64,000 nucleotides of DNA, taken from positions 2,007,551 to 2,071,550 of the forward strand of contig NZ_CP081855.1 in NCBI RefSeq assembly GCF_019797825.1, read 5' to 3'. Below are positions 1 to 64,000 of this stretch, piece after piece (position 1 is the stretch's first letter; each line of letters starts with the position of its first letter). The position numbers and the translations under genes are program-made. The notes under the pieces were generated by a model. That model was not told the origin of the DNA and did not search any database. It saw only the letters and a list, made by a program, of their open reading frames with translations. The stretch comes from Limosilactobacillus panis. Its GTDB lineage: Bacteria; Bacillota; Bacilli; Lactobacillales; Lactobacillaceae.

Positions 1-29
1 TTTTTCACTGACCACCTTAACTAATTAAT

Positions 30-896
30 ATGGATGTGAGCATTTTGAAAAAATTCTCCCTAATTACAATATTAACCATCATTTTAACTTTCTGTTGCCT
101 TACCGTTTCGCGCCGGGCAATGGCCATCCAGCACTACCGGCAGTCAACCGTGCCAGCCATCTTCATCCACGGCTGGGGCTCCAGTGCCCGGGCAGAAGAC
201 AAGATGGCCCGGGCTGCCCAACGTGCCGGCGTGACCAAGACGATTATCCGTGCCAACGTCGACCGCCAGGGAAAGGTGTCGTTTGACCGAAGCCTCCCCA
301 AGGGGGCAGTCAACCCCATCGTGGAGGTCAACCTCGCTGATAATAAGCTTAGCCACTACCAGGACAACTACACGGCCGGTTACCACCACGGCGGCACCTA
401 CGTCAAGAACGTGGTTAACGCCTTAGAAAAACGCGGTAACTACCCGGCATTTAACTTTGTGGGGCACTCGATGGGTAACCTAGAGATTGCCAACTACATC
501 AATGACAATGCCGGTCACCTGCCGAAGATCAACCACCTGGTTGCTATTGCTGGCCACTATAATGGACTGGTCGGACAATCGACAGCCGAAAGTGCGGTTA
601 GCCAGGAGGGTAAGCCAACGCGGGAGAACTCCTGCTTCAAGGCCCTCCGTTCTCTCCGGCAAAACTTCCCCCGCAATACCCGGGTGTTAAACATCTACGG
701 TAACCTTGACAACGGCTCTAACTCCGACGGTGACGTCCCCGTTAACTCGGCAAAGTCGTTGAAGTACCTGGTTGCTAATCGGGCAAAATCTTACCAGGAG
801 CTTGAGCTGCACGGCAAAAGTGCCCAGCACAGCCGGCTTCACAACAATAACCACCAGGTTGACCAGGCGTTGATCAACTTTCTGTGGGCAAAATAG
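30..896 (+). CDS. Membrane-anchored alpha/beta hydrolase, DUF915 family
   Basis: A 288-residue protein with an N-terminal hydrophobic segment (residues about 8-28) that acts as a signal peptide or anchor, so the catalytic part should lie outside the membrane. An oxyanion-type HGWGSS motif sits near residue 47 and the nucleophile elbow GHSMGN places the catalytic serine at residue 147. This pattern matches the DUF915 lipase-like hydrolases common in lactobacilli; the physiological substrate is unknown. A paralogue with the same serine spacing lies at 48706-49578. No strong ribosome binding site precedes the ATG, and a TTG fifteen bases downstream is an alternative start. A terminator follows directly. 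Confidence 0.8.
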   Translation: MDVSILKKFSLITILTIILTFCCLTVSRRAMAIQHYRQSTVPAIFIHGWGSSARAEDKMARAAQRAGVTKTIIRANVDRQGKVSFDRSLPKGAVNPIVEVNLADNKLSHYQDNYTAGYHHGGTYVKNVVNALEKRGNYPAFNFVGHSMGNLEIANYINDNAGHLPKINHLVAIAGHYNGLVGQSTAESAVSQEGKPTRENSCFKALRSLRQNFPRNTRVLNIYGNLDNGSNSDGDVPVNSAKSLKYLVANRAKSYQELELHGKSAQHSRLHNNNHQVDQALINFLWAK

Positions 897-937
897 GATA
901 AAGGGATCCCCCTCCCTTCATATAGCCTTTACTACTC

Positions 938-969
938 AACGACTAGGAAATTATTCCTGGTCGTTTTTT
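938..969 (+). terminator. Rho-independent terminator after the DUF915 hydrolase
   Basis: The arms AACGACTAGGAA and TTCCTGGTCGTT form a stem with one mismatch, followed by a run of six T. It closes the plus-strand hydrolase gene. Confidence 0.75.
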
Positions 970-973
970 GCTG

Positions 974-1017
974 TTTAAAAATTTCACCGGCTACCCTGTT
1001 GTCGGTAGTCGGTGAAA
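974..1017 (-). terminator. Rho-independent terminator of the MFS/GH120 operon
   Basis: An inverted repeat (ATTTCACCG-CTACC paired with GGTAG-CGGTGAAAT, 981-1017) is followed on the minus strand by a short T tract. It lies just beyond the stop codon of the minus-strand MFS gene and faces the terminator of the convergent hydrolase. Confidence 0.7.
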
Positions 1018-1049
1018 TAATGTGTAAGTTAGTTATTTAATAATTGCAG

Positions 1050-2315
1050 TTACTTAATTCCTTTAATGAAGAAGATCAAAATTGAACCTAAAACAGCTGA
1101 AGCACAGGCTGCAGGGAAGATATATCCATAGCTACCCATGTTAATTGCCGTTGCGGCAACAATTGGGCCAAAAATCTGCCCGGCACTGTTTGCCATGTTC
1201 AACAGCCCTAAGTCTTTAGCAGCAGTCTTTTCGTTTGGTAATACATCAATGTTCAACGCCTGATCCACGGAATTGTACATTCCAAATCCAATTCCGGCAA
1301 TCACTGCGTATGCTAACATTCCCCAAGTATTTGTTGTTAGCCGTGGGACAAATACCCCTAAGGCAATGATCAGGCCAGCAGTAATAACGGGCATCTTCCG
1401 AACCTTCATCTTATCGGCCAGTGGTCCCGAGATTAGTGACATGATAATCGCGGTAATCATCAAAATTATCGAAATTAGTGAAACATATTGCTGAACCGCG
1501 CCACCCTTGAGTTTGATGTAGTCAGTAAAAATATATAGGGTATAGCCCGAAATGGCAAATTGAGAAATGATAATCATAAATTTACCAAATAGAGCTAGAT
1601 AGAAATTACGGGCGTTATGGGTTGGGAAGACGAAGTTAGCAGAAAATGCCTTCCAACCATCAATCTTTTCAACGGGCATATCCTTAGTTGACTGCTCGTG
1701 TAAAATCAGCGCCGCAATTGGCCCAGATACTAAAGTCATCGTAGCCATAACGTAAAAGCCCATTGTGTTATTGTACAAGAAATGGGAACCAATTACTGGT
1801 CCTAATCCTTGTGCGGCAGCGGTCCCTAACGCATACATCCCGGACATCGTGCCCCGGAATTGTTCAGAGGTCCGGTCGGCAATTACCGCGACCAATGGCG
1901 CCACAATCATATTTTGGAAAAGGACATATACAGAGTCACCGACAACAACACCAAATGCTGTCTTGGCATGACTCCAGGCAATAATACTAATGAATGAACC
2001 AATTGAACCAACAATTATCCATGGCGTCCGCCGCCCCCAACGTGAGCGGGTCCGGTCAGAAAGGCCACCCCAGATAATATTCGAAATTGTTGCCACGATC
2101 ATTGCGACCGCAGACATTGTTGCAATAACGTTTTGCTTCGTTGCCGGATCAATATCTTGGACCAGTTTTGGAACTGTTACCCCAACTAATCCAAGGTAAG
2201 GGCCAACCCAAAGAAAGTAACCCAGAACAATCCCAATACAAGTTCTTACTGGAAACTTCTTCTGCTCTTCGTTAGTTGGCGTTTGCCATGGTTTTCTTTC
2301 GGTCGAATTATCCAT
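1050..2315 (-). CDS. MFS transporter, probable xylo-oligosaccharide permease
   Basis: A polytopic membrane protein of 421 residues with about twelve hydrophobic segments. The cytoplasmic loop after TM2 carries a GGLSDRTRSRWGRR motif, the signature of the major facilitator superfamily and of GPH-like sugar carriers. It lies 50 bases downstream of the GH120 beta-xylosidase gene on the same strand, so it probably imports the enzyme's substrate; this is inference from context. The ATG at 2315 has an AAGGAA ribosome binding site at a normal distance, whereas the GTG at 2324 sits too close to it. The operon is probably controlled by the divergent AraC regulator and CcpA. Confidence 0.85.
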   Translation of the reverse strand: MDNSTERKPWQTPTNEEQKKFPVRTCIGIVLGYFLWVGPYLGLVGVTVPKLVQDIDPATKQNVIATMSAVAMIVATISNIIWGGLSDRTRSRWGRRTPWIIVGSIGSFISIIAWSHAKTAFGVVVGDSVYVLFQNMIVAPLVAVIADRTSEQFRGTMSGMYALGTAAAQGLGPVIGSHFLYNNTMGFYVMATMTLVSGPIAALILHEQSTKDMPVEKIDGWKAFSANFVFPTHNARNFYLALFGKFMIIISQFAISGYTLYIFTDYIKLKGGAVQQYVSLISIILMITAIIMSLISGPLADKMKVRKMPVITAGLIIALGVFVPRLTTNTWGMLAYAVIAGIGFGMYNSVDQALNIDVLPNEKTAAKDLGLLNMANSAGQIFGPIVAATAINMGSYGYIFPAACASAVLGSILIFFIKGIK

Positions 2316-2365
2316 ATTTTTCACATTCCTTTTTAATCACGTCATTCAATACTTAGCAAATGACC

Positions 2366-4372
2366 CTACTCTTTCCAGAGGGCCTTGCCAACTGCATCGC
2401 TTGACGCAAACGGTCCGGGGATGGTCGAAATACCACGGTGGTTGCCAAAATAGTCTTCACTAATCTGGATATCGTCACCTTCAGGCGTTTCAAATCGTTG
2501 CTCTGGCTCGAATGCTTCGCCCAGGATATCCGAGTTAATAATGTTCGTCTTATAATTACCAATTAGGTCGTAGACGTTCGTTTCAATTACTGGCTTACCG
2601 TCTTCTTCAACTAGTTCAACCTTGGCTTCGTCATGGTCGTTAACCAGATTGTTAACTTCTTTCTTCCATGCCTTAGCACCATTTAGATAAACGTTGCCAC
2701 CGGCCCAAACTGGAAGGTGACCCAGGTGGTATGGCTGAAGATCATTCATATCATTTTCCTTGGCGTAGGTACCTTCAAGGCGTTTGAACGGTGCATACCA
2801 CTCGTCATAAGTCGGGTAGTCATCAAAGACAAAGGTCCCAACTTCTTCATTATCTTCAGGGTTAGCTTCTGGAGCCCACTTTTGAACAAAGATGTTGTTG
2901 TAGAAACGATCATCCCCGTGCAGAATAGTCGAGAAGCCAGCTACTTCAGTCCGGTGTGGAATGTGGTATGGCGTGTACCGTTGACGGTCAGGGCCCTTGC
3001 CTGGATAATCCGTCCCGGTGCCAACATAGGTAAATGAGCCAAGAATTAAGTTATTAACCACCCCAAGGCCCTGGGTAGGAATCTTCAAGGAGTCTTTAGA
3101 AAGCAGGAGGTTGTTATCAATCAGCGTTGGCCCGTGACCAACCTCAACCCAGATATCCTGGCTCTCCATTGCTCCATTAAGGCGGTGAGCAGTACCATCT
3201 GGTGCATAGTTGTGGTCAAACAGGTTTTGAGTGATTCGGGTTCCTTGAGCTTCCCAATCACACCAGAGGCCCATTGTACAGTGGTCAAAGTGGTTCCGCC
3301 GGTAAATTACATCGATTGCCGCATGCATCTTAATACCGGCAATTTCGGCTCCGGCAAGTTCCTGCATATTGTTGATGTGATGAACGTGGTTGTCTTCAAT
3401 CAGACTGAAGACACCCCCTTGCCGGCCAACAATTCCGTCTTGTTCGCAATCGTGAATGTTACACCGCCGAACGATGTGGTGACCAATCTTTTCCTTCAGC
3501 CAACCATCGTATTGTCCCCGACAAACGGCTTCCCGTTCCATTTGGGTTGGACTCTTGATGTGTTTGTAAGTAAAGTAGTGGTCATTATTAGGATCCTTAT
3601 ACTTACCAAGGGAAATTCCTGCACACCGACTCAAGCTAATATCACAGTCTTCAATGATCCAGCCCTTTGACCAGTGAGGACCAATCATTCCATCTTGAAA
3701 GGCTGCCGGTGGAGCCCAAGTGGTAGCCGCCTTGTTAACGGTGAAACCGGCAAAAGTGATGTAGTTAACACCCGTCTTCTTTGGCCAGAAGCATTCCCGC
3801 CGGACATTGATATCAACGTCTTCATGGTTAGGATTCTTGCCTTGGAAGTTAGCGTAAATGACCGTCTCGTTTCGGTCCTCATCTTGTTCGGTGTACCACT
3901 TGTAAACTGAATTTGCCGGATCCCATGAGCGGGCATAAACTTCACCCTTAATACAATCTTCTAGCGAAGTAGTTTCATAGAAGTGGATGTTATTCATGTA
4001 AACAGCCCCGGTGTGCTTATCAACTGGGCCGAAGTACCAGTCACCGACAACAAACGTCGTATATGGGTTATATGAACCAAAAATACTGTTATTAATCCGG
4101 GTAACCCAAACGTTGCCCTTGTACTTTTCCCAGTTAGTTACCTTTTCTGCTCCGGTAATTGTCGCCTTGAGGGGTTCAACACTGCGGTAAACAATCCGGG
4201 CATCCTTTGTTCCGGCATGAATTGGGTTAACATTTTCCCGGTAAGTACCAGGGAACACGAGAACTTCATCACCAGGTTCAGCAACCTGGGCAGCCTCGTT
4301 AATTAACTTGAAAGGTCGTTCTTGAGTACCGTTGCCGTCAAATGTCGCATTAGCATCAACATAAATCTTCAT
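2366..4372 (-). CDS. GH120 beta-xylosidase (cytoplasmic, parallel beta-helix)
   Basis: A 668-residue protein without a signal peptide. It opens with a DUF1565-like beta-helix start (IYVDANATFDGNGTQERPF) and has the repeated short strands of a right-handed parallel beta-helix. A CDWEAQGTRITQN block near residue 371 and an IWVEVGHGP block near residue 406 match the two catalytic blocks of GH120 beta-xylosidases. The predicted nucleophile is Asp372 and the acid/base Glu410, with about 15 extra residues between them relative to XylC as I remember it. GH120 enzymes release xylose from short xylo-oligosaccharides. A GGAG ribosome binding site precedes the ATG. The MFS gene follows and an AraC regulator is divergent, forming a compact utilisation locus. 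Confidence 0.85.
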   Translation of the reverse strand: MKIYVDANATFDGNGTQERPFKLINEAAQVAEPGDEVLVFPGTYRENVNPIHAGTKDARIVYRSVEPLKATITGAEKVTNWEKYKGNVWVTRINNSIFGSYNPYTTFVVGDWYFGPVDKHTGAVYMNNIHFYETTSLEDCIKGEVYARSWDPANSVYKWYTEQDEDRNETVIYANFQGKNPNHEDVDINVRRECFWPKKTGVNYITFAGFTVNKAATTWAPPAAFQDGMIGPHWSKGWIIEDCDISLSRCAGISLGKYKDPNNDHYFTYKHIKSPTQMEREAVCRGQYDGWLKEKIGHHIVRRCNIHDCEQDGIVGRQGGVFSLIEDNHVHHINNMQELAGAEIAGIKMHAAIDVIYRRNHFDHCTMGLWCDWEAQGTRITQNLFDHNYAPDGTAHRLNGAMESQDIWVEVGHGPTLIDNNLLLSKDSLKIPTQGLGVVNNLILGSFTYVGTGTDYPGKGPDRQRYTPYHIPHRTEVAGFSTILHGDDRFYNNIFVQKWAPEANPEDNEEVGTFVFDDYPTYDEWYAPFKRLEGTYAKENDMNDLQPYHLGHLPVWAGGNVYLNGAKAWKKEVNNLVNDHDEAKVELVEEDGKPVIETNVYDLIGNYKTNIINSDILGEAFEPEQRFETPEGDDIQISEDYFGNHRGISTIPGPFASSDAVGKALWKE

Positions 4373-4420
4373 TCATGACAGCTCCAATCATTTTGTGTAA
4401 AATTAAATAGTAACAATACC

Positions 4421-4434
4421 TGCAAGCGCTTACG
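4421..4434. promoter_or_regulatory. cre-like site (CcpA) upstream of the GH120 gene
   Basis: TGCAAGCGCTTACG matches the catabolite-responsive element consensus TGNAANCGNWWNCA except at the last base. It lies 49 bases before the GH120 start, in the divergent intergenic region, and overlaps a possible -35 (TTGCAG) on the minus strand. Glucose repression through CcpA is therefore likely. Confidence 0.65.
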
Positions 4435-4515
4435 TATTTAATTATGCAGAATCAATTCGGGGATATCTTGCATTTTTCTACGAATTTTTGGATATAAGTA
4501 AGTGGAGGGATTTTT

Positions 4516-5691
4516 ATGAATCTATTACGTCAGTACCTCAGAACAACTAGTTTTGCTTACAGTATCATCAGAAACGGCCAGACTATTGAAAAAGATCGGG
4601 ATAACTTACTGGCGGGAACGTTCAATGCAAAAAAATTCGCCCTCACCAGCAGGCAAAGACGACTCGTTACTTTTTACAAACTTAAGGGACAAAATATTAT
4701 CACCGCTATTATTAGACATCACAATTACTACTACGTAATTGGACCCGTTATTATCAGCACCAATGACCAAGATAAGACACCCCAGCCTTTCTTAGTCAGC
4801 AGTGCCCACCTAAAGCATTTCTCGGCGGATCGTTTCATTATGGTTATTGCCCTATGCATTAACCTGTTAGGCGCATACATCAATTCTAAAAAACTGCAGC
4901 TTCGTTACCGGCGACCCGTTTATACCAACACAAGCTTTAAGAAGAGCAGTTTCATCCGTCTGAACAACAATGGTGCCCATGTTAACTACGCCTTTGAAAA
5001 GCAAATCAATAATGCTATCCTTTGTAGCGACCAAGCGGAAATTCATACGGCCTTAACCCGCTTATACCAGTCCGGGCGAATTGGCATTTTGAGCAATAAG
5101 GGTGAATTACGCAATATCATTGACTTTGGCATCATTGTTATTTCAACCAACATCCGGGTAGCCTTAAGAAGCGGGATGAACTTCGAACTTGCTTACAGTC
5201 TGAACGATTACTACGTTCACCGTTTAGAAGAGCAAAAGTCGTTTCATGCCGTCATCAAATGCATTGAAGATAATTTAACCGACCTCAGCAAAGAAGTTAA
5301 GCACGATATTACTGCCGGTATGCCACCGACAATTGTCCGGGCCTACCGTATCGTATCGACAAATCCCCAGGAGGACATTACGATTGTGGAAGTAGCGAAG
5401 CAGCTCAACATTTCACCAAACTACTTTTCCAGTCAGTTTAAAAAGTGGATGGGAATTAGTTTTACTCAGTTCCGAATTCTCGAAAAAATCAACTGTGCTA
5501 TCACTCTTCTCGTTTCATCAAACATGAACGTTTCAGAAATTGCAGCCCTACTTCACTTTAACGACCAGGCTTACTTTGCTAACCAATTTAAAAAGCACAC
5601 CGGGTTTTCGCCAAACCAGGTGCGCAATAATCCTATTCTTATTAGTGATTGGAATATCTATAACTATCTAAAGGGTAAGTGTCGATTATAG
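4516..5691 (+). CDS. AraC-family transcriptional regulator of the xyloside locus
   Basis: A 391-residue regulator whose last 100 residues hold the two helix-turn-helix motifs of AraC/XylS proteins (ITIVEVAKQLNISPNYFSSQFKK and MNVSEIAALLHFNDQAYFANQFKK, followed by a TGFSPNQVR end). The N-terminal 280 residues are not a recognisable cupin and resemble the YSIRK/GAF-less sensory regions of lactobacillar AraC proteins; no ligand can be assigned. It is divergent from the GH120-MFS pair and is probably their activator. A GGAGGG ribosome binding site lies eight bases before the ATG. Its stop codon abuts the stop of the convergent gene. Confidence 0.85.
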   Translation: MNLLRQYLRTTSFAYSIIRNGQTIEKDRDNLLAGTFNAKKFALTSRQRRLVTFYKLKGQNIITAIIRHHNYYYVIGPVIISTNDQDKTPQPFLVSSAHLKHFSADRFIMVIALCINLLGAYINSKKLQLRYRRPVYTNTSFKKSSFIRLNNNGAHVNYAFEKQINNAILCSDQAEIHTALTRLYQSGRIGILSNKGELRNIIDFGIIVISTNIRVALRSGMNFELAYSLNDYYVHRLEEQKSFHAVIKCIEDNLTDLSKEVKHDITAGMPPTIVRAYRIVSTNPQEDITIVEVAKQLNISPNYFSSQFKKWMGISFTQFRILEKINCAITLLVSSNMNVSEIAALLHFNDQAYFANQFKKHTGFSPNQVRNNPILISDWNIYNYLKGKCRL

Positions 5692-6993
5692 TTACTTACA
5701 TTCTTCCTTACCCATCATAATCTTCAAGATAACGGGGCCCGAGGCTGCCAAGCCACTCCGGGTTAGCTCACCGAGGCCACGGATTGTTTCGTCGACAGAG
5801 TTACTTACCAAGCCATTGGTCCCCGGAATCGTTACCCCTTGCAGGGCCAAGTTGACCGCCTTAAACATTGTCTGAACCGAGGTCGCTACCTTGATGGCGC
5901 AGGAACAGCCCGCCCCATCGCAGACCATTCCGGCAGCATCCCCAATCATGTTCTTAATTGCTCGACCGGCCACCTCGATGTCGCCGCTCAACAGGTAAGC
6001 AATTCCCGTGGCAGCGCCCATCGCAGCGGCATAGGTTGCACAGTAGGCTGACAGGATCGGCAAAAATGAGTGCACGTAGATTGCAGTCAGGTGGGATAGG
6101 GCCAGGGCCCTGATTAGCTGCTCGTCAGACGCCTGCTGCGCTTTGGCCACAACGCACACCGGGACGGTCGCCGTGATTCCCTGGTTCCCGGAACCGGAGT
6201 TAGTAATTGCCGGCAGCGGGGCGCCACCCATCCGCGCATCCGAAGCGGCGGCGGTGTATGACACCAGCCGGTTCAACAGGGAGTTATCGTAGCCCAGACT
6301 CTGTGAGTTATTCATCGCCCGGCCGACCCGCATCCCGTAGTCATGCGACAGCCCCTCCTTTGCCAGGGCCATGTTATCGACCTGGGCAAGTTTGATAAAT
6401 TTCAACTCCTCTAGTGGCGCCGTTGTTGCCAAGTCCCAAATCTCCTGGAGCCGGCCCTGCTGCATGAAGAGTTCCCAGTCGGCCAGAGAATCAACTGCGG
6501 GGCGTTCCTTTTCAAACACCACCGCCCCATTTTTCTTGATGCAGTAATTGTTCGTATGGTCCGCCGCAATGTAAACCTCTGCAGTATTACCGCTGACGGT
6601 GGTAACCTTCACCTGAACGTAAAGCTTATCCTTGACGTCGGCCAGGGAAACGTGAATCTTGCCAGAGCACGCCAAATCAGCAACCTGCTTGACCCCGGCG
6701 GCTGAGATTTCCGGAATCACCTTCATCCCCTTGCTAGGATCACCGAACAGGTAGCCCACGGCCGCCGCAACGGGAAGACCGGGTTTCCCGGTTCCCGGAA
6801 CAATCACCGCAATTGCGTTCTTCATGATATTCATTGATACACGAACGTCAATTTTAGCGGGCTCCTCATGGCCTAACTGTTCTGCACAAGTGGCAACGGC
6901 AAAAGCGACTGCAACGGGTTCCGTACACCCGATTGCGACTGATACCCCGTTGTGGAGGGCCTTCAAATACATTGCCTTCTTACTAGCTTCCAT
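5692..6993 (-). CDS. L-cysteine desulfidase family protein (CyuA/YhaM, UPF0597)
   Basis: A 433-residue cytosolic protein of the UPF0597/serine dehydratase alpha-like family. Cysteine 23 in the motif AIGCTEP, together with the CDGAGCSC cysteines near the C-terminus, are the expected ligands for an iron-sulfur cluster. Family members cleave L-cysteine to pyruvate, ammonia and sulfide. The start at 6993 is chosen because GAGGAGG lies seven bases upstream; a longer in-frame extension to 7044 has no such site. A 14-bp perfect palindrome lies inside that extension, probably in the 5' leader. It follows the HxlR gene on the same strand but with its own promoter-like region. Confidence 0.8.
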   Translation of the reverse strand: MEASKKAMYLKALHNGVSVAIGCTEPVAVAFAVATCAEQLGHEEPAKIDVRVSMNIMKNAIAVIVPGTGKPGLPVAAAVGYLFGDPSKGMKVIPEISAAGVKQVADLACSGKIHVSLADVKDKLYVQVKVTTVSGNTAEVYIAADHTNNYCIKKNGAVVFEKERPAVDSLADWELFMQQGRLQEIWDLATTAPLEELKFIKLAQVDNMALAKEGLSHDYGMRVGRAMNNSQSLGYDNSLLNRLVSYTAAASDARMGGAPLPAITNSGSGNQGITATVPVCVVAKAQQASDEQLIRALALSHLTAIYVHSFLPILSAYCATYAAAMGAATGIAYLLSGDIEVAGRAIKNMIGDAAGMVCDGAGCSCAIKVATSVQTMFKAVNLALQGVTIPGTNGLVSNSVDETIRGLGELTRSGLAASGPVILKIMMGKEECK

Positions 6994-7030
6994 CTTTTCC
7001 TCCTCATGTGAAACCTTATTCCGACGGGTG

Positions 7031-7044
7031 GTGAAACGTTTCAC
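7031..7044. promoter_or_regulatory. Perfect 14-bp palindrome in the cysteine desulfidase leader
   Basis: GTGAAACGTTTCAC is a perfect palindrome lying downstream of a TATAAT box on the minus strand (about 7065) and upstream of the start codon. It could be an operator. It is too short for a canonical cre and lacks the parS core. Confidence 0.4.
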
Positions 7045-7072
7045 ATACTTCTTTCATATTAAATTATATCAT

Positions 7073-7106
7073 CTTGATAATTTTTTATCACTAATAAATT
7101 ATCAAG
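7073..7106. promoter_or_regulatory. Inverted repeat between hxlR and the desulfidase gene
   Basis: CTTGATAATT and AATTATCAAG form perfect 10-bp arms around an A/T-rich 14-base centre, immediately upstream of the TATAAT box for the desulfidase gene. It is either an operator or a weak terminator of the HxlR gene; no T tract supports the second reading. Confidence 0.4.
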
Positions 7107-7131
7107 TTTACGGAAAAGATTTCAACAATGG

Positions 7132-7440
7132 TTAACCTTGTTTCCCCCAGTCCTGCATTCCTTCAATAACGGGACCCAGCTGCTTGCCCCGGCTTGTCAA
7201 GGAGTATTCAGTTTTCGGGGGAACCGTTACGTAGACCCGCTTCTTGACAATCCCGTCGGCCGTCAATTCCTTTAGCTGAAGGGCCAGCATTCGCCGTGTG
7301 CAATCGGGCAATTTCTCCTGTAATTCACTAAAGCGACAGACCGGCGTGTGTAGGAGAACGTGAATAATGACCGCCTTCCATTTTCCCGCAATTGCTTGAA
7401 TTGTCTGGTCAATTGGGCAACCCTTGATTGCTTTACTCAT
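7132..7440 (-). CDS. HxlR-family redox/aldehyde-responsive regulator
   Basis: A small winged-helix protein of 102 residues with the HxlR hallmarks: CPIDQTIQAIAGKWKAVIIHVLL at the start, then a recognition helix ending CTRRMLALQLKEL and a PPKTEYSLTSRG wing. A cysteine at residue 8 is the usual sensor position in YodB-type members; that role is inference. It is divergent from a nitroreductase gene, with a perfect palindrome over that gene's -10 box, which fits repression of the neighbour. A GGGGTGAG ribosome binding site precedes the ATG. Confidence 0.85.
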   Translation of the reverse strand: MSKAIKGCPIDQTIQAIAGKWKAVIIHVLLHTPVCRFSELQEKLPDCTRRMLALQLKELTADGIVKKRVYVTVPPKTEYSLTSRGKQLGPVIEGMQDWGKQG

Positions 7441-7491
7441 TTTCTCACCCCGCTTTTTATCAATTATACCAGGTGAAAAATAATTCCCCTC

Positions 7492-7526
7492 TTGTATTGT
7501 CTCAATAGACTGGTTACTATTAGTAA
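7492..7526 (+). promoter_or_regulatory. Promoter with HxlR/YodB-type operator for the nitroreductase
   Basis: TTGTAT (7492-7497) and TACTAT (7515-7520) are separated by 17 bases. The perfect palindrome TTACTATTAGTAA (7514-7526) covers the -10 box. Its sequence resembles the box recognised by Bacillus YodB, so the divergent HxlR protein is the likely repressor. Confidence 0.65.
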
Positions 7527-7556
7527 GTGAAATGAATGAACAAGGAGGAATTAACT

Positions 7557-8159
7557 ATGAAATCAAAATTAAATGAATTATTAGCTAAGCGGCGCAGCAT
7601 TTACGCCCTGGGTAACCAGGTTAACGCCCAACCTGAAGAGATCTTTGACCTGGTGAAGACCACCGTCCGTAACTCACCAAGTGCCTTCAATAGTCAAACC
7701 GTCCGGGCAGTTGTCCTCTTTAATCAGTCATCAAATAAGGTGTGGGACATCGTTGAAGAAGCACTGCAGAAGATCGTTAAGGACCCGGCCGCTTTCCAGA
7801 AGACCAAGGAAAAGATTGCCAGCTTCCGCGTCGGTTACGGGACAATCCTCTACCTCACTGACACGGAGACCGTTCACAAGCTAGAAAAGCAGTTCCCATC
7901 CTATGCCGCCAACTTTGGCCCGTGGGCAGAACAAGCAATCGGTGGTGCCCAGCAGGCGATCTGGGCCGCACTGGCCGAACAGGGGATTGGCGCAAGCCTC
8001 CAGCACTACAACCCGCTGATTGACGACGCCATTCACGAAGCATTCAACCTCCCCGCCAGCTGGCAATTGCGGGCTGAAATGCCGTTTGGCTCAATCGAAG
8101 CCCCTGCTGGAAAGAAGGATTACCTAGCAGAAAGCGACGTCTTCAAGCTGATTAAGTAA
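7557..8159 (+). CDS. Nitroreductase family protein (Frm2/Hbn1-like)
   Basis: A 200-residue FMN-dependent oxidoreductase of the short Frm2-like nitroreductase group. It has an RRSIYALG start, a SPSAFNSQTVRAVVL flavin-binding segment and an AIWAALAEQGIGASLQHYNP stretch. Such enzymes reduce nitro compounds and quinones in the cytosol. The ATG at 7557 follows AAGGAGG at the ideal distance; the upstream ATG at 7536 contains that ribosome binding site within its extension and is rejected. The gene is divergent from and probably repressed by the HxlR regulator, and ends in a strong terminator. Confidence 0.85.
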   Translation: MKSKLNELLAKRRSIYALGNQVNAQPEEIFDLVKTTVRNSPSAFNSQTVRAVVLFNQSSNKVWDIVEEALQKIVKDPAAFQKTKEKIASFRVGYGTILYLTDTETVHKLEKQFPSYAANFGPWAEQAIGGAQQAIWAALAEQGIGASLQHYNPLIDDAIHEAFNLPASWQLRAEMPFGSIEAPAGKKDYLAESDVFKLIK

Positions 8160-8171
8160 CTACTAGCGAAG

Positions 8172-8206
8172 AAACCCCTCACGGCCCACAAGCCACGAGG
8201 GGTTTT
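8172..8206 (+). terminator. Rho-independent terminator after the nitroreductase
   Basis: AAACCCCTC pairs with GAGGGGTTT around a short GC-rich inner stem. It ends in TTTT, four bases before a parS-like site. Confidence 0.8.
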
Positions 8207-8209
8207 GCA

Positions 8210-8225
8210 TGTTTCATGTGAAACA
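8210..8225. promoter_or_regulatory. parS-like ParB binding site 1
   Basis: TGTTTCATGTGAAACA is a 16-bp near-palindrome, two substitutions from the Bacillus parS consensus TGTTCCACGTGAAACA. It lies between genes about 56 kb from the dnaA end. Confidence 0.7.
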
Positions 8226-8281
8226 CGACACCACTTATCCGGGAAAGGGGGTAAAATAAAGGGAGAAAGGGGACGGCAAAT

Positions 8282-9124
8282 ATGGAAAAGGCAACCGCAT
8301 TTGATTTTTCACCAACTAACGATTCTTTCTTGGGGATCACATCCCTGGGGCGGTCCGATACACTGCCTGGCCATCATTACGGTCCCGCCGTCCGTCCCTA
8401 TTACCTGATCCACTATATCCTCGCCGGTACGGGTATCTTCCGGGTAAGCGACGTTGAGTACCACCTTCATGCCGGCCAGGGCTTTTTAATTGAGCCCAAT
8501 TACCAGACCTACTACGTTGCGGACAAGTACGCCCCCTGGTCCTACGTATGGGTTGGTTTTACCGGTAAGTATGCTGATGAATTGGTCGACCAGTTAGGCC
8601 TTTCTGAAGACCTGCCGACCTTTAATAACCAGTACTCCTACGAACTGGTCGACTGCATCAATCACATCATGAAGTTACCACCGGACAAGCCGGAAAATGA
8701 GCTGCTCGCCAACAGCTACCTCTTGCGCTTCCTCAGCTTTATCGCCCGGTCGAAGCCCATTAACGCGCCCCACACAATTTTGCAAAAGAACCAGTACGTT
8801 GACCAGGCGATTCACTACCTGAGTACCCACATTGCCACGGCATCGACCGACCAGTTGGCCAGGGCCGTCAGCCTGGACCGCAGTTACCTCAGTGGCCTTT
8901 TTAAGAAGACGACCGGGCTGACTCCCAGTCAGTATATCCGCAACTTCCGCATCACGAAGGCCCGCCACTTACTGGAGTCCTCCCAACTGACGATTGACGA
9001 GATTGCCCAGGCCAGTGGCTACGAGCACGCTAATTCTTTTTCCCGGATCTTCAAACGTACGTATGGCCTCAACCCGCGTGAATACCGCAAGCAGGCTCAG
9101 GGAGAACACAAACAAGGTCGCTAG
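8282..9124 (+). CDS. AraC-family regulator with cupin domain (MsmR/RafR-like)
   Basis: A 280-residue regulator. Residues about 30-110 form a cupin/AraC-binding sugar-sensing domain (HYILAGTGIFRV, HLHAGQGFLIEPN). Residues about 180-275 hold the double helix-turn-helix (DQLARAVSLDRSYLSGLFKKTTG and IDEIAQASGYEHANSFSRIFKR). The architecture matches MsmR/RafR activators of alpha-galactoside and multiple-sugar genes. It is convergent with an alpha-galactosidase gene, its probable target. An AAAGGGG ribosome binding site precedes the ATG. Confidence 0.85.
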   Translation: MEKATAFDFSPTNDSFLGITSLGRSDTLPGHHYGPAVRPYYLIHYILAGTGIFRVSDVEYHLHAGQGFLIEPNYQTYYVADKYAPWSYVWVGFTGKYADELVDQLGLSEDLPTFNNQYSYELVDCINHIMKLPPDKPENELLANSYLLRFLSFIARSKPINAPHTILQKNQYVDQAIHYLSTHIATASTDQLARAVSLDRSYLSGLFKKTTGLTPSQYIRNFRITKARHLLESSQLTIDEIAQASGYEHANSFSRIFKRTYGLNPREYRKQAQGEHKQGR

Positions 9125-9156
9125 TCCGAAATCGCGGATACTAACGACCTTTTTTT
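9114..9156 (+). terminator. Terminator between the AraC regulator and alpha-galactosidase genes
   Basis: AAGGTCG-TAGT pairs with ACTA-CGACCTT, followed by a T tract of eight. It begins inside the end of the regulator gene and separates it from the convergent gene. Confidence 0.75.
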
Positions 9157-9158
9157 CA

Positions 9159-11387
9159 TTATTTTGCTTCAAAGGTGAATAGGCGGCTGTAAAAGTCAGT
9201 TACCTGCTTGGTGGCAGCTGACTGTTCCGACTCCGCATCGGAAACTACAAGGCCAATATTGGCAAGCTCTTGACCATAGTAGCAACCACAATCCTGGCCA
9301 CTCTCTTCTTTAACCTGGTATTCCTGGTCGGCGAGGAGGCCTGGGATCCGCTGCAGGCGGTACTCAGCGTTAACATCGTTGAGCATCTTGAAGTAGCCCA
9401 GTGCGGCATGTCGTTGGTCGGAAGACACCACCAACCAGGCAGTGAAATTCCCCTCAAACGGTGTCTTTAACCGGTAGAAGCGCCCAAACTGGAATAGGCG
9501 CCGGTACTTCTTCATGAAGCTAACCTGGGCTTTAATCTGGGTTAACTCATCATCGGTTAACTTCCCCAGGTCGAGTTCGTAACCCAGGTCCCCGAAAAAG
9601 GCCACGTCCCCGCGTGTCTTTAATGGCGTTATCCGGTTGACCTGTTCGTTAGGGCATACCGAAACGTGAGCACCCATTGCACTGGTCGGGTAACAATATG
9701 AGGTGCCCGTTTGGATTTTCAGCCGCTTGCCTGCGTCAGAGTCATCACTTGTCCAGGTCTGTGGTGCATAGTACAGCATCCCCGCATCGAAGCGACCACC
9801 ACCAGAAGCACACGATTCAAAGAGGACCTTCGGGAAGGCCTTGGTTAGCCGGTCATAGAGCTTGTAGACTCCCAGGATGTAGCGGTGGAAGATTTCTCCC
9901 TGCTGGTCCGGACGGTAGGCGGCGGAGTAGCATTCAGTGATATTCCGGTTCATGTCCCACTTCACGTAGTCAACGTGCCCGTCCTTAATAACCTTAGCAA
10001 CTAGTCGGTAAATATAATCCACCACTTCTGGCCAGGAAAAATCGAGAACGTATTGCCGGCGGCCCTGGGATGGGTGCAGATCTGGTGTTTGGATGATGTA
10101 GTCGGGATGCTTACGGTAGAGGTCACTATTTTTATTGACCATTTCCGGTTCGAACCACAGGCCAAACAGCATCCCCAGCTGGTGAATTTTCTTCGACAGG
10201 CCGCTAATTCCGTCAGGCAGGCGGTCACGGTTGACCCACCAGTCGCCCAGGCCGGCCGTTTCCTTTGTCCGTTCCCCAAACCAGCCATCGTCGAGAACAA
10301 ATAGTTCGATTCCAAGTTGCTGGGCTTGCTTGGCGAGTTTTAGTAGCTTTTCTTCGTTAAAGTCAAAGTAGGTAGCTTCCCAGTTGTTGATTAGAATAGG
10401 ACGCTCGCGGTCACGCCAGTAACCTCGGGCAAGGCGGGTCTGGTAAAGACGGTGGAAGGCCTGGCTGAGACTATTCAGGCCTTCACTGGTGTAGACCATC
10501 ACCGCTTCGGGAGTTTGGAACGACTCCCCCGGCTTGAGCTTCCAGGAGAAGTAGAAGGGGTTAATTCCCATTTGGACCCGGGTCACCTTATAAGCGTCCA
10601 CCTCCGCCTGGGCAAGGAAGTTGCCACTGTATATGAGTGAAAAGCCATATGCTGAACCCTGGAATTCGTCGGTGTGGGGCCGTTTTAAAATCACAAACGG
10701 GTTCTGCATGTGACTCGAAGCGCCCCGGGTACTACCCACAGACTGGATACCGGGACGGAGGTGGGCCACTTTCTTTTGCCGTTCCCGACCCCAGGCACCG
10801 GAGAACTGGACCCAGTCGTAGTCGTCGTCCGGCAGATCCAGGTTCATACTCATCGCCGTCGTCAGTTGATGGGCTGCTGTCCCCTGGTTAACAAAGCGAA
10901 CGCTGCGGGCAATCGCATTGTGGTCCGTGAAGATGGTATAGTAGAGGATCATTTCAACGTCGGTAAGGTCGTCACGAAGGGTAACCGTCAGCGTCGTAGC
11001 TTCACTATCGTCTTCGGCGTACGTAGCGGGAAGGCCGGGTAAGGCTGGCTTCCCCGCATAGATTTGATGACTGATATAGTGGAAGTTCGTCACCGTGCTA
11101 CCGTTGGGTTGCTTGAGTTCCACCGCTGGCATCCGGTAGTCACTGGTTCCGTAGGACGGGTACTCCTGCTTGACGTTCCCGAGGGAGAATTTGTAGTCAT
11201 CGTAGACGTAGCTCATCATCGGTCGGTACCCATTTTCGACCAAATAACCATGGTCAGCCCGGTCCGGAACCCGGGCACCGAAGTAAAGTTGGCCTAACTG
11301 ACCGTTCCTTAGTAGCTTAATAATGTAACTAATATGGTCATTGTACAGGTGAAATTCCTGGCTCGTTTGGTGGTACTTGATCGGCAT
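9159..11387 (-). CDS. Alpha-galactosidase, GH36
   Basis: A 742-residue cytoplasmic enzyme of full GH36 length. An N-terminal beta-sandwich (about 1-320) precedes the (beta/alpha)8 barrel. VDYVKWDMNR places the nucleophile at Asp478 and SCASGGGRFD with TWTSDDSD places the acid/base at Asp548, the positions known in Geobacillus AgaA/AgaB. It hydrolyses alpha-1,6-galactosides such as melibiose and raffinose-family sugars. No transporter gene is adjacent. A cre-like site lies 43 bases upstream of the start and the convergent AraC gene is the probable regulator. The ribosome binding site (GAGAG) is weak. Confidence 0.92.
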   Translation of the reverse strand: MPIKYHQTSQEFHLYNDHISYIIKLLRNGQLGQLYFGARVPDRADHGYLVENGYRPMMSYVYDDYKFSLGNVKQEYPSYGTSDYRMPAVELKQPNGSTVTNFHYISHQIYAGKPALPGLPATYAEDDSEATTLTVTLRDDLTDVEMILYYTIFTDHNAIARSVRFVNQGTAAHQLTTAMSMNLDLPDDDYDWVQFSGAWGRERQKKVAHLRPGIQSVGSTRGASSHMQNPFVILKRPHTDEFQGSAYGFSLIYSGNFLAQAEVDAYKVTRVQMGINPFYFSWKLKPGESFQTPEAVMVYTSEGLNSLSQAFHRLYQTRLARGYWRDRERPILINNWEATYFDFNEEKLLKLAKQAQQLGIELFVLDDGWFGERTKETAGLGDWWVNRDRLPDGISGLSKKIHQLGMLFGLWFEPEMVNKNSDLYRKHPDYIIQTPDLHPSQGRRQYVLDFSWPEVVDYIYRLVAKVIKDGHVDYVKWDMNRNITECYSAAYRPDQQGEIFHRYILGVYKLYDRLTKAFPKVLFESCASGGGRFDAGMLYYAPQTWTSDDSDAGKRLKIQTGTSYCYPTSAMGAHVSVCPNEQVNRITPLKTRGDVAFFGDLGYELDLGKLTDDELTQIKAQVSFMKKYRRLFQFGRFYRLKTPFEGNFTAWLVVSSDQRHAALGYFKMLNDVNAEYRLQRIPGLLADQEYQVKEESGQDCGCYYGQELANIGLVVSDAESEQSAATKQVTDFYSRLFTFEAK

Positions 11388-11429
11388 TATATCGTGCTCT
11401 CTTCACAAATTTAGCTTTATTTTAGCTGG

Positions 11430-11443
11430 TGAAAGCGCTTTTG
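11430..11443. promoter_or_regulatory. cre-like site upstream of the alpha-galactosidase
   Basis: TGAAAGCGCTTTTG matches the core TGAAAGCGCTTT of CcpA sites, with the last bases off consensus. It is in the expected promoter-proximal position for catabolite repression. Confidence 0.6.
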
Positions 11444-11491
11444 CCGTTGATTAATCGTGAGTAAAAGGGAACATTTCGTGGGGTTCAATAA

Positions 11492-11547
11492 TTGACCGCC
11501 GCACTAATTGATTGTATACTATTTTATATAAAATAGTATACAATCAA
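11492..11547 (+). promoter_or_regulatory. Promoter and 40-bp perfect palindromic operator of the antitoxin gene
   Basis: TTGACC (11492-11497) and TATACT (11515-11520) with a 17-base spacer form a near-consensus promoter. The -10 box lies within a 40-bp perfect palindrome (11508-11547) whose half-site is TTGATTGTATACTATTTTAT. The palindrome ends just before the ribosome binding site. Autoregulation by the downstream RelB/DinJ-type protein is the natural reading. Confidence 0.8.
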
Positions 11548-11562
11548 GGGAGAGTGCTTTAT

Positions 11563-11904
11563 ATGGCGCAGATTAATATTAAAGTTGATGACCAGTTAAA
11601 GGATGACGTAAGTGCCATTTTCAATGAAATGGGGCTCGACATTACCACTGGTATTAAAATTTACCTCAAACGGGTCCAGCGGGATAAGCGGATCCCTTTC
11701 GAGATGACTAGCAACCAATTTGACGTCCAAAAACTTGCTCAGCGCTACCAAGCCGGGGACCAAGAAGTCATTGCTAACCTAAACGAGCTCTTCAACGCCC
11801 TGAACAGTCAAAGAAAACAATCAACCGGGATTGGCGGCGCAATTTTGAACAATAAGCACCGCGGAGGGACTGGCGTCGGCGGTTCCATCCTCAACAAACG
11901 TTAA
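11563..11904 (+). CDS. Orphan RelB/DinJ-family antitoxin with glycine-rich repeat tail
   Basis: A 113-residue protein. Residues 1-55 (INIKVDDQLKDDVSAIFNEMGLDITTGIKIYLKRV) are the ribbon-helix-helix DNA-binding region of RelB/DinJ antitoxins. The C-terminus carries a duplicated motif, TGIGGAILNNK at 88-98 and TGVGGSILNKR at 103-113, which I do not recognise from ordinary DinJ proteins. No RelE/YafQ toxin gene follows; the next gene is hpt 275 bases away. The ATG at 11563 has a GGGAGAG ribosome binding site; an upstream start would lie inside the operator palindrome. It may be a solo regulator or bind a toxin encoded elsewhere. Confidence 0.75.
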   Translation: MAQINIKVDDQLKDDVSAIFNEMGLDITTGIKIYLKRVQRDKRIPFEMTSNQFDVQKLAQRYQAGDQEVIANLNELFNALNSQRKQSTGIGGAILNNKHRGGTGVGGSILNKR

Positions 11905-11910
11905 ATAACG

Positions 11911-12040
11911 AAAAAAAAGCTGGAAAGCATTAAGACACTCCTGGTGTCTAGCTATGAACGAAGGTCGTCACTTTTAGCGCCTATCCTCCGTCTTATGCTA
12001 GCCATACAGGTCACCGGGGAGCTTTCCAGCCTCCTTTTTT
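11911..12040. repeat. Hairpin repeat element, copy A
   Basis: Outer arms GCTGGAAAGC (11919-11928) and GCTTTCCAGC (12021-12030) enclose about 90 bases and are followed by TTTTTT, so it can terminate plus-strand transcription. The minus strand carries the family core GTATGGCTAGCATAAGACGG, shared with elements near 35.6 kb and 55.6 kb. Confidence 0.65.
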
Positions 12041-12178
12041 GGTCAAATTTGCCAGTCGCCCTTTAAATAGTTCAGATTTATGTTAAAATTCAAGAGTTAA
12101 AAGGACTCAGCAAAGCAATTGTTCCGTAAAACACGAACATTGTTTTGGCGGGCAGCGTCACGACAGAAGGAGAATTTG

Positions 12179-12715
12179 ATGAATAACGATATTGAACAAG
12201 TCTTATACAACCAGGCACAGATTAACCACCGAATGGACGAAATCGCCAGCCAACTAACGGCTAAGTACCAGGACCAATGCCCCTTGATTGTTTCCGTCAT
12301 GACGGGAGCAGTTGTCTTCACGGTGGAAATGATCAAGCGGCTCAAATTTAAGCTCAACCTGGACTATGTTGATGTCTCTAGCTATGCCGACGGTACCCAT
12401 GCCGGAAAGGTCAAACTTGTTCAGGACCTGTCATCAAGCATTGAAGGGCGACCCGTCATCATTATGGAAGACATCATCGATACCGGTCATACCTTGAAGT
12501 ACCTGGCCAACCTGTTAAAGGGGCGGGGAGCAAAGAGTATCGAGATCTGTGCCCTTCTCGATAAGCCCAACCGCCGAGAAGTGAACGTTGAGGCAGACTA
12601 CGTTGGTTTTAAGGTCCCCAACGAATTCATCGTTGGCTACGGTCTTGATTACAGCGGTCTCTACCGTAACCTCCCCTACATTGGAATCTTGGAACGGTCC
12701 GTTTACGAAAATTAA
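12179..12715 (+). CDS. hpt: Hypoxanthine phosphoribosyltransferase
   Basis: A 178-residue cytosolic enzyme of the purine salvage pathway that converts hypoxanthine or guanine plus PRPP to IMP or GMP. The PRPP-binding loop VIIMEDIIDTGHT lies near residue 100, MTGAVVFTVEMIKRL is the pyrophosphate loop region, and the base-binding end DYVGFKVPNEFIVGYGLDY is complete. The start at 12179 follows AAGGAG; the extension to 12119 lacks one. Here it is monocistronic, bounded by a hairpin repeat upstream and a terminator downstream, not in the usual tilS-hpt-ftsH cluster. Confidence 0.93.
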   Translation: MNNDIEQVLYNQAQINHRMDEIASQLTAKYQDQCPLIVSVMTGAVVFTVEMIKRLKFKLNLDYVDVSSYADGTHAGKVKLVQDLSSSIEGRPVIIMEDIIDTGHTLKYLANLLKGRGAKSIEICALLDKPNRREVNVEADYVGFKVPNEFIVGYGLDYSGLYRNLPYIGILERSVYEN

Positions 12716-12728
12716 AATTATGCCAAAG

Positions 12729-12760
12729 TAACCTGTTATCACTTGGTAACGGGTTATTTT
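12729..12760 (+). terminator. Terminator after hpt
   Basis: TAACC-GTTA pairs with TAAC-GGTTA and is followed by TTTTTATTT. Confidence 0.75.
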
Positions 12761-12778
12761 TATTTCTTGCAATCTACC

Positions 12779-13651
12779 ATGTTTAAAAAATATAGCGTTA
12801 ATGATATTTCAAAATATTTTTCCATTCCCAAACAAACAATCCGTTTTTATGAAGATAAAGGCCTAATCCACAGTCATCGTGACTCTCAAAACGGCTATCG
12901 CTACTATACCTATGAGGATATCAATCAAATCTTCGACTTAGCTATCTTTCATCCTCTCGGTTCTAACCTGCAGGAACTTAATACTCTTTTAAATAAAGGT
13001 GACCCGGATGATTACCAATCAATGCTCTTGCAAAAGAAACATGAACTGCAAGAAAAAATTAATCATCTTCAATCACTAAACATGCAGATTGACAGTATTG
13101 TTGGTAAAATTCAGCAGGCCCAAAAGGGAATCAATAAGACATTTAAAATTGAGACCTGCCCTAGACTAATAATTAATAACTTAACTGATTACTCGCCCCA
13201 CGGAGTCCTGTTCAACTCCCCATACAAAGCGAATAAGGAAGCCTGCTTCTGCTGTAGTTTATCTACGTCAAAGAAAATTATTTCTTACCGGTGGGGGTTC
13301 ATCACCGATATTCCTGGACAAGATAGCCTTGTAATTAATCCGCAATTGGCAATTAGTGAAATTGTTAATTTGGAGCATGAGGGCGAATTACTATCACGAC
13401 TAAACCAAAAAGTTAATCAGTACCAAGAAGAGACAAATTATAAACTAGGTAATCAAATTATCGGCAAGTTACTTTTACGATGTCATTTTCATGGTATTCG
13501 CCAACGGTTTACCAAAATATGGATACCAATAATAAAAAACGCTCAAGACGGATATAGATTCCATCTTGAGCGTTTTAAGCTGATTGGGCTAGCTGGATTC
13601 GAACCAGCGCATGACGGTACCAAAAACCGTTGCCTTACCGCTTGGCTATAG
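12779..13651 (+). CDS. MerR-family regulator whose frame runs on into tRNA genes
   Basis: Residues 1-70 (YSVNDISKYFSIPKQTIRFYEDKGLI, NGYRYYTYEDINQI) are a MerR DNA-binding domain, followed by a coiled-coil (about 75-115) and an effector-binding-like C-terminal region with a CFCC cysteine cluster. The gene is clearly more A/T rich than its neighbours. No ribosome binding site is visible before the ATG. The last 37 or so codons read through an opposing terminator (13537-13577) and the antisense of tRNA-Gln, so the natural stop seems to have been lost near 13537. The gene may be decaying or recently inserted. Confidence 0.6.
   Translation: MFKKYSVNDISKYFSIPKQTIRFYEDKGLIHSHRDSQNGYRYYTYEDINQIFDLAIFHPLGSNLQELNTLLNKGDPDDYQSMLLQKKHELQEKINHLQSLNMQIDSIVGKIQQAQKGINKTFKIETCPRLIINNLTDYSPHGVLFNSPYKANKEACFCCSLSTSKKIISYRWGFITDIPGQDSLVINPQLAISEIVNLEHEGELLSRLNQKVNQYQEETNYKLGNQIIGKLLLRCHFHGIRQRFTKIWIPIIKNAQDGYRFHLERFKLIGLAGFEPAHDGTKNRCLTAWL
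13537..13577 (-). terminator. Terminator of the tRNA-Glu/tRNA-Gln unit
   Basis: AACGCTCAAGA pairs with TCTTGAGCGTT across a 15-base loop; on the minus strand a T tract of six follows. It closes the minus-strand tRNA transcript. Confidence 0.8.
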
Positions 13652-13655
13652 CCCA
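13584..13655 (-). tRNA. tRNA-Gln (anticodon TTG)
   Basis: A minus-strand cloverleaf with acceptor arms TGGGCTA and TAGCCCA, a TTTTGGT anticodon loop giving anticodon TTG, and a GGTTCGAATCC T-arm. CCA is not encoded. It is cotranscribed with the tRNA-Glu six bases upstream. Confidence 0.92.
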
Positions 13656-13660
13656 ATAAA

Positions 13661-13734
13661 GTGACCCGTGCGGGATTTGAACCCACGATACCAGCGTGAA
13701 AGGCTGGTGTCTTAACCACTTGACTAACGGGTCA
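13661..13734 (-). tRNA. tRNA-Glu (anticodon TTC)
   Basis: A minus-strand cloverleaf with acceptor arms TGACCCG and CGGGTCA, anticodon stem CCAGC and GCTGG around a TTC anticodon, and a GGGTTCAAATCCC T-arm. CCA is not encoded. Confidence 0.92.
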
Positions 13735-13787
13735 TTCGACAGCACAAATCATTTTAATAAATTTTAATTTAAAAAGCAAGAACTTTT

Positions 13788-14027
13788 TTATAACTTTATC
13801 TGTCGATGAATCAAATTACCATACGAGTGCTGGTCCCGCTCAATCACCTTCGCCCGGTTTTCTGCTTTGATCCAGTAGTCCAATTCATGGGCCGCTACCA
13901 ATGGCCGGTAAGTTTCTGGATAACGTTGGCGATATTCCTGCTGCTTAATAGCTAGTTGCTTTTCATATGCTCGCTGGCAATCTGCCACTGTCTTGGCCCC
14001 GGCTAACGCTGCTTGGTAGTCACTCAT
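13788..14027 (-). CDS. Small hypothetical protein, 79 residues
   Basis: A charged soluble protein (rich in Gln, Arg, Lys and Glu, predicted mostly helical) with no signal peptide or membrane segment. I do not recognise the family. The ATG at 14027 is preceded by GGAGGAAATACC, a strong ribosome binding site, which supports real translation; the longer frame to 14045 would start inside that site. It lies between the tRNAs and an esterase gene on the same strand, 54 bases downstream of the esterase start side. Confidence 0.65.
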   Translation of the reverse strand: MSDYQAALAGAKTVADCQRAYEKQLAIKQQEYRQRYPETYRPLVAAHELDYWIKAENRAKVIERDQHSYGNLIHRQIKL

Positions 14028-14081
14028 TGGTATTTCCTCCTCCAATCCTAATTTTCAAATGGTAGGATTAACTATAAAATA

Positions 14082-14828
14082 CTAGTCTTTAACAAATTGG
14101 GTTACCGTTGTAAGAATCTCACCCCGTTTGGCCCCTGTCAGCTTATGATCCGTACCTTCCATTAGGTAAAGCTTACTTTCCGGCAAAATTACGTTATACT
14201 TTCGCGATGCTTCTGGCGAAACAACTTTATCAGCCAGGCCATGAATAATAAGGGCGGGGCCCGCAAAATGTTGAGCAGTTTCGTAAATTGGTAGTAGCTG
14301 GGCCGTCCGGAAATACTGCCCACTAACGTCCTGACCATGTACCGTGACCTTCATTGGAATGTGATTAGGGTCGTACTTAGTCCCCTGGCACTCGCCTACT
14401 AAGGCATCATCCTTTAAGGTAGCAGCCGGTGCCAGGAGGACAAGTTTATCAACTACGTCCCGGTAGTAGGCTGCTAACATTGAGGCAACCACCCCACCCT
14501 GGGAATGCCCCACTAGGTCGATAACTTTGGCCCCCATCTTTGCCCGCACAAAGTCAATCATCGCCATTCCATCGAGTAATTCGCTTAATACGGTCATGTT
14601 AGCAAAGTCGCCGTCACTTTGCCCACAACCAGCAAAATCCATTCGAAGAGTTGCCAGACCCGCCGCATTTAAGGCATGAGCTAAATCATACAAGAGGTTC
14701 CCCGCTTCATAGCCACGGTTGCCCTGGAAGCCGTGCATTAAGATTACTACCTGCTCATTTTCTAGACTGGTCGCTCCCTCTAAAACACCGCGAAGCGTAA
14801 GTCCTTCCCGCTTGATTTCAATCTTCAT
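14082..14828 (-). CDS. Alpha/beta hydrolase, cinnamoyl (feruloyl) esterase-like
   Basis: A 248-residue soluble esterase. The nucleophile elbow VGHSQGGVVASMLAA gives Ser109, ADKVVSP gives Asp200 and EGTDHKL gives His228. This is the triad layout and much of the surrounding sequence of the Lactobacillus johnsonii cinnamoyl esterase LJ0536 (Ser106, Asp197, His225). That enzyme cleaves ferulate and related hydroxycinnamate esters, and the LAPAATLKDDAL block corresponds to its substrate lid. There is no signal peptide, so it acts on imported esters. A GGGGAGAAAG ribosome binding site precedes the ATG. Confidence 0.82.
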   Translation of the reverse strand: MKIEIKREGLTLRGVLEGATSLENEQVVILMHGFQGNRGYEAGNLLYDLAHALNAAGLATLRMDFAGCGQSDGDFANMTVLSELLDGMAMIDFVRAKMGAKVIDLVGHSQGGVVASMLAAYYRDVVDKLVLLAPAATLKDDALVGECQGTKYDPNHIPMKVTVHGQDVSGQYFRTAQLLPIYETAQHFAGPALIIHGLADKVVSPEASRKYNVILPESKLYLMEGTDHKLTGAKRGEILTTVTQFVKD

Positions 14829-14943
14829 TTTCTTTCTCCCCTTCTTTAGTGGTCGCTCTTTGAACTATATCCTATCTTTACATTAATGATAATATAATTA
14901 TTAATATCAAACCATATATTCACTATTTGAAATATAGAAGCTG

Positions 14944-14979
14944 AAAAGGCTGGGAGAAAAAAATCTTTTCTCACCAGCC
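14944..14979 (-). terminator. Terminator downstream of asd
   Basis: GGCTGG-GAGAAAA pairs with TTTTCTC-CCAGCC and ends in TTTT on the minus strand. A diverged relative lies at 55449-55482. Confidence 0.7.
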
Positions 14980-15008
14980 TCGTCTTGTTTTCCAAATGTT
15001 TTCTGATA

Positions 15009-16103
15009 TTATTTGGCCTCAATATACCCTTTTGCCTTCAATAATTCGGCTAATTCAATGGCACCGCCAGCAGCACCACGGGCGGTGTTGTGGGACAGGC
15101 CGATAAACTTCCAGTCGAAGAGCTTATCCTCACGTAAACGACCAATTGAAATTCCCATACCGTGCTCAAAGTTAACGTCATAGCGGACTTGTGGCCGAAA
15201 ATCATCATCCAGGTATTGGATGAACTGCTTAGGGGCACTTGGCAACCCTAGCTTTTGCGGTTCACCACTATAATCTTCCAGGGCCTTAATTAGATCTTCC
15301 TTACTTGGTTTTTGCTTGAAGTTAACAAAGGCCGCCACGGTGTGCCCGTATAATACTGGCACTCGTAGACATTGACTGGTAATTATTGGTGACTTGGCTG
15401 GCACAATGGCCTTCTGCTCATCATCAACGTGACCCCAGATCTTCAGTGGCTCATCTTCAGACTTCTTTTCTTCGCCAGGAATATATGGGATAACGTTTCC
15501 TTGAATTTCCGGTGCATCTTCTAAAGTTTTCCCAGCACCAGAAATGGCCTGGTAGGTACATGCCAGTGCCTGAGTCGGTTCAAACTTCATCCAAGCCGCT
15601 AGGGCCGGTGTGTAGCTTTGGATTGAACAGTTAGGCTTAACTGCCACAAAGCCATGCTTAACCCCGAGCCGTTCACGCTGGTACTTAATGACTTCGATAT
15701 GGTCTGGATTAATTTCGGGAACCACCATTGGGACATCTGGCGTCCACCGGTGGGCACTATTGTTAGAAACAACCGGTGTTTCATGCTTAGTATACTCATC
15801 TTCCAGATTACGAATGGCGCCCTTATCCATATGAACCGCGGAGAAAACAAAGTCAACCTGGTCAGCTACTTTATCAACGTCTTCAGCATCAAGGATGGTT
15901 AAGTCCTTCACGTTTTCCGGAATTGGCGTCGTTCCCATCTTCCAGCGGTCCTTAACGGCTTCACCGTACTTCTTACCAGCACTGTGCTTGCTGGCAGCAA
16001 CGACCGTCACTACAAACCAGGGGTGGTTAGCAAGCAACGTAACAAAGCGTTGACCAACCATTCCCGTCGCACCAATCACACCGACTTTTAACTTTGCACT
16101 CAT
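15009..16103 (-). CDS. asd: Aspartate-semialdehyde dehydrogenase
   Basis: A 364-residue enzyme that reduces aspartyl phosphate to aspartate semialdehyde for lysine, threonine and methionine synthesis. The NADP-binding motif GVIGATGMVGQRF is at residue 8 and the active-site cysteine is Cys159 in KPNCSIQSY. The form of the motifs places it in the archaeal/fungal-type ASD subfamily, not the classical E. coli one. The ATG at 16103 has GGAGG eight bases upstream; the upstream in-frame ATG would swallow that site. It stands alone rather than with the dapA/lysC genes. Confidence 0.9.
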   Translation of the reverse strand: MSAKLKVGVIGATGMVGQRFVTLLANHPWFVVTVVAASKHSAGKKYGEAVKDRWKMGTTPIPENVKDLTILDAEDVDKVADQVDFVFSAVHMDKGAIRNLEDEYTKHETPVVSNNSAHRWTPDVPMVVPEINPDHIEVIKYQRERLGVKHGFVAVKPNCSIQSYTPALAAWMKFEPTQALACTYQAISGAGKTLEDAPEIQGNVIPYIPGEEKKSEDEPLKIWGHVDDEQKAIVPAKSPIITSQCLRVPVLYGHTVAAFVNFKQKPSKEDLIKALEDYSGEPQKLGLPSAPKQFIQYLDDDFRPQVRYDVNFEHGMGISIGRLREDKLFDWKFIGLSHNTARGAAGGAIELAELLKAKGYIEAK

Positions 16104-16212
16104 TCCACATGCCTCCATACTTTTATCATGTTTTTCTAATTATCTTCTAATATACACTTATTATTTGAAAGTTTCCATGATTTAACAGTAAAAAAGGCGG
16201 CAAGACTGGCGG

Positions 16213-16869
16213 TTAGTACCAGGCAGGCTTATCACCGGCGGTGTGCGGCTTGTTGACACCGAGGTCCTGGCGGACGTACTTATCAGGGTGGGCAATTATC
16301 TTCTCAACCAGGTTGCCAATTGATTTTCTTGAAACCTCAGTCCCCTTAAAGGATTCGCCCCGCTTGGTCGTTTCGTAATCGACCTCATCCTTATCAGTTA
16401 ACCAGGCCGGCCGGATAATGGTGTAGTCAAGGTCAGAGGCCGAAACTACATCGGCGGCTTTGCGGTAAGTACCCAGGTAACTGTCCTCTTGGCCGCCACC
16501 GAGCATTTCGTTATTCCATTCACCGAACTTACCAGGGACCTCATTATAAATACCGATTGATGAAATCCAAACGAGTTGTTTGACCCCGTTCTGGTCCATT
16601 GCCTTAACAATGTTTTGGGCCTGCTGCTCAATCTGCGGGTTGCGCAGGTTAGCATAAACCACATCGGCCTTGGCAACCGCTGCGTTTAGTTCCGCCGGCT
16701 TCAGTGTGTCGCCCTTGATTACCGTCTCCCGGGTATCATCAACATTGGTTAAGTTCTGGGGATGGCGGGTAAAGAGCAACAGGTGGTCGTCAGTCTTCTT
16801 TAGTAGGTCCGTAATTGCGTGCCCCGCGATCTTACCGGTTGCACCGAGAATCAAAACTTGTTTCGTCAT
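16213..16869 (-). CDS. NAD(P)-binding SDR/NmrA-like protein
   Basis: A 218-residue atypical short-chain dehydrogenase with the nucleotide-binding motif VLILGATGKIAGHAITDLL at the start, then WISSIGIYNE and the LDYTIIRPAWLTD signature of the NAD(P)H-binding DUF2867/NmrA group. Such proteins often act as quinone or redox sensors. A paralogue lies at 21879-22523. It is divergent from the D-2-hydroxyacid dehydrogenase and HxlR genes, and inverted repeats lie between them. A GAGGAGG ribosome binding site precedes the start. Confidence 0.8.
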   Translation of the reverse strand: MTKQVLILGATGKIAGHAITDLLKKTDDHLLLFTRHPQNLTNVDDTRETVIKGDTLKPAELNAAVAKADVVYANLRNPQIEQQAQNIVKAMDQNGVKQLVWISSIGIYNEVPGKFGEWNNEMLGGGQEDSYLGTYRKAADVVSASDLDYTIIRPAWLTDKDEVDYETTKRGESFKGTEVSRKSIGNLVEKIIAHPDKYVRQDLGVNKPHTAGDKPAWY

Positions 16870-16927
16870 TATTATCGTCCTCCTCTTTCTTAGTTCACTT
16901 ACTAGTATAGTAGAATTATAGCTTATT

Positions 16928-16959
16928 AAAAGTAAGCACTTTTGGGTAAGTTAGTTACC
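16928..16959. promoter_or_regulatory. Inverted repeats in a divergent promoter region
   Basis: AAAAGTAAGCACTTTT (16928-16943) and GGTAAGTTAGTTACC (16945-16959) are adjacent inverted repeats between divergent genes. The HxlR protein encoded at 18048 is a plausible ligand. Confidence 0.4.
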
Positions 16960-17040
16960 TACGGGTAAGATACCGTTGGGTGCTGGGTACTCGCGCAATT
17001 CACCTTTTTTGCCCTATAATAGGGAAAAGGAGGCGCGCTC

Positions 17041-18051
17041 ATGAAAATTGTAATTGCTGACTACCCTGAATCGATGATGAAAAGCCACCAGCTGGAAAAG
17101 GAGGTCCTGCAGGCGGGCCTTCCCGGCTGCCAAGTCGTGGTCTTCCCCTACCAGGATGACCGCCGGACAGCTTTTCTAGAGGAAATCCACGATGCCGATG
17201 CGCTCCTCACCGCCTTTATCAAGGTTGATGAAGAAGTGTTTCAAGCGGCGCCACAGCTTAAGGTGGTTTCTATCAACGCTACTGGCTATGATAATGTTGA
17301 TCTGACCGCTGCTAAACGGCATGGCGTTGCTGTTTGCCCCGTTGGTGAGTACTGCACTGAAGACGTCGCCGAGTTTACTATTACAACCATGCTTGCCCTC
17401 GTTCGCAATCTCAAAGCCTACCTGGGCGACGTTGACCACCAGCACGAGTGGCGCTATGACTACGCCCAGCCTAACTGCCGGCTTAGCAACATGACACTGG
17501 GGATTTTCGGCCTCGGTAAAATTGGCCGCGCTGTTGCGAAAAAGGCGGCCGCATTGGGGATGAAAGTCATCGCTAATGACCTCTTCATCAGCAAAGAGAA
17601 CTATGCTAAAGTTGCCGATCTGGTTAAGCTAACCAGCGTTAACGATCTCCTGGCTCAAGCAGACGTAATTACTAACCACATGAATCTTAATGACAGCAAC
17701 CGTAACTTCTTTACTGCGGACCGCTTCCAAAAGATGGCCAAGCACCCCTACTTTTTGAATATGGCCCGGGGTGGTGAGGTTAATGAAGATGACTTGGTTC
17801 AGGCACTCGATACGAAGCGAATTAGGGGTGCAGCCCTGGATGTTTTGGCAACCGAATTTCCCGACCTCGCACATAATCCGTTAGTCGGGCGGGAAAATGT
17901 TCTGGTTACGCCCCACACTGCCTTTTACAGTATTGACTCAACAACTACTTTGCAAAGGATTTCGTGCCAAAATATTGTCAACTACTTAAATGGTCACCCG
18001 GAAAAGGTCTTTAAACTCGTGGTTAATCCCCAGGAAGGAGGAGAACAATGA
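17041..18051 (+). CDS. D-2-hydroxyacid dehydrogenase (NAD-dependent)
   Basis: A 336-residue enzyme of the D-isomer-specific 2-hydroxyacid dehydrogenase family. The substrate domain flanks a Rossmann domain with IFGLGKIGRAVAKKAAALGM near residue 158. The NMARGGEVNEDDLVQAL segment provides the family arginine, and the conserved VTPHTAFYS histidine is present. The keto-acid substrate cannot be told from sequence. AAAGGAGG precedes the ATG. Its stop overlaps the HxlR start by four bases, so the two genes are co-translated. Confidence 0.85.
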   Translation: MKIVIADYPESMMKSHQLEKEVLQAGLPGCQVVVFPYQDDRRTAFLEEIHDADALLTAFIKVDEEVFQAAPQLKVVSINATGYDNVDLTAAKRHGVAVCPVGEYCTEDVAEFTITTMLALVRNLKAYLGDVDHQHEWRYDYAQPNCRLSNMTLGIFGLGKIGRAVAKKAAALGMKVIANDLFISKENYAKVADLVKLTSVNDLLAQADVITNHMNLNDSNRNFFTADRFQKMAKHPYFLNMARGGEVNEDDLVQALDTKRIRGAALDVLATEFPDLAHNPLVGRENVLVTPHTAFYSIDSTTTLQRISCQNIVNYLNGHPEKVFKLVVNPQEGGEQ

Positions 18052-18479
18052 CCACTCCTAAGATGTTTAATACCGGTGCTGAATATGCCCTCTCCATCAT
18101 CGGCGGCAAGTGGAAACCCGTTATTTTGTACCTCCTTGCTGGCCATCCCCGGCGAACGGGCGAACTAGTGAAGCAACTTGGTACATCTTATAAGGTCCTT
18201 AGCGACCAACTCCGCGAAATGATGGATGCCGAAATCGTTAGTCGAAAGAGTTTCAACACAATGCCGCCCCACGTCGAATACCGACTGACCGCCGCGGGGG
18301 AAAACCTTTACGCTGCACTGCGTTACCTCAACTACTGGGGTGAGCAGCAGGCAGTAACGGACCCTAACGTTAAAATAATGTGTACCGAAAAAATGAAAGA
18401 GCTTGATGACGACGGGCTCTGCGTCATCACCAAGCAGCACCTCCACCACTGGAAGCAAGAAATTGTTAAGCAGAAATAA
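18048..18479 (+). CDS. HxlR-family regulator
   Basis: A 143-residue winged-helix regulator (EYALSIIGGKWKPVILYLL, then YKVLSDQLREMMDAEIVSRK and PPHVEYRLTAAG) with a 40-residue C-terminal extension beyond a typical HxlR. The start overlaps the stop of the D-2-hydroxyacid dehydrogenase gene (ATGA), indicating an operon. It probably responds to an electrophile or quinone and controls this operon or the divergent NAD(P)-binding protein; the operator is a guess. A parS-like site begins at its last base. Confidence 0.85.
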   Translation: MTTPKMFNTGAEYALSIIGGKWKPVILYLLAGHPRRTGELVKQLGTSYKVLSDQLREMMDAEIVSRKSFNTMPPHVEYRLTAAGENLYAALRYLNYWGEQQAVTDPNVKIMCTEKMKELDDDGLCVITKQHLHHWKQEIVKQK

Positions 18480-18495
18480 TGTTTCATGTGAAACT
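18480..18495. promoter_or_regulatory. parS-like ParB binding site 2
   Basis: TGTTTCATGTGAAACT has the same 15 bases as site 1, with the last base changed. It starts at the final base of the HxlR stop codon. Confidence 0.6.
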
Positions 18496-18544
18496 TATCT
18501 AATCAGATTTTCTAAAAATCGCTAACCATTCAAAGAAAAAGTAA

Positions 18545-18597
18545 AAGAGCTGCTCAACTACCCAACTAATAACGGGTACTGAGAAGCTCTTCTTTTT
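18545..18597. terminator. Bidirectional terminator
   Basis: AAGAGCT-CTC-ACTACCC pairs with GGGTA-TGAG-AGCTCTT, with T-rich tails on both strands. It separates the HxlR gene from the convergent GlsB gene. Confidence 0.75.
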
Positions 18598-18609
18598 GTA
18601 GTTGGTAAC

Positions 18610-18861
18610 TTACCTTTCTGGTCGGACGCCAAAGATCAAGGAAACAATCAATACCAGGATCACTGCACCGATGATTGACGGGACAACTGCCATCCCGGCC
18701 ACCTGAGGTCCCCAGCTACCAAGGATTGCTTCCCCTAGTGCTGATCCAACCAGTCCGGCAATAATGTTACTGATGACTCCCATGGATCCACCACGTCTAG
18801 TGACTGCGCCGGCAATCAGTCCAATTACGCCACCAACGATTAATACCCATAACCAATGCAT
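18610..18861 (-). CDS. GlsB/YeaQ/YmgE family stress-response membrane protein
   Basis: An 83-residue protein made almost entirely of three hydrophobic helices with glycine-rich turns (LIAGAVTRRGGSMGVISNIIAGLVGSALGEAIL). This is the pattern of transglycosylase-associated YeaQ/GlsB proteins. In Gram-positives these are linked to general stress; the molecular role is not known. It lies downstream of a CsbD-family gene on the same strand, which suits a stress operon. Confidence 0.85.
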   Translation of the reverse strand: MHWLWVLIVGGVIGLIAGAVTRRGGSMGVISNIIAGLVGSALGEAILGSWGPQVAGMAVVPSIIGAVILVLIVSLIFGVRPER

Positions 18862-18876
18862 TGCGTTCCCTCCTTA

Positions 18877-19050
18877 TTATTCCTTTTCCTTTAACTCATC
18901 CTTAGCATCTTGTATCTTATCTTTGGCCTTGCCAAAATTTTTCTGGACCTTGCCTTCCGCTTGTTCACATTTGTCATTGGTCAATTTCCCCTTGACTTCT
19001 TTGAACTTGCCAGCAAGCTGGTCCTTCAATCCGTGTTTATCGCTAACCAT
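18877..19050 (-). CDS. CsbD-family stress protein
   Basis: A 57-residue, highly charged CsbD-like protein (KDQLAGKFKEVKGKLTNDKCEQAEGKVQKNFGKAKDKIQDAKDELKEK). The family is induced by general stress; the function is unresolved. The ATG at 19050 has AAAGG nine bases upstream and gives the usual CsbD length, so the longer start at 19077 is rejected. It is followed after 15 bases by the GlsB-type gene. Confidence 0.88.
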   Translation of the reverse strand: MVSDKHGLKDQLAGKFKEVKGKLTNDKCEQAEGKVQKNFGKAKDKIQDAKDELKEKE

Positions 19051-19230
19051 CGCAATCAACCTTTCTATGTTGTCCATTTGTGTGACACGACAATTCGGGC
19101 CTTTCTCCCGGTGACTAGTGACATTTGCTGATTATAGTTTATCAAGGCCCCCTATACGGTACAATCTTTTGACAATGACCTTACGCTTTAGTTAACCTTC
19201 TTGGCGAATCTTAAGATTTTAGCCAGCACC

Positions 19231-19270
19231 AAAAAAGCGCGAGCGCCCGGGTTTGCTCGTACGCTCGCGC
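19231..19270 (-). terminator. Terminator after the carboxymuconolactone decarboxylase-like gene
   Basis: GCGCGAGCG pairs with CGCTCGCGC and, on the minus strand, is followed by six T. Confidence 0.8.
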
Positions 19271-19280
19271 TAGGTTCTTA

Positions 19281-19619
19281 CTACTTATCCTCAAGGAATT
19301 GATCAGCACACGCTAATGCTTTACCGCCGTATACCGTCGATGGACCGCCACCCATCATGATGGCAACATTGATGGTTTCGACAATTTCATCCCGCGTGGC
19401 ACCTAGTTTAATGGCGCCCTTGACATGTTGAACAATGCAGCCCTCGCAGCGAATTGCAATCGCCAATGCTTCTAAGACCTTTGTCTTGCCATCTAAGGCC
19501 CCGGCCTTGATTGCCTCATCGTGGACGTTTAAGAAGGCCTTTCCCGTTGCTCCTGTGCTGGAAAAGAGGTTCTTATTGTTTGCCATTACTTCGGCTAACT
19601 CTTGCTTGTAATCAGTCAT
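19281..19619 (-). CDS. Carboxymuconolactone decarboxylase/AhpD-like protein
   Basis: A 112-residue helical protein with the motif RCEGCIVQHVKGAIKLGATRDEIVETINVAI. The CxxC and following His are the AhpD-type peroxidase/disulfide-reductase site, so a role in thiol-dependent peroxide detoxification is more likely than decarboxylation. The ATG at 19619 has AAAGGA nine bases upstream; the frame extends to 19646 without a better site. It is monocistronic, with its own terminator. Confidence 0.85.
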   Translation of the reverse strand: MTDYKQELAEVMANNKNLFSSTGATGKAFLNVHDEAIKAGALDGKTKVLEALAIAIRCEGCIVQHVKGAIKLGATRDEIVETINVAIMMGGGPSTVYGGKALACADQFLEDK

Positions 19620-19743
19620 CTTCAGCCATCCTTTCATGATCAGCATCTAAATATCTGTTTAAATGATACTATATTGAAAACGTTTTCTCAACAAGTGTCA
19701 AAAAAGGTCACGCCCAATTGCATAACCTTTTTAAATGCCAAAT

Positions 19744-21066
19744 CTATTGTAGTGAGTCCCAAGCCGTTAGTTCGACCGGTTCACTTGCTGCCAGCTTCTG
19801 CAGGTCGGCTGGTAGGTACTTTTTATCAATTACTGCTTCGTAGGTGTATTCCTCAAACCAGTCCTGGGTCATCACAAAGTAACCATTGTCCCCGTTATCT
19901 TTGCCCCAGCTGTTTTCAATCTTCCACCGGGTCGGCTGACCATTTTCCAGGTCGAAGCCGGTCAGGGTCATGGCGTGGGACACCATTGCCTGCCGGGATT
20001 CCAGCCGGTCTTTTTTGTCCATTGTAAAGTCCACATCCAAAAGCTCGGCGCGGTGGAAAAGCTTGGCGTCCATCAGGCCCCGCTTCCGGTCCATTTGTTG
20101 GAGAACGTCGTTACCGACCCAGACGGTTTCCCCGGCCTTCAACTGCTTGATTGCGGCGGCTTGGAGGTCCTTAAACGGTACGTTCATAAACTTGATTGGC
20201 ACCCCACCAACCACGCTATCCTGGGTTGGCATTGAGTAGACCTTGCCGTACTCGTGGTCCGGTGCGTTAGTGACCACCACGTAGTCGTTGAAGTTGGTGT
20301 CAAAGTACTGGTGGTAAAAGTCTAGTGGTGTTAAGCCCAGGACCTGGTGGAACTTCTTGTCGTCGTCTTTAAATTCCAGGTCAAATTTAACCGGTGGTTC
20401 ACCAAAGGAGTAGGCCGCCACCTTATAAACGTCGGCCATCATCTCTTCCTTAGCTGCCGCTAGATCCGCCTCCTTAGCACCGTCGTCAACCAACTGGCGG
20501 AGTTTCAAGGCGTCCTTGCGCATCAGGTAGTTCATTACCTCGGCCACGTCGGTAGTGTCCTTGGTATTGTGAGTGTCGGGCATGACGTATTCCGGGACGA
20601 CCCCATACTTTTCAACAATAGCGGCGGCGTTGGCCCACTGACCACCGTCATTCAGGGCAAAACTAAGGTAGAAGTCGACCAGGCGGTCATGGAGGGGCCG
20701 GTCAGCTGTCTCAATAATCTTTTGGAAAAACATGTTGGCCCGTTCAATCCGGTCCCAGAAGAAAAGGTAGTTTTGGGAAAGCTCGAAGTCCTTAAAATTG
20801 TACTTCTTCGCAAACTTGTGCCGGAGGGTATTCAGGGTCGCAAATGACCAGCAACGGCCACTATGCCGCTGGTTGCTGGGTTTCCCCGTCTTGATTTCGT
20901 AGGAAAAGGCCCGGTGAAGGCGTTGGCTGGCGATTGGATCCTCACTAGCGTTTTTAATCCCGTTCTTTTGCACCGCCCGGGAAATGACTGCTGCATCCTT
21001 GCGGGCGTGGAAATTTTTCTGGTATTTTTCAACCATTGCTGTTGTTAACTGGCTTTCTTTTGCCAC
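19744..21066 (-). CDS. pepC: Aminopeptidase C (bleomycin hydrolase family C1)
   Basis: A 440-residue cytosolic cysteine aminopeptidase of full length. The triad is visible as Cys72 in RHSGRCWSFA, His364 in MVSHAMTLTG and Asn385 in KIENSWGKDNG. PepC removes N-terminal residues from casein-derived and other peptides and forms a hexameric barrel. No neighbouring gene shares its function. A weak terminator-like region lies beyond the stop. Confidence 0.95.
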   Translation of the reverse strand: MAKESQLTTAMVEKYQKNFHARKDAAVISRAVQKNGIKNASEDPIASQRLHRAFSYEIKTGKPSNQRHSGRCWSFATLNTLRHKFAKKYNFKDFELSQNYLFFWDRIERANMFFQKIIETADRPLHDRLVDFYLSFALNDGGQWANAAAIVEKYGVVPEYVMPDTHNTKDTTDVAEVMNYLMRKDALKLRQLVDDGAKEADLAAAKEEMMADVYKVAAYSFGEPPVKFDLEFKDDDKKFHQVLGLTPLDFYHQYFDTNFNDYVVVTNAPDHEYGKVYSMPTQDSVVGGVPIKFMNVPFKDLQAAAIKQLKAGETVWVGNDVLQQMDRKRGLMDAKLFHRAELLDVDFTMDKKDRLESRQAMVSHAMTLTGFDLENGQPTRWKIENSWGKDNGDNGYFVMTQDWFEEYTYEAVIDKKYLPADLQKLAASEPVELTAWDSLQ

Positions 21067-21138
21067 AATAATCCCTTCTTAATTAAAACATTTACTACTA
21101 TCATAGCGCATTTATGGTGGGGCAACATCAATATTAAT

Positions 21139-21757
21139 CTATTCGCCGTAATGGTAATCGCCAGTCCGGTTTTCCAGTCCCTGGTAGCGGTCATCAGTCC
21201 GGAGGGGGAGGGGCCGAATTACCTTTGCCGGGTTACCGGCGGCGATGACGTTGGCGGGGATGTCATCGACTACCACGCTCCCGGCACCGATGATGCTGTT
21301 ATCACCAATCGTAACCCCGCCGACCACGTTTACACTAGCGCCAAACCAGACGTTATTACCTACCGTGATGGGGCGCGATTCAACGTAGCCCGCTCGACGA
21401 CCGACCGCGTCTTCAACGTGGTTAGAGGTGTAAAAGCCGCACTTAGGGCCAATCTTGACCTCATCGCCAAACTTAATCGGCGCGCAGTCCATGAAAAAGC
21501 AGTCGTAGTTAGCAAAGAAGTTGCGGCCCAAAAAGATGTTACGGCCAAACTCAACATGAAAGTTGGGCAGGCGTCACAGCAAAGAGTGTCTTCAACATCG
21601 CTAAGTCGGCCTTCCCCGTCCGGTAATATTCAAAGTTGTACTGCCGGCACAAGTCGAGGGCCCAGTTGCGGACCGCCGTGATTTCTGGGGCAACGTCGTC
21701 GTAAGGTTCACCAGCGTTGACCGTTGCCAGGACTTTCTTGATTAGTTGTTCATCCAT
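21139..21757 (-). pseudogene. Sugar O-acetyltransferase (maa/lacA type), frameshifted with small deletion
   Basis: The 5' part (21551-21757) has the MAC N-terminal domain (AVRNWALDLCRQYNFEYYRT). The 3' part (to 21139) has hexapeptide repeats ending in TIGDNSIIGAGSVVVDDIPANVIAAGNPAKVIR. The two are in different frames, meeting near 21560-21580. Compared with the intact paralogue at 29455-30054, the link between MLK-LF and PPFHVEFG-type sequence is about six residues short, so a small deletion broke the frame. An AAAGGAGAA ribosome binding site is intact. Family members acetylate maltose or galactosides. Confidence 0.75.
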
Positions 21758-21878
21758 CGTAAATTCTCCTTTCTGCCCATTATATCATTGTGGGTCCTCC
21801 ACTAAGTGTTTCTCCTTTGCTAGCTTATCTTTAGTAAGGTAAAATGATAGTGAATAACTTGACTAGGGAGGAATTCTC

Positions 21879-22523
21879 ATGAGTAAAGTATTTATTGCGG
21901 GCGGCTCCGGCAGGGTCGCAACCGACTTAATCAAGGACCTGGTGGCTGCTGGAAACGACGTTGTTGCGGGCGCCCGTCACCTCAAAAAAATCATCAAACT
22001 AGCTGGGGTTACGCCAGTCTCCCTGGACCTTCATGGCGATGTCGCTAAGATTGCCACTTTAATGGCCGGCAGTAACGCGGTCTACTTTGTTGCCGGGTCC
22101 CGGGGCAAAGACCTTTTACAAACCGATGCCATGGGGGCGGTCAAAACAATGCAAGCAGCACAGCGGGCCGGTATTAAGCGCTACATTATGCTAAGCTCCA
22201 TGTACGCCCTTAGACCCGAAAAGTGGGCCGACTACCCGGCGCTGGCTTCGATTACCGACTACAACATTGCCAAGTTCTTCGCCGATAACTACCTGATCAG
22301 CAACACTGACCTGGACTACACAATTATCCAGCCGGCTTCATTGACCGAAGAAGCGGCCACTGGTAAGGTCCGCTTCGGGGAAGGCAACGACACCACGAAC
22401 CCGATTCCGGATGTTGCTCACGTCTTGGCCAGCGTGCTGACGGCTGATAACACCGTCGGTAAGGTCATCATGATGCGCAGTGGTGATACGCCAATTGCGG
22501 ACGCGGTAGCAGCAGTGAAATAG
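21879..22523 (+). CDS. NAD(P)-binding SDR/NmrA-like protein
   Basis: A 214-residue atypical short-chain dehydrogenase with AGGSGRVATDLIKDLVAAG at the N-terminus. IMLSSMYALRPEKW with a YNIAKFFADNYL catalytic-type segment, and LDYTIIQPASLTEE, follow. It is a paralogue of the 16213 protein. The substrate is unknown. GGGAGGAATT precedes the ATG. A strong bidirectional terminator and a parS-like site separate it from the riboflavin operon. Confidence 0.8.
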   Translation: MSKVFIAGGSGRVATDLIKDLVAAGNDVVAGARHLKKIIKLAGVTPVSLDLHGDVAKIATLMAGSNAVYFVAGSRGKDLLQTDAMGAVKTMQAAQRAGIKRYIMLSSMYALRPEKWADYPALASITDYNIAKFFADNYLISNTDLDYTIIQPASLTEEAATGKVRFGEGNDTTNPIPDVAHVLASVLTADNTVGKVIMMRSGDTPIADAVAAVK

Positions 22524-22572
22524 TGGATTAGTATGCTAGTCCTTTCTGACACGTAGTTAGGCTTTAAAACGA

Positions 22573-22617
22573 TAAAGGACCGCCATACTCAGAAAACTCG
22601 AGCAATGGCGGTCCTTT
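22573..22617. terminator. Bidirectional terminator between the SDR gene and ribH
   Basis: AAAGGACCGCCAT pairs perfectly with ATGGCGGTCCTTT. It serves the end of the riboflavin operon and the convergent SDR gene. Confidence 0.8.
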
Positions 22618-22619
22618 GC

Positions 22620-22635
22620 TGTTTCATGTGAAACA
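22620..22635. promoter_or_regulatory. parS-like ParB binding site 3
   Basis: TGTTTCATGTGAAACA, identical to site 1, sits in the three-base gap between a terminator and the ribH stop. Confidence 0.7.
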
Positions 22636-22637
22636 CA

Positions 22638-23102
22638 TCAATTGATTTGCTCACTCAGTGACATCATCTCTAGCAGGCTCTGAGCCGTGCTAGCGCCCTC
22701 ATTGCCCATTTTCAGGCCTGCCCGTTGCATTGCCTGCTCAATGTTATCGGTCGTCAGAATGCCAAAGGTTACTGGGACCTTCCCCTGGAGGTTCAGTTCC
22801 ATGATTCCCCGAGCCATGTTCTGACAAATCAAGTCGTAGTGGTCGGTCTCTCCTTTAATTACCGCTCCAAGGGTCATGATACCGTCAAATTCACCCTTAT
22901 CCAGGAGTTTCTTAACCGCAAAGGGAATCTCAAAGGCGCCCGGAACGTGAAAAACGGCCACCTGGTCATCTTTTAGGCCAAACTTGGCGAGCGTGGCTAC
23001 GGCCCCCGTAACCAGCTTACTCGTGACGGCACCGTTGAAGTCGGCAACCACGATTCCTACGTGTGCATTATTGTAGTTAAACTTTCCCGTAAATTCTTCC
23101 AT
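22638..23102 (-). CDS. ribH: 6,7-dimethyl-8-ribityllumazine synthase
   Basis: A 154-residue enzyme that condenses 3,4-dihydroxy-2-butanone 4-phosphate with the ribitylaminouracil to give lumazine. The conserved [23 protein letters not shown] and [12 protein letters not shown] segments are present, including the catalytic-region histidine. The start at 23102 sits seven bases after GGAGG, overlapping the ribBA stop. It is the last gene of the operon. Confidence 0.95.
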
Positions 23103-23104
23103 GA

Positions 23105-24286
23105 TCATGCCTCCAAATCTAATAGGTGGTGGAACTTGTCCTTCTTCGTTGCGAGGTAGCGCCGGTCATACTTGTTTGCCTGAATTTCTAAGGGCAGGCG
23201 GTCATGGATCGTAATCCCTGCTTCCTCTAGCTGGTCAATCTTATCTGGATTATTGGTCAATAGGTCAATTTTGGTGACCCCTAGCTGCTGAAGGATCTGC
23301 GCGGCTAGTTTATATTTGCGCTCATCCGGCTTGAAGCCAAGCTCTTCATTTGCCTCAACCGTGTCGTAACCCTCTTCTTGCAAGTGGTACGCCCGCAGTT
23401 TATTCTCAAGGCCGATTCCCCGCCCCTCTTGGCGAAGGTAAAGGACGACCCCGCGGCCAACCGCGTTAATCCGCCGCATGGCCTCGTGAAGCTGGGGTCC
23501 ACAGTCACAACGCAAAGAGCCGAAGACATCTCCCGTGAAGCACTCGGAATGCAGGCGGACCAGCACTGGTTCGTCCCCAGAAATATTGCCCTTAATAAGG
23601 GCCAGATTATCCCCGGCAAAGTGACGGAGGCGGAAATCACCATACTCACTCGGCAGGTGGACCTCCTTCGTAGGTTGGCTAACCCGACTGCGCCGGTATT
23701 CCTGGAGGTCCTTGATGGTAATGATTGGCAGGCTGAATTCAGCCGCCTTCTCGTGGAGTTCCTTAGACCGTGCCATCTCCCCGTTAGCCTTTAAAATTTC
23801 ACAAATATAAGCAACGGGCTCCTCACCGGCTAACCTGGCCAGGTCAACGGCCGCCTCCGTATGGCCGTCTCTTTCCAGCACCCCGTCTTCCCTGGCAACC
23901 AGCGGAAAGATGTGGCCGGGCTTATAGAAATCTGCGTTGGTGGCCTGCGGGTCGGCCAGGTGGGTAATCGTCCGCCAGCGGTCAAAGGCGGAGATCCCGG
24001 TAGTCGTCGACTTGTGGTCCACACTAATGGTGAAGGCCGTGCCAAATGGGTCGGTGTTGTCCGCCGTCATCTGGGGCAGGGCCAGCCGTTTAGCAACCGC
24101 TGGCGCCATGGGGACGCACATCAGCCCCCGGGCATACTTGGTAATGAAGTTGACCTTCTCCGGGGTGGCCTTGCTTGCTAGCCCAATCATGTCCCCTTCA
24201 GCTTCCCGGTCTAAGTCATCCATGACAATTACCAATCCACCCTTCTTGAGGTGGTCAATTGCGGCTTGAATCTTTTTAACGTCCAT
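23105..24286 (-). CDS. ribBA: Bifunctional DHBP synthase / GTP cyclohydrolase II
   Basis: About 393 residues. The N-terminal half makes 3,4-dihydroxy-2-butanone 4-phosphate ([14 protein letters not shown], then [16 protein letters not shown]). The C-terminal half (about 200-393) opens GTP ([24 protein letters not shown] with the zinc cysteines, [10 protein letters not shown]). Together they supply both precursors for ribH. AAAGGGG lies upstream of tandem ATG codons; the second (24286) is better spaced and overlaps the ribE stop. Confidence 0.95.
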
Positions 24287-24888
24287 CATTGTGCCCCTTT
24301 CTGCAAATTTGCGGCAACGTACTTTCCTAAAATATCGGTTTCTAAATTGACTCGGCTGCCCACCTGGAGGTCATCCAGGTTGGTCACCGTTTGGGTGTGG
24401 GGAATCAGGCCGACGGAGAACCAGTCCGCACCAGTGTTCATGACAGTCAGGCTCACCCCGTTGATGGCAACACTTCCCTGGGGAACCACCTGGTTAGCCA
24501 GGCGGACCGGCAGGGCAAAGCGGACCTCAATGGCGTTCTCGTTGGGCGCCATTGCTTGGACCACCGTCACCTCATCGACGTGGCCCGTCACAATGTGCCC
24601 TTCCAGACGGTCACCGACCTGCAGAGACCGTTCGAGGTTGACCAGGTCGCCGGGCTGGAGGTCCTTAAACGTTGTCTTCTCAAAGGTCTGGGGCATGAGG
24701 GTGACGTGAAAACCTGTTCCCGTTTGTCCGACCACGGTTAGGCAGGTCCCGTTAATGGCGACCGAATCCCCAATTACCAACTCTTCTAATAGTACCGGGC
24801 TGGTCGGGGCGATTGTCAGTTCAATCGTTTCACCCTTCTTTTCCAGTTTTTGGACCTTCCCGGTTCCCTGAACTAAGCCACTAAACAT
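24286..24888 (-). CDS. ribE: Riboflavin synthase alpha subunit
   Basis: A 200-residue protein made of two lumazine-binding repeats, each starting MFSGLVQGTGKV-like or GHIVTGHVDEV-like, each with the GVSLTV/GTCLTV motif. It dismutates two lumazines to riboflavin and the ribitylaminouracil. It overlaps ribD by eight bases and ribBA by one codon, so the operon is tightly coupled. Confidence 0.95.
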   Translation of the reverse strand: MFSGLVQGTGKVQKLEKKGETIELTIAPTSPVLLEELVIGDSVAINGTCLTVVGQTGTGFHVTLMPQTFEKTTFKDLQPGDLVNLERSLQVGDRLEGHIVTGHVDEVTVVQAMAPNENAIEVRFALPVRLANQVVPQGSVAINGVSLTVMNTGADWFSVGLIPHTQTVTNLDDLQVGSRVNLETDILGKYVAANLQKGAQ

Positions 24889-25945
24889 TGTTTTGCTTCC
24901 TTTCTGTAACCCTAACGTTATCCCCTAACAGCTCTACTTGCCGGTCTGCAAACCGCCACGGGACCGGCGGAGTAAAGGCAGCGACCCCGTTTTGTCCCAA
25001 CATTTGGGGGTCAATGTAGGTAACCACCTCTTCAACCAAATTAGCCACGGCAAACGCCCGGTGAATGGTCGGGCCCCCTTCGACGTACAACGATTGGAGA
25101 CCTTCCTTGGCAACTGTCGCAACGACCTCTTTTACTCCACCAGTCGGCAGGCAGAATACTCGGGCGGTGGTCTCGCCGAGCTGGTCAGCGAGGGTCGGGC
25201 TGGCCGTAAATACCCAGGTCGGTGCCAGGCCATCATGGAGGAGCCTCAACTGGGGATGGTCGGCTAACCGCCCCCGCCGGTCGAGGACAATCCGTACGGG
25301 CATGAAGGCCGGCTGTGGTTGGGGAACCAATGTCGGATCATCAACAATCGCCGTGGTACTGCCAATAACAATTCCCTGAAAGTTGGCCCGTTCCCGGTGG
25401 ACCCGATCATAGACCGCCCGGTTAGTGATCACCGTCCGCTGACCTGGGCCCGCACTGACGCGGTGGTCGAGGCTGATAGCCTGTTTAAGTGTGATCCAGG
25501 GACGGCCGTGGCGGAAAAAGAAATTGTAGTGGGGGTTCACCCGGGCGGCGGCCTGATCACTGACGCCGGTCACGACCGTAATACCGTGTTGACGTAAGCG
25601 GGCGATCCCCTTTTCCGTCACTAGGGAGTGGGGGTCGGTCTCGGCAATTACCACCCGCTTGATCCCCCGGTCGCTGATCAACTGGGTGCAGGGGGGCTGT
25701 TTGCCGTAGTGGTTACAGGGCTCCAGAGTTACGTAAAGGGTGGCCCCCAGCGTCTGTGCCGGCGTGAGTTTGGTTAAGGCGTCCCGTTCCGCATGGGGCC
25801 CACCAAAGCGCTGGGTATGCCCGGTCGCGAGAATTTCACCATCTTTGACCACCACAGCACCCACCTGGGGGTTCTGCCAGGTCCCCGTCGCCTGCCTAGC
25901 CTGGTCAATGGCAATTTTCATAAAGTATTGATCGTTGATTTCCAT
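24881..25945 (-). CDS. ribD: Riboflavin deaminase/reductase
   Basis: About 354 residues with an N-terminal deaminase domain (HAERDAL, then EPCNHYGKQPPCTQ: the zinc-binding HAE and PCxxxxxxPPC motifs) and a C-terminal reductase domain (RIVLDRRGRL, SLYVEGGPTIHRAF). It performs the second and third steps after GTP opening. GGAGG lies only three bases before the ATG at 25945 (or directly before the GTG at 25948), a tight spacing. It is the first gene of the operon, behind the FMN riboswitch and two hairpins. Confidence 0.93.
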   Translation of the reverse strand: MEINDQYFMKIAIDQARQATGTWQNPQVGAVVVKDGEILATGHTQRFGGPHAERDALTKLTPAQTLGATLYVTLEPCNHYGKQPPCTQLISDRGIKRVVIAETDPHSLVTEKGIARLRQHGITVVTGVSDQAAARVNPHYNFFFRHGRPWITLKQAISLDHRVSAGPGQRTVITNRAVYDRVHRERANFQGIVIGSTTAIVDDPTLVPQPQPAFMPVRIVLDRRGRLADHPQLRLLHDGLAPTWVFTASPTLADQLGETTARVFCLPTGGVKEVVATVAKEGLQSLYVEGGPTIHRAFAVANLVEEVVTYIDPQMLGQNGVAAFTPPVPWRFADRQVELLGDNVRVTERKQNNV

Positions 25946-25957
25946 CACCCTCCAACA

Positions 25958-25991
25958 AAAAAGCGTCCCAGGATTTCTCTTGGGGCGCTAA
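25958..25991 (-). terminator. Promoter-proximal second terminator of the rib leader
   Basis: On the minus strand GCG-CCCA pairs with TGGG-CGC and is followed by TTTTTT; the ribD ribosome binding site follows within five bases. Confidence 0.6.
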
Positions 25992-26019
25992 ACTTTCACT
26001 TTTGACGGCACTGCGGGTA

Positions 26020-26057
26020 AAAATAAAACCCGGATAACAAAGGTGTCATCCGGGGTC
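26020..26057 (-). terminator. FMN riboswitch expression-platform terminator
   Basis: CCCGGAT-AC pairs with GT-ATCCGGG and is followed by TTTTATTTTTA on the minus strand, 30 bases beyond the aptamer. Confidence 0.75.
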
Positions 26058-26087
26058 ATTTTAAACTGCTAGTGTAATACAGCGTTT

Positions 26088-26220
26088 TTCTTCTCCCATC
26101 CAGACTATACTGTCGGTACCAGACTTGCACTGGTTCAACCACTGGTCACTGTCGACTAGCGGGTCACGGACTTCAAGTTGCCTTGTCACCGTCGGTTGGG
26201 AATTTCACCCGGCCCCGAAG
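26088..26220 (-). promoter_or_regulatory. FMN riboswitch (RFN element)
   Basis: The minus strand contains the diagnostic RFN segments in order: CTTCGGGGC-GGGTGAAATTCCC, AACCGACGGTGA, AGTCCGTGACCC, and GACAGTATAGTCTGGATGGG with AGAAGAAA. It binds FMN and switches off the downstream rib operon. A promoter with TTTACA-17-TACACT lies just upstream (about 26240-26270). Confidence 0.95.
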
Positions 26221-26351
26221 AAAACTAACTTTCAATTTATCTATAGTGTACGTGCTTACTAACTTTTTGTAAAGGCTTTCTTTAACATTTAAGCTAAATT
26301 AGTCCACTTTCCACATGTACTTCTGGAGGATTTGACTGACCCCCACGGCAA

Positions 26352-26609
26352 TTAATAGCGTTGAAAAAAGTACTGACGGATAATCAGAACCTGGGATAAC
26401 AGTAACCCACTGATTACCAACACCACTATCACGACTAACCATCCCTTCCACAGTAAAGACAGCCGCTGGTCCGGACGGTGGCCAAGCCGGTTATATATTT
26501 TGGTGCTGATGCCTAAGAAAAATGGGGCAACACATTCGCTGTAAACTACGGCGGCCTGGGTCAAGCCCAGCCGCTTTCGTTGCTCACGGATCTGTTGACC
26601 AAAGTTCAT
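26352..26609 (-). pseudogene. Remnant of an XRE-type regulator with C-terminal membrane segment
   Basis: The first 17 residues (MNFGQQIREQRKRLGLTQ) are the start of an XRE helix-turn-helix. The rest of the DNA-binding domain is missing and the sequence jumps to AAVVYSECVAPFFLG and then a hydrophobic C-terminal helix (WLVVIVVLVISGLLLSQVLII). This looks like an internal deletion of a membrane-linked XRE protein, now 86 residues. It lies between the rib operon promoter and the first IS element. Confidence 0.6.
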
Positions 26610-26785
26610 CATTGTTTCCTCATTTCTGAAAATTATTTTAGTGATAATATAAAACTAATGGTATTTTGACCAGCAAGAGTTACTTGCATCCTTGACGTGA
26701 TGGGCACTAACCGCTCCCAATCGGTCAATGATCACCTGCAAACTAAATTCTTGTAATTTGGCCAATTAGCAGTAAGATAATTCTA

Positions 26786-27763
26786 ACGCGTGGTGCTAGT
26801 ACTCATTAGTATGTTTGATTTTACAAAAAAAGCCCAACATGGTTAGACTATTAAGTGATACAAAACTTAAATAGAAAAGAGCCTTAATCATGTTGAACCT
26901 TCTTAAGTCTAACCACTATTGCCATCATTTACAAGTTAATTTTGCTCAATTAAACCGTACCTGCCATCGCTGGTATAAGCTTTATGCACCTAAAAAGCTC
27001 GTTCAACGACCGAACATCAACCAAGTTAAAGTTGATGATAGTACCCTAATAGCCCTTCTGATTTGCCAAACTCAGTTAGGAATCGAATCGCAACGACGCT
27101 TTTGTATGATCTTGGTGAGCTCCATTTCTCGGTCACGTTTCAACCGTCGCACTCGCCAATTACTACCGTTACTCAGTTTAATTAGGCGAAAGCTAAACCA
27201 AGATGTTGATTTACATGGACAATTCCTAATTATTGATAGCTTTCCAGTACCAGTTTGTCATCCAGTTCGCAATTATCGAGCCAAGATTTTTCGGGGAAGT
27301 ACTGATATTGGCTATAACGCTACGAAAAAACAGTATTACTATGGGTTTAAAGTCCACATGATTGTTAGTAGTGATGGTTACTTGCTCAACTACATCGTTA
27401 CTAAAGCTTCTGTCCATGATAGTAAGGTCGCCGAAGAATTAATCTTAAACACTATGCCACTTGAGCACTTTTTATTAGCAGATGTTGGCTATGTTAGCCG
27501 TCAGCTTCATACCGACCTAGTTAGTGATGGCTATGAGCTTTGGACTCCATTTCGTCAAAACATGGCTGGCGCTAAGAAGCATAATTCACGAATCCTAAAA
27601 GCAATTCGCCGAACGATTGAGACCGACTTTTCGTTATTAAAATACTATAATGCCGAAAATAATCGTGCGCGAAGTTTAGCAGGCTTTCAAGAACGGTTAG
27701 AAGTGGCAATTTTAGCATCTAATATGGAGTATTGTCTAGAAAAGTTTCACTAGCACCACGCGT
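26786..27763 (+). mobile_element. IS982-like insertion sequence, copy 1 (978 bp)
   Basis: Terminal inverted repeats ACGCGTGGTGCTAGT and ACTAGCACCACGCGT bound a single transposase gene. The 7-bp target duplication AATTCTA is present on both sides (26779-26785 and 27764-27770). It is identical in sequence to copy 2 at 38295-39272, so transposition is recent. Confidence 0.93.
26890..27753 (+). CDS. IS982-family transposase
   Basis: A 287-residue DDE transposase. The acidic residues appear in FLIIDSFPVPVC, LLADVGYVS and RRTIETDFSLLKYY, and KQYYYGFKVHM is typical of IS982-family proteins. The frame is intact, so the element may be active. The same protein is encoded by copy 2. Confidence 0.92.
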   Translation: MLNLLKSNHYCHHLQVNFAQLNRTCHRWYKLYAPKKLVQRPNINQVKVDDSTLIALLICQTQLGIESQRRFCMILVSSISRSRFNRRTRQLLPLLSLIRRKLNQDVDLHGQFLIIDSFPVPVCHPVRNYRAKIFRGSTDIGYNATKKQYYYGFKVHMIVSSDGYLLNYIVTKASVHDSKVAEELILNTMPLEHFLLADVGYVSRQLHTDLVSDGYELWTPFRQNMAGAKKHNSRILKAIRRTIETDFSLLKYYNAENNRARSLAGFQERLEVAILASNMEYCLEKFH

Positions 27764-27798
27764 AATTCTAGTAAATCTAAGTAACCGAGGATTGAACG

Positions 27799-29193
27799 AT
27801 GCAAAAACTAAGTTTAAAAAAGGTCATTACTGGAATACTGGTCGTTTTGCTGGTGCTGCTCTTGGGCGTTCACTTACACCAGCGAAACCACTTCAACCGC
27901 AACGTCACCGTTAACCACGTTGCGGTCGGCGGCTTAACCGCCCAGCAAGCCTATGACAAAGTTAAAAAGGCGAAGCAAACGTCGAAGATTTACGTTAAAA
28001 ACCAGCTTGTTTACGTTGGGAAGCCAACCCGGTCAGGCTTTACTGCCAGTGACAAGGGGCGAATCATTAAGGCACTTCATGAGCAGTACACTTTCTTTCC
28101 GTCCAGGCGGCGAGTCAACCTGCTTGTTGAGCCGGCAAATCTTGATAAGTCGGCACTTGGTGACATTGACGCGGCCGTCAATAACCAAATTCAACAGCTC
28201 AATCGCGGTCGACGGGCACCCCACGATGCCTACGCCGTTTACCAGGATGGCAAGGTGAAAGTCATCCCCGCCGTCAAGGGTACCCAGTACAGTAGCAAGG
28301 GGTTAACCAAAACCGTCAGTCGGGAATTCGTCAACGGGACCGTCCACTTACAGCCAAAGTTCATCACACCCCTCAGCGCAAACAGTGCAACTGTGCAAAA
28401 CGAGAAGAAGCAGCTTACCAAGCTAGAGGGCCGGAGCGTGACTTACCGGGTCCAAAATAAGGACTACCGGTTCACCACGGCTGGTGTTATTGCCCGGGCT
28501 ACCTACCAAAATGGCCACTACAGTTTTAAGACGAGACCGGTCAAAGCCAAGATCAACCAGATTAACCGGAAGCAGGCTACTCTGGGTAAGTCCTTCAGGT
28601 TCAAGACGACTTCCGGAAAGGCAATCACCACAACGAATACCGGGACTTACGGCTGGAAGATCAGCAGCAAGCAGGCCGGCCAGTCATTGGCAAGTGCCCT
28701 GGTTGCCAATAAGAAGCAGGTCAACGCCGCAAACGACATTTACGGCAAGGGCTACAGCCATCTCGGGACGGGGTACAATAACACCAGCAACGACGGCATT
28801 GGAAAAACCTACGTGGCGGTTTCCCTCGCCAAACAGCACGCCTGGTTCTATAAGAATGGCAAGTGTGTGTTGAGTACCGATATCGTCAGTGGAACTAATA
28901 ACGCCGGTAACCGGACCCCCAAGGGCGTTTGGTATATCATGTACCAACAAAGCCCATCCGTTTTACGGGGTACCAACGACAATGGTTCCAAGTACAGTAG
29001 CCCAGTACAGTACTGGTCACCATTTACCCTCTCCGGTTGTGGTTTCCACGATGCCAGTTGGCGTCATGACTGGTCAAAGACGGCCTACAAGGAAACTGGT
29101 GGTGGTTCACACGGCTGTATTAACATGCACCCGGAAAATGCCGGAATAGGTTCCCACGCCCTCTCCAAGGGTGAACCAGTAATTATTTACTAA
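27799..29193 (+). CDS. L,D-transpeptidase (YkuD) with N-terminal membrane anchor
   Basis: A 464-residue protein. Residues about 8-25 form a transmembrane anchor. A VanW-like/peptidoglycan-binding region (HVAVGGLTAQQAYDKVKKA and following, about 35-280) leads to a C-terminal YkuD catalytic domain (about 320-464) with GGGSHGCINMHPENA carrying the catalytic cysteine and histidine. Such enzymes form 3-3 crosslinks or attach ligands to peptidoglycan outside the membrane. The GAGG ribosome binding site lies in the 35-base gap after IS copy 1, which appears to separate the gene from its old promoter. Confidence 0.88.
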   Translation: MQKLSLKKVITGILVVLLVLLLGVHLHQRNHFNRNVTVNHVAVGGLTAQQAYDKVKKAKQTSKIYVKNQLVYVGKPTRSGFTASDKGRIIKALHEQYTFFPSRRRVNLLVEPANLDKSALGDIDAAVNNQIQQLNRGRRAPHDAYAVYQDGKVKVIPAVKGTQYSSKGLTKTVSREFVNGTVHLQPKFITPLSANSATVQNEKKQLTKLEGRSVTYRVQNKDYRFTTAGVIARATYQNGHYSFKTRPVKAKINQINRKQATLGKSFRFKTTSGKAITTTNTGTYGWKISSKQAGQSLASALVANKKQVNAANDIYGKGYSHLGTGYNNTSNDGIGKTYVAVSLAKQHAWFYKNGKCVLSTDIVSGTNNAGNRTPKGVWYIMYQQSPSVLRGTNDNGSKYSSPVQYWSPFTLSGCGFHDASWRHDWSKTAYKETGGGSHGCINMHPENAGIGSHALSKGEPVIIY

Positions 29194-29198
29194 TAAGT

Positions 29199-29236
29199 AC
29201 GGCGTCAGCCTCAATTGCGGGCTGGCGCCGTTTTTT
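29199..29236 (+). terminator. Terminator after the L,D-transpeptidase
   Basis: ACGGCG-CAGCC pairs with GGCTG-CGCCGT, followed by TTTTTT. Confidence 0.85.
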
Positions 29237-29241
29237 GAAAA

Positions 29242-29289
29242 AGTATAAAGAAGTATAAAACGAAATCAAAAGTATAAAAGAGCATAAAA
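29242..29289 (+). repeat. A/T-rich direct repeats before an ATPase remnant
   Basis: Four direct repeats of AGTATAAA or AGCATAAA type. A similar block (AGTTATAAAA, three copies) precedes the ATPase pseudogene at 36808, including a CGAA spacer in the same place. They probably formed the operator of this gene family. Confidence 0.55.
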
Positions 29290-29308
29290 ATAACGGAGGG
29301 CGGACAAA

Positions 29309-29412
29309 ATGAAGAATCCCTTTACCCCAGTTTTGGCCGGGTCCCTAAGATTTACCTGGATCGTGAACAAACTGTCCACCAGCTAGAGGTGGACATTCAA
29401 GCTTCCTATTAA
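29309..29412 (+). pseudogene. 5' remnant of an AAA-type ATPase gene
   Basis: After a good GGAGGG ribosome binding site, the ATG begins KNPFTP. A shift of frame near codon 7 then reads SFGRVPKIYLDRE and continues to a stop after about 34 codons. This parallels the start of the ATPase pseudogene at 36808 (DNPFNPSFGTVPSVFLDRN). Only the first 30 or so codons remain. Confidence 0.65.
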
Positions 29413-29454
29413 ATCAGTTAAAATGAAGGTAATAAATAGAAAGGAGCCCTCCGT

Positions 29455-30054
29455 ATGGCACTTCATGACCAGCAAATTTATAATCCAGACGACCCGGAAA
29501 TTTTGGAAAAACAAACCCAGGCTCAGCTCCCCATGTACGAATACAACCGCACCCTCCCCACTGAGAGGGCCAAACGTCAAGGCCTGTTGAAAAAGATGCT
29601 CGGTAAAGTGGGTAAAGGCTGTTATCTCGAGCCACCCTTTCACGCTAACTTTGGCGGTAAGCACGTCATGCTTGGCGACCACATTTACGCTAACTTTAAC
29701 CTAACCGTGGTCGATGATACCTACATTTATATCGGCAGCCATACTATGATTGGTCCCAATGTTACCCTGGCATCAGCCAACCACCCCATCATGCCAGAAT
29801 TACGGAAAAAGGGCTACCAGTACAACTTACCAATCCATATTGGCAAAAACTGCTGGCTCGGGGCCGGCGTTATCGTTGTTCCCGGTGTAACCATTGGTGA
29901 TAATACCGTGGTCGGGGCCGGCGCCGTCGTCACCAAGGGCCTGCCAGCTAACGTGGTCGCTGTCGGGGTTCCCGCTAAAGTTGTCCGCCCAATCGGCGAC
30001 CATGATCGACAGTATTACCACGGCAAAATGAAAATCGATCCGCAGCTTCTTTAA
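29455..30054 (+). CDS. Sugar O-acetyltransferase (maltose/galactoside type)
   Basis: A 199-residue left-handed beta-helix acetyltransferase. The MAC N-terminal region is followed by GKVGKGCYLEPPFHANFGG, then hexapeptide repeats and the acetyl-CoA binding end GAGAVVTKGLPANVVAVGVPAKVVR. A catalytic histidine lies in SANHPI. It acetylates maltose- or galactoside-like sugars with acetyl-CoA. The paralogue at 21139-21757 is broken, so this may be the only working copy here. AAAGGAG precedes the ATG. Confidence 0.9.
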   Translation: MALHDQQIYNPDDPEILEKQTQAQLPMYEYNRTLPTERAKRQGLLKKMLGKVGKGCYLEPPFHANFGGKHVMLGDHIYANFNLTVVDDTYIYIGSHTMIGPNVTLASANHPIMPELRKKGYQYNLPIHIGKNCWLGAGVIVVPGVTIGDNTVVGAGAVVTKGLPANVVAVGVPAKVVRPIGDHDRQYYHGKMKIDPQLL

Positions 30055-30084
30055 TCATGTTTGAGCTCAAAGGCGGTGATTTCA

Positions 30085-30318
30085 ATGATTTTAGCATGTG
30101 TAATCGCCCTGTTCTTCTTTTGGTTCGGCAATGAAATTTATCGGGGAAACAAGAAATTCTATCACTTTATTGCTGGCAATATATTTGGCGATAGCGATGA
30201 TAATGTCGAAAAGCATCACAGGGGACTAGGTATTTTCTATTGCTGCTTTGGGGTGTTTGTACTATCAATCCTTTGGTGGGGGCCAAAATTACAAACTTTA
30301 TTAGAACACTGGCCTTAA
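30085..30318 (+). CDS. Small two-helix membrane protein, unknown
   Basis: A 77-residue protein with a hydrophobic N-terminal segment (MILACVIALFFFWFG) and a second one near the C-terminus (GIFYCCFGVFVLSILWWG). A polar loop rich in Asp, His and Lys lies between them. I do not recognise the family. The ATG at 30085 follows AAAGGCGGTGA; the frame can be extended to 30061 without a ribosome binding site. It lies 30 bases after the acetyltransferase gene and ends in a strong terminator. Confidence 0.6.
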   Translation: MILACVIALFFFWFGNEIYRGNKKFYHFIAGNIFGDSDDNVEKHHRGLGIFYCCFGVFVLSILWWGPKLQTLLEHWP

Positions 30319-30321
30319 ACT

Positions 30322-30368
30322 AAAAGTCCGAATTACGATTCTGAATCAGAATTATAATTCGGACTTTT
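30322..30368. terminator. Bidirectional terminator
   Basis: AAAAGTCCGAATTA pairs perfectly with TAATTCGGACTTTT; both strands have short T tails. Confidence 0.8.
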
Positions 30369-30374
30369 ATTCTG

Positions 30375-30520
30375 TTATTTAAATAATTGTTCTAATAAAC
30401 TACCCTTTGGTACTGCTTCATTACTATTAGTAGCAACTGATATTTGCCCAGTGGGAAATAATTTCTACTTTAGCCCCAATGGAGGAGCAAAAAAGCACTA
30501 CTAAATCATTATGGATCCCC
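30375..30520 (-). other. Gene-free stretch with a possible decayed C-terminal coding remnant
   Basis: Between the terminator and the next gene (30369-30611) no intact gene is visible. On the minus strand one frame reads FPTGQISVATNSNEAVPKG and then SLLEQLFK before a stop at 30375, adjacent to the bidirectional terminator. The preceding sequence is out of frame. It may be the end of a lost gene; its identity is unknown. Confidence 0.3.
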
Positions 30521-30611
30521 CCAAACATTTATTTTGCACCGAAAAGGAGCATTATAATCACTAACCCTAAGCGAAAAGAAGGCAATCATTATTCAAAAAC
30601 ATAACAACCCA

Positions 30612-31265
30612 ATGTCAACCCGTATTCTCGCCTTAATTACTGGCCTAGTCATTAACGCGCTCGGTAACGGGCTAACGGTTGCGACTAGTGTCGGGACGAG
30701 CCCTTGGACCGCCTCAGAAGTTAACATTGCTAACCTCATTGGCACCTCAGTTGGGATACCGATATTTTGCGTTGGCTCTTTTGTCGCAATCGTCAACCAG
30801 CTCCTCATCCGTCAATGGGACAAACTACGCTTCTTTGGCGAACTCGGCTTTATCGCCTGCTTCAGTTACTTTGTCGATATTTTCGTGGCCCTTTTCACCT
30901 GGCTTGGCGTGCCCCACTTTCCGTTCCTAATCCGGACCATTCTTTGCTTCATCGGGGTCGCCACCTTCTGCTGTGCCATCTCGATTTACCAGCGGGCCAA
31001 CCTGATTATGCACCCAAATGACGACACGACTAACATCCTTCGCTTCCTCTATTGCCACAACCGGGTGATTGTCGCTCAGTTGGTCAACTTTATTCCGCCC
31101 ATTATTATCATGGTAATAACCTTCTTAATCAGCGGACGCTTGTACGCGATCAATATTGGGACGCTATTTGCCCTGCTCGCTAACGGTCCACTGATTGGCT
31201 TCTTTGACCGGCACATCTGGCATGGCCTCACGCACAATTTTCGGGTCAAAAATACCGATAAATAA
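30612..31265 (+). CDS. YczE/YitT-like integral membrane protein
   Basis: A 217-residue polytopic protein with about five hydrophobic segments and the N-terminal pattern INALGNGLTVATSVGTSPWTA, characteristic of YczE/YyaS-type membrane proteins. The function is unknown. No ribosome binding site fits the ATG at 30612. AGAAGG at 30577-30582 is well placed for an in-frame ATT at 30588 or 30591, so the native start may be eight codons upstream and use a rare codon, or a start codon was lost by mutation. Confidence 0.7.
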   Translation: MSTRILALITGLVINALGNGLTVATSVGTSPWTASEVNIANLIGTSVGIPIFCVGSFVAIVNQLLIRQWDKLRFFGELGFIACFSYFVDIFVALFTWLGVPHFPFLIRTILCFIGVATFCCAISIYQRANLIMHPNDDTTNILRFLYCHNRVIVAQLVNFIPPIIIMVITFLISGRLYAINIGTLFALLANGPLIGFFDRHIWHGLTHNFRVKNTDK

Positions 31266-31350
31266 AGGCCCATCGCAGAGTAATTCCTTTGCTCCCTACT
31301 AGTTTCGCCTTATAATTAAACTATCCTAAAAATAAGAAGTGAATTTTTTA

Positions 31351-33879
31351 ATGACAGATAAGAAACGATTATTAAGTATGTTCCAACCTGACCACTACGA
31401 CCTCTACCTCAACATTAACCGAGAAAAGAAACTGATCACGGGGACGACGACCATCGCTGGGCACGCTAACCAACCCGTAATTAAAATTAACCAAAAATTC
31501 CTACACATCAATGACGTCACCGTGGACCGCAAACCGGTGCCGTTTACCGTCAAGGACGATGAGGAAGCGGTTGAAATCACCCTCCCCGCTGCTGGCGACG
31601 TTAAGCTGAGCATCGACTACACAGCACCGCTGACCGACACGATGATGGGAATTTACCCGTCTTATTACAAGGTTAACGGCGAACAAAAGCAAATCATCGG
31701 GACCCAGTTTGAAACGACCGCGGCCCGGCAAGCCTTCCCGTGTGTCGACGAGCCTGCCGCTAAGGCCACCTTCTCCCTCGCCATCAAGTTTGATGAACAT
31801 CCTGGGGAGACAATCATCGCCAACATGCCGGAAAACCATGTTAAAGATGATGTCCACTACTTTGACCAGACCGTCAAGATGTCAACCTACCTGGTTGCCT
31901 TCGCCTTTGGTGAGTTGCAAAGCAAGATGACAGAAACCAAGTCTGGCGTTAAGGTCGGGGTCTTTGCAACTAAGGCCCACCAAGCAAAGGAACTCGACTT
32001 CGCCCTTGGGATTGCGAAGAAGGCCATCGAATTTTACGAAGATTTCTACCACACTCCGTACCCGCTGCCGCACTCCTGGCAGTTGGCCCTGCCAGACTTC
32101 TCAGCCGGGGCCATGGAAAACTGGGGGTTGGTAACCTACCGTGAAGCCTACCTCCTCTTGAACCCTGATAACACCGCCCTCGACATGAAGCAACTGGTTG
32201 CCACCGTCATCACCCACGAGCTAGCCCACCAGTGGTTTGGTGACCTGGTAACGATGAAGTGGTGGGATGACCTGTGGCTCAACGAAAGTTTTGCCAACAT
32301 GATGGAATACGTCTCCGTTGACGCCATCCACCCTGAATGGAAGATTTGGGAACTGTTCCAAACCTCCGAAGCACCAATGGCTTTGCAACGGGATGCTACT
32401 GATGGCGTTCAGCCCGTCCACGTTGAGGTTAACAATCCGGCCGAAATTGACTCAATCTTCGACCCGGCGATCGTTTACGCCAAGGGTTCCCGGATGCTGG
32501 TCATGGTCCGGTCCCTGCTCGGTGACGATGCCCTGCGTGCCGGCCTAAAGAATTACTTTGCCGCCCACAAGTACAACAACGCGGCTGGTAATGACCTCTG
32601 GCAGGCCCTCGGCGACGCATCTGGCCTGAACATCGGTGAAATCATGAAGTCTTGGTTGGATCAACCGGGTTACCCCGTAGTTTCCGCCACGGTCAACGAC
32701 CAGGGACAACTGGTTCTTAGCCAGAAGCAGTTCTTTATCGGTGACGGTAAGGACAAGGGCCGGACCTGGCAAATCCCGTTGAACAGCAACTACGACGTGG
32801 CCCCACAAATTATGGCGGATAAGACAGTTGTCCTCGGTGACTATGCGACCCTGCGGAAGCAAGCGGGCCAGCCGTTCCGTCTCAATGTCGGCAACAACTC
32901 CCACTTCATCGTTAAGTATGACGACCAGCTGTTGAAAAATATCCTTGACCACGCCACTGACCTGGACAGCATCAGTCAACGCCAGCTCCTTCAAGACCTG
33001 CGCCTGCTTGCGGAAGGGCAACAGATTTCCTACGCTAGCCTGATTCCACTGCTGACCCGGTTTGCTGGCAGTCATTCAGCAATCGTGAACGCTGAGCTCT
33101 ACCACATCGCCAACAGCCTCAAGATGTTTGTTAAGCCTGGTTCGGCTGAAGAAGCCCACCTGAAGAAGTTCTTCAACCAATTGAGTAAGGACCAGGTTGC
33201 CCGGCTCGGTTGGCTACCTAAGGCGGGTGAAAGCAACGACGACCAGCTGGTACGGCCATACGTGCTCAACGCGGCCCTTTATGCCCACAACGAAGATGCA
33301 ATCAAGGCGGCCCACCAGATTTTCCTTGATAACCAGGATAAACTTGGTGCCCTGTCCGCCGATATCCGGGGACTGGTCTTAAAGAGTGAAGTTCAAAACT
33401 ACGGTAGCCGGGACCTCTTCGATAAGCTACTTGCCGCCTATCAGCAAACGGCGGACCCGAGTTACAAGGCCGACTTGCGGATGGCAATTCCAACCACGAC
33501 TGATCCTGAACTGATCAAGTTGATCATTGGTCATTACGAGGACGCCCAAGTGATCAAGCCCCAAGACCTTCGCGCATGGTACCGCGGTGTTCTGGCTAAC
33601 AACGCTGGACAAAAGGCAGCCTGGGATTGGTTGCGCAACGAATGGCAGTGGCTTAACGACACGGTTGGTGGCGACATGGAATTTGCCTCTTACATCACCG
33701 TTTCCGCAAGCATCTTCCACACGCCGCAACGGTTAGCTGAATTCAAGGAATTCTTTGAACCAAAGATCAATACACCAGGCCTGACCCGGGAGATCACGAT
33801 GGACATCCGCATCATTGAGAGCAAGGTTGCCCTGGTGGAAAAGGAAGCTGCCGCCGTAAACGCGGCAATTGCGGACTAA
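31351..33879 (+). CDS. pepN: Aminopeptidase N (M1 metallopeptidase)
   Basis: An 842-residue cytosolic zinc aminopeptidase of full family length. The exopeptidase motif GAMENWG precedes the zinc site HELAHQWF (His289, Glu290, His293) with the third ligand Glu312 in LWLNESFA; an ERAP1-like helical C-terminal domain follows. It degrades peptides from the N-terminus. GAAGTGA precedes the ATG at 31351; the GTG at 31339 lies inside that site. A terminator follows. Confidence 0.96.
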   Translation: MTDKKRLLSMFQPDHYDLYLNINREKKLITGTTTIAGHANQPVIKINQKFLHINDVTVDRKPVPFTVKDDEEAVEITLPAAGDVKLSIDYTAPLTDTMMGIYPSYYKVNGEQKQIIGTQFETTAARQAFPCVDEPAAKATFSLAIKFDEHPGETIIANMPENHVKDDVHYFDQTVKMSTYLVAFAFGELQSKMTETKSGVKVGVFATKAHQAKELDFALGIAKKAIEFYEDFYHTPYPLPHSWQLALPDFSAGAMENWGLVTYREAYLLLNPDNTALDMKQLVATVITHELAHQWFGDLVTMKWWDDLWLNESFANMMEYVSVDAIHPEWKIWELFQTSEAPMALQRDATDGVQPVHVEVNNPAEIDSIFDPAIVYAKGSRMLVMVRSLLGDDALRAGLKNYFAAHKYNNAAGNDLWQALGDASGLNIGEIMKSWLDQPGYPVVSATVNDQGQLVLSQKQFFIGDGKDKGRTWQIPLNSNYDVAPQIMADKTVVLGDYATLRKQAGQPFRLNVGNNSHFIVKYDDQLLKNILDHATDLDSISQRQLLQDLRLLAEGQQISYASLIPLLTRFAGSHSAIVNAELYHIANSLKMFVKPGSAEEAHLKKFFNQLSKDQVARLGWLPKAGESNDDQLVRPYVLNAALYAHNEDAIKAAHQIFLDNQDKLGALSADIRGLVLKSEVQNYGSRDLFDKLLAAYQQTADPSYKADLRMAIPTTTDPELIKLIIGHYEDAQVIKPQDLRAWYRGVLANNAGQKAAWDWLRNEWQWLNDTVGGDMEFASYITVSASIFHTPQRLAEFKEFFEPKINTPGLTREITMDIRIIESKVALVEKEAAAVNAAIAD

Positions 33880-33901
33880 CATTATAAATAACTGTTAAAC
33901 G

Positions 33902-33949
33902 AACAATCCAGAATGGCAAAATAATGTCATCCTGGATTGTTTAGTTTTT
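33902..33949 (+). terminator. Terminator after pepN
   Basis: AACAATCCAG-ATG pairs with CAT-CTGGATTGTT, followed by TTAGTTTTT. Confidence 0.8.
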
Positions 33950-33995
33950 GAAAATGATATAATGGTGAGGTTTGCAACACGAGGGAGAAAAAATT

Positions 33996-34687
33996 ATGAA
34001 AAAATTGCATTTTTGGGTCGGAATATTAGGAATTATGACCCTCTTAATGACTGCTGGCTGTGGGCATCCCCACCAGAATCAATCGCTACATGGAGCATAT
34101 AAATTTCCCAAAAGGATGCGGATATTGATAGCCAGGGTAATCTTCAGCCGGCCTATTGGTATTTTAAGAAAGATGGCTCCGTCCTGTGGGCCCAGCCGGA
34201 AACAGGTGATAGTGACCATGGTGATTATGGTGATTCAGGACGAGGAACCTGGAAATCTTTAGGCAACAACAGGTACCGTGTCCACATAAAATACCTTTAT
34301 ACCAACGACAGTGACACCTTTACAGCCAAGAAAATCGGCAACCGACTCCACACTTACGAGAACCATGATTGGTCTGCCGATGACAACTATTACCAGCCAC
34401 AGATAACCTTTTCTGACTACCAATCAATGTTTAAGCGGGCACGGAAGTCGACACTGCAAATGCAACAAAATGATAGTTCTGACAACCAAGACGATAATTC
34501 AATTAGTTCCACAACCATCAGTAATGGTAATCAAGCTCTTGCATACATTAAAAAGCAACGTGGTGACCATGGCTTCAAACTAAACGGTGGAACCTTCGGG
34601 GAATCGGATAATCCGCATGCCTCCATTTCAGATAACGACGGGAATATTTATTACGTTTACGCTAACGGGACAATTAAAAAGCAATGA
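33996..34687 (+). pseudogene. Lipoprotein gene with a single frameshift
   Basis: The start is a lipoprotein signal (MKKLHFWVGILGIMTLLMTAGC). After about 38 codons the frame breaks at a CCCAAAAGG tract near 34108. The shifted frame continues KDADIDSQGNLQPAYWYFKKDG and GRGTWKSLGNNRYRV through to the stop at 34687. The intact downstream gene at 34705 encodes a clear relative (GTIQPSYYYFKKNG, SRGTWKALGHNQFQI). One lost base explains the break. A GAGGGAG ribosome binding site is intact. The function of the family is unknown. Confidence 0.8.
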
Positions 34688-34704
34688 TTTGGGGGAAATT
34701 AAAA

Positions 34705-35556
34705 ATGAAGAAACACTATAAAACTATTTTCGGCATGCTATGCTTACTGTTCTTAATTGGTCTGACCGGTTGCGGACATAAGCAAACTTTATCAGGTGTC
34801 TACCGTAGTAATGATGCGTACAACAAGGAAGATGACGGGACAATTCAACCGTCATATTATTATTTCAAAAAGAACGGAACTTTTATGTATTGCAGTCCCC
34901 AGGTCAACAGCGTCAAAGGTGACGACTCGTATTTCTATGGCGATGTTTCACGTGGAACCTGGAAGGCATTAGGACACAACCAGTTTCAAATTAAAATGCG
35001 GAGTGTTTACGATGATGACTACTACTCCTTCAAAGCACAACTAAATGGTAAACGACTTCACACTGATGCTAATGCAAGGGATGCAAAATTTCGCTGGTAT
35101 GCCGACAACAACACCAAAGTTGCAATGACGCATTCCGATTACATGACGATGTTTAGAAAAGCCCAGATTTCTGCGCAAAAGGATATTCAGCAAAATGGTT
35201 ATACCCAACCTGATAATCCTACAGTAAACGACGTTATCGGTAACCCGAAAATGATTGGGGCACTAGTCCTTGCTAATGGCCGGGGAATCAGTGCGTTAAA
35301 ACACCAACGGATTGAATTTATGATTATGAAAAAAGATAATGACTACCAGGCTGGTTTCGGCACTAAAGATGGTACTTTGAACTACCTTATTCAGGGACAA
35401 AAAGTGGTAGTCAAAGACGGCAGCAACGATTACAAAGGTGGTAAAACTGTTGCCATCAATTCATTAATAAGAAAATATTACTCATCTGATAATGATAAGG
35501 GAATTATCGACGACGTGGTTAATAATATGCATACTACCGACATGAGCGATAACTAA
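34705..35556 (+). CDS. Exported lipoprotein, unknown function
   Basis: A 283-residue lipoprotein with the signal and lipobox LLFLIGLTGCGH (cysteine near residue 23). The first domain (about 30-150) is shared with the frameshifted gene just upstream. The C-terminal part (about 170-265; KMIGALVLANGRGISALKHQR, LNYLIQGQKVVVKDG) resembles the exported Lreu_0056-like proteins of lactobacilli and the IS-split gene at 37891-39505. GGGGGAAAT precedes the ATG at 34705. A strong parS-like sequence lies inside the coding region at 34944. Confidence 0.75.
   Translation: MKKHYKTIFGMLCLLFLIGLTGCGHKQTLSGVYRSNDAYNKEDDGTIQPSYYYFKKNGTFMYCSPQVNSVKGDDSYFYGDVSRGTWKALGHNQFQIKMRSVYDDDYYSFKAQLNGKRLHTDANARDAKFRWYADNNTKVAMTHSDYMTMFRKAQISAQKDIQQNGYTQPDNPTVNDVIGNPKMIGALVLANGRGISALKHQRIEFMIMKKDNDYQAGFGTKDGTLNYLIQGQKVVVKDGSNDYKGGKTVAINSLIRKYYSSDNDKGIIDDVVNNMHTTDMSDN
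34944..34959. promoter_or_regulatory. parS-like ParB binding site 4 (inside a gene)
   Basis: The minus strand reads GGTTCCACGTGAAACA, one substitution from the Bacillus parS TGTTCCACGTGAAACA and the best match in the window. It is within the lipoprotein gene. Confidence 0.7.
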
Positions 35557-35592
35557 AATCTTTGACTTAACAACAAAAATGTAACAGTGAAT

Positions 35593-35720
35593 AAGGAAGC
35601 CGAGAAAGCATCAGAATGCTCCGTATGGCTAGTTAGGACGTTCGTTGATCCGATAAGACCAACAATCGTTCGCAATTAATAAATTTGCTCCGCAGCGTAG
35701 ATATCAGAGGCCTTCTTTTA
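35593..35720 (+). repeat. Hairpin repeat element, copy B
   Basis: It carries GCTCCGTATGGCTAG followed by TTAGGACG (35618-35640) and a complementary-type end TTGCTCCGCAGCGTAG, then CCTTCTTTT. It matches the minus strand of the element at 55514-55630 in both halves. Its first 25 bases (GAGAAAGCATCAGAATGC) also match the gshA terminator near 60950. Confidence 0.6.
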
Positions 35721-35831
35721 ACACAAAGCTGGTCCATTAGCTTCCCCGTGACACGATTTAAATATAATATTCAAGAGCTGAATAGAGGATGGGGGAAAGT
35801 CGCAGTTCTTCCCGCCCTCTTAAATTAGTGC

Positions 35832-36808
35832 TTAGAATTCATCAAGGATTATTTGCTCCTGAACAAACTGGTCAAAGAATGGCAGCATAAACTGAACATA
35901 ACCATACCCCGCCGGCATAATAATTTGGTCATCAATTAACTTGCGCCGATAAACCGAAATATAGTTAGGTGCCTTGGCCATAATCTGGCTAATATCCTGG
36001 GCCTTAACCTTTTGCTGGCCAGACTTGACCATGGCCTGAACAAACTCGCGCTCCTTCATTGACATCTCGTGGTAGACCTTGTAGTAGACATTTCTAAAAA
36101 GGTCACTGGTGTAGTGGTCAAGGATTCCATCAACCGTTTCCTTACTAATTCGGCTAGTTGACTGCTTGTGAGATTCCTGCCAGACCCAGTAACCAAGTAG
36201 CTGGAAGGCATAGGCAAAACCCTTTGTCTGTTTTGTCATGTAAAGAAGTGTTGTCGAGTCAACCTGGTAGCCTGCTTTCCGAAAAATATGCGCATAGCTC
36301 TCTTTGATACTTTCGACGCCAAGCGGATTAAGCGTTATTCGATTTGCCCCCTTAGGGTTGCTTTGACCTCATCAATAGTAATGAGAATATTAATTCCTTT
36401 TTCAGTAAACTTCTGTAGCAATTGGTGGAACCTGGACAGAAATTCCCCATCTTCATCAGAGCCCCCAATTCCGGTACTAAGTTGAATCCCTTTAAATTCT
36501 ACTTTCAAATCAAAATCCTTAAAGATTTTCAGCGTGATTATTTTTTCACGTAACTGAGTTAAAAGGGAATCTAATAAGTCATCATCCAGTATCAAATTCA
36601 CAACTTGCCAATTGTTTCTTTTTGCTAATTCGTTTGCAACATCAGTCATCAACGTAGTCTTACCAGCGCCACGCTGACCATAAATCAAAGAGGTTCAGAA
36701 AGGTGAATTAGAACGATTCAATTCATCAATTACACGCTGATTCAATGCATTTCGGTCAAGGAAAACGCTTGGTACAGTCCCGAAACTCGGGTTAAAAGGG
36801 TTGTCCAC
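35832..36808 (-). pseudogene. AAA-type ATPase (lactobacillar 'ATP-binding protein'), broken
   Basis: The frame begins at a GTG (36808) behind GAGGTGATTAGC and encodes DNPFNPSFGTVPSVFLDRN. An in-frame TGA then interrupts it before SLIYGQRGAGKTTLM (Walker A). ILITIDEV (Walker B) follows at about 36365. There a deletion with frame change joins KATLRGQ to NRITLNPLGVESIKESY, and the C-terminal part resumes with MTKQTKGFAYAFQLLGYWVW to 35832 (winged-helix-like end, MAKAPNYISVYRRKLIDDQ). At least two lesions make it non-functional. A remnant of a second copy lies at 29309. Confidence 0.8.
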
Positions 36809-36821
36809 GCTAATCACCTCA

Positions 36822-36861
36822 TTTTATAACTTTTTATAACTATTTCCTTCGTTTTATAACT
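36822..36861 (-). repeat. A/T-rich direct repeats before the ATPase pseudogene
   Basis: Three copies of AGTTATAAAA on the minus strand, two directly adjacent and one 10 bases away. They lie just upstream of the GAGGTGATT ribosome binding site. A similar array precedes the remnant at 29309. Confidence 0.6.
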
Positions 36862-36959
36862 TTTTTTCAATTAGTGATTACTTGTACAGCATTGAACAAT
36901 ATAGCTATTTAAGCACAAAAGTTCTTGTTTAGTCCCATTCATAAGCAGTAGTATTGCTA

Positions 36960-37125
36960 ATCATCCGTATTTATCGTATACTGCCTGTGTTGGGGTAGGA
37001 ACTCCAGAGTTATTGTCCAGCGGAACGGAATGTGAACGCTGGAAGGAGGCTACTTGGCTGCTTTGGTTTTCCGCATTCACCACGGACAACCGTCGATGGT
37101 TCCCTAACAAATAAATTTTAGGGAG
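36960..37125 (+). promoter_or_regulatory. Structured leader of folT, candidate regulatory RNA
   Basis: About 165 non-coding bases with several hairpins: AACTC/GAGTT, CCAGCG/CGCTGG near 37017-37042, and CCACGG/CCGTC-TGG near 37078-37098. The last one, TCCCTAA (37101-37107) with TTAGGGA (37118-37124), buries the ribosome binding site. This is the layout of a translation-controlling riboswitch. I could not match it to the known THF riboswitch. Confidence 0.45.
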
Positions 37126-37132
37126 TGTCTTG

Positions 37133-37687
37133 ATGATGTCAGTACTATCTTTTGCCGGGCCCCGTTTTACGACCCGCCACATGACCTTAGCAGCCCTGTT
37201 AGTCGCCCTTCAGATTATCCTGAGCAAGCTCTCGGTAGGTGACCCGGCCGTTCTTAAATTTAGCTTCGGCTTTATCGCAACGGCCTTGATCGGTTACTAC
37301 TTAGGACCCTGGATTGGGGGCGCCGCAATGGTTGTTAACGACCTCGTTAGCAACACTATTTTGAATACGGGAAGCATGTTCTTCCCCGGTTTTACCTTCT
37401 CCGCCTTTGTTTCCGGAGTGATTGCCGGGATGTTCTTGTACAACCAGAGAATCACCTGGCAGCGGATCTTCATCTACGAATTTTTCCAGATTCTAGTGAC
37501 CAACGTCTTCTTCACGACGCTGTGGGTCTACTTGATGAGCATGACCTCGTCCAGTACCGGCCGGGCCTTTACCGCCCTGCTAGCGATTCGCTTGCCAAAG
37601 GAGATTGTCTCCTGGCCGCTCGAAGCTATCTTAGTCCTGATTATCCTGCGGCAATTGTCACGAATTAACTTACGTTTGGACCGGTAA
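37133..37687 (+). CDS. folT: ECF transporter S component, folate type (FolT)
   Basis: A 184-residue membrane protein with about six hydrophobic segments. Segments GFIATALIGYYLGPWIGGAAMVVNDLVSN, FFPGFTFSAFVSGVIAGMFLYNQ and IRLPKEIVSWPLEAILVLIILRQL match FolT substrate-binding subunits of energy-coupling-factor transporters. It pairs with the shared EcfA/EcfA'/EcfT module encoded elsewhere to import folates. TAGGGAG lies seven bases before the ATG at 37133 and is sequestered in a hairpin. Confidence 0.82.
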   Translation: MMSVLSFAGPRFTTRHMTLAALLVALQIILSKLSVGDPAVLKFSFGFIATALIGYYLGPWIGGAAMVVNDLVSNTILNTGSMFFPGFTFSAFVSGVIAGMFLYNQRITWQRIFIYEFFQILVTNVFFTTLWVYLMSMTSSSTGRAFTALLAIRLPKEIVSWPLEAILVLIILRQLSRINLRLDR

Positions 37688-37788
37688 AATAACAAATTAT
37701 GCTTACAACATATAGCAAGAAAGTACGACAAAGTGTTAGAGTACGCTTCGTCGCCCACGACTTCCCGTAATTACTGTATAATATTAAA

Positions 37789-37835
37789 TAGAGGGTAGGA
37801 AAAGGCATCCGTTTTTTTCCTACCCTCTTCTTTTT
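37789..37835 (+). terminator. Terminator downstream of folT
   Basis: GAGGGTAGGAAAA pairs with TTTTCCTACCCTC and is followed by TTCTTTTTGG. Confidence 0.8.
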
Positions 37836-37840
37836 GGTAT

Positions 37841-37873
37841 AAAAAAGCACCGCTCTTATTTTTATGAGCGGTG
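37841..37873 (-). terminator. Terminator of the IS-split exported-protein gene
   Basis: CACCGCTC pairs with GAGCGGTG and is followed on the minus strand by a T tract of six. Confidence 0.8.
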
Positions 37874-38294
37874 TCGATTTTATTATTTAATTATTGAGGA
37901 GCAACTGGGACCCCATCTAGGCCTGCCTTATGGCTATAATAGTCAACAGTTTGACTATTTTCATCCCAGCCAGCCGCAATCAGTCGTTGGTACCATTCGT
38001 TTTCTGGAATCATTCCCGGCTGGCCACTATTATTGTTCCGATCAGCGGTATCACTGGCCGCTGATTGGTTAGCTTGCTGCTCACTCTGTTGAGTAGTGGT
38101 CGGTGCGGCTGATTGGTCGGTCTGGTTGTTAACCTTAGTCTTAATTGCTGCAGCCTGCCCCTTAAACTTTTTACGCAGCAGTGCCTTGCTATAAATATGC
38201 TTCTTTTCCGTGTTATTTTGATCAGTGGACTTTACAGTAACCTTTTTCTTTGAAACCATAATATTAAATTGGTTATTACCATCATTTAACGTGT

Positions 38295-39272
38295 ACGCGT
38301 GGTGCTAGTACTCATTAGTATGTTTGATTTTACAAAAAAAGCCCAACATGGTTAGACTATTAAGTGATACAAAACTTAAATAGAAAAGAGCCTTAATCAT
38401 GTTGAACCTTCTTAAGTCTAACCACTATTGCCATCATTTACAAGTTAATTTTGCTCAATTAAACCGTACCTGCCATCGCTGGTATAAGCTTTATGCACCT
38501 AAAAAGCTCGTTCAACGACCGAACATCAACCAAGTTAAAGTTGATGATAGTACCCTAATAGCCCTTCTGATTTGCCAAACTCAGTTAGGAATCGAATCGC
38601 AACGACGCTTTTGTATGATCTTGGTGAGCTCCATTTCTCGGTCACGTTTCAACCGTCGCACTCGCCAATTACTACCGTTACTCAGTTTAATTAGGCGAAA
38701 GCTAAACCAAGATGTTGATTTACATGGACAATTCCTAATTATTGATAGCTTTCCAGTACCAGTTTGTCATCCAGTTCGCAATTATCGAGCCAAGATTTTT
38801 CGGGGAAGTACTGATATTGGCTATAACGCTACGAAAAAACAGTATTACTATGGGTTTAAAGTCCACATGATTGTTAGTAGTGATGGTTACTTGCTCAACT
38901 ACATCGTTACTAAAGCTTCTGTCCATGATAGTAAGGTCGCCGAAGAATTAATCTTAAACACTATGCCACTTGAGCACTTTTTATTAGCAGATGTTGGCTA
39001 TGTTAGCCGTCAGCTTCATACCGACCTAGTTAGTGATGGCTATGAGCTTTGGACTCCATTTCGTCAAAACATGGCTGGCGCTAAGAAGCATAATTCACGA
39101 ATCCTAAAAGCAATTCGCCGAACGATTGAGACCGACTTTTCGTTATTAAAATACTATAATGCCGAAAATAATCGTGCGCGAAGTTTAGCAGGCTTTCAAG
39201 AACGGTTAGAAGTGGCAATTTTAGCATCTAATATGGAGTATTGTCTAGAAAAGTTTCACTAGCACCACGCGT
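38295..39272 (+). mobile_element. IS982-like insertion sequence, copy 2 (978 bp)
   Basis: The same ends and length as copy 1, with a different 7-bp target duplication, AACGTGT (38288-38294 and 39273-39279). It interrupts an exported-protein gene. Confidence 0.93.
38399..39262 (+). CDS. IS982-family transposase
   Basis: A 287-residue protein identical to that of copy 1, with the complete DDE residues (FLIIDSFPVPVC, LLADVGYVS, RRTIETDF). It is transcribed opposite to the gene it interrupts. Confidence 0.92.
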   Translation: MLNLLKSNHYCHHLQVNFAQLNRTCHRWYKLYAPKKLVQRPNINQVKVDDSTLIALLICQTQLGIESQRRFCMILVSSISRSRFNRRTRQLLPLLSLIRRKLNQDVDLHGQFLIIDSFPVPVCHPVRNYRAKIFRGSTDIGYNATKKQYYYGFKVHMIVSSDGYLLNYIVTKASVHDSKVAEELILNTMPLEHFLLADVGYVSRQLHTDLVSDGYELWTPFRQNMAGAKKHNSRILKAIRRTIETDFSLLKYYNAENNRARSLAGFQERLEVAILASNMEYCLEKFH

Positions 39273-39663
39273 AACGTGTATATGTCACCATCTTTATCCA
39301 ACTGAAGTGAACCGTCCTGGACAGCATCAACTTGTTGCTTGCTATATTGCAAAAAGCCCATTACGGCATATTCGGCATTAGAAAGCCGATCCTTGCTGGC
39401 TGCCATGACAATATTACCGCTATTAGTCGACTGGTGAGCGCACGGGGCCGTTACCAATATTGTCATTGCTAACGCGGCGGTACACAATAAAACCATTTTT
39501 TTCATCGTTGTTTCCCCCTAATATTTTCGCGAACTTTTTTTATCATACCAGACCCGGTTACTTTGTCAATATTGTAAGAAAAGGCCGTCCAGGTTTACAG
39601 TGGATTCAATTAACTTAATAATTCATAAATAGCAGCTATTCCTAAATTTATTTCTAAAAAGTC

Positions 39664-39691
39664 TTGCAATTTCTAAAAAGCAGGTTAGAAT
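39664..39691 (+). promoter_or_regulatory. Promoter of the asnA-asnS operon
   Basis: TTGCAA and TAGAAT are separated by 16 bases, ending 19 bases before the T-box RNA. Confidence 0.6.
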
Positions 39692-39710
39692 ATCATTAAA
39701 GATTTCAAAA

Positions 39711-39995
39711 GCGATGAGAAAGAAGAGTAAAACGTCGCATTCGTAAAGTGAGCTGGTGACAGTGAGAGACCAGCCGACCCTGGACGTTTGAAAAACACTT
39801 TCTCGCAGTGCCGCTGACCCAAATAATCACTAGATTAAAGTAGGCTCAGCCGTCCCCGGTACGTTACCACACCGGTAGAACGTGTTTGCGTTCGAAGAGC
39901 GGTCTAAAAATTAATATTTTTAGGCAACTTGGGTGGTACCGCGGAATAAAGCCTTTCGTCCCTTCGATTTACGGGGGATGAAAGGCTTTTTATTT
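39711..39995 (+). promoter_or_regulatory. T-box leader, asparagine specific
   Basis: Stem I closes between GAGAAAG (about 39716) and CTTTCTC (about 39798), with the AGTA element after the 5' arm. The specifier position reads AAC (39794-39796), an Asn codon. The T-box sequence GGGTGGTACCGCGG is at 39931-39944. A terminator hairpin (AAAGCCTTTC with GAAAGGCTTT, then TTTATTTT) ends the leader. Uncharged tRNA-Asn should promote readthrough into asnA. Confidence 0.92.
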
Positions 39996-40028
39996 TATCT
40001 CCAAATCTAATTACGAGGAGTGTTAATT

Positions 40029-41039
40029 ATGAGTTTGATTATTCCACAAGACTACGACCCAAAGTTATCTATCCGTGACACCGAAGCAGCTATCCGGTTC
40101 ATCCGGGAGAACTTCCAGGATGAATTCGGCCACGAACTACACCTGCAACGGATGTCCGCCCCAATGTTCGTTGAAAAGGGCACCGGGCTCAACGATAACC
40201 TGAACGGGGTTGAAAAGCCAGTCTCCTTCTCCATGAAGGGTCTGCCAAGCGAAACCATTGAAGTGGTCCACTCCCTGGCTAAGTGGAAACGGATGGCTTT
40301 GAAGAAGTACGGTTTCGGAATGCACGAAGGCTTGTACACCAACATGAACGCCATCCGGAAGGACGAGGATCTCGATAACTTCCACTCCATCTACGTTGAC
40401 CAGTGGGACTGGGAAAAGATCATTGCCAAAGAAGAACGGACAGAAACGACTTTGAAGGCCACCGTTCGGCAAATTTTCAAGGTCATCAAGAAAATTGAAC
40501 GTGAACTCTGGGAACTTTACCCGGACGCTGTTTACCAACTGCCAGACGAAATTCACTTCGTTACAACTCAGGAATTAGAAGACCGCTGGCCAGACTTGAC
40601 CCCAATGGAGCGGGAAGATAAAATTGCTAAGGAACTTGGTGCCGTTTTCGTAATGAAGATTGGTGATAAGCTGAAGCGCAGCGGCAAGCCACACGATGGC
40701 CGGGCACCCGACTACGATGATTGGCAACTCAACGGTGATATTATTTTCTGGTACAAGCCCCTTCAAAAGAAGCTGGAAATCTCCAGCATGGGGATTCGGG
40801 TTAGCCCTGAATCAATGAAGGAACAGCTGCAAAAGGCCGGTGCTGAAGATCGGGAAAAGCTACCGTTCCACCAAATGTTGCTGAAGGGTGAACTACCATA
40901 CACCATTGGTGGTGGGATTGGTCAATCGCGGCTCTGCATGCTGCTCCTTGGCAAAGCCCACGTTGGTGAAGTTCAAGCCAGTGTTTGGCCACAAGAAATG
41001 TTAGACAAGTGCGCTGCCGCACACATTCAGATTCTGTAA
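40029..41039 (+). CDS. asnA: Aspartate-ammonia ligase
   Basis: A 336-residue ATP-dependent asparagine synthetase that uses ammonia and resembles class II tRNA synthetases. Motifs include [51 protein letters not shown] and the C-terminal [22 protein letters not shown] precedes the ATG at 40029; the extension to 40020 covers that site. It is first in the operon with asnS under the Asn T-box. asnB elsewhere in the window provides a glutamine-dependent route. Confidence 0.96.
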
Positions 41040-41063
41040 TCTTAATTTAGGAGTGAGTATTAG

Positions 41064-42362
41064 ATGGAGACAATTACGATCAGCGAATCCCCAAAGCACA
41101 TGGGTGAAACTGTCAAGATTGGTGTTTGGTTAACTGATAAACGGTCAAGTGGGAAGATTGCCTTCCTACAGCTCCGTGACGGAACGGGATTTTTCCAGGG
41201 AATCATCCGGAAGAACGATGTTTCACCTGAAACATTTGACCTGGCAAAGCACGACTTACACCAGGAAACGAGTTTTTACGTTACCGGTGAAATTACCGAA
41301 GATAAGCGTTCCAAATTCGGGTACGAAATTCACATTCAAGAAATTGAAGTTGTGGGCAAGAGTGAAGACTACCCGATTGGTAACAAGGAACACGGGATTG
41401 ACTTCCTGTTAGACAACCGTCACTTATGGTTGCGGAGCCGCAAGCCATGGGCTTTGATGCGGATCCGGAGCCGGGTAAAGCTGGCCACAATGGAATTCTT
41501 CGACAAGCACGGCTTCACCCAGTTCGATGCTCCTGAATTAACGGGAAGTGCTCCAGAAGGAACGACGGAACTGTTTGAAACGGACTACTTTGACCGTAGT
41601 GCATACCTATCACAATCTGGTCAATTATATGAAGAAGCCGGGGCCATGGCATTAGGCCGCGTTTACTCAATGGGCCCAACCTTCCGGGCCGAAAAGTCCA
41701 AGACCCGGCGGCACCTGATGGAATTCTGGATGATTGAACCAGAAATGGCTTGGTGCCACGAAGAAGAGAGTGAAGAGATTCAGGAACAATACGTTGCTTA
41801 CATGATCCAGGACCTGATTGACCACTGCTCACGGGAACTGGAAATGGTTGGTCGGAGCGTCGAAAGCTTGAAGCCATTTACTGAATTGCCATACCCACGG
41901 ATCACCTACAAGAAGGCCATCGAAATGCTGCAAGAAGGTGGCATTGATGTTAAGTACGGCGACGACTTTGGTTCACCGGAGGAAACTTACTTGGCGGACC
42001 AATTTAAGAAACCGGTCTTCATTAAGAATTACCCCAAAGAAATCAAGGCCTTCTACATGCCATCTAATCCTGAAGATGACCGCGAGGTTATTTGTGCCGA
42101 CCTGCTGGCCCCAGAAGGTTATGGTGAAATCATCGGTGGTTCGGAGCGTTCATACGATTACGAATACATCACCAATAATCTGGAAGAAAACGGCCTAAGC
42201 AAGAAAGAGTACGGCTGGTATGACGATCTCCGCAAGTACGGTTCAGTACCGCACTCTGGCTTTGGGATGGGTCTGGAACGGTTCTTAGCATGGGTAACCT
42301 TGCAAGACCACATCCGGGAAAACATCCCATTCCCACGGATGCTTAACCGCTTGAACCCATAA
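41064..42362 (+). CDS. asnS: Asparaginyl-tRNA synthetase
   Basis: A 432-residue class IIb synthetase with an OB-fold anticodon domain (about 15-100), motif 2 ([24 protein letters not shown]) and motif 3 ([12 protein letters not shown]). It charges tRNA-Asn. TAGGAG precedes the ATG. It sits 24 bases after asnA, so both follow the T-box. A parS-like sequence lies in the codons DVSPET. Two tandem hairpin repeats begin at the stop codon. Confidence 0.96.
41219..41234. promoter_or_regulatory. Weak parS-like sequence in asnS
   Basis: TGTTTCACCTGAAACA matches the palindrome except for a changed central base. It is in a coding region, so it may be chance. Confidence 0.35.
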
Positions 42363-42366
42363 AAAA

Positions 42367-42486
42367 GAAGTGCGAAGTGGCCAGAAGTGGACCGGATGAC
42401 TAGCATCGCAAAAAGGTCTGGCGCAACATGCGGCGGGCCTTTTTGTGTGCTAGGCACTAGGTCCACTGCCACGCAGCACGTTAACA
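42367..42486 (+). repeat. Hairpin repeat element, tandem unit C1
   Basis: A 120-bp unit starting GAAGTGCG and ending GCAGCACGTTAACA. The halves pair along their length (AGTGGACC with GGTCCACT, AAAAAGG with CCTTTTT). The core GGATGACTAGCAT matches the family core. Confidence 0.65.
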
Positions 42487-42609
42487 GAAGTGCGGAAAGC
42501 CGCGTATTAGGGCCGGATGGCCAGTATAGGAAAATGGTTAGCACGGATACGGGCTAGCCATTTTTCGTAACTGGACACTCAGGCCCGGCGGCTTGTAGCA
42601 CGTTAATAA
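42487..42609 (+). repeat. Hairpin repeat element, tandem unit C2
   Basis: A 123-bp unit with the same start (GAAGTGCGG) and end (GTAGCACGTTAATA) as C1 and its own compensating stem (AAAATGGTTAGC with GCTAGCCATTTT, AGCCGC with GCGGCTT). The core is GGATGGCCAGTATAGGAAAA. A third start, GAAGTGC, follows at 42610. Confidence 0.65.
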
Positions 42610-42614
42610 GAAGT

Positions 42615-43643
42615 GCAAAATCCCCCGCAGAGGGGCGACTTCTCATTGCTGAGATTTTCTACACCAATGAAATTGAAAGCGTCAAAACCAGCCAAATTGA
42701 AATTGGGACGGTCATTCAAGAGAATAACCTGATTGCCCATCGTCAAAATAACGTTTCTAAACGACGTCTCGGCTCAACAATTAAACTTTACCAGCAAACG
42801 CAACATGGTAAGCCAATTCACATTAGTACCCTTCACGATTTTCGAAAGATTTACGATATTCTTCTTAAGGGTGAAATCACCGCGGACCGACTCCCCGATG
42901 GCCAAATTTTCCGGGACCAACTACCAAACGGTGAAGCCCTGACAATTAGTTCCGCCACTAAGGTCGTCCACCGACCACCCGTTAGCGAAAGTAAAATCCA
43001 GCAGGCGTTGACCACGTTGATTACGTTCATGAATGACGATCATATGCCCACTCTCTTTAAGGCCCTCATCACCCATTTCTTCTTTGAAAACACCCACCCG
43101 TTCCTAGACGGCAATGGACGGATGGGACGGTACCTACTTTCTTCCTATATCTCCAGCAAGTTTGACCGCTTTACTGGCCTTTCAGTGGCAACGGCCATTC
43201 ACGCAAACGTCCAGCACTACTACAAGGTCTTCACTGAAGCCGATAATGCGGAGAACCGTGCCGACTTAACCTCTTTTATTGAGTCCCTTCTTGATATTCT
43301 CGTGAGTCAGCAGCAAGAGAACCTTGTTAACTTACGTCAATCGATGACAAAACTAGACAATGCCAAACGGGAAATCCGTCAGTGGATTGAACACCACCAA
43401 GCACATTTTCCTGAAAAGATATCACCTGAGCTAGTCGGTCAGGTATTATTCTCGCTTGCCCAGTCAAAACTCTTCTCATATCAGACCGCCCTGGGGATTC
43501 GGGACAATGAAATTATTGACAATAATAAGCAAAAGGGGATTACAAAGGCTCAGACCCGGCGAGCAATTGACTACCTGACTGCCGTTGGTGCAATCAAGCT
43601 CATGTCTGCCAAGCCCAAGCGACACGAAATTTCAATTTTTTGA
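42615..43643 (+). pseudogene. Fic-family protein gene lacking its 5' end
   Basis: An open frame of about 340 codons with no ATG, GTG or TTG until 43008. It contains EIFYTNEIESVKTSQIEIG, the inhibitory-helix region of Fic proteins. The catalytic motif HPFLDGNGRMGRYL follows in the standard spacing, then a helical and winged-helix C-terminal part. Fic proteins transfer AMP from ATP to target hydroxyls. The N-terminus is replaced by the hairpin repeat pair. Translation from the internal TTG at 43008 would remove the inhibitory helix but keep the catalytic motif. Confidence 0.75.
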
Positions 43644-43752
43644 TAATTATGTTTCAGAGTACAGTACTGTCGCGTATCGTTGCGATTATTTTTACTTTTG
43701 TCGTCCCCACCGGTATGATATTAGTAAACAAGTAATTTAAGGAGGAATCGGT

Positions 43753-44550
43753 ATGATTCGCGCAGTGGCAACAGATATTGATGGGACGTTTCTACGTCAG
43801 GACCGGACGTATGACCGGAAGCTTTTCGCTCAAGTCTATGCGGCGATGCAAGCGCAGAGGGCCCGTTTAATTATCGCTAGTGGGGACCAGTATTACTTTC
43901 TGCGGTCCCTTTTCCCTGACCAGGCCGACCAGCTTGCGTATGTTGCAGAAAATGGTGTGCTGACCATTGACCAAAACGAGGAGCTCGCCTGCGACCGCTT
44001 ATCAGCAGAAAATGTCCGTAAGATCACGACATACTTGGACACCCTCCCCGGAATCAACTACTGCGCAAGTGGCCGCCAGTACGTCTATGTTTTGAACCGA
44101 GCTGACGACAATTTTAAGCGGATCATTCCCAACTTCTACACCCGGATCAAGACCGTTGACGACGTGAATAACGTTGACGATGACTTTATCTTCAAATTCG
44201 CCCTGAATGTCCCCCACGACCAGCAGGCGACCCTCATCCACAACATCAACACCCGGTTTACGGGAATCGTCCGGGCAACTGCCAGTGGTTATGGCGCGGT
44301 GGACCTGATTATCCCGGGAATGGATAAGTCCTATGGCCTCAAGCTCCTTCTCAAGCGCTGGCATCTGACCCCAGCAGACTTGGCCGTGTTTGGTGATGGG
44401 GAAAACGACCTGGAGATGTTTGACCTTGCCAACACAAGTTACGCAATGGGAAACGCCCCGGCCAACGTGCAGGCGGCCGCAACTCAGATTATCGGCACCA
44501 ACAATGACCAGGCGGTTCTGCACCAGCTCGCGGAAATTTTTCTGCCGTAG
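43753..44550 (+). CDS. HAD-superfamily Cof-type phosphatase
   Basis: A 265-residue hydrolase with HAD motif I ATDIDGTFL, motif II IASGD, the lysine of motif III in GMDKSYGLKLLLK, and motif IV VFGDGENDLEMF. The C2-type cap marks the Cof/YidA subgroup, which dephosphorylates sugar phosphates and cofactors; the actual substrate is unknown. AAGGAGG precedes the ATG. The terminator overlaps its end. Confidence 0.9.
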   Translation: MIRAVATDIDGTFLRQDRTYDRKLFAQVYAAMQAQRARLIIASGDQYYFLRSLFPDQADQLAYVAENGVLTIDQNEELACDRLSAENVRKITTYLDTLPGINYCASGRQYVYVLNRADDNFKRIIPNFYTRIKTVDDVNNVDDDFIFKFALNVPHDQQATLIHNINTRFTGIVRATASGYGAVDLIIPGMDKSYGLKLLLKRWHLTPADLAVFGDGENDLEMFDLANTSYAMGNAPANVQAAATQIIGTNNDQAVLHQLAEIFLP

Positions 44551-44594
44551 AAAAAGGATCCGGAAAACTTCACCGTTTTTCGGGTCCTTTTCTA
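44551..44594. terminator. Terminator between the HAD and glycosyltransferase genes
   Basis: AAAAGGA-CCGGAAAAC pairs with GTTTTTCGGGTCCTTTT; it can serve both convergent genes. Confidence 0.75.
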
Positions 44595-44596
44595 AA

Positions 44597-46099
44597 TTAT
44601 TCTCTTATCCCTTCACTGTTCAAGAAGTTAGCCCACTGCTGGGTAACGTTAGTAAAGGAGAACTTGGCAGCCGCCGCCTGCGCATGGCTAGCATAATATT
44701 CCAATTTAGCAGGATTGGTCAATAGCTCTTCCAGGGTAACGTACAAGGCGTGAGGGTCCCCCGCAGGTAACAACCGCCCGCTGACCTGGTCATTGATAAT
44801 TTCGGCGGGTCCGTAGTTAATATCATAGCTAACTACTGGGCAGCCGTGTCCCTGGGCTTCTAGAAGGGCCATTGCAAACCCTTCGTACGAACTGGTTAGT
44901 ACCTCAATTTGGGCCGTTTCGTAAACCTTCGTCAGATCATGCTGATAACCGCAGAAGTGGACGTATTCTCCTGCCTGTCGGGTCTTCACCAACCGCTTCA
45001 GTGAATTAGACGTTGCGTAATTATCCCAACTATCATCGAAGCCGTAAATCTTCAAGTCAACCTGGGGGTACTTCGCATGGAGAAGAATAACCGTATTGAT
45101 GATGTGGTCCAGGCGCTTAACATTCGTCAACCGGGCCACGGCAATCAGTTGACCCGGTCGTCGCTTACTGAACGGAATCTGCTTGTTAAGCTGCTTGTCA
45201 GTCAAGTAGGTCACGGGAATACCGTAACTAGCAGACGTCTTAAATCGCTGGGCCGCATCCCGGGCTTCCCGCTTGGTTGCCGAGATCAGGCCGCTGATTT
45301 GCCCCTCCTGAAGCATCTTTTCCAAAGGTTCATAGACTTCAAATAATTTACTATCGGGTTGTCCATCAACAGTATAGGTAGAGTGAAAGACCTGGTAGCA
45401 TGGCACGTGTCCTTTCATTAACTTGAAGGCAGCAAAATCGGCGTCCGACCGATCATTGATTAAAACGGGGTGCGCCGTTTCCCCTATTAAACGGTCCAAA
45501 AAGTAAGCATGCAGGGCCATCTCGTTATCAAATTGGTGTGTACTCCCCTGGTTATTCAACTGGATGAGGGTCAACACGGCAATATTGTTTTCACCACCCC
45601 GGTAATGGTAAACCAGCTTTACACGTCCCTGACCATCATAGTACTGACGCGTTACCACCCGGGCGCGGTCTTCAAAGAACTCCGTATAGGATAAGCAACC
45701 CTGGTCATAAAAGTCCCGCCGGTCAGTAAAACCAAAGCGGTCCAAATAGTCAACGTAGTAAAGACGGTTACCGTTCAAAACAACCTTAATGCGCTCCTTA
45801 CCGTCGCGTTTGGCCACAAAATCTTGAACTGTAAATCCCGGTTGGTGCAAGATTTTATCAATGATTACCTGGTCATTTCCCACTTTTTGATACGGTAACT
45901 GTTGAAAATACTGGAAAAGATTAATTACCCGCCCAGTAATACCAAGCTTCTTTTCCACTTCGTAGTGAGCATGGTTATATTCTAAGGTAACAATCTTGGC
46001 TGGCTGCTTCAAATAATCAAAGATTTTGAGCCGCCGCACCTGAGCCAGCTCAATCGCTGAGGTTAACATGTCCTGACGACTAGTAATAAAGTAAAACAT
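44597..46099 (-). CDS. Glycosyltransferase, GT4 (TagE/GtfA-like)
   Basis: A 500-residue retaining glycosyltransferase. The C-terminal GT-B domain carries AVARLTNVKRLDHIINTVILLH, then VLTSSYEGFAMALLEAQGHGCPVVSYDINYGPAEII, with the EX7E-type donor-binding region. The N-terminal half includes the beta-meander (about 60-170) seen in GtfA/TagE enzymes. These glucosylate wall teichoic acid or serine-rich adhesins; no SecA2 or adhesin gene is near, so a teichoic acid role is more likely. AGGAAGGAATC precedes the ATG. Confidence 0.8.
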   Translation of the reverse strand: MFYFITSRQDMLTSAIELAQVRRLKIFDYLKQPAKIVTLEYNHAHYEVEKKLGITGRVINLFQYFQQLPYQKVGNDQVIIDKILHQPGFTVQDFVAKRDGKERIKVVLNGNRLYYVDYLDRFGFTDRRDFYDQGCLSYTEFFEDRARVVTRQYYDGQGRVKLVYHYRGGENNIAVLTLIQLNNQGSTHQFDNEMALHAYFLDRLIGETAHPVLINDRSDADFAAFKLMKGHVPCYQVFHSTYTVDGQPDSKLFEVYEPLEKMLQEGQISGLISATKREARDAAQRFKTSASYGIPVTYLTDKQLNKQIPFSKRRPGQLIAVARLTNVKRLDHIINTVILLHAKYPQVDLKIYGFDDSWDNYATSNSLKRLVKTRQAGEYVHFCGYQHDLTKVYETAQIEVLTSSYEGFAMALLEAQGHGCPVVSYDINYGPAEIINDQVSGRLLPAGDPHALYVTLEELLTNPAKLEYYASHAQAAAAKFSFTNVTQQWANFLNSEGIRE

Positions 46100-46234
46100 C
46101 CACGATTCCTTCCTCGGTTTTTCTTAATACCTAATTTACCATATTCCATTCGCTAGTGTCGGGGAAAGTTAGGACTTGTCACCTGAATAATTGCTCACTA
46201 AAATATCAATTAAAAAGGATAAGTTGGTGAAAAA

Positions 46235-47227
46235 ATGACCACTAAAAAATTATTACTATTATCAACCGGGGGCACGATTGCCTCCGTCGTCTCTGATTCT
46301 GGCCTGGTACCCGGTGAATCTGGCGAGGCCCTGCTTAAGATGCTCGGGCGCATCCCCTATAAGATCGTTGTCAAGGACATTCTTGAACTCGACTCGTCCA
46401 ACATTCAGCCGGAGGAATGGAAACTGATTGCCCGGGAAATCTACAAGTACCGTAACGACTACGACGGAATTGTTGTTTCACATGGAACAGACACAATGGC
46501 CTATACCGCCTCGATGCTAACCTTCATGTTGCAAAATATCAATCTCCCCGTTGTCCTGACAGGTAGTCAGGTACCGATGAACGTTATTTTGAGTGACGCT
46601 CCTGGTAATCTGCAGGTTGCGTTTGCGGCCGCTGCCAAGTGCGCCCCGGGAATCTACCTGGCCTTTGAACGGCAGGTAATCCTTGGCTGCCGTAGCGTCA
46701 AGGTCCGGACAACCTCCTTCAATGCCTTTGAGAGTGTCAACGTTCCCCCTGTCGCCAGAGTTACCTCAGACGGCTTTGAAATCCAAAAACCAGAGAAGGT
46801 CAGCAACGGTCAGTGTGTACTAAACACTAACATCGACGCAAACGTTTCTCTGGTTAAGCTTTTTCCTGGTTTTGACCCCCGCCTTCTCCACGCAATGGCA
46901 CAGAGCGGTTGTCACGGAATCGTGATTGAGGCATATGGACTTGGCGGCATGACCTATATCCGGCGCAACCTGGTCGCTGCCGTTGGTAAACTAATCCAAC
47001 GGGGCATTCCGGTAATTGCCTCCAGTCAATGCCTGTATGAACGGAGCGATTTAACAAAGTATGAGGTTGGCCAGCAAGCACTCCTACAAGGGGCCATCAG
47101 TGCCCACGACATGACCTCCGAGAGTGCAATCACTAAACTGATGTGGGCCCTTGGGCAAGGGATGGATGTCGCGGCCGTTGCCAAGTTCTTTAACACCAAT
47201 GTCGCCGGTGAGGTCACTTTGAATTAA
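46235..47227 (+). CDS. L-asparaginase
   Basis: A 330-residue asparaginase of the type I/II fold. The first catalytic threonine lies in LLSTGGTIASV and the second in VVSHGTDTMAYTAS. The C-terminal part has GCHGIVIEAYGLGGM. It hydrolyses asparagine to aspartate and ammonia, counter to asnA and asnB, and could feed aspartate to asd. The stop overlaps the stop of the convergent dsdA by four bases. Both a Noc-like and a parS-like sequence lie within its first 260 bases. Confidence 0.92.
   Translation: MTTKKLLLLSTGGTIASVVSDSGLVPGESGEALLKMLGRIPYKIVVKDILELDSSNIQPEEWKLIAREIYKYRNDYDGIVVSHGTDTMAYTASMLTFMLQNINLPVVLTGSQVPMNVILSDAPGNLQVAFAAAAKCAPGIYLAFERQVILGCRSVKVRTTSFNAFESVNVPPVARVTSDGFEIQKPEKVSNGQCVLNTNIDANVSLVKLFPGFDPRLLHAMAQSGCHGIVIEAYGLGGMTYIRRNLVAAVGKLIQRGIPVIASSQCLYERSDLTKYEVGQQALLQGAISAHDMTSESAITKLMWALGQGMDVAAVAKFFNTNVAGEVTLN
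46427..46440. promoter_or_regulatory. Noc-like site 1 (inside the asparaginase gene)
   Basis: ATTGCCCGGGAAAT matches the Noc consensus ATTTCCCGGGAAAT at 13 of 14 bases. Confidence 0.45.
46474..46489. promoter_or_regulatory. parS-like ParB binding site 5 (inside the asparaginase gene)
   Basis: The minus strand reads TGTTCCATGTGAAACA, one substitution from the Bacillus parS TGTTCCACGTGAAACA. It is 34 bases from a Noc-like site. Confidence 0.65.
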
Positions 47228-48558
47228 TCCAGGTGGGTATTTAGGTATTTTTTAACAACGTCTTCCGGAAGTTTACTTCCCCCGGTTGCCCAGGCAACGT
47301 GGATACTGTTCTTCATAATTTCAGGAGTTAGGCCATGTTCTGCCATGTACTTCTTCCCGGCCGCCGTGTTATATAACATTACCGGCCCGGCAAAGGCTGC
47401 ACAGGAAGATGGTTCGATAATGCGGCCTTCGGTGTCATGAAGAAGCCGCATGTAGTCAAAGAGCTTTGCATCATCTACCGTAACGTCCCCTGCTAAGATT
47501 GGTTTCATGATTCGTCCCGCGATTCCGGATGGCCGGCCACAGGCTAAGCCATCGGCAGCGGTCTTCCCGTCAATTCCCACATCCGTAACGCTGATCTTTT
47601 CGTTTAAGCCGGTTGCCATTCCGAGGCCGACACTTGGACAGTGGGTCGGTTCAATAAAGAATGTGTGGGCGGCATCACCAAAGAGAATCTTCATTCCGTA
47701 GCAAACACCCGCTGGTGATCCACCAACACCACATGGACTATAAATGAACATCGGGTGGTCCTTGTCTACTTTAATATTAAGATCGGCAAGTTGCTTTTTC
47801 ATCCGCAGGGCCGCCACTGCGTAACCCAAGAAGAGGGTGGCAGATTTCTCGTCATCAACAAAGTAGCTATGGGGATCCGCATCTGATTCTTGCCGCCCCT
47901 GGGCAACTGCCGTGTTGTAATCACCAGTGTATTCGACCACCTTGGCCCCTTTCTTTCGCAGAAGGTCCTTCTTCCACTGGGTTGCGTCCGCGGACATGTG
48001 GACAATCGCCTTAAAGCCAAGGCCAGCAGCGGTAATCCCAATCGATAAGCCCAGGTTCCCGGTTGAACCAACTTGGACCTTATACTGATTAAAGAGTTAC
48101 CGGGCATTCGGACTAGCGAGCTTAGTGTAATCGTCAGCTTTATCTTCAATAATGCCGTTTTCTAAGGCTAATTTTTCAGCAAACTTGAGGACTTCATACA
48201 TTCCTCCCCGGGCCTTGATTGATCCGGCAACCGACAACTCAGAATCAAGTTTTACCAGTAGGTGACCATTGAAGTTCTGCTTTGTAGCAAGGACTTGTCC
48301 CATCTTATCAGCCGCTACCAACGGTGATTCGATGATTCCATGGGTCTTGACCGTTTCCGGAAAGACCTTTTCCAGCAATGGTGCGTAGCGGTGCAGGTCT
48401 GCATCAGCAGCCTCAATATCCTCAATCGTAAACTGTTCATGCTGCCAAATCTGATTATTTGAAAGGGCATGCGGATTCAACCATAAGGTCGGTTTAAGGT
48501 CCAGGAAGTCCTTGATATCAGGGTGCTTTTGCAATAGCTGCTGCTTATCAATTACCAT
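47224..48558 (-). pseudogene. dsdA: D-serine ammonia-lyase interrupted by one nonsense codon
   Basis: The frame encodes a full-length D-serine dehydratase of 444 codons. The PLP lysine is in AGSIKARGGMYEV and the phosphate-binding glycines in SPCGVGGSPAG. A single TAA (48097-48099) replaces the residue between SPNAR and LFNQYKVQVGSTGNLGLS. Both halves are in the same frame with nothing missing, and CAA to TAA would be enough. The enzyme converts D-serine to pyruvate and ammonia. AGGAGGT precedes the ATG and a cre-like site lies upstream. Confidence 0.88.
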
Positions 48559-48616
48559 AATAAACTACCTCCTGCTTAGGACTTGTGAATCATTCTACAA
48601 TTATAGCTCAGCAGAA

Positions 48617-48630
48617 TTAAAGCGCTTTCA
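48617..48630. promoter_or_regulatory. cre-like site upstream of dsdA
   Basis: On the minus strand TGAAAGCGCTTTAA matches the CcpA site core. It lies 59 bases before the dsdA start. Confidence 0.6.
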
Positions 48631-48661
48631 CAATATAAAATATATCACGATGATAAAAAAT

Positions 48662-48701
48662 ATTAAAACTCCCCCAGCAAATAAAGGCTGAAGGAGTTTT
48701 A
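48662..48701 (-). terminator. Terminator after the DUF915 hydrolase paralogue
   Basis: AAAACTCC-CAGC pairs with GCTG-GGAGTTTT, followed by T-rich sequence on the minus strand. Confidence 0.75.
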
Positions 48702-48705
48702 ATTT

Positions 48706-49578
48706 TCAATCATTATTGTTATTTGTCGGCGGCATCCCCCGATTTGGGTGGGGGTGTTGATGTTTTAACACGTGCCGGCGGATGAGTACAATAACCTGTT
48801 TATTTTGCGGTAACGCTGAGTGTTGAGCTAACTTTCCCGTTACCGTAACCTGAGTATAATTTTTAACAACACCCTGGAAAATATATTTACCAGCTTCGAC
48901 ACTGCTAACCGGAACGAGGCCATCTTGAATGTAATTTTCCGAACCCGCAATCGAATAGACGACCATGTTCTTGGGGAGCTCGTCCCGGTTTTTTTCAAAT
49001 TCGCGGAGCATTTCCGTTTTCCGGTTCGTCGGTTCCGCAAAGTTAAACGGACTGGCAATGGTCAACAGACGAGTAATTTTAATCTGGCGTTCTTTAAAGT
49101 AGTGCTCAAGATAATAGGTGTAAATAAGGCCCCCGTTCGAATGACCAATCCCCTTAAAATTATTAAAAGCGTAATGGCCCTTCAACTGGTTAAAAGCCTT
49201 ACTAAACATTTTCGCCTGGAGTTTGATATTACCATAGCCATCGTGATTGTTCTCAAAGCCGACAACGATAAATGGCTCCCGGTCACGTGGCCGAATTTTA
49301 CCAGTGTAAGTGATCCGCCCACTATTATAAACCTTTACCTTCAAGAGACTATGGTTCTGGTGGTCGAGGGCATTGAGCTTCCGCACTAAGGTATCAAAGC
49401 GGTTAACAGTCGCACTGCTTCCGGGAATCATAATAACCGGTGACATGGTTGACCGTTGCCGCGTTTCCATTAAATCCACATTGTGTTTTGTCCACCGGCC
49501 CGCCAGTATTGCAAAAAGGCCGATTGCGAGGGTAAAACAAATTATTACCCACCAGCGCCGGCGGCTAGTCCTTCTCAT
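48706..49578 (-). CDS. Membrane-anchored alpha/beta hydrolase, DUF915 family (paralogue)
   Basis: A 290-residue relative of the protein at 30-896. A basic start (MRRTSRRRWW) and one membrane segment precede the hydrolase domain. GIGHSNGG places the catalytic serine at residue 147. The ATG at 49578 has AGGTGG five bases upstream and overlaps the end of the EIIC gene by 14 bases, so the pair is likely co-translated. A start at 49620 would extend deep into that gene. The substrate is unknown. Confidence 0.78.
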   Translation of the reverse strand: MRRTSRRRWWVIICFTLAIGLFAILAGRWTKHNVDLMETRQRSTMSPVIMIPGSSATVNRFDTLVRKLNALDHQNHSLLKVKVYNSGRITYTGKIRPRDREPFIVVGFENNHDGYGNIKLQAKMFSKAFNQLKGHYAFNNFKGIGHSNGGLIYTYYLEHYFKERQIKITRLLTIASPFNFAEPTNRKTEMLREFEKNRDELPKNMVVYSIAGSENYIQDGLVPVSSVEAGKYIFQGVVKNYTQVTVTGKLAQHSALPQNKQVIVLIRRHVLKHQHPHPNRGMPPTNNNND

Positions 49579-50875
49579 CTTTTCCACCTGCTTTTCGTTG
49601 AATTGCCAACCGTTTTTCAACTTGGTCGGCTAGTTTGACAAAGGGAATGTAGGCCAGCACATCGACCACCAGTAAAGCTAGTGACCAAAATAGGGCCCAC
49701 CAACTCCCTCCTGTTTCAATCAGGGCCGCAAGTATCCCTGGGGTTCCGTACGGTGCTGGATAAACCAACGGGGGAATTATATGAAACATGATCAGCCCAC
49801 TTGCCAGGACCATATTGAGAAGGGGCAAGAAAACAAAGGGAAGAACATAAATAGGGTTAAGCATTACCACACACCCCATCGTTAAAGGTAAGTTAGTATT
49901 AAAAAAGACGGGAACAGCACTAGCCCTGGTAACCGCCCGCTGGTTTTCGTGATGACTAACCCACAGAATTGCAATCAATAACGCGAGGGCTAACCCGACC
50001 CCGCCAAACTGGCCAAAGCCATTGTATAAGGCCGCGGGAGTAAAGGGGTGGGGAACATTCAGACTTGTCTTATGGGTCAAAGCATAGTTAAGGTTGGTAA
50101 AGAGTTCGCTTTTAAACATCTCATTAGAAATGTTGATGGACTCAGCAAAGCCCAACCAGGTCAAAGCCGTTGCTAAAATCGCTATCAGCATGGTCACAGC
50201 GTAATTACTATGGCTGTCCATGGCGGCGGTTATTGTTTCGTTAATCACGGTATCAAGTCCCCATACCCTTGCTAGGGCAAAGCCAAGGTGAAATAAAAAG
50301 GCAATAAACAGGGCTAACAGGATAGGAACCAGGTTGGTAAAGGTACTTTTTAGGATATCGTTACTTTTAACATCAAAATTATTAATCAAAGTCTGGTGGC
50401 CAAATTTTACAAATATCAGCCCCACCAGGTAACCAATGATAACCCCCACCACGAACCAGTTAGCTGTGTAGTACCGCATATCGATAGTATTACCGTTAGG
50501 TCGAATACTATGGTAAAAAATCAGAACGTAGCAGGCCATTGCAATGATTCCCGTCGCCGGAATTTCCCGGTGGTGTTGGTGGACAGTTAATTGGGCACTA
50601 ACAAATGTTGCATAAGGCGCTAAAAAGCCAACGGTAACAACACTGACGTCGCCAAACAGGTTTTGTAAAAAATGATATTGAAAAAGCCAGTATTTGACGT
50701 AAAGGACACTCCCCAAAAAGCCACTTGGGGAAAAGAAGACATAGCTTAAAATTCCCGCAAAGCTACCAATTAAAGCCACCGGGAAAAGAGTCACCATCGT
50801 CCGTTGCATTATTTGAATAAAGGATAATTGTCTAAAACGGACTAACCTGTCTACTACCTTCTTATTATTAGCCAT
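49565..50875 (-). CDS. PTS sugar transporter subunit IIC, lactose/cellobiose type
   Basis: A 436-residue integral membrane protein with about ten hydrophobic segments and the EIIC signatures RTMVTLFPVALIGSFAGIL near the start. A PHPFTPAALYNGFGQFGGVGLALAL stretch lies in the second half. It would move a beta-glucoside, chitobiose-like or related sugar with EIIA and EIIB proteins encoded elsewhere, since none lies here. The ATG at 50875 follows AGAGG at eight bases; the GTG at 50884 is inside the ribosome binding site. Confidence 0.85.
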   Translation of the reverse strand: MANNKKVVDRLVRFRQLSFIQIMQRTMVTLFPVALIGSFAGILSYVFFSPSGFLGSVLYVKYWLFQYHFLQNLFGDVSVVTVGFLAPYATFVSAQLTVHQHHREIPATGIIAMACYVLIFYHSIRPNGNTIDMRYYTANWFVVGVIIGYLVGLIFVKFGHQTLINNFDVKSNDILKSTFTNLVPILLALFIAFLFHLGFALARVWGLDTVINETITAAMDSHSNYAVTMLIAILATALTWLGFAESINISNEMFKSELFTNLNYALTHKTSLNVPHPFTPAALYNGFGQFGGVGLALALLIAILWVSHHENQRAVTRASAVPVFFNTNLPLTMGCVVMLNPIYVLPFVFLPLLNMVLASGLIMFHIIPPLVYPAPYGTPGILAALIETGGSWWALFWSLALLVVDVLAYIPFVKLADQVEKRLAIQRKAGGKDEKD

Positions 50876-50938
50876 CACTGCCACCTCTTTGGCTTTTATT
50901 ATAGCGATTTCCTTTCTTTAAAAGTAATATTTTCATTT

Positions 50939-50974
50939 AAAATTAAGATGGATATGTCAAAACGTCTTAATTTT
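50939..50974. promoter_or_regulatory. Inverted repeat in the EIIC upstream region
   Basis: AAAATTAAGA and TCTTAATTTT are perfect 10-bp arms 16 bases apart, 64 bases upstream of the EIIC start; a candidate operator. The rest of 50876-51040 shows nothing else. Confidence 0.4.
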
Positions 50975-51040
50975 GGACTAATAATAGTTTTTAAAGGGGC
51001 CTTCCCCCACCACCCAAAAATTTCAGGTACAAGCCACAAC

Positions 51041-51088
51041 AAAAAATGCCGCCTGCTTATTAGACAACAATCTAACAAACAGGCGACA
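51041..51088 (-). terminator. Terminator after lepB
   Basis: GCCGCCTG-TTATTAGA pairs with TCTAACAAACAGGCG-C and ends in TTTTTT on the minus strand. Confidence 0.75.
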
Positions 51089-51096
51089 CCTTTAGT

Positions 51097-51702
51097 TTAC
51101 TTATCGTAGAAGTGTTGCCACTCCTTATTGACGTTTTGACGCATTGTCTTATTACCAGACCAGGAAGGCACTTTGACAACTCCACCGATCTTACTCTTCG
51201 GAACAAAGCCCCAGTAACGACCATCATTGGAAACACTCCGGTGGTCTCCCAAGACGAAGTATTCACCCTTTGGTACCTTCGTTGCTCCGTTATGCTTTAA
51301 CCAGCTGTTCTGGACGGAAATGCTCTTCAAAGTCCAATTCCCCGTTCCCGCGGTTCGTTGGTCTTTACTAATGTAGTTTTGGTCAATTTTCTTGTTGTTA
51401 ACATAAATGTTACCGTTCTTTGACCGCACCTTGTCACCGGGTAACCCAATCACCCGCTTCACATAATCCGTCTTCTGGGCAACCTGGGGATCCACCCCGT
51501 TGGCATCGAAAATAACGACACTGCCATGACGAATTTTTGCGGTCTTCAGGCAGAAGACCCGCTCATTGTTAACCAAGTTCGGCTCCATTGATGGTCCATC
51601 AACCCGGACAATTTGAAAAACAAACTGCTTAATCAGCAGTGCGATTAATAATCCAATAACGATGGGAACAATCCAGCTCATCGTTTCACGAAATGCTTTC
51701 AT
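51097..51702 (-). CDS. lepB: Signal peptidase I
   Basis: A 201-residue type I signal peptidase with a single N-terminal membrane segment. The catalytic serine is Ser38 in DGPSMEPNL and the general-base lysine Lys82 in DYVKRVIGLPGD. The box E region GDHRSVSNDGRYWG is present. It removes signal peptides on the outer face of the membrane. It lies 21 bases after the MurE-type gene on the same strand. Confidence 0.94.
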   Translation of the reverse strand: MKAFRETMSWIVPIVIGLLIALLIKQFVFQIVRVDGPSMEPNLVNNERVFCLKTAKIRHGSVVIFDANGVDPQVAQKTDYVKRVIGLPGDKVRSKNGNIYVNNKKIDQNYISKDQRTAGTGNWTLKSISVQNSWLKHNGATKVPKGEYFVLGDHRSVSNDGRYWGFVPKSKIGGVVKVPSWSGNKTMRQNVNKEWQHFYDK

Positions 51703-51723
51703 AACCTGTGCCTCTCCTGTAAA

Positions 51724-53274
51724 TTATTTTTCAATTTGCCGAACATAATCGGCGGCAATTTTACTGTCAGTCGCGTACGGGGTGTTAACACCCTTGATCT
51801 TTTGGTAAGGGTCCTCACCTTTCCCGGCAAGAACAACAATATCATCATTTCCGCTGTTGTCAATCGCCTTTTTAATGGCAGTTGCCCGGTCCATTTCGTA
51901 TTGGACCTTGCCGACCTGTGAATGCTCAATATGGGAATTTATTTCCCGGGCAATATTCATCGGGTCTTCAAAACCAGGGTCATCAGTCGTAAGGATAATC
52001 CGGTCGGGGTGCTCTTCCGAGAGGGCCTTCCCGAATCCTTTACGACGGGAAATCCCCTTGTCACCAGTGGCCCCCAAGACAACTGTCACCTTACCGGCAT
52101 CCGTTTGCCGCTTTAAGAAGGCCAGAAGCCGCTTCAGGCTGGCATAGTTATGGGCATAATCGATGTAAATCGTCCCATGGCGTTGGGTTTTCTGCATCTC
52201 CATCCGGCCCTTAATGTGAACGTGATCAAGGGTGGCTAGGGCATCATCTGCTTTAGCCCCCACTAAGACCGTCGAAATAATTGCCGCAACAGCGTTTCCT
52301 TCGTTGTAATCACCGGGAACACTCGTCGTGTAACGCTCGTTAAGAGCAAACCGCTGCCCCTTCTTTGAGCAGGCCCGCAGTTCAAACTCACTCTCGTGGA
52401 GGTCCTCTAGGTCGTTGCGGTACTCAAAGTCAATCACTGCTCCCTCTGGCAGATCGACGTCCGCCCCATGCCGAGCAAAGAGGTAGATATTCTCTGGCTG
52501 GGTTGTAGTCTTGGCCGCATAGTAAACATCAGCTAGGTGATCGGTTTCGGCATTGATTAGACAAACATTCGAATTAACCAGCAGCTGTTCCTTACAGTGG
52601 AGGTAGTCCGCAAAGGTTGGGTGCTCATTGCGGCCAATGTGATCCGGCGTGATATTCAAGAAGATACCAACATCAAAGTGGAGGCCATAAGTTCGGTTCT
52701 TCTTGTAAGCCTGTGATGATACTTCCATCACCAGGTGGGTCATCCCGTTATTAACTGCCGCCCGCATATCATGAAAGAGGTCTAAAGATTCAGGAGTGGT
52801 TAGGTCTGACTTGAATCGGTCGCCCGGCTGATTGCCTAATACCCGGTCAAGCGTTGAGAAGAGCGCCACGTGGTCCTTTGTCGCGTGGGCCAGGATATGG
52901 TCAGCAAAATAGGCCGTTGTGGTCTTCCCCTTCGTCCCAGTAATTGCGATGATCTGCAGGTCATTTTGCGGGTAGCCATAAAAGGCCGCTCCCAGCAAAG
53001 CCATTGCCTTCTGCTCATCATTAACAATGATTGCCGGTAATTGACCGCCTTCAGGGTATTCTTGTTCAGCAACGTAGGCAATAGCACCCTTTTCTTTAGC
53101 CATCGTCAAATACTTTGGTAAGAAGTTGCCCTTACAAAAGAATAAGGTTCCCGGCGTCACCTTCCGCGAATCATAGGATACATTCGTGGCGGTAAAATCA
53201 GTTAAGTTACTAATATGTTCCAATAAATGGTGCTCGCGCAGTAGCGTTAGTGCAGGCGTAACATGCAATTCCAT
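51724..53274 (-). CDS. murE: UDP-N-acetylmuramoyl-tripeptide synthetase (MurE-type)
   Basis: A 516-residue Mur ligase. The ATP-binding motif AITGTKGKTTTAY lies near residue 112. The central domain has the HLVMEVSSQAYKKNRTYGL signature of MurE, and the C-terminal domain follows. The acceptor-binding site reads TTDDPGFEDP rather than the DNPR of diaminopimelate-adding enzymes, so L-lysine or L-ornithine is the likely third amino acid. GAGGGGG precedes the ATG. Lactobacilli often have a second MurE-like paralogue, so this may be the accessory copy. Confidence 0.88.
   Translation of the reverse strand: MELHVTPALTLLREHHLLEHISNLTDFTATNVSYDSRKVTPGTLFFCKGNFLPKYLTMAKEKGAIAYVAEQEYPEGGQLPAIIVNDEQKAMALLGAAFYGYPQNDLQIIAITGTKGKTTTAYFADHILAHATKDHVALFSTLDRVLGNQPGDRFKSDLTTPESLDLFHDMRAAVNNGMTHLVMEVSSQAYKKNRTYGLHFDVGIFLNITPDHIGRNEHPTFADYLHCKEQLLVNSNVCLINAETDHLADVYYAAKTTTQPENIYLFARHGADVDLPEGAVIDFEYRNDLEDLHESEFELRACSKKGQRFALNERYTTSVPGDYNEGNAVAAIISTVLVGAKADDALATLDHVHIKGRMEMQKTQRHGTIYIDYAHNYASLKRLLAFLKRQTDAGKVTVVLGATGDKGISRRKGFGKALSEEHPDRIILTTDDPGFEDPMNIAREINSHIEHSQVGKVQYEMDRATAIKKAIDNSGNDDIVVLAGKGEDPYQKIKGVNTPYATDSKIAADYVRQIEK
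51941..51954. promoter_or_regulatory. Noc-like site 2 (inside murE)
   Basis: ATTTCCCGGGCAAT matches the Noc consensus at 13 of 14 bases. Confidence 0.45.
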
Positions 53275-53354
53275 ATATTATTGCCCCCTCTTGATTTTCT
53301 CTCTTAAAACTATATTATTTCATTTTTTCTGTTAAATGTGAATGGCACCTAAAC

Positions 53355-53382
53355 AAAAAAGGCCGGGATTAAACCCAGCCAT
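53355..53382 (-). terminator. Terminator after asnB
   Basis: GGCTGGG pairs with TCCCGGCC over a TTTAA loop and is followed by a T tract of six on the minus strand. Confidence 0.85.
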
Positions 53383-53387
53383 GTTAT

Positions 53388-55307
53388 TTAAGCTTCAGCA
53401 GCCGTTGCCTTGGCCTTGTCAATTCCTGATTCATCAGGTTTGAAGTTATCAATGAAGTACAGCTTGTACCAAATTAAGAAGGTGTAAACTGTCCAGATTT
53501 TCCGTCGGCCGTCAATCTTGCCCGCAAAGTTGTCATCTGCCAGCTTCAACAGTTTGTCCTGGTCGAAAAACTCTTTAACAAAATCCTGCTCAAACATCTT
53601 CCGCACAATTTCATAGTACTTCTTTTCGTGTAACCATTCCCGAACTGGGGTTGGGAAGCCAAGCTTTGGTCGAGTTGCCCATTCCTCAGGTAGGTGACGG
53701 TTGGCGGCCATCCGGAATGCCCACTTAGTCCCCTTGTAGTTAAAGAGGTAGTTGGTTGGCGTCGTTTGCGCAACCTTCATTACTTCCTTATCAAGGAGTG
53801 GCACCCGGATCTCCACGGAGTTAGCCATGCTCATCTTATCGGCCTTTAAGCAAATATCACCAGGCATGAAGCGGTGCAAGTCAACGTACTGCTTCTTTGC
53901 TACTTCGTTCATGTCCTTCTTTTCGTCACACTTGTCGTAGAGTGGCTTGAGCAGGTCGACAATAGATGGGCCATCTTGGTATTCTGGCTTCAGGTATTCG
54001 TTCGCTTCTTCCGGACTGAAGATGTAAGCTTGGCCAATGAATGTCTCCCGGGCCGGGGCCAGGTTCCGGTAGAGGTGTTCGGACCCGTGGAAGTGCTTGC
54101 CTTCCAGCCATTCACCGAGCTTGTAACGCTTTCCCTTCGGTAGCTTCTTCAGCTGGTCAGTGATCCAGCGAATGAACTTAACCTTAGTGTTAAAGCCGTA
54201 TGCCGTGTATCCCGCAAACAATTCGTCGGCCCCTTCACCGGACAGGAGGGCCTTGTAGCCGTTGTCCTTAGCCAACTTGTTTAAGAAGTAAAGCGGCACG
54301 ACCGATGGGTTAGAGTCGGGCTCGTCCAAATAGTACTGGATCAGTGGGAAGGTCTTAAAGGCCTCCTCATCAGTCAGGAGCTTGTCGGTGTTCTTGAGGT
54401 CCAGCTTGGCAGCCAATTCACGGGCCTGCTTAGTCTCATCGTAGCCACTGTCAAACCCAATTGAGAAGGTGTTATTTGGCCGCATCAGGGCGGTTACCAG
54501 ACTTGAATCAACCCCAGCAGACAAGAAGGAACCAACCTTGATCCCCTTGTCAGCAAAGGTGTGGGCCTTAACGGAGTTCTTGACCACGTCATCAATATTG
54601 TCAACGGCCTCGTCAAAACTCTCCTTCTTCGGGTCAAAGTCTTCATCCCAGTACTGTTCCATATCGAACTTACCGTCTTTATAAGTGAAGTAATGGGCTT
54701 CTGGCAGACGGAAAACACCCTTGAAGAAGGTTTCCTGGGTAACGTTGTATTGGAAGGTCATGTAGGACTTCAGTGCCCGCTTATTCAACTCCATCTTGAA
54801 GTTCGGGTGGTCAAGAAAGGCCTTGATCTCAGAACCGACAAAGAAGGTCCCATTCATTTGAGCATAGTAGAGCGGCTTGATGCCGAAGTGATCCCGGGCA
54901 CCAAACATCTCCTTCTTCTTCGTGTCCCAGATGATGAAGGCGAACATTCCCCGCAGCTTTTGCAAGATGTCTCTCCCCCACTCTTCGTAACCATGAAGGA
55001 TTACTTCCGTATCGGCGTGGGTGGTAAAGGTGTGGCCCTTTTTAATCAGTTGGGCCCGTAACTCTTCGAAGTTGTAAATTTCACCATTAAATTCGATGAT
55101 TTTAGTATTGTCTTCGTTAAAGATGGGTTGGTTACCAGACTTCACGTCAATGAAGCTGAGCCGCCGGAAGCCGAGGGCCACGTCGTCATCCACGTACTGC
55201 CCCTCGGCATCGGGGCCCCGGTGGATAATTCGATCCTTCATCTTTTTGATTAAAGTATCTTTTAGTTGTGGTTTTTCGTTATCAACAAACGCAACAATTC
55301 CACACAT
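53388..55307 (-). CDS. asnB: Asparagine synthase, glutamine-hydrolysing
   Basis: A 639-residue enzyme with an N-terminal glutaminase domain whose Cys2 (MCGIVAF) is the nucleophile, then RRLSFIDVKSGNQP and GEIYNFEEL. The synthase domain has the ATP-pyrophosphatase loop SFLSAGVDSSLV and SGEGADELFAGY. It transfers glutamine nitrogen to aspartate. GAGGG precedes the ATG. With asnA it gives the strain two asparagine routes, only one of them under the T-box. Confidence 0.95.
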   Translation of the reverse strand: MCGIVAFVDNEKPQLKDTLIKKMKDRIIHRGPDAEGQYVDDDVALGFRRLSFIDVKSGNQPIFNEDNTKIIEFNGEIYNFEELRAQLIKKGHTFTTHADTEVILHGYEEWGRDILQKLRGMFAFIIWDTKKKEMFGARDHFGIKPLYYAQMNGTFFVGSEIKAFLDHPNFKMELNKRALKSYMTFQYNVTQETFFKGVFRLPEAHYFTYKDGKFDMEQYWDEDFDPKKESFDEAVDNIDDVVKNSVKAHTFADKGIKVGSFLSAGVDSSLVTALMRPNNTFSIGFDSGYDETKQARELAAKLDLKNTDKLLTDEEAFKTFPLIQYYLDEPDSNPSVVPLYFLNKLAKDNGYKALLSGEGADELFAGYTAYGFNTKVKFIRWITDQLKKLPKGKRYKLGEWLEGKHFHGSEHLYRNLAPARETFIGQAYIFSPEEANEYLKPEYQDGPSIVDLLKPLYDKCDEKKDMNEVAKKQYVDLHRFMPGDICLKADKMSMANSVEIRVPLLDKEVMKVAQTTPTNYLFNYKGTKWAFRMAANRHLPEEWATRPKLGFPTPVREWLHEKKYYEIVRKMFEQDFVKEFFDQDKLLKLADDNFAGKIDGRRKIWTVYTFLIWYKLYFIDNFKPDESGIDKAKATAAEA

Positions 55308-55448
55308 TGTAAAGTCCCTCTTCTTTCTTCAGAATTAAAATATTTCGTCATGGATTAGCTCGAAACTAAATTATAACATACTCAACCCAACATCAAGGGA
55401 TTTCATCCTTAGTTTCACCAGATATTAAGATCCACGTAAGCCCAAAAG

Positions 55449-55482
55449 AAGCTGGGAGGAAATTTTGTTTTCTCACCAGTCT
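55449..55482 (-). terminator. Second terminator downstream of mnmG
   Basis: AGCTGGGAGGAAA pairs imperfectly with TTTCTCACCAGT and ends in CTTTT on the minus strand. It is related in sequence to 14944-14979. Confidence 0.55.
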
Positions 55483-55513
55483 CATTCAGCTTTCCGAATA
55501 TTACATAGTAATC

Positions 55514-55630
55514 GCGAAAAAAGCGTGCTCCTAGTGGCTAGCGCCGCGAAGCAAGTCTATTGATTACGGACAATCATTGACCCGTTCCGTCCTATACTAG
55601 CCATACGGAGCACTCTGTTGCTTTTTTCAG
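55514..55630 (-). repeat. Hairpin repeat element, copy D, acting as mnmG terminator
   Basis: Arms GTGCTCC-TGGCTAG and CTAGCCA-GGAGCAC enclose about 60 bases and end in TTTTTT on the minus strand. The core GTATGGCTAGTATAGGACGG is nearest to copies A and B. Confidence 0.65.
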
Positions 55631-55635
55631 CTTCT

Positions 55636-55649
55636 ATTTCCCGGGAAAT
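55636..55649. promoter_or_regulatory. Noc binding site 3 (perfect)
   Basis: ATTTCCCGGGAAAT is identical to the Noc site consensus of Bacillus; it touches the last base of the mnmG stop codon. Confidence 0.65.
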
Positions 55650-57595
55650 TATTTTTCGTGGTCCTTCTTGGAGAACTTCCCCTGACGAATGTAGACACTC
55701 AAAATTGCTAGGTCAGCAGGGTTAACCCCGGAGATCCGGGAAGCCTGGGCCAAAGTTTCCGGCCGAATCTTCTCCAGCTTTTGACGACCTTCCGTTGCCA
55801 GACCATCGATGTCTTCATAATCGATATCGTCTGGAATCCGCTTGGCTTCCATCCGCTTCATCCGTTCAACCTTTTGCTCTTCCTTCTTGATGTAGCCGGC
55901 GTACTTGAGTTGGATTTCTACCTGTTCAATTACGTGCCGGTCCAGCTTTTCAGCCGGGGCCGGGATAAATTGCAGGAGGGTCTGGTAGTTGACGTAGGGG
56001 CGCTTGATGAAGTCGGCCGCGGTGACCGCATCCTTCAAGCGGTTGTCACCGTGGGCTTCGATAAAGTCGTTAACCTGGTCATCACTCGGCTTGAACTTGA
56101 TGGCCTTCAGCCGGCTAATTTCGTCGGCCACCTGCTTCTTCTTAGCTTCCATCTTTGCCAGGCGGGCATCACTAACCAGGCCAATCGCGTGGCCCTTTTC
56201 CATCAACCGGAAGTCGGCATTGTCATGGCGGAGGATTAGCCGGTATTCCGCCCGACTCGTCAGTAGACGGTACGGTTCCTTAGTGCCCTTGGTAACTAAG
56301 TCATCAATCATGACCCCGATGTAGGCATCGGCCCTGCTGAGGACAAACGGCTTCTTGCCCTGGGCCCGGAGTCCCGCGTTGATCCCGGCGATGATTCCCT
56401 GTCCAGCCGCCTCCTCGTAACCGGAAGAACCGTTGGTCTGACCAGCAGTGTAGAGGTTCTTGATAAGCTTCGTTTCCAAAGTCGGGTGCAACTGGTAAGG
56501 GGCTACGACATCATACTCGATGGCGTATCCCGGCCGCATCAGTGAGGCCTTCTCCAGTCCCTTGATGGAGTGCACAATCTTTTGCTGGACCTCTTCGGGC
56601 ATCGAAGTAGAAACCCCGTCGAGGTAGTACTCGTCCGTATCCCGGCCTTCTGGTTCCAAGAAGACCTGGTGACGGGACTTATCGGCAAAGCGCACAATCT
56701 TGTCTTCAATCGATGGGCAGTAGCGGGGCCCTACTCCCTTAATAACACCGGAGAACATTGGCGCCCGGTTCAGGTTGGCCCGGATGATCCCGTGGGTCGT
56801 CGGGTTGGTGTAGGTCAACCAGCAGGCTAGCTGGTCGGAAACGGCGATATACTTGCTATCTGGGGTATCGAAACTGAAGTGGTGCGGTTCGACATCCCCC
56901 GGCTGCTCTTCCGTCTCGTCAAAGTTAATGGTGTTCCCGTTGACCCGCGGCGGTGTCCCAGTCTTGAACCGTTCCAGGTCAAAACCAAGCTGCTCTAGGT
57001 TTTCGGAAAGCTTAACTGCAGACTTCGAATTGTTAGGACCCGACTGGTACTGCAATTCACCGATGATGATCTTTCCCCGGGCGGCCGTTCCCACCGTCAG
57101 AACAACGGTCTTCGAATGGTAGCGGGCACCGGTATTGGTGACTACCCCCTTGCAGACACCGTCTTCAACAATTAGTTGGTCTACGGTTGCCTGACGAAGA
57201 GTCAGGTTTGGTTCCCGTTCCATGGTTAACTTCATCTGCCGGTGGTAGGCGTGCTTGTCTGCCTGGGCCCGTAATGCCCGGACAGCTGGGCCTTTACCGG
57301 TATTTAGCATCCGCATCTGGATGTAAGTCTTATCGATATTATGGCCCATTTCACCACCGAGGGCGTCGATTTCCCGGACCACGATTCCCTTGGCGGGTCC
57401 CCCGACGGACGGGTTACATGGCATGAAAGCGACCATTTCCAGACTAATGGTAATCAGGAGGGTTTTGTTCCCCATCCGGGCCGCCGCCAGGGCCGCCTCA
57501 CTTCCGGCATGGCCGGCACCGACAACAATGACATCGTAAGTACCGCCTTCATACTGGACGGCATCTGAGGTTTTCAATGATTCACTTGACTTCAC
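55649..57595 (-). CDS. mnmG: tRNA uridine-5-carboxymethylaminomethyl modification enzyme MnmG
   Basis: A 648-residue FAD protein with the dinucleotide site [22 protein letters not shown] near residue 21. It carries the conserved cysteine segment [14 protein letters not shown] and the C-terminal helical domain that binds MnmE. With MnmE it makes the cmnm5 modification at U34 of certain tRNAs. It starts at a GTG (57595) eight bases after the mnmE stop, behind AGGGAAG. The rsmG/noc/parA/parB genes that follow in Bacillus are absent here. Confidence 0.95.
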
Positions 57596-57603
57596 AATCT
57601 TCC

Positions 57604-58992
57604 CTACTTTCCTAGACAGAATTGGCTAAATAATTGATCAAGGAGCTCATCCTGGTAAGAGTCACCGGTGATTTCTCCCAAGAGGTCCCAGCACCTGGTC
57701 ATATCAATCTGGACCAGGTCAACTGGCATCCCGTCGTTGATTCCCTTCAACACATCGTTTAAAGCGTCGTTGGCCTGGTGGAGGAGGCCAATGTGGCGGG
57801 CATTGGTGACCATTACCGTGTTTTGGCCACTCTCAATCCCCTCGTTGAAAAACATGTGGCTGATCTTTTGCCCGAGCTTGTCCATCCCCTCATGCTTAAC
57901 AATCGAAGTTTCCACCAGGGCCGCGCCATCGATTAATCGCTTCAGTTCCGCTAAGTCGACCTTCTGCGGCAGGTCCGTCTTATTAAGAATCACGATCCGC
58001 TTCTTGTCCTTGGTAGCGGTCAACAGTTCCCGGTCCTCTGCGGTCAACGGGGATGAGCTGTCGATGAGGAGCAGGACCAAGTCGGCCGCATCGAGGGCCT
58101 TCTTGCTCCGTTCGACCCCAATCTTTTCGACCGTGTCCTCCGTGTGGCGAATTCCTGCGGTGTCAATCAGCTTGAGGGGGACCCCGTTGACGTTGACGTA
58201 TTCCTCAATGACGTCCCGGGTCGTTCCCGCCACGTTAGTCACAATGGCCTTATCCTCGTGCAGTAGGGAATTCAGCAGGCTGGACTTGCCAACGTTGGGA
58301 CGGCCAATAATGGCCGTTGCCAGCCCTTCTCTTAAGACCTTACCCTGCTTGGCCGTCTTCAAAAGGGCCTGAATCCGTTGTTGGATGTCGATGGCCTTTT
58401 CCTTCAACATCTTTGTGGTCATTTCCTCTACCGCGTCGTATTCTGGATAGTCAATGTTGACCTCGACCTGGGCGAGGACATCCAGAATATCCTTACGAAG
58501 GTGGCGAATCAGCCGGGAGAGATCCCCATCAAGTTGGTTTAAGGCCACCTTCATCGACTTGTCAGTCTTGGCCCGGATCAGGTCCATGACCGCTTCTGAC
58601 TGGGAAAGGTCAATCCGCCCGTTTAGAAAGGCCCGCTTGGTAAACTCACCGGGTTCGGCCATCCGGGCACCGTAACTCAAGACCAGCTGCAAGATCCGGT
58701 TAGTTGCTAAAAGGCCACCATGGCAGTTGATTTCAACAACGTCCTCACAGGTATAGGTCTTCGGAGCCCGCATTACCGACACCATGACCTCGTCTACTTC
58801 TTCCTTGGTATCGGGGTCAATGATGTGCCCGTAGTTAATCGTATGGGTCGGGACCTTGGCCAGGTTCTTTCCCTTATAAATCTTCTGGGCCACTGGGATC
58901 GCGTCATCCCCACTGATCCGGATAATTGAGATACCACCCTCACCAACTGGGGTTGAAATCGCCGCGATCGTATCATTTTCACTATTCGCCAC
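57604..58992 (-). CDS. mnmE: tRNA modification GTPase MnmE
   Basis: A 462-residue protein. The N-terminal tetrahydrofolate-binding domain ([22 protein letters not shown]) is followed by a helical region and a G domain with [20 protein letters not shown] and NKTD. The C-terminal FCLGK carries the essential cysteine. It is the partner of MnmG. It starts at a GTG behind GGGAG. A hairpin with a T tract lies 21 bases before the start. Confidence 0.95.
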
Positions 58993-59012
58993 TAGTCGAT
59001 GCTCCCTTCACT

Positions 59013-59063
59013 AAAAAAAGTGCTAGTCCACGTCAGCTACAGCAAACATGGTCAAAGCACTTT
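59013..59063 (-). terminator. Terminator between jag and mnmE
   Basis: AAAGTGCT pairs with AGCACTTT and is followed by a T tract of seven on the minus strand. It separates the yidC-jag transcript from mnmE. Confidence 0.6.
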
Positions 59064-59135
59064 CACTACTTTAACAACTCAATTTTTATAATCGCCCATA
59101 TTCTAAATTCTTCGTGACCGATTGTCAATCGAAAA

Positions 59136-59936
59136 CTAGTCCTTAGGCGCAATTACAACGCTCCGGTAGGGGTCCCGACCGTGTGAATACGTCCGTACGT
59201 GGTCGTTGTCCTCTAATTCCCGGTGCAATTGCTTGCGCTCCCGCGCCGGCATCGGGTCCAGGTAAACCGCCTGGCCACTAGCAACCACCTCGGTAACCGC
59301 CCGTTCCGCAATTTCGTGGAGGGCTGCTTGCCGCCGTTGACGATAGTTAGACGTGTCTAAAATGACTGCTGTCTTGGGGGCCCCGTGGTAGTTCATAAAA
59401 GCAGCACTGATTTGTTCCATCGCGTTGATCCGCCGGCCGTGGTGGCCAATCACCTTACCAGATTGTCCCGTCTTGATGTCAATTGTGATTGCATGGGCGG
59501 CCACCTTGCTGATTTCGGGTTTAGTCTCAATGCCCAGTGTTGCAAAAACTTTCTTGAGGTAAACGGTCAGCTGCTGTCCGGTATTTCTGGTGTGGCGAAC
59601 GTTGGCTTCGTGCCGGGCTGCAATCACGGCCGGGTCCTGGTCGCTTCCCCGTTTGCCATCGTTAGTTGGGACGTCGACTTCCTTGGCGACTGGTGCCTGC
59701 ATTCCCGCATTTTTTTGCGGCTTCTTGACTGCTGGTGTCTTAACTGTGGTTGTCACCTTTTTGACAACGGGTGGCTTCACCGTTGCCTCAATCTTTGCTG
59801 GGCGCCGGCCAATTCCCAAAAATCCCTTCCGCGGCTGGTCGATGATTTCGACCTTTAATTCCTTTTCTAGCTTGTGTAGGGACCGACTGGCAACTTGAAT
59901 CGCTTCTTTAACTGTCTTGCCCGTATAAACGACCAT
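59136..59936 (-). CDS. khpB: RNA-binding protein Jag/KhpB (Jag-N, KH, R3H)
   Basis: A 266-residue protein. A Jag-N domain (YTGKTVKEAIQVASRSLHKLEKELKVEIIDQPRKGFLGIG split around residue 40) is followed by a linker rich in Lys, Val and Thr (about 52-110). A KH domain has the GKVIGHHGRRINAMEQISA loop, and the C-terminal R3H domain ends with HRELEDNDHVRTYSHGRDPYRSVVI. It binds RNA with KhpA and affects cell elongation and division. Its position beside yidC is conserved around the origin. Confidence 0.93.
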   Translation of the reverse strand: MVVYTGKTVKEAIQVASRSLHKLEKELKVEIIDQPRKGFLGIGRRPAKIEATVKPPVVKKVTTTVKTPAVKKPQKNAGMQAPVAKEVDVPTNDGKRGSDQDPAVIAARHEANVRHTRNTGQQLTVYLKKVFATLGIETKPEISKVAAHAITIDIKTGQSGKVIGHHGRRINAMEQISAAFMNYHGAPKTAVILDTSNYRQRRQAALHEIAERAVTEVVASGQAVYLDPMPARERKQLHRELEDNDHVRTYSHGRDPYRSVVIAPKD

Positions 59937-59994
59937 AAATATTTCCTCCCCGAATTAGTATCCTTTATTAAGGATACCACCTTTTCAAAATTTC

Positions 59995-60008
59995 ATTTCC
60001 CGGGAAAT
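59995..60008. promoter_or_regulatory. Noc binding site 4 (perfect)
   Basis: ATTTCCCGGGAAAT, identical to the Noc consensus, in the intergenic region between jag and the amidotransferase pseudogene, about 4 kb from the dnaA end. Confidence 0.65.
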
Positions 60009-60082
60009 ACATCCTTTGCAGGGTCCGTATTTTCATTATATAATAAACATTAAATTTTGATTAGAAACAAAGGAGGGCGCCT

Positions 60083-60815
60083 ATGCGACCACGAATTGCC
60101 ATTCCTGCTGATACCTTAACTGAAGCAACCAACATTATCAACGAGCGAAACGCCGCCTTTGCGCCCCGCCCGTTGATTGAAGCCATCGTTAAGTCTGGTG
60201 GGGTTTCCGTCATCTTTCCGATTGTTGAACCTGAATTAGCCGTAGATTACCTAGGCCTGTTTGATGGCATTATCTTTGCCGGCGGTGCCGATGTCGACCC
60301 GACCTTTTACAATGAAGAACCTCACCAGCAACTGGGCACGACCTACCGGAAACGGGACTTGTTTGAGATTGCCCTCTTAAAGCAAGCCCTGGCCGCAGAC
60401 AAGGCGGTCATGGGCATTTGCCGGGGGATGCAATTGATCAACATTGCTTTTGGGGGGTCGGTCTACCAGGACCTTTCTGAAGACCCCAAAAAGACGCTCA
60501 AGCATGCCCACCCAGGACGCTCCGGGCAACCTGCCTTCCCACCACGTTACCGTTGATGAAGACAGCCGCCTGTTCAACCTGGTCGGCCGCCGCCCCTACG
60601 TCAACTCCCGTCACCACCAGGCCCTTCATGAGATTGCCCCAACCCTCCACGTCACCGCGGTTGCCGACGATCAGGTGCCCGAGGCGGTCGAATCAACGGC
60701 CAATGACCAGGTCTTAGCTGTTCAGTGGCACCCAGAAAATATGTTTAAGCACTACCAGTATTCTCAGAACCTATTTTCCGACCTCATCCAACGGGCTGCT
60801 GCCGCTAGACAATAA
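60083..60815 (+). pseudogene. Gamma-glutamyl-gamma-aminobutyrate hydrolase-like (class I GATase), frameshifted
   Basis: Codons 1 to about 147 encode a PuuD-like peptidase C26 domain with the nucleophile Cys113 in GICRGMQL. Near 60520 one extra C in GCCCACCCAGG shifts the frame. The second frame then reads APGNLPSHHVTVDEDS and ends with VLAVQWHPENMF, holding the catalytic His and Glu. Without the extra base the protein would be about 243 residues. It would cleave gamma-glutamyl amides. AAAGGAGG precedes the ATG. Confidence 0.82.
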
Positions 60816-60829
60816 TTAATAGTATCAGT

Positions 60830-60875
60830 AAAGAGGCCTTTAGTACCCGAAAATCCGCGTGCTAAAGGCCTCTTT
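60830..60875 (+). terminator. Terminator after the GATase pseudogene
   Basis: AAAGAGGCCTTTAG pairs perfectly with CTAAAGGCCTCTTT. Confidence 0.8.
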
Positions 60876-60904
60876 GTGGACCGTGCTAGAGCATGTTTAA
60901 AATG

Positions 60905-60962
60905 GGAAAAAGCATCAGAGCGCTCCTTGTAACCTTGATGTTACGGGGCATTCTGATGCTTT
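60905..60962 (-). terminator. Terminator after the gshA pseudogene
   Basis: AAGCATCAGA pairs with TCTGATGCTT around a second small stem (GTAAC/GTTAC) and ends in TTTTT on the minus strand. The outer arm is shared with repeat copy B. Confidence 0.7.
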
Positions 60963-60965
60963 CTC

Positions 60966-61930
60966 TTACCAAGCCAATTCTTTACGTAACTCATCTGCAG
61001 TATAAATCCGGCCGTCCTCAAAGCCACGGAAGGGGTGGAGGGTCTCCAAGGCGGCCCGCTGGTAACGCTGAGCCCGACGCAGGGCATATTCCTCCAGTGA
61101 CCCGTCCTTAACATAGTTCAACAGGCGGGCACTCGGTGTTGTCATCGGGTTCACCACCCGGTCCTCAAGGTCCTCTAGGATTTCCGAATACTCCGGCCCC
61201 AGTTGGATCTGGTTAGCATAGTGTTCCAGGTGACGAATGACTGCTAATGCGGTCGCCTGGTACCTACTCGGGGCGGTCGGTTCCTCCGCCGCCGTAATCT
61301 GGTTCATCTGAGTGGCCTTATCAAGCAGGGGGGCAACTTCTGATTCCTTCATCGCCGGGTGCATGATAAAGTAACTTGCCAGTAGACGGATAAAACGAAC
61401 GGTCCCGGTGCGGATCCCTACCGAACTACTCGGGTCAAGGTCCAGCATCCGCAATTCAAGGTACTCAATCCCCTTTTAAGGTACTCAATCCCCTTTTTCG
61501 GTAATTCCTTTAGGTTACGGTTCCCCTTAAAGCGCACGGGGCCGTGGAACTCGTAGTCTGATGTCAGGATTCCCTGCTTAACCCCCTCTTCAATCCGGTT
61601 AATATAGGCCGTCAGGTTGGTGTAGTCCCCCTTGAACTTGGTTCCAAAACCATACTTGCTCTGTCGAATGCTACGGAGGGGGTAAGCCAGGAAGTCATCC
61701 TTATCAAAGTAGCCCGCCTCGGCCACCGGGCTGGCCCCAAATAAGTAGGTCAACAGCCAGCGGTAGCGAACAAAGCCCTGGGCGACCACGGTATAGAGGT
61801 GATTGCGGACGGCCCGTTCGTCAGTAAACTGGTCCGGAAACTTCTGTAAAACTAAATCAATAACGTGCTGGTCCTGGCTAAGATGGGGCCGAAGAAGGAG
61901 GCCTACCTGAAGGAGTGGGCCAAGCGGCAT
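60966..61930 (-). pseudogene. gshA: Glutamate-cysteine ligase, truncated and frameshifted
   Basis: The 5' part (61930-61418) encodes RAVRNHLYTVVAQGFVRYRWLL, LFGASPVAEAGYF and YGFGTKFKGDYTNL up to LPKKGIEYL. The 3' part (61454-60966) resumes LELRMLDLDPSSSVGIRTGTVRF. A 20-bp tandem duplication at the junction shifts the frame. The N-terminal roughly 100 residues of the ligase are also absent; the sequence before 61900 does not encode them. The enzyme normally joins glutamate and cysteine for glutathione. Confidence 0.85.
61458..61497. repeat. 20-bp tandem duplication inside gshA
   Basis: AAGGTACTCAATCCCCTTTT occurs twice in direct succession. As 20 is not a multiple of three, it breaks the gshA frame. 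Confidence 0.95.
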
Positions 61931-61992
61931 GGCTACTCACAAGGAACACCGTGTGGGGCCTATTGACAAGCGTTTATCAGTAATTGTTTATT

Positions 61993-62037
61993 AAAAAAAA
62001 ATCACGACCCCGTTTTTTGAACTAGGTCGTGATTTTA
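61993..62037. terminator. Bidirectional terminator downstream of yidC
   Basis: AATCACGACC pairs with GGTCGTGATT; a long T tract on the minus strand closes the rpmH-rnpA-yidC side. The region 61931-61992 holds no recognisable gene. Confidence 0.8.
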
Positions 62038-62066
62038 ATATTAAAAATTTAAGTTGGGGGCTTTAC

Positions 62067-62897
62067 CTATTTACGCTTACTTTGGTAGGCCCGCCGCTTA
62101 GCCTTGGCTAACTTCCGCTTCCGCGCTTTTTCAGCCCGTTCTTTTTCTTCCCGTTCTTTACGAATCTTGAATGGGTTTTGAATTAATAGGGTCTGGACAA
62201 CTTGGAAGGCGTTAGAAACCACCCAGTAAAGGGTAATGGCGGACGAGAAACCAAGAGCCATAAAGAATACCATAATTGGCATGAACCAGGTCATCATCGT
62301 TGTCATGCTATTCTTCTCTGGCATGGAGGCCATTCCCAGCCAGGAACTAATGAAGGTGAAGACCGCCGCTAAAATTGGCATTACATAGTAAGGGTCAGTG
62401 TGCCCTAACTGCAGCCAAAGGAAGGTCCCATGCTTCAATTCAGGGGTCCGCCAGATTGCCTGGTACAGGGCCCACATGATTGGCAGCTGGATGATGAGCG
62501 GTAACATTGAGGCCATCGGGTGGACACCCGCTTCCTTGTACAGCTTTTGGGTCTCTTCTTGCATCTTCATCATGGAGTCCCGGTCACGTGATGAATACTT
62601 CTTTTGAATGGCCTTTAACTTTGGTGTTAATTCCTGGGTCTTCATCATGGACTTAGTCTGGTAGAACATCAGTGGTAAGAGGAGGGCCCGAATAATGATT
62701 GTAAAGATGATGATCCCCATCCCGTAGCCACCGGTGTGGTTGGAAAGCCAGATGATAAACTGCGAGAAGTTATAAACGATGTAGTGGTCCCAAAATCCGG
62801 TGCTGTGACTCGTTACCGGCTTGTTAGAACATGCAGCCAGCAGCATTGTTAAGCTAGCAACAGCCGCTAAGCTCAGGGCTTTTTTCTTCTTTTTCAC
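62067..62897 (-). CDS. yidC: Membrane protein insertase YidC (OxaA/SpoIIIJ type)
   Basis: A 276-residue Gram-positive YidC with a lipoprotein signal (LTMLLAACSN; lipid-modified cysteine near residue 23) and five membrane segments. The conserved cavity arginine is in IIIFTIIIRALLLPLMFYQTKS, and a basic C-terminal tail follows. It inserts and folds membrane proteins. A GTG at 62897 follows GTGAGGA at eight bases and is preferred; an earlier GTG at 62912 overlaps the rnpA stop but has a poor ribosome binding site. Confidence 0.93.
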   Translation of the reverse strand: MKKKKKALSLAAVASLTMLLAACSNKPVTSHSTGFWDHYIVYNFSQFIIWLSNHTGGYGMGIIIFTIIIRALLLPLMFYQTKSMMKTQELTPKLKAIQKKYSSRDRDSMMKMQEETQKLYKEAGVHPMASMLPLIIQLPIMWALYQAIWRTPELKHGTFLWLQLGHTDPYYVMPILAAVFTFISSWLGMASMPEKNSMTTMMTWFMPIMVFFMALGFSSAITLYWVVSNAFQVVQTLLIQNPFKIRKEREEKERAEKARKRKLAKAKRRAYQSKRK

Positions 62898-62908
62898 GCT
62901 ATTGTTCC

Positions 62909-63253
62909 TCACTTTTCATTAATTAACTTGGCCAGCTTCAAAGCGTGAACCAGGTTTTTCTTTATTTCTGCCATTTCCAAACCGTCAGCAGCCGGGCGGG
63001 CAATCACTAAAAAGTCAACATCTGACCGCAATTGGGGTTTTACCTCTAAGAGGGTCTGGCGAATGCGCCGCTTAACCCAGTTACGGTGAACCGCGTTACC
63101 GATTTTTTTCCCAACTGAAATTCCGACCCGGAAATGCTTCTGGCCTGGCTTAGCCATCTGATAAATGATGAATTTATGGTTCGCAACGGAATTGTGAGTC
63201 TCAAAAACCCGTTGAAACTCACTTTCCTTTTTTACTCGGTATGACTTTCTCAT
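62909..63253 (-). CDS. rnpA: Ribonuclease P protein component
   Basis: A 114-residue basic protein with the RNase P signature [15 protein letters not shown] and the N-terminal [13 protein letters not shown]. It joins the RnpB RNA to mature the 5' end of tRNAs. GGAGATT precedes the ATG. Its stop nearly overlaps the yidC start, and rpmH lies upstream. Confidence 0.95.
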
Positions 63254-63290
63254 GATGTCTAATCTCCAGCCTTACTTGTTTCGGTACTAA

Positions 63291-63350
63291 AAAAGGGCCC
63301 GGCAAACAACAACGCCAACGATCGTTGTTCGCTGAATTGCTTGCCCGCCC
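63291..63350 (-). terminator. Hairpin with T tract between rpmH and rnpA
   Basis: CGGGCAAGCAA pairs with TTG-TTTGCCGGG, with an inner CAACGATCGTTG palindrome, and is followed by TTTTTT on the minus strand. Confidence 0.6.
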
Positions 63351-63358
63351 CTATACAA

Positions 63359-63383
63359 TAAAAAAAGCCACTATAAAAGTGGC
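63359..63383 (-). terminator. Terminator directly after rpmH
   Basis: GCCAC pairs with GTGGC and is followed by a run of T on the minus strand. Two hairpins in a row should cut rnpA expression relative to rpmH. Confidence 0.65.
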
Positions 63384-63388
63384 CGTGG

Positions 63389-63523
63389 TTATGCAGATAA
63401 TACTTTTCTGCCCTTTTGACGCCGACGTGCTAATACCTTACGGCCATTGCTGGTGCTCATGCGCTTACGGAAGCCATGGACACGTGCACGGTGACGCTTC
63501 TTTGGTTGAAACGTGCGCTTCAT
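63389..63523 (-). CDS. rpmH: 50S ribosomal protein L34
   Basis: A 44-residue protein beginning [22 protein letters not shown] and ending [12 protein letters not shown], the complete L34 sequence pattern. AGGAGGTG precedes the ATG. It is the gene nearest the origin on this side, transcribed away from it, as in most Bacillota. Confidence 0.97.
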
Positions 63524-63642
63524 GCGATTGCACCTCCTATTTTATAAATGGGATTGTTTCTAATCTTTCTTCAAACATACTTTGGCAGTATAACATATTT
63601 TTCAGGATTAATAAACGGCCAAAATTTATTTAATTTTTTTAG

Positions 63643-63945
63643 TTATCCACAGAGAGTTAAAAAATATCCACAGCACTGTGTAAAAGCTCCCCCTGTGGAT
63701 AATTTTTACACAGGAAATTGCACTGGTCATCCCCAAATTCACACCCTGTTATCAAGTTATCCACAGGCCTGTTAATTTCTGTTGAAAGGTCGATAAATCA
63801 CCGCTATAACAGCAATGAGTTATCCACAGCCAGCTGTTAATAGCCATCATTTATCTGCTTCTTTCCACCTTTTCCACATCCTATAACAATGAATTACACA
63901 CAGAGTTGTGTAAATTTTTTATTCCATCGACTACCCTGTGGAAAA
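63643..63945. other. oriC: oriC region: DnaA-box cluster upstream of dnaA
   Basis: Perfect TTATCCACA boxes lie at 63643, 63757 and 63820, with one on the minus strand at 63694-63702. Near matches are ATATCCACA at 63664, TTTTCCACA at 63870 and its complement at 63937, plus ACACA-type weak boxes. The stretch has no gene and is A/T rich. It is the rpmH-dnaA intergenic origin half. Confidence 0.92.
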
Positions 63946-63956
63946 CTTTTTTAGAG

Positions 63957-64000
63957 AATGATAAAATACCCGTTGGACTTAAATATTAGGAGGAATTATT
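63957..64000 (+). promoter_or_regulatory. dnaA promoter -10 and ribosome binding site at the window edge
   Basis: A GATAAAAT -10-type box is followed by TTAGGAGGAATTATT at the last bases. The dnaA start codon should come right after 64000. DnaA boxes nearby suggest autoregulation. Confidence 0.7.

What the first reader, a model, noticed from the sequence alone, without database searches (positions are those of the whole stretch)
8210..46489. Five strong parS-like palindromes on the left origin arm
TGTTTCATGTGAAACA or close variants occur at 8210, 18480, 22620, 34944 and 46474, all within one or two substitutions of the Bacillus parS TGTTCCACGTGAAACA, plus a weaker one at 41219. A 16-bp motif recurring this often is not expected by chance. 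Three sit in short intergenic gaps beside terminators, two inside genes. Most have CATGTG rather than CACGTG in the middle, suggesting a ParB of altered preference. ParB is known to spread from such sites to organise origins.
Basis: partly seen in the sequence, partly recalled or inferred. Interest (0 to 1): 0.72.

Follow-up and report, generated by a model that had tools for sequence, protein, structure and literature searches.

The report
Chromosome-segregation parS cluster beside replication origin
Five to six short DNA landmarks beside the replication origin of a lactic acid bacterium are very probably ordinary docking sites for the chromosome-segregation protein ParB; the one unusual detail is that one of them is written inside the active-site codons of an enzyme gene and recurs there in several related species.

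Summary
The motifs are real and far beyond chance. The window is the last 64 kb of a 2.07-Mb Limosilactobacillus chromosome contig, close to L. panis, that begins with dnaA; if circular, as presumed, its right end abuts the origin region. The genome holds ten parS-like sites (at most 2 mismatches); all lie within 220 kb of dnaA, six in this window. It also encodes Noc, ParA and ParB in one gene cluster at +160 kb, and has 29 Noc-site matches. Published L. reuteri Hi-C (passages read) ties three parS sites to folding patterns around its origin. So this is a standard ParABS centromere: a new member of a known kind. An altered ParB is not supported: strict CATGTG-core sites occur in 82 of 148 genomes of the order, and 37 examined genomes with the same ParB recognition helix include CATGTG-only, CACGTG-only and mixed ones. 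The most interesting detail is site 46474, written in the codons of the catalytic VVSHGTDT motif of a type I asparaginase; it overlaps the best-shared 16-mers of that gene among the relatives compared, and there the His and Gly codons dictate the CATG core. Site 41219 (asnS) is doubtful. ParB binding itself was not tested.

The parts
8210..8225 (+). parS site TGTTTCATGTGAAACA, intergenic (nitroreductase / AraC-type regulator), directly after a hairpin; 55.8 kb left of dnaA
18480..18495 (+). parS site TGTTTCATGTGAAACT, starts on the base after the TAA of an HxlR-family regulator gene; 45.5 kb left of dnaA
22620..22635 (+). parS site TGTTTCATGTGAAACA, between convergent genes (NAD(P)H-binding protein / lumazine synthase ribH), directly after a hairpin; kept at the same place in genome G013 as TGTTCCACATGAAACA while the intergenic flank diverged; 41.4 kb left of dnaA
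34944..34959 (+). parS site TGTTTCACGTGGAACC inside a 290-aa ORF with no Pfam or NCBIfam match (codons of DVSRGTW); 29.1 kb left of dnaA
41219..41234 (+). weak, doubtful site TGTTTCACCTGAAACA inside asnS (codons of DVSPETF); of 13 relatives whose fetched asnS covers the place, only L. panis has it
46474..46489 (+). parS site TGTTTCACATGGAACA written in the codons of the catalytic VVSHGTDT motif of type I asparaginase; 17.5 kb left of dnaA
46235..47227 (+). type I asparaginase gene that carries the 46474 site
63999..64000 (.). right end of the window = end of contig C1; dnaA starts at C1:1, so if the contig is circular the origin region lies at this end

Best explanation
The sites are chromosomal parS sites (bacterial centromeres) of a complete ParABS system. 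ParB dimers, encoded at +160 kb with ParA and Noc, load on each 16-bp palindrome, spread on flanking DNA as CTP-dependent clamps, recruit SMC, and with ParA help separate sister origins and fold the origin region. Five good sites spread over 38 kb of the left arm, 17 to 56 kb from dnaA, form the dense part of a looser set of ten between -219 and +217 kb. Presence, position, partial conservation and cognate genes are shown here; binding, spreading, SMC loading and segregation are inferred from known ParABS systems.
For: Excess over chance in window and genome, and clustering at dnaA. Gene cluster rsmG-noc-parA-parB-DUF951-ychF (named from the sequences). Best solved match of ParB is B. subtilis Spo0J (6sdk, E 1.7e-64); of the Noc-like protein, Noc (7ol9, E 4.3e-65). 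By the spacing of the residues named in PMC7383237 (passages), ParB keeps the parS-type R and G at the two base-contact positions and Noc has Q, K, K, R (my alignment). Separate Noc-site set: 29 against 0 control. In 11 other genomes of the family all 19 CATGTG sites lie within 226 kb of dnaA (KS p about 1e-16; genomes related and two lengths rounded, so only indicative; 3 further sites in fragmented genomes not placed). Site 22620 kept in G013. Coding hits: 3 seen, mean 0.013 in 400 synonymous re-draws. L. reuteri Hi-C: parS at -180, -17 and +206 kb, each with a discrete contact pattern (PMC10197239, passages).
Against: No binding data. At the 22620 region, of 17 other genomes with any match only G013 matches over its full length, and only there is the site at that place. 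Genomes G008 and G009 have ParB but one parS match each at up to 2 mismatches. In 2 of 27 genus genomes no ParB was found (G015, G017; 75 and 66% complete), each with one parS match, so single matches can be chance. 41219 is hardly conserved.
Confidence: 0.93

Rival explanations
1. The sites are parS but read by a ParB with changed core preference (CATGTG over CACGTG).
For: Strict CATGTG 27 versus CACGTG 12 in 19 genomes of the family, and 5 versus 0 in this genome. 12 of the 13 CATGTG-only genomes among the 73 examined have the helix KSRPYIANYL, and none of 20 with S or T after KSR or KAR is CATGTG-only.
Against: The same helix also serves 5 CACGTG-only and 17 mixed genomes. CACGTG-core sites with looser flanks exist here (34944, C1:109807). 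The orthologous site flips its core from CATGTG to CACATG, which suggests tolerance.
Confidence: 0.1
2. CATGTG cores reflect avoidance of the palindrome CACGTG (for example by restriction-modification), not ParB.
For: CACGTG is a palindromic hexamer, the usual kind of restriction target (general knowledge).
Against: CACGTG is not avoided: 11 seen, 11.1 expected in 100 kb of this genome; 49 against 43.0 in 476,870 bases of 26 loci from relatives.
Confidence: 0.02
3. The genic sites (34944, 41219, 46474) are coding coincidences, and only the intergenic ones are functional.
For: Genic sites share V-S-x-G/E peptides. 46474 lies on a protein motif that is conserved anyway and many relatives lack the exact 16-mer. 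41219 is kept only in L. panis.
Against: Synonymous re-draws give 0.013 coding hits on average against 3. The best-shared 16-mers of the asparaginase gene overlap 46474.
Confidence: 0.15
4. The motifs are Noc-binding sites.
For: Noc is encoded next to ParB and its sites are similar palindromes.
Against: The sites have G at position 2 and A at position 7 of the 16-mer (parS), not A and C (NBS). A separate set of 29 NBS matches exists.
Confidence: 0.01

Closest known systems
B. subtilis parS set (ParB/Spo0J)
   Same: 16-bp palindrome; several sites, with the preferred group at -68, -63, -49, -9 kb plus a distal -304 kb (PMC8357415 passages); a site within a gene (parB; PMC4333373 passages)
   Different: Here the dense group lies at -56 to -17 kb, cores are mostly CATGTG, and noc-parA-parB lies at +160 kb from dnaA
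Limosilactobacillus reuteri I49 parS (Hi-C)
   Same: Same genus; sites found with the same pattern and 2 mismatches; scattered at -180, -17, +206 kb (PMC10197239 passages)
   Different: Three sites there, ten here. Whether the two sites near -17 kb correspond was not tested; the one L. reuteri asparaginase locus fetched (L054, another strain) differs from the window's 16-mer at 2 bases and from the consensus at 4
Streptococcus pneumoniae parS
   Same: Lactobacillales; four sites listed (PMC7022226 table passage)
   Different: Listed consensus AGTTTCACGTGAAACT and no ParA; here ParA is present
Noc / NBS
   Same: ParB paralogue with a similar palindrome; present here
   Different: NBS is TATTTCCCGGGAAATA (PMC7383237 passage); these sites are not NBS

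Membership tests
chromosomal parS | 16-bp palindrome close to TGTTNCACGTGNAACA | tested here: met
chromosomal parS | clusters near the replication origin | tested here: met
   10 of 10 within 219 kb of dnaA
chromosomal parS | cognate ParB encoded in the genome with parS-type specificity residues | tested here: met
chromosomal parS | ParB bound at the site in vivo or in vitro | not testable with these tools
   no binding data for this organism
ParABS system | parA next to parB | tested here: met
   ParA ORF at L013:13284-14054 between noc and parB
ParABS system | individual sites conserved in relatives | tested here: inconclusive
   22620 at the same place in G013 only. 46474 exact in 7 of 51 full-length relatives plus L099. 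41219 in 1 of 13. 8210, 18480 and 34944 not tested. As a set, parS-like matches occur in 27 of 27 genus genomes, own included, four of them with one match
ParB of altered core preference | recognition-helix change tracking CATGTG use | tested here: not met
   One helix covers CATGTG-only, CACGTG-only and mixed genomes; a trend in S/T helices is noted
Noc-binding site | A at position 2 and C at position 7 of the 16-mer | tested here: not met

The most novel reading that the evidence does not exclude
A centromere site is kept by purifying selection on synonymous codons inside the catalytic motif of a metabolic enzyme (asparaginase VVSHGTDT) across several Limosilactobacillus species. The CATG core of parS there is a compromise forced by the His and Gly codons, so protein coding has shaped the local form of the centromere.
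Probability: 0.55. Interest if true: 0.4.

Novelty: new member of a known kind. Interest (0 to 1): 0.27.

Why it matters
It places a full ParABS-plus-Noc system and its sites on a Limosilactobacillus chromosome. It shows that a CATGTG parS core can go with an unchanged ParB recognition helix. It offers a candidate case of DNA-level selection inside an enzyme's active-site codons, testable by synonymous recoding. For genome annotation it argues for accepting CATGTG cores when calling parS in Lactobacillaceae.

Tried and rejected
CACGTG avoidance: rejected, observed equals expected (the script's label says 24 loci, the list holds 26). Altered ParB helix: not supported. Strict terminator scan: nothing found; hairpins instead shown by folding. 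A first codon-conservation test conditioned on carriers of the exact site is circular, and one carrier (L099) was out of frame or truncated in it; it is not used, and an unconditioned test replaced it. One search used the window plus 24 of the 80 fetched loci, chosen by me as Limosilactobacillus-like (L097 and L098, also named Limosilactobacillus, and L099 left out). One search repeated it with the window plus all 51 loci L048-L098: the top two windows still overlap the site, but the margin is small (11 against 9 sharing genes; after removing near-duplicates 9 against 8). My odds for the novel case are set at 0.55 for this reason. Left-arm bias (8 left, 2 right) is not significant (p 0.11). 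Literature: 0 held papers have parS with TGTTTCATGTGAAACA, 'parS sites' with Lactobacillaceae, or parS, ParB, coding sequence and asparaginase together; the 10 listed of 40 are not about parS within genes by title. One search listed one review, not opened. Livny et al. 2007, the parS survey cited by PMC10197239, is not held, so what it says on lactobacilli is unseen.

Full report
What is there. The window is C1:2007551-2071550 of a genome of 2,129,075 bases in three contigs; C1 has 2,071,550 bases. The dnaA reading frame begins at C1:1 and is followed by frames that read as dnaN, recF, gyrB and gyrA (all but dnaA named from the sequences). If C1 is a closed circle, which I presume and did not show, the window is the 64 kb to the left of the origin region. 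A protein of the window is 98% identical to one of Limosilactobacillus panis DSM 6035, so the organism is a Limosilactobacillus near that species. The whole genome has ten at up to 2 mismatches against one for the reversed pattern. Relative to the start of dnaA they lie at -219, -144, -56, -46, -41, -29, -23, -18, +110 and +217 kb.

Cognate proteins. Two ParB-fold genes lie at C1:160-162 kb, in the order rsmG, noc, parA (soj), parB, DUF951, ychF (named from the sequences). The upstream one matches Noc structures best, the downstream one B. subtilis Spo0J. By the spacing of the residues described for Caulobacter ParB and B. subtilis Noc in PMC7383237 (passages), the ParB here has R and G at the two base-contact positions, and Noc has Q and R with the two permissive lysines. 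Noc-site matches are abundant too: 29 at up to 2 mismatches against 0 control.

The core. Four of the five good window sites have CATGTG on one strand; 34944 has CACGTG. In 148 genomes of the order (by the organism, Lactobacillales) a strict CATGTG parS occurs in 82 and a strict CACGTG parS in 105; the reversed control gave 4 matches in 3 genomes and 0. In the 19 genomes of the own family I count 27 CATGTG sites in 15 genomes and 12 CACGTG sites in 5. In 11 of those genomes other than the own, every one of 19 CATGTG sites lies within 226 kb of dnaA; 3 further sites, in three fragmented genomes, were not placed. So this form is a genuine parS form there. ParB was taken from 72 of the 148 genomes, 12 of them added because they carry a CATGTG site, and compared with the own ParB. 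The helix KSRPYIANYL occurs in 37: 12 with only CATGTG sites, 5 with only CACGTG, 17 with both, 3 with neither. That helix therefore does not fix the core. Told against this: of 20 genomes with S or T after KSR or KAR none is CATGTG-only and 9 have a CATGTG site, 7 of them among the added ones, so an influence of that position or of shared descent is not excluded. CACGTG itself is not avoided. At the ribH site the orthologous palindrome in G013 reads TGTTCCACATGAAACA, the core changed on the other half, as expected if one imperfect half is tolerated.

Genic sites. In the 48 window genes that I listed, 48,969 coding bases hold 3 hits against a mean of 0.013 in 400 synonymous re-draws. Site 46474 is spelled by GTT GTT TCA CAT GGA ACA, the start of VVSHGTDT in type I asparaginase. 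The exact 16-mer occurs in this gene in 8 of the 80 fetched relatives: four are named Limosilactobacillus, three Lactobacillus sp. and one Lactobacillaceae bacterium. Among 25 Limosilactobacillus-like genes the eight best-shared 16-mers of 951 all overlap this site. Among 52 genes of the family the two best still do, by 11 sharing genes against 9 for the next, or 9 against 8 after removing near-duplicates. Against this, L. panis (ACC for ACA) and most other relatives lack the exact form. The 41219 site in asnS is present in L. panis, but the 12 other relatives whose fetched asnS covers the place differ there in protein and DNA; I treat it as doubtful. Outside the window, the C1:109807 site lies in a frame that reads as a D-2-hydroxyacid dehydrogenase (named from the sequence), and the same 16-mer stands in the matching gene of G025 (80% identical protein).

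Mechanism and precedent. The most likely working is that of known chromosomal ParABS systems: ParB loads at parS, spreads as a CTP clamp, recruits SMC and is moved by ParA. This part is inferred from established knowledge. The nearest experimental precedent found is L. reuteri I49, where parS sites called with the same pattern at -180, -17 and +206 kb each go with a discrete Hi-C pattern (PMC10197239, passages); the same paper saw no secondary diagonal in L. reuteri. In B. subtilis the preferred group of sites also lies on the left, -68 to -9 kb (PMC8357415, passages). I did not look for SMC genes in this genome.

Verdict. The altered-preference reading is not supported. The finding is ordinary as a system, with one attractive detail, a centromere site that seems to be kept within active-site codons.

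Noticed in passing
L040, L041 (genomes G009, G008): parA is missing between noc and parB, the ParB start lacks the LGRGIEALF-type segment, and one parS match is left in each genome at up to 2 mismatches: a possible decay of ParABS. parA elsewhere in these genomes was not sought.
   Followed up: partly
L023, L032, L019 (genomes G014, G019, G026): parA also missing between noc and parB, with altered ParB N-termini, yet 4, 9 and 7 parS matches remain.
   Followed up: partly
L242:1429, L244:1197 (genomes G012, G021): parS-like sites overlap what reads as a ribosome-binding site and ATG start, so that the ATG forms part of the CACATG core.
   Followed up: no
window 26084-26226 (-), 36989-37084 (+), 39705-39966 (+): FMN riboswitch, THF riboswitch and T-box leader.
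   Followed up: no
window 36350-36706 (-): A weak DnaA-domain match with an internal TGA (C1:2043900-2044256, E 9.4e-5), possibly a remnant of an insertion-sequence ATPase.
   Followed up: no
L013:550-2160 (-): A transposase-like ORF of 536 aa next to a serS-like gene, upstream of the noc-parA-parB region; named from its sequence only.
   Followed up: no
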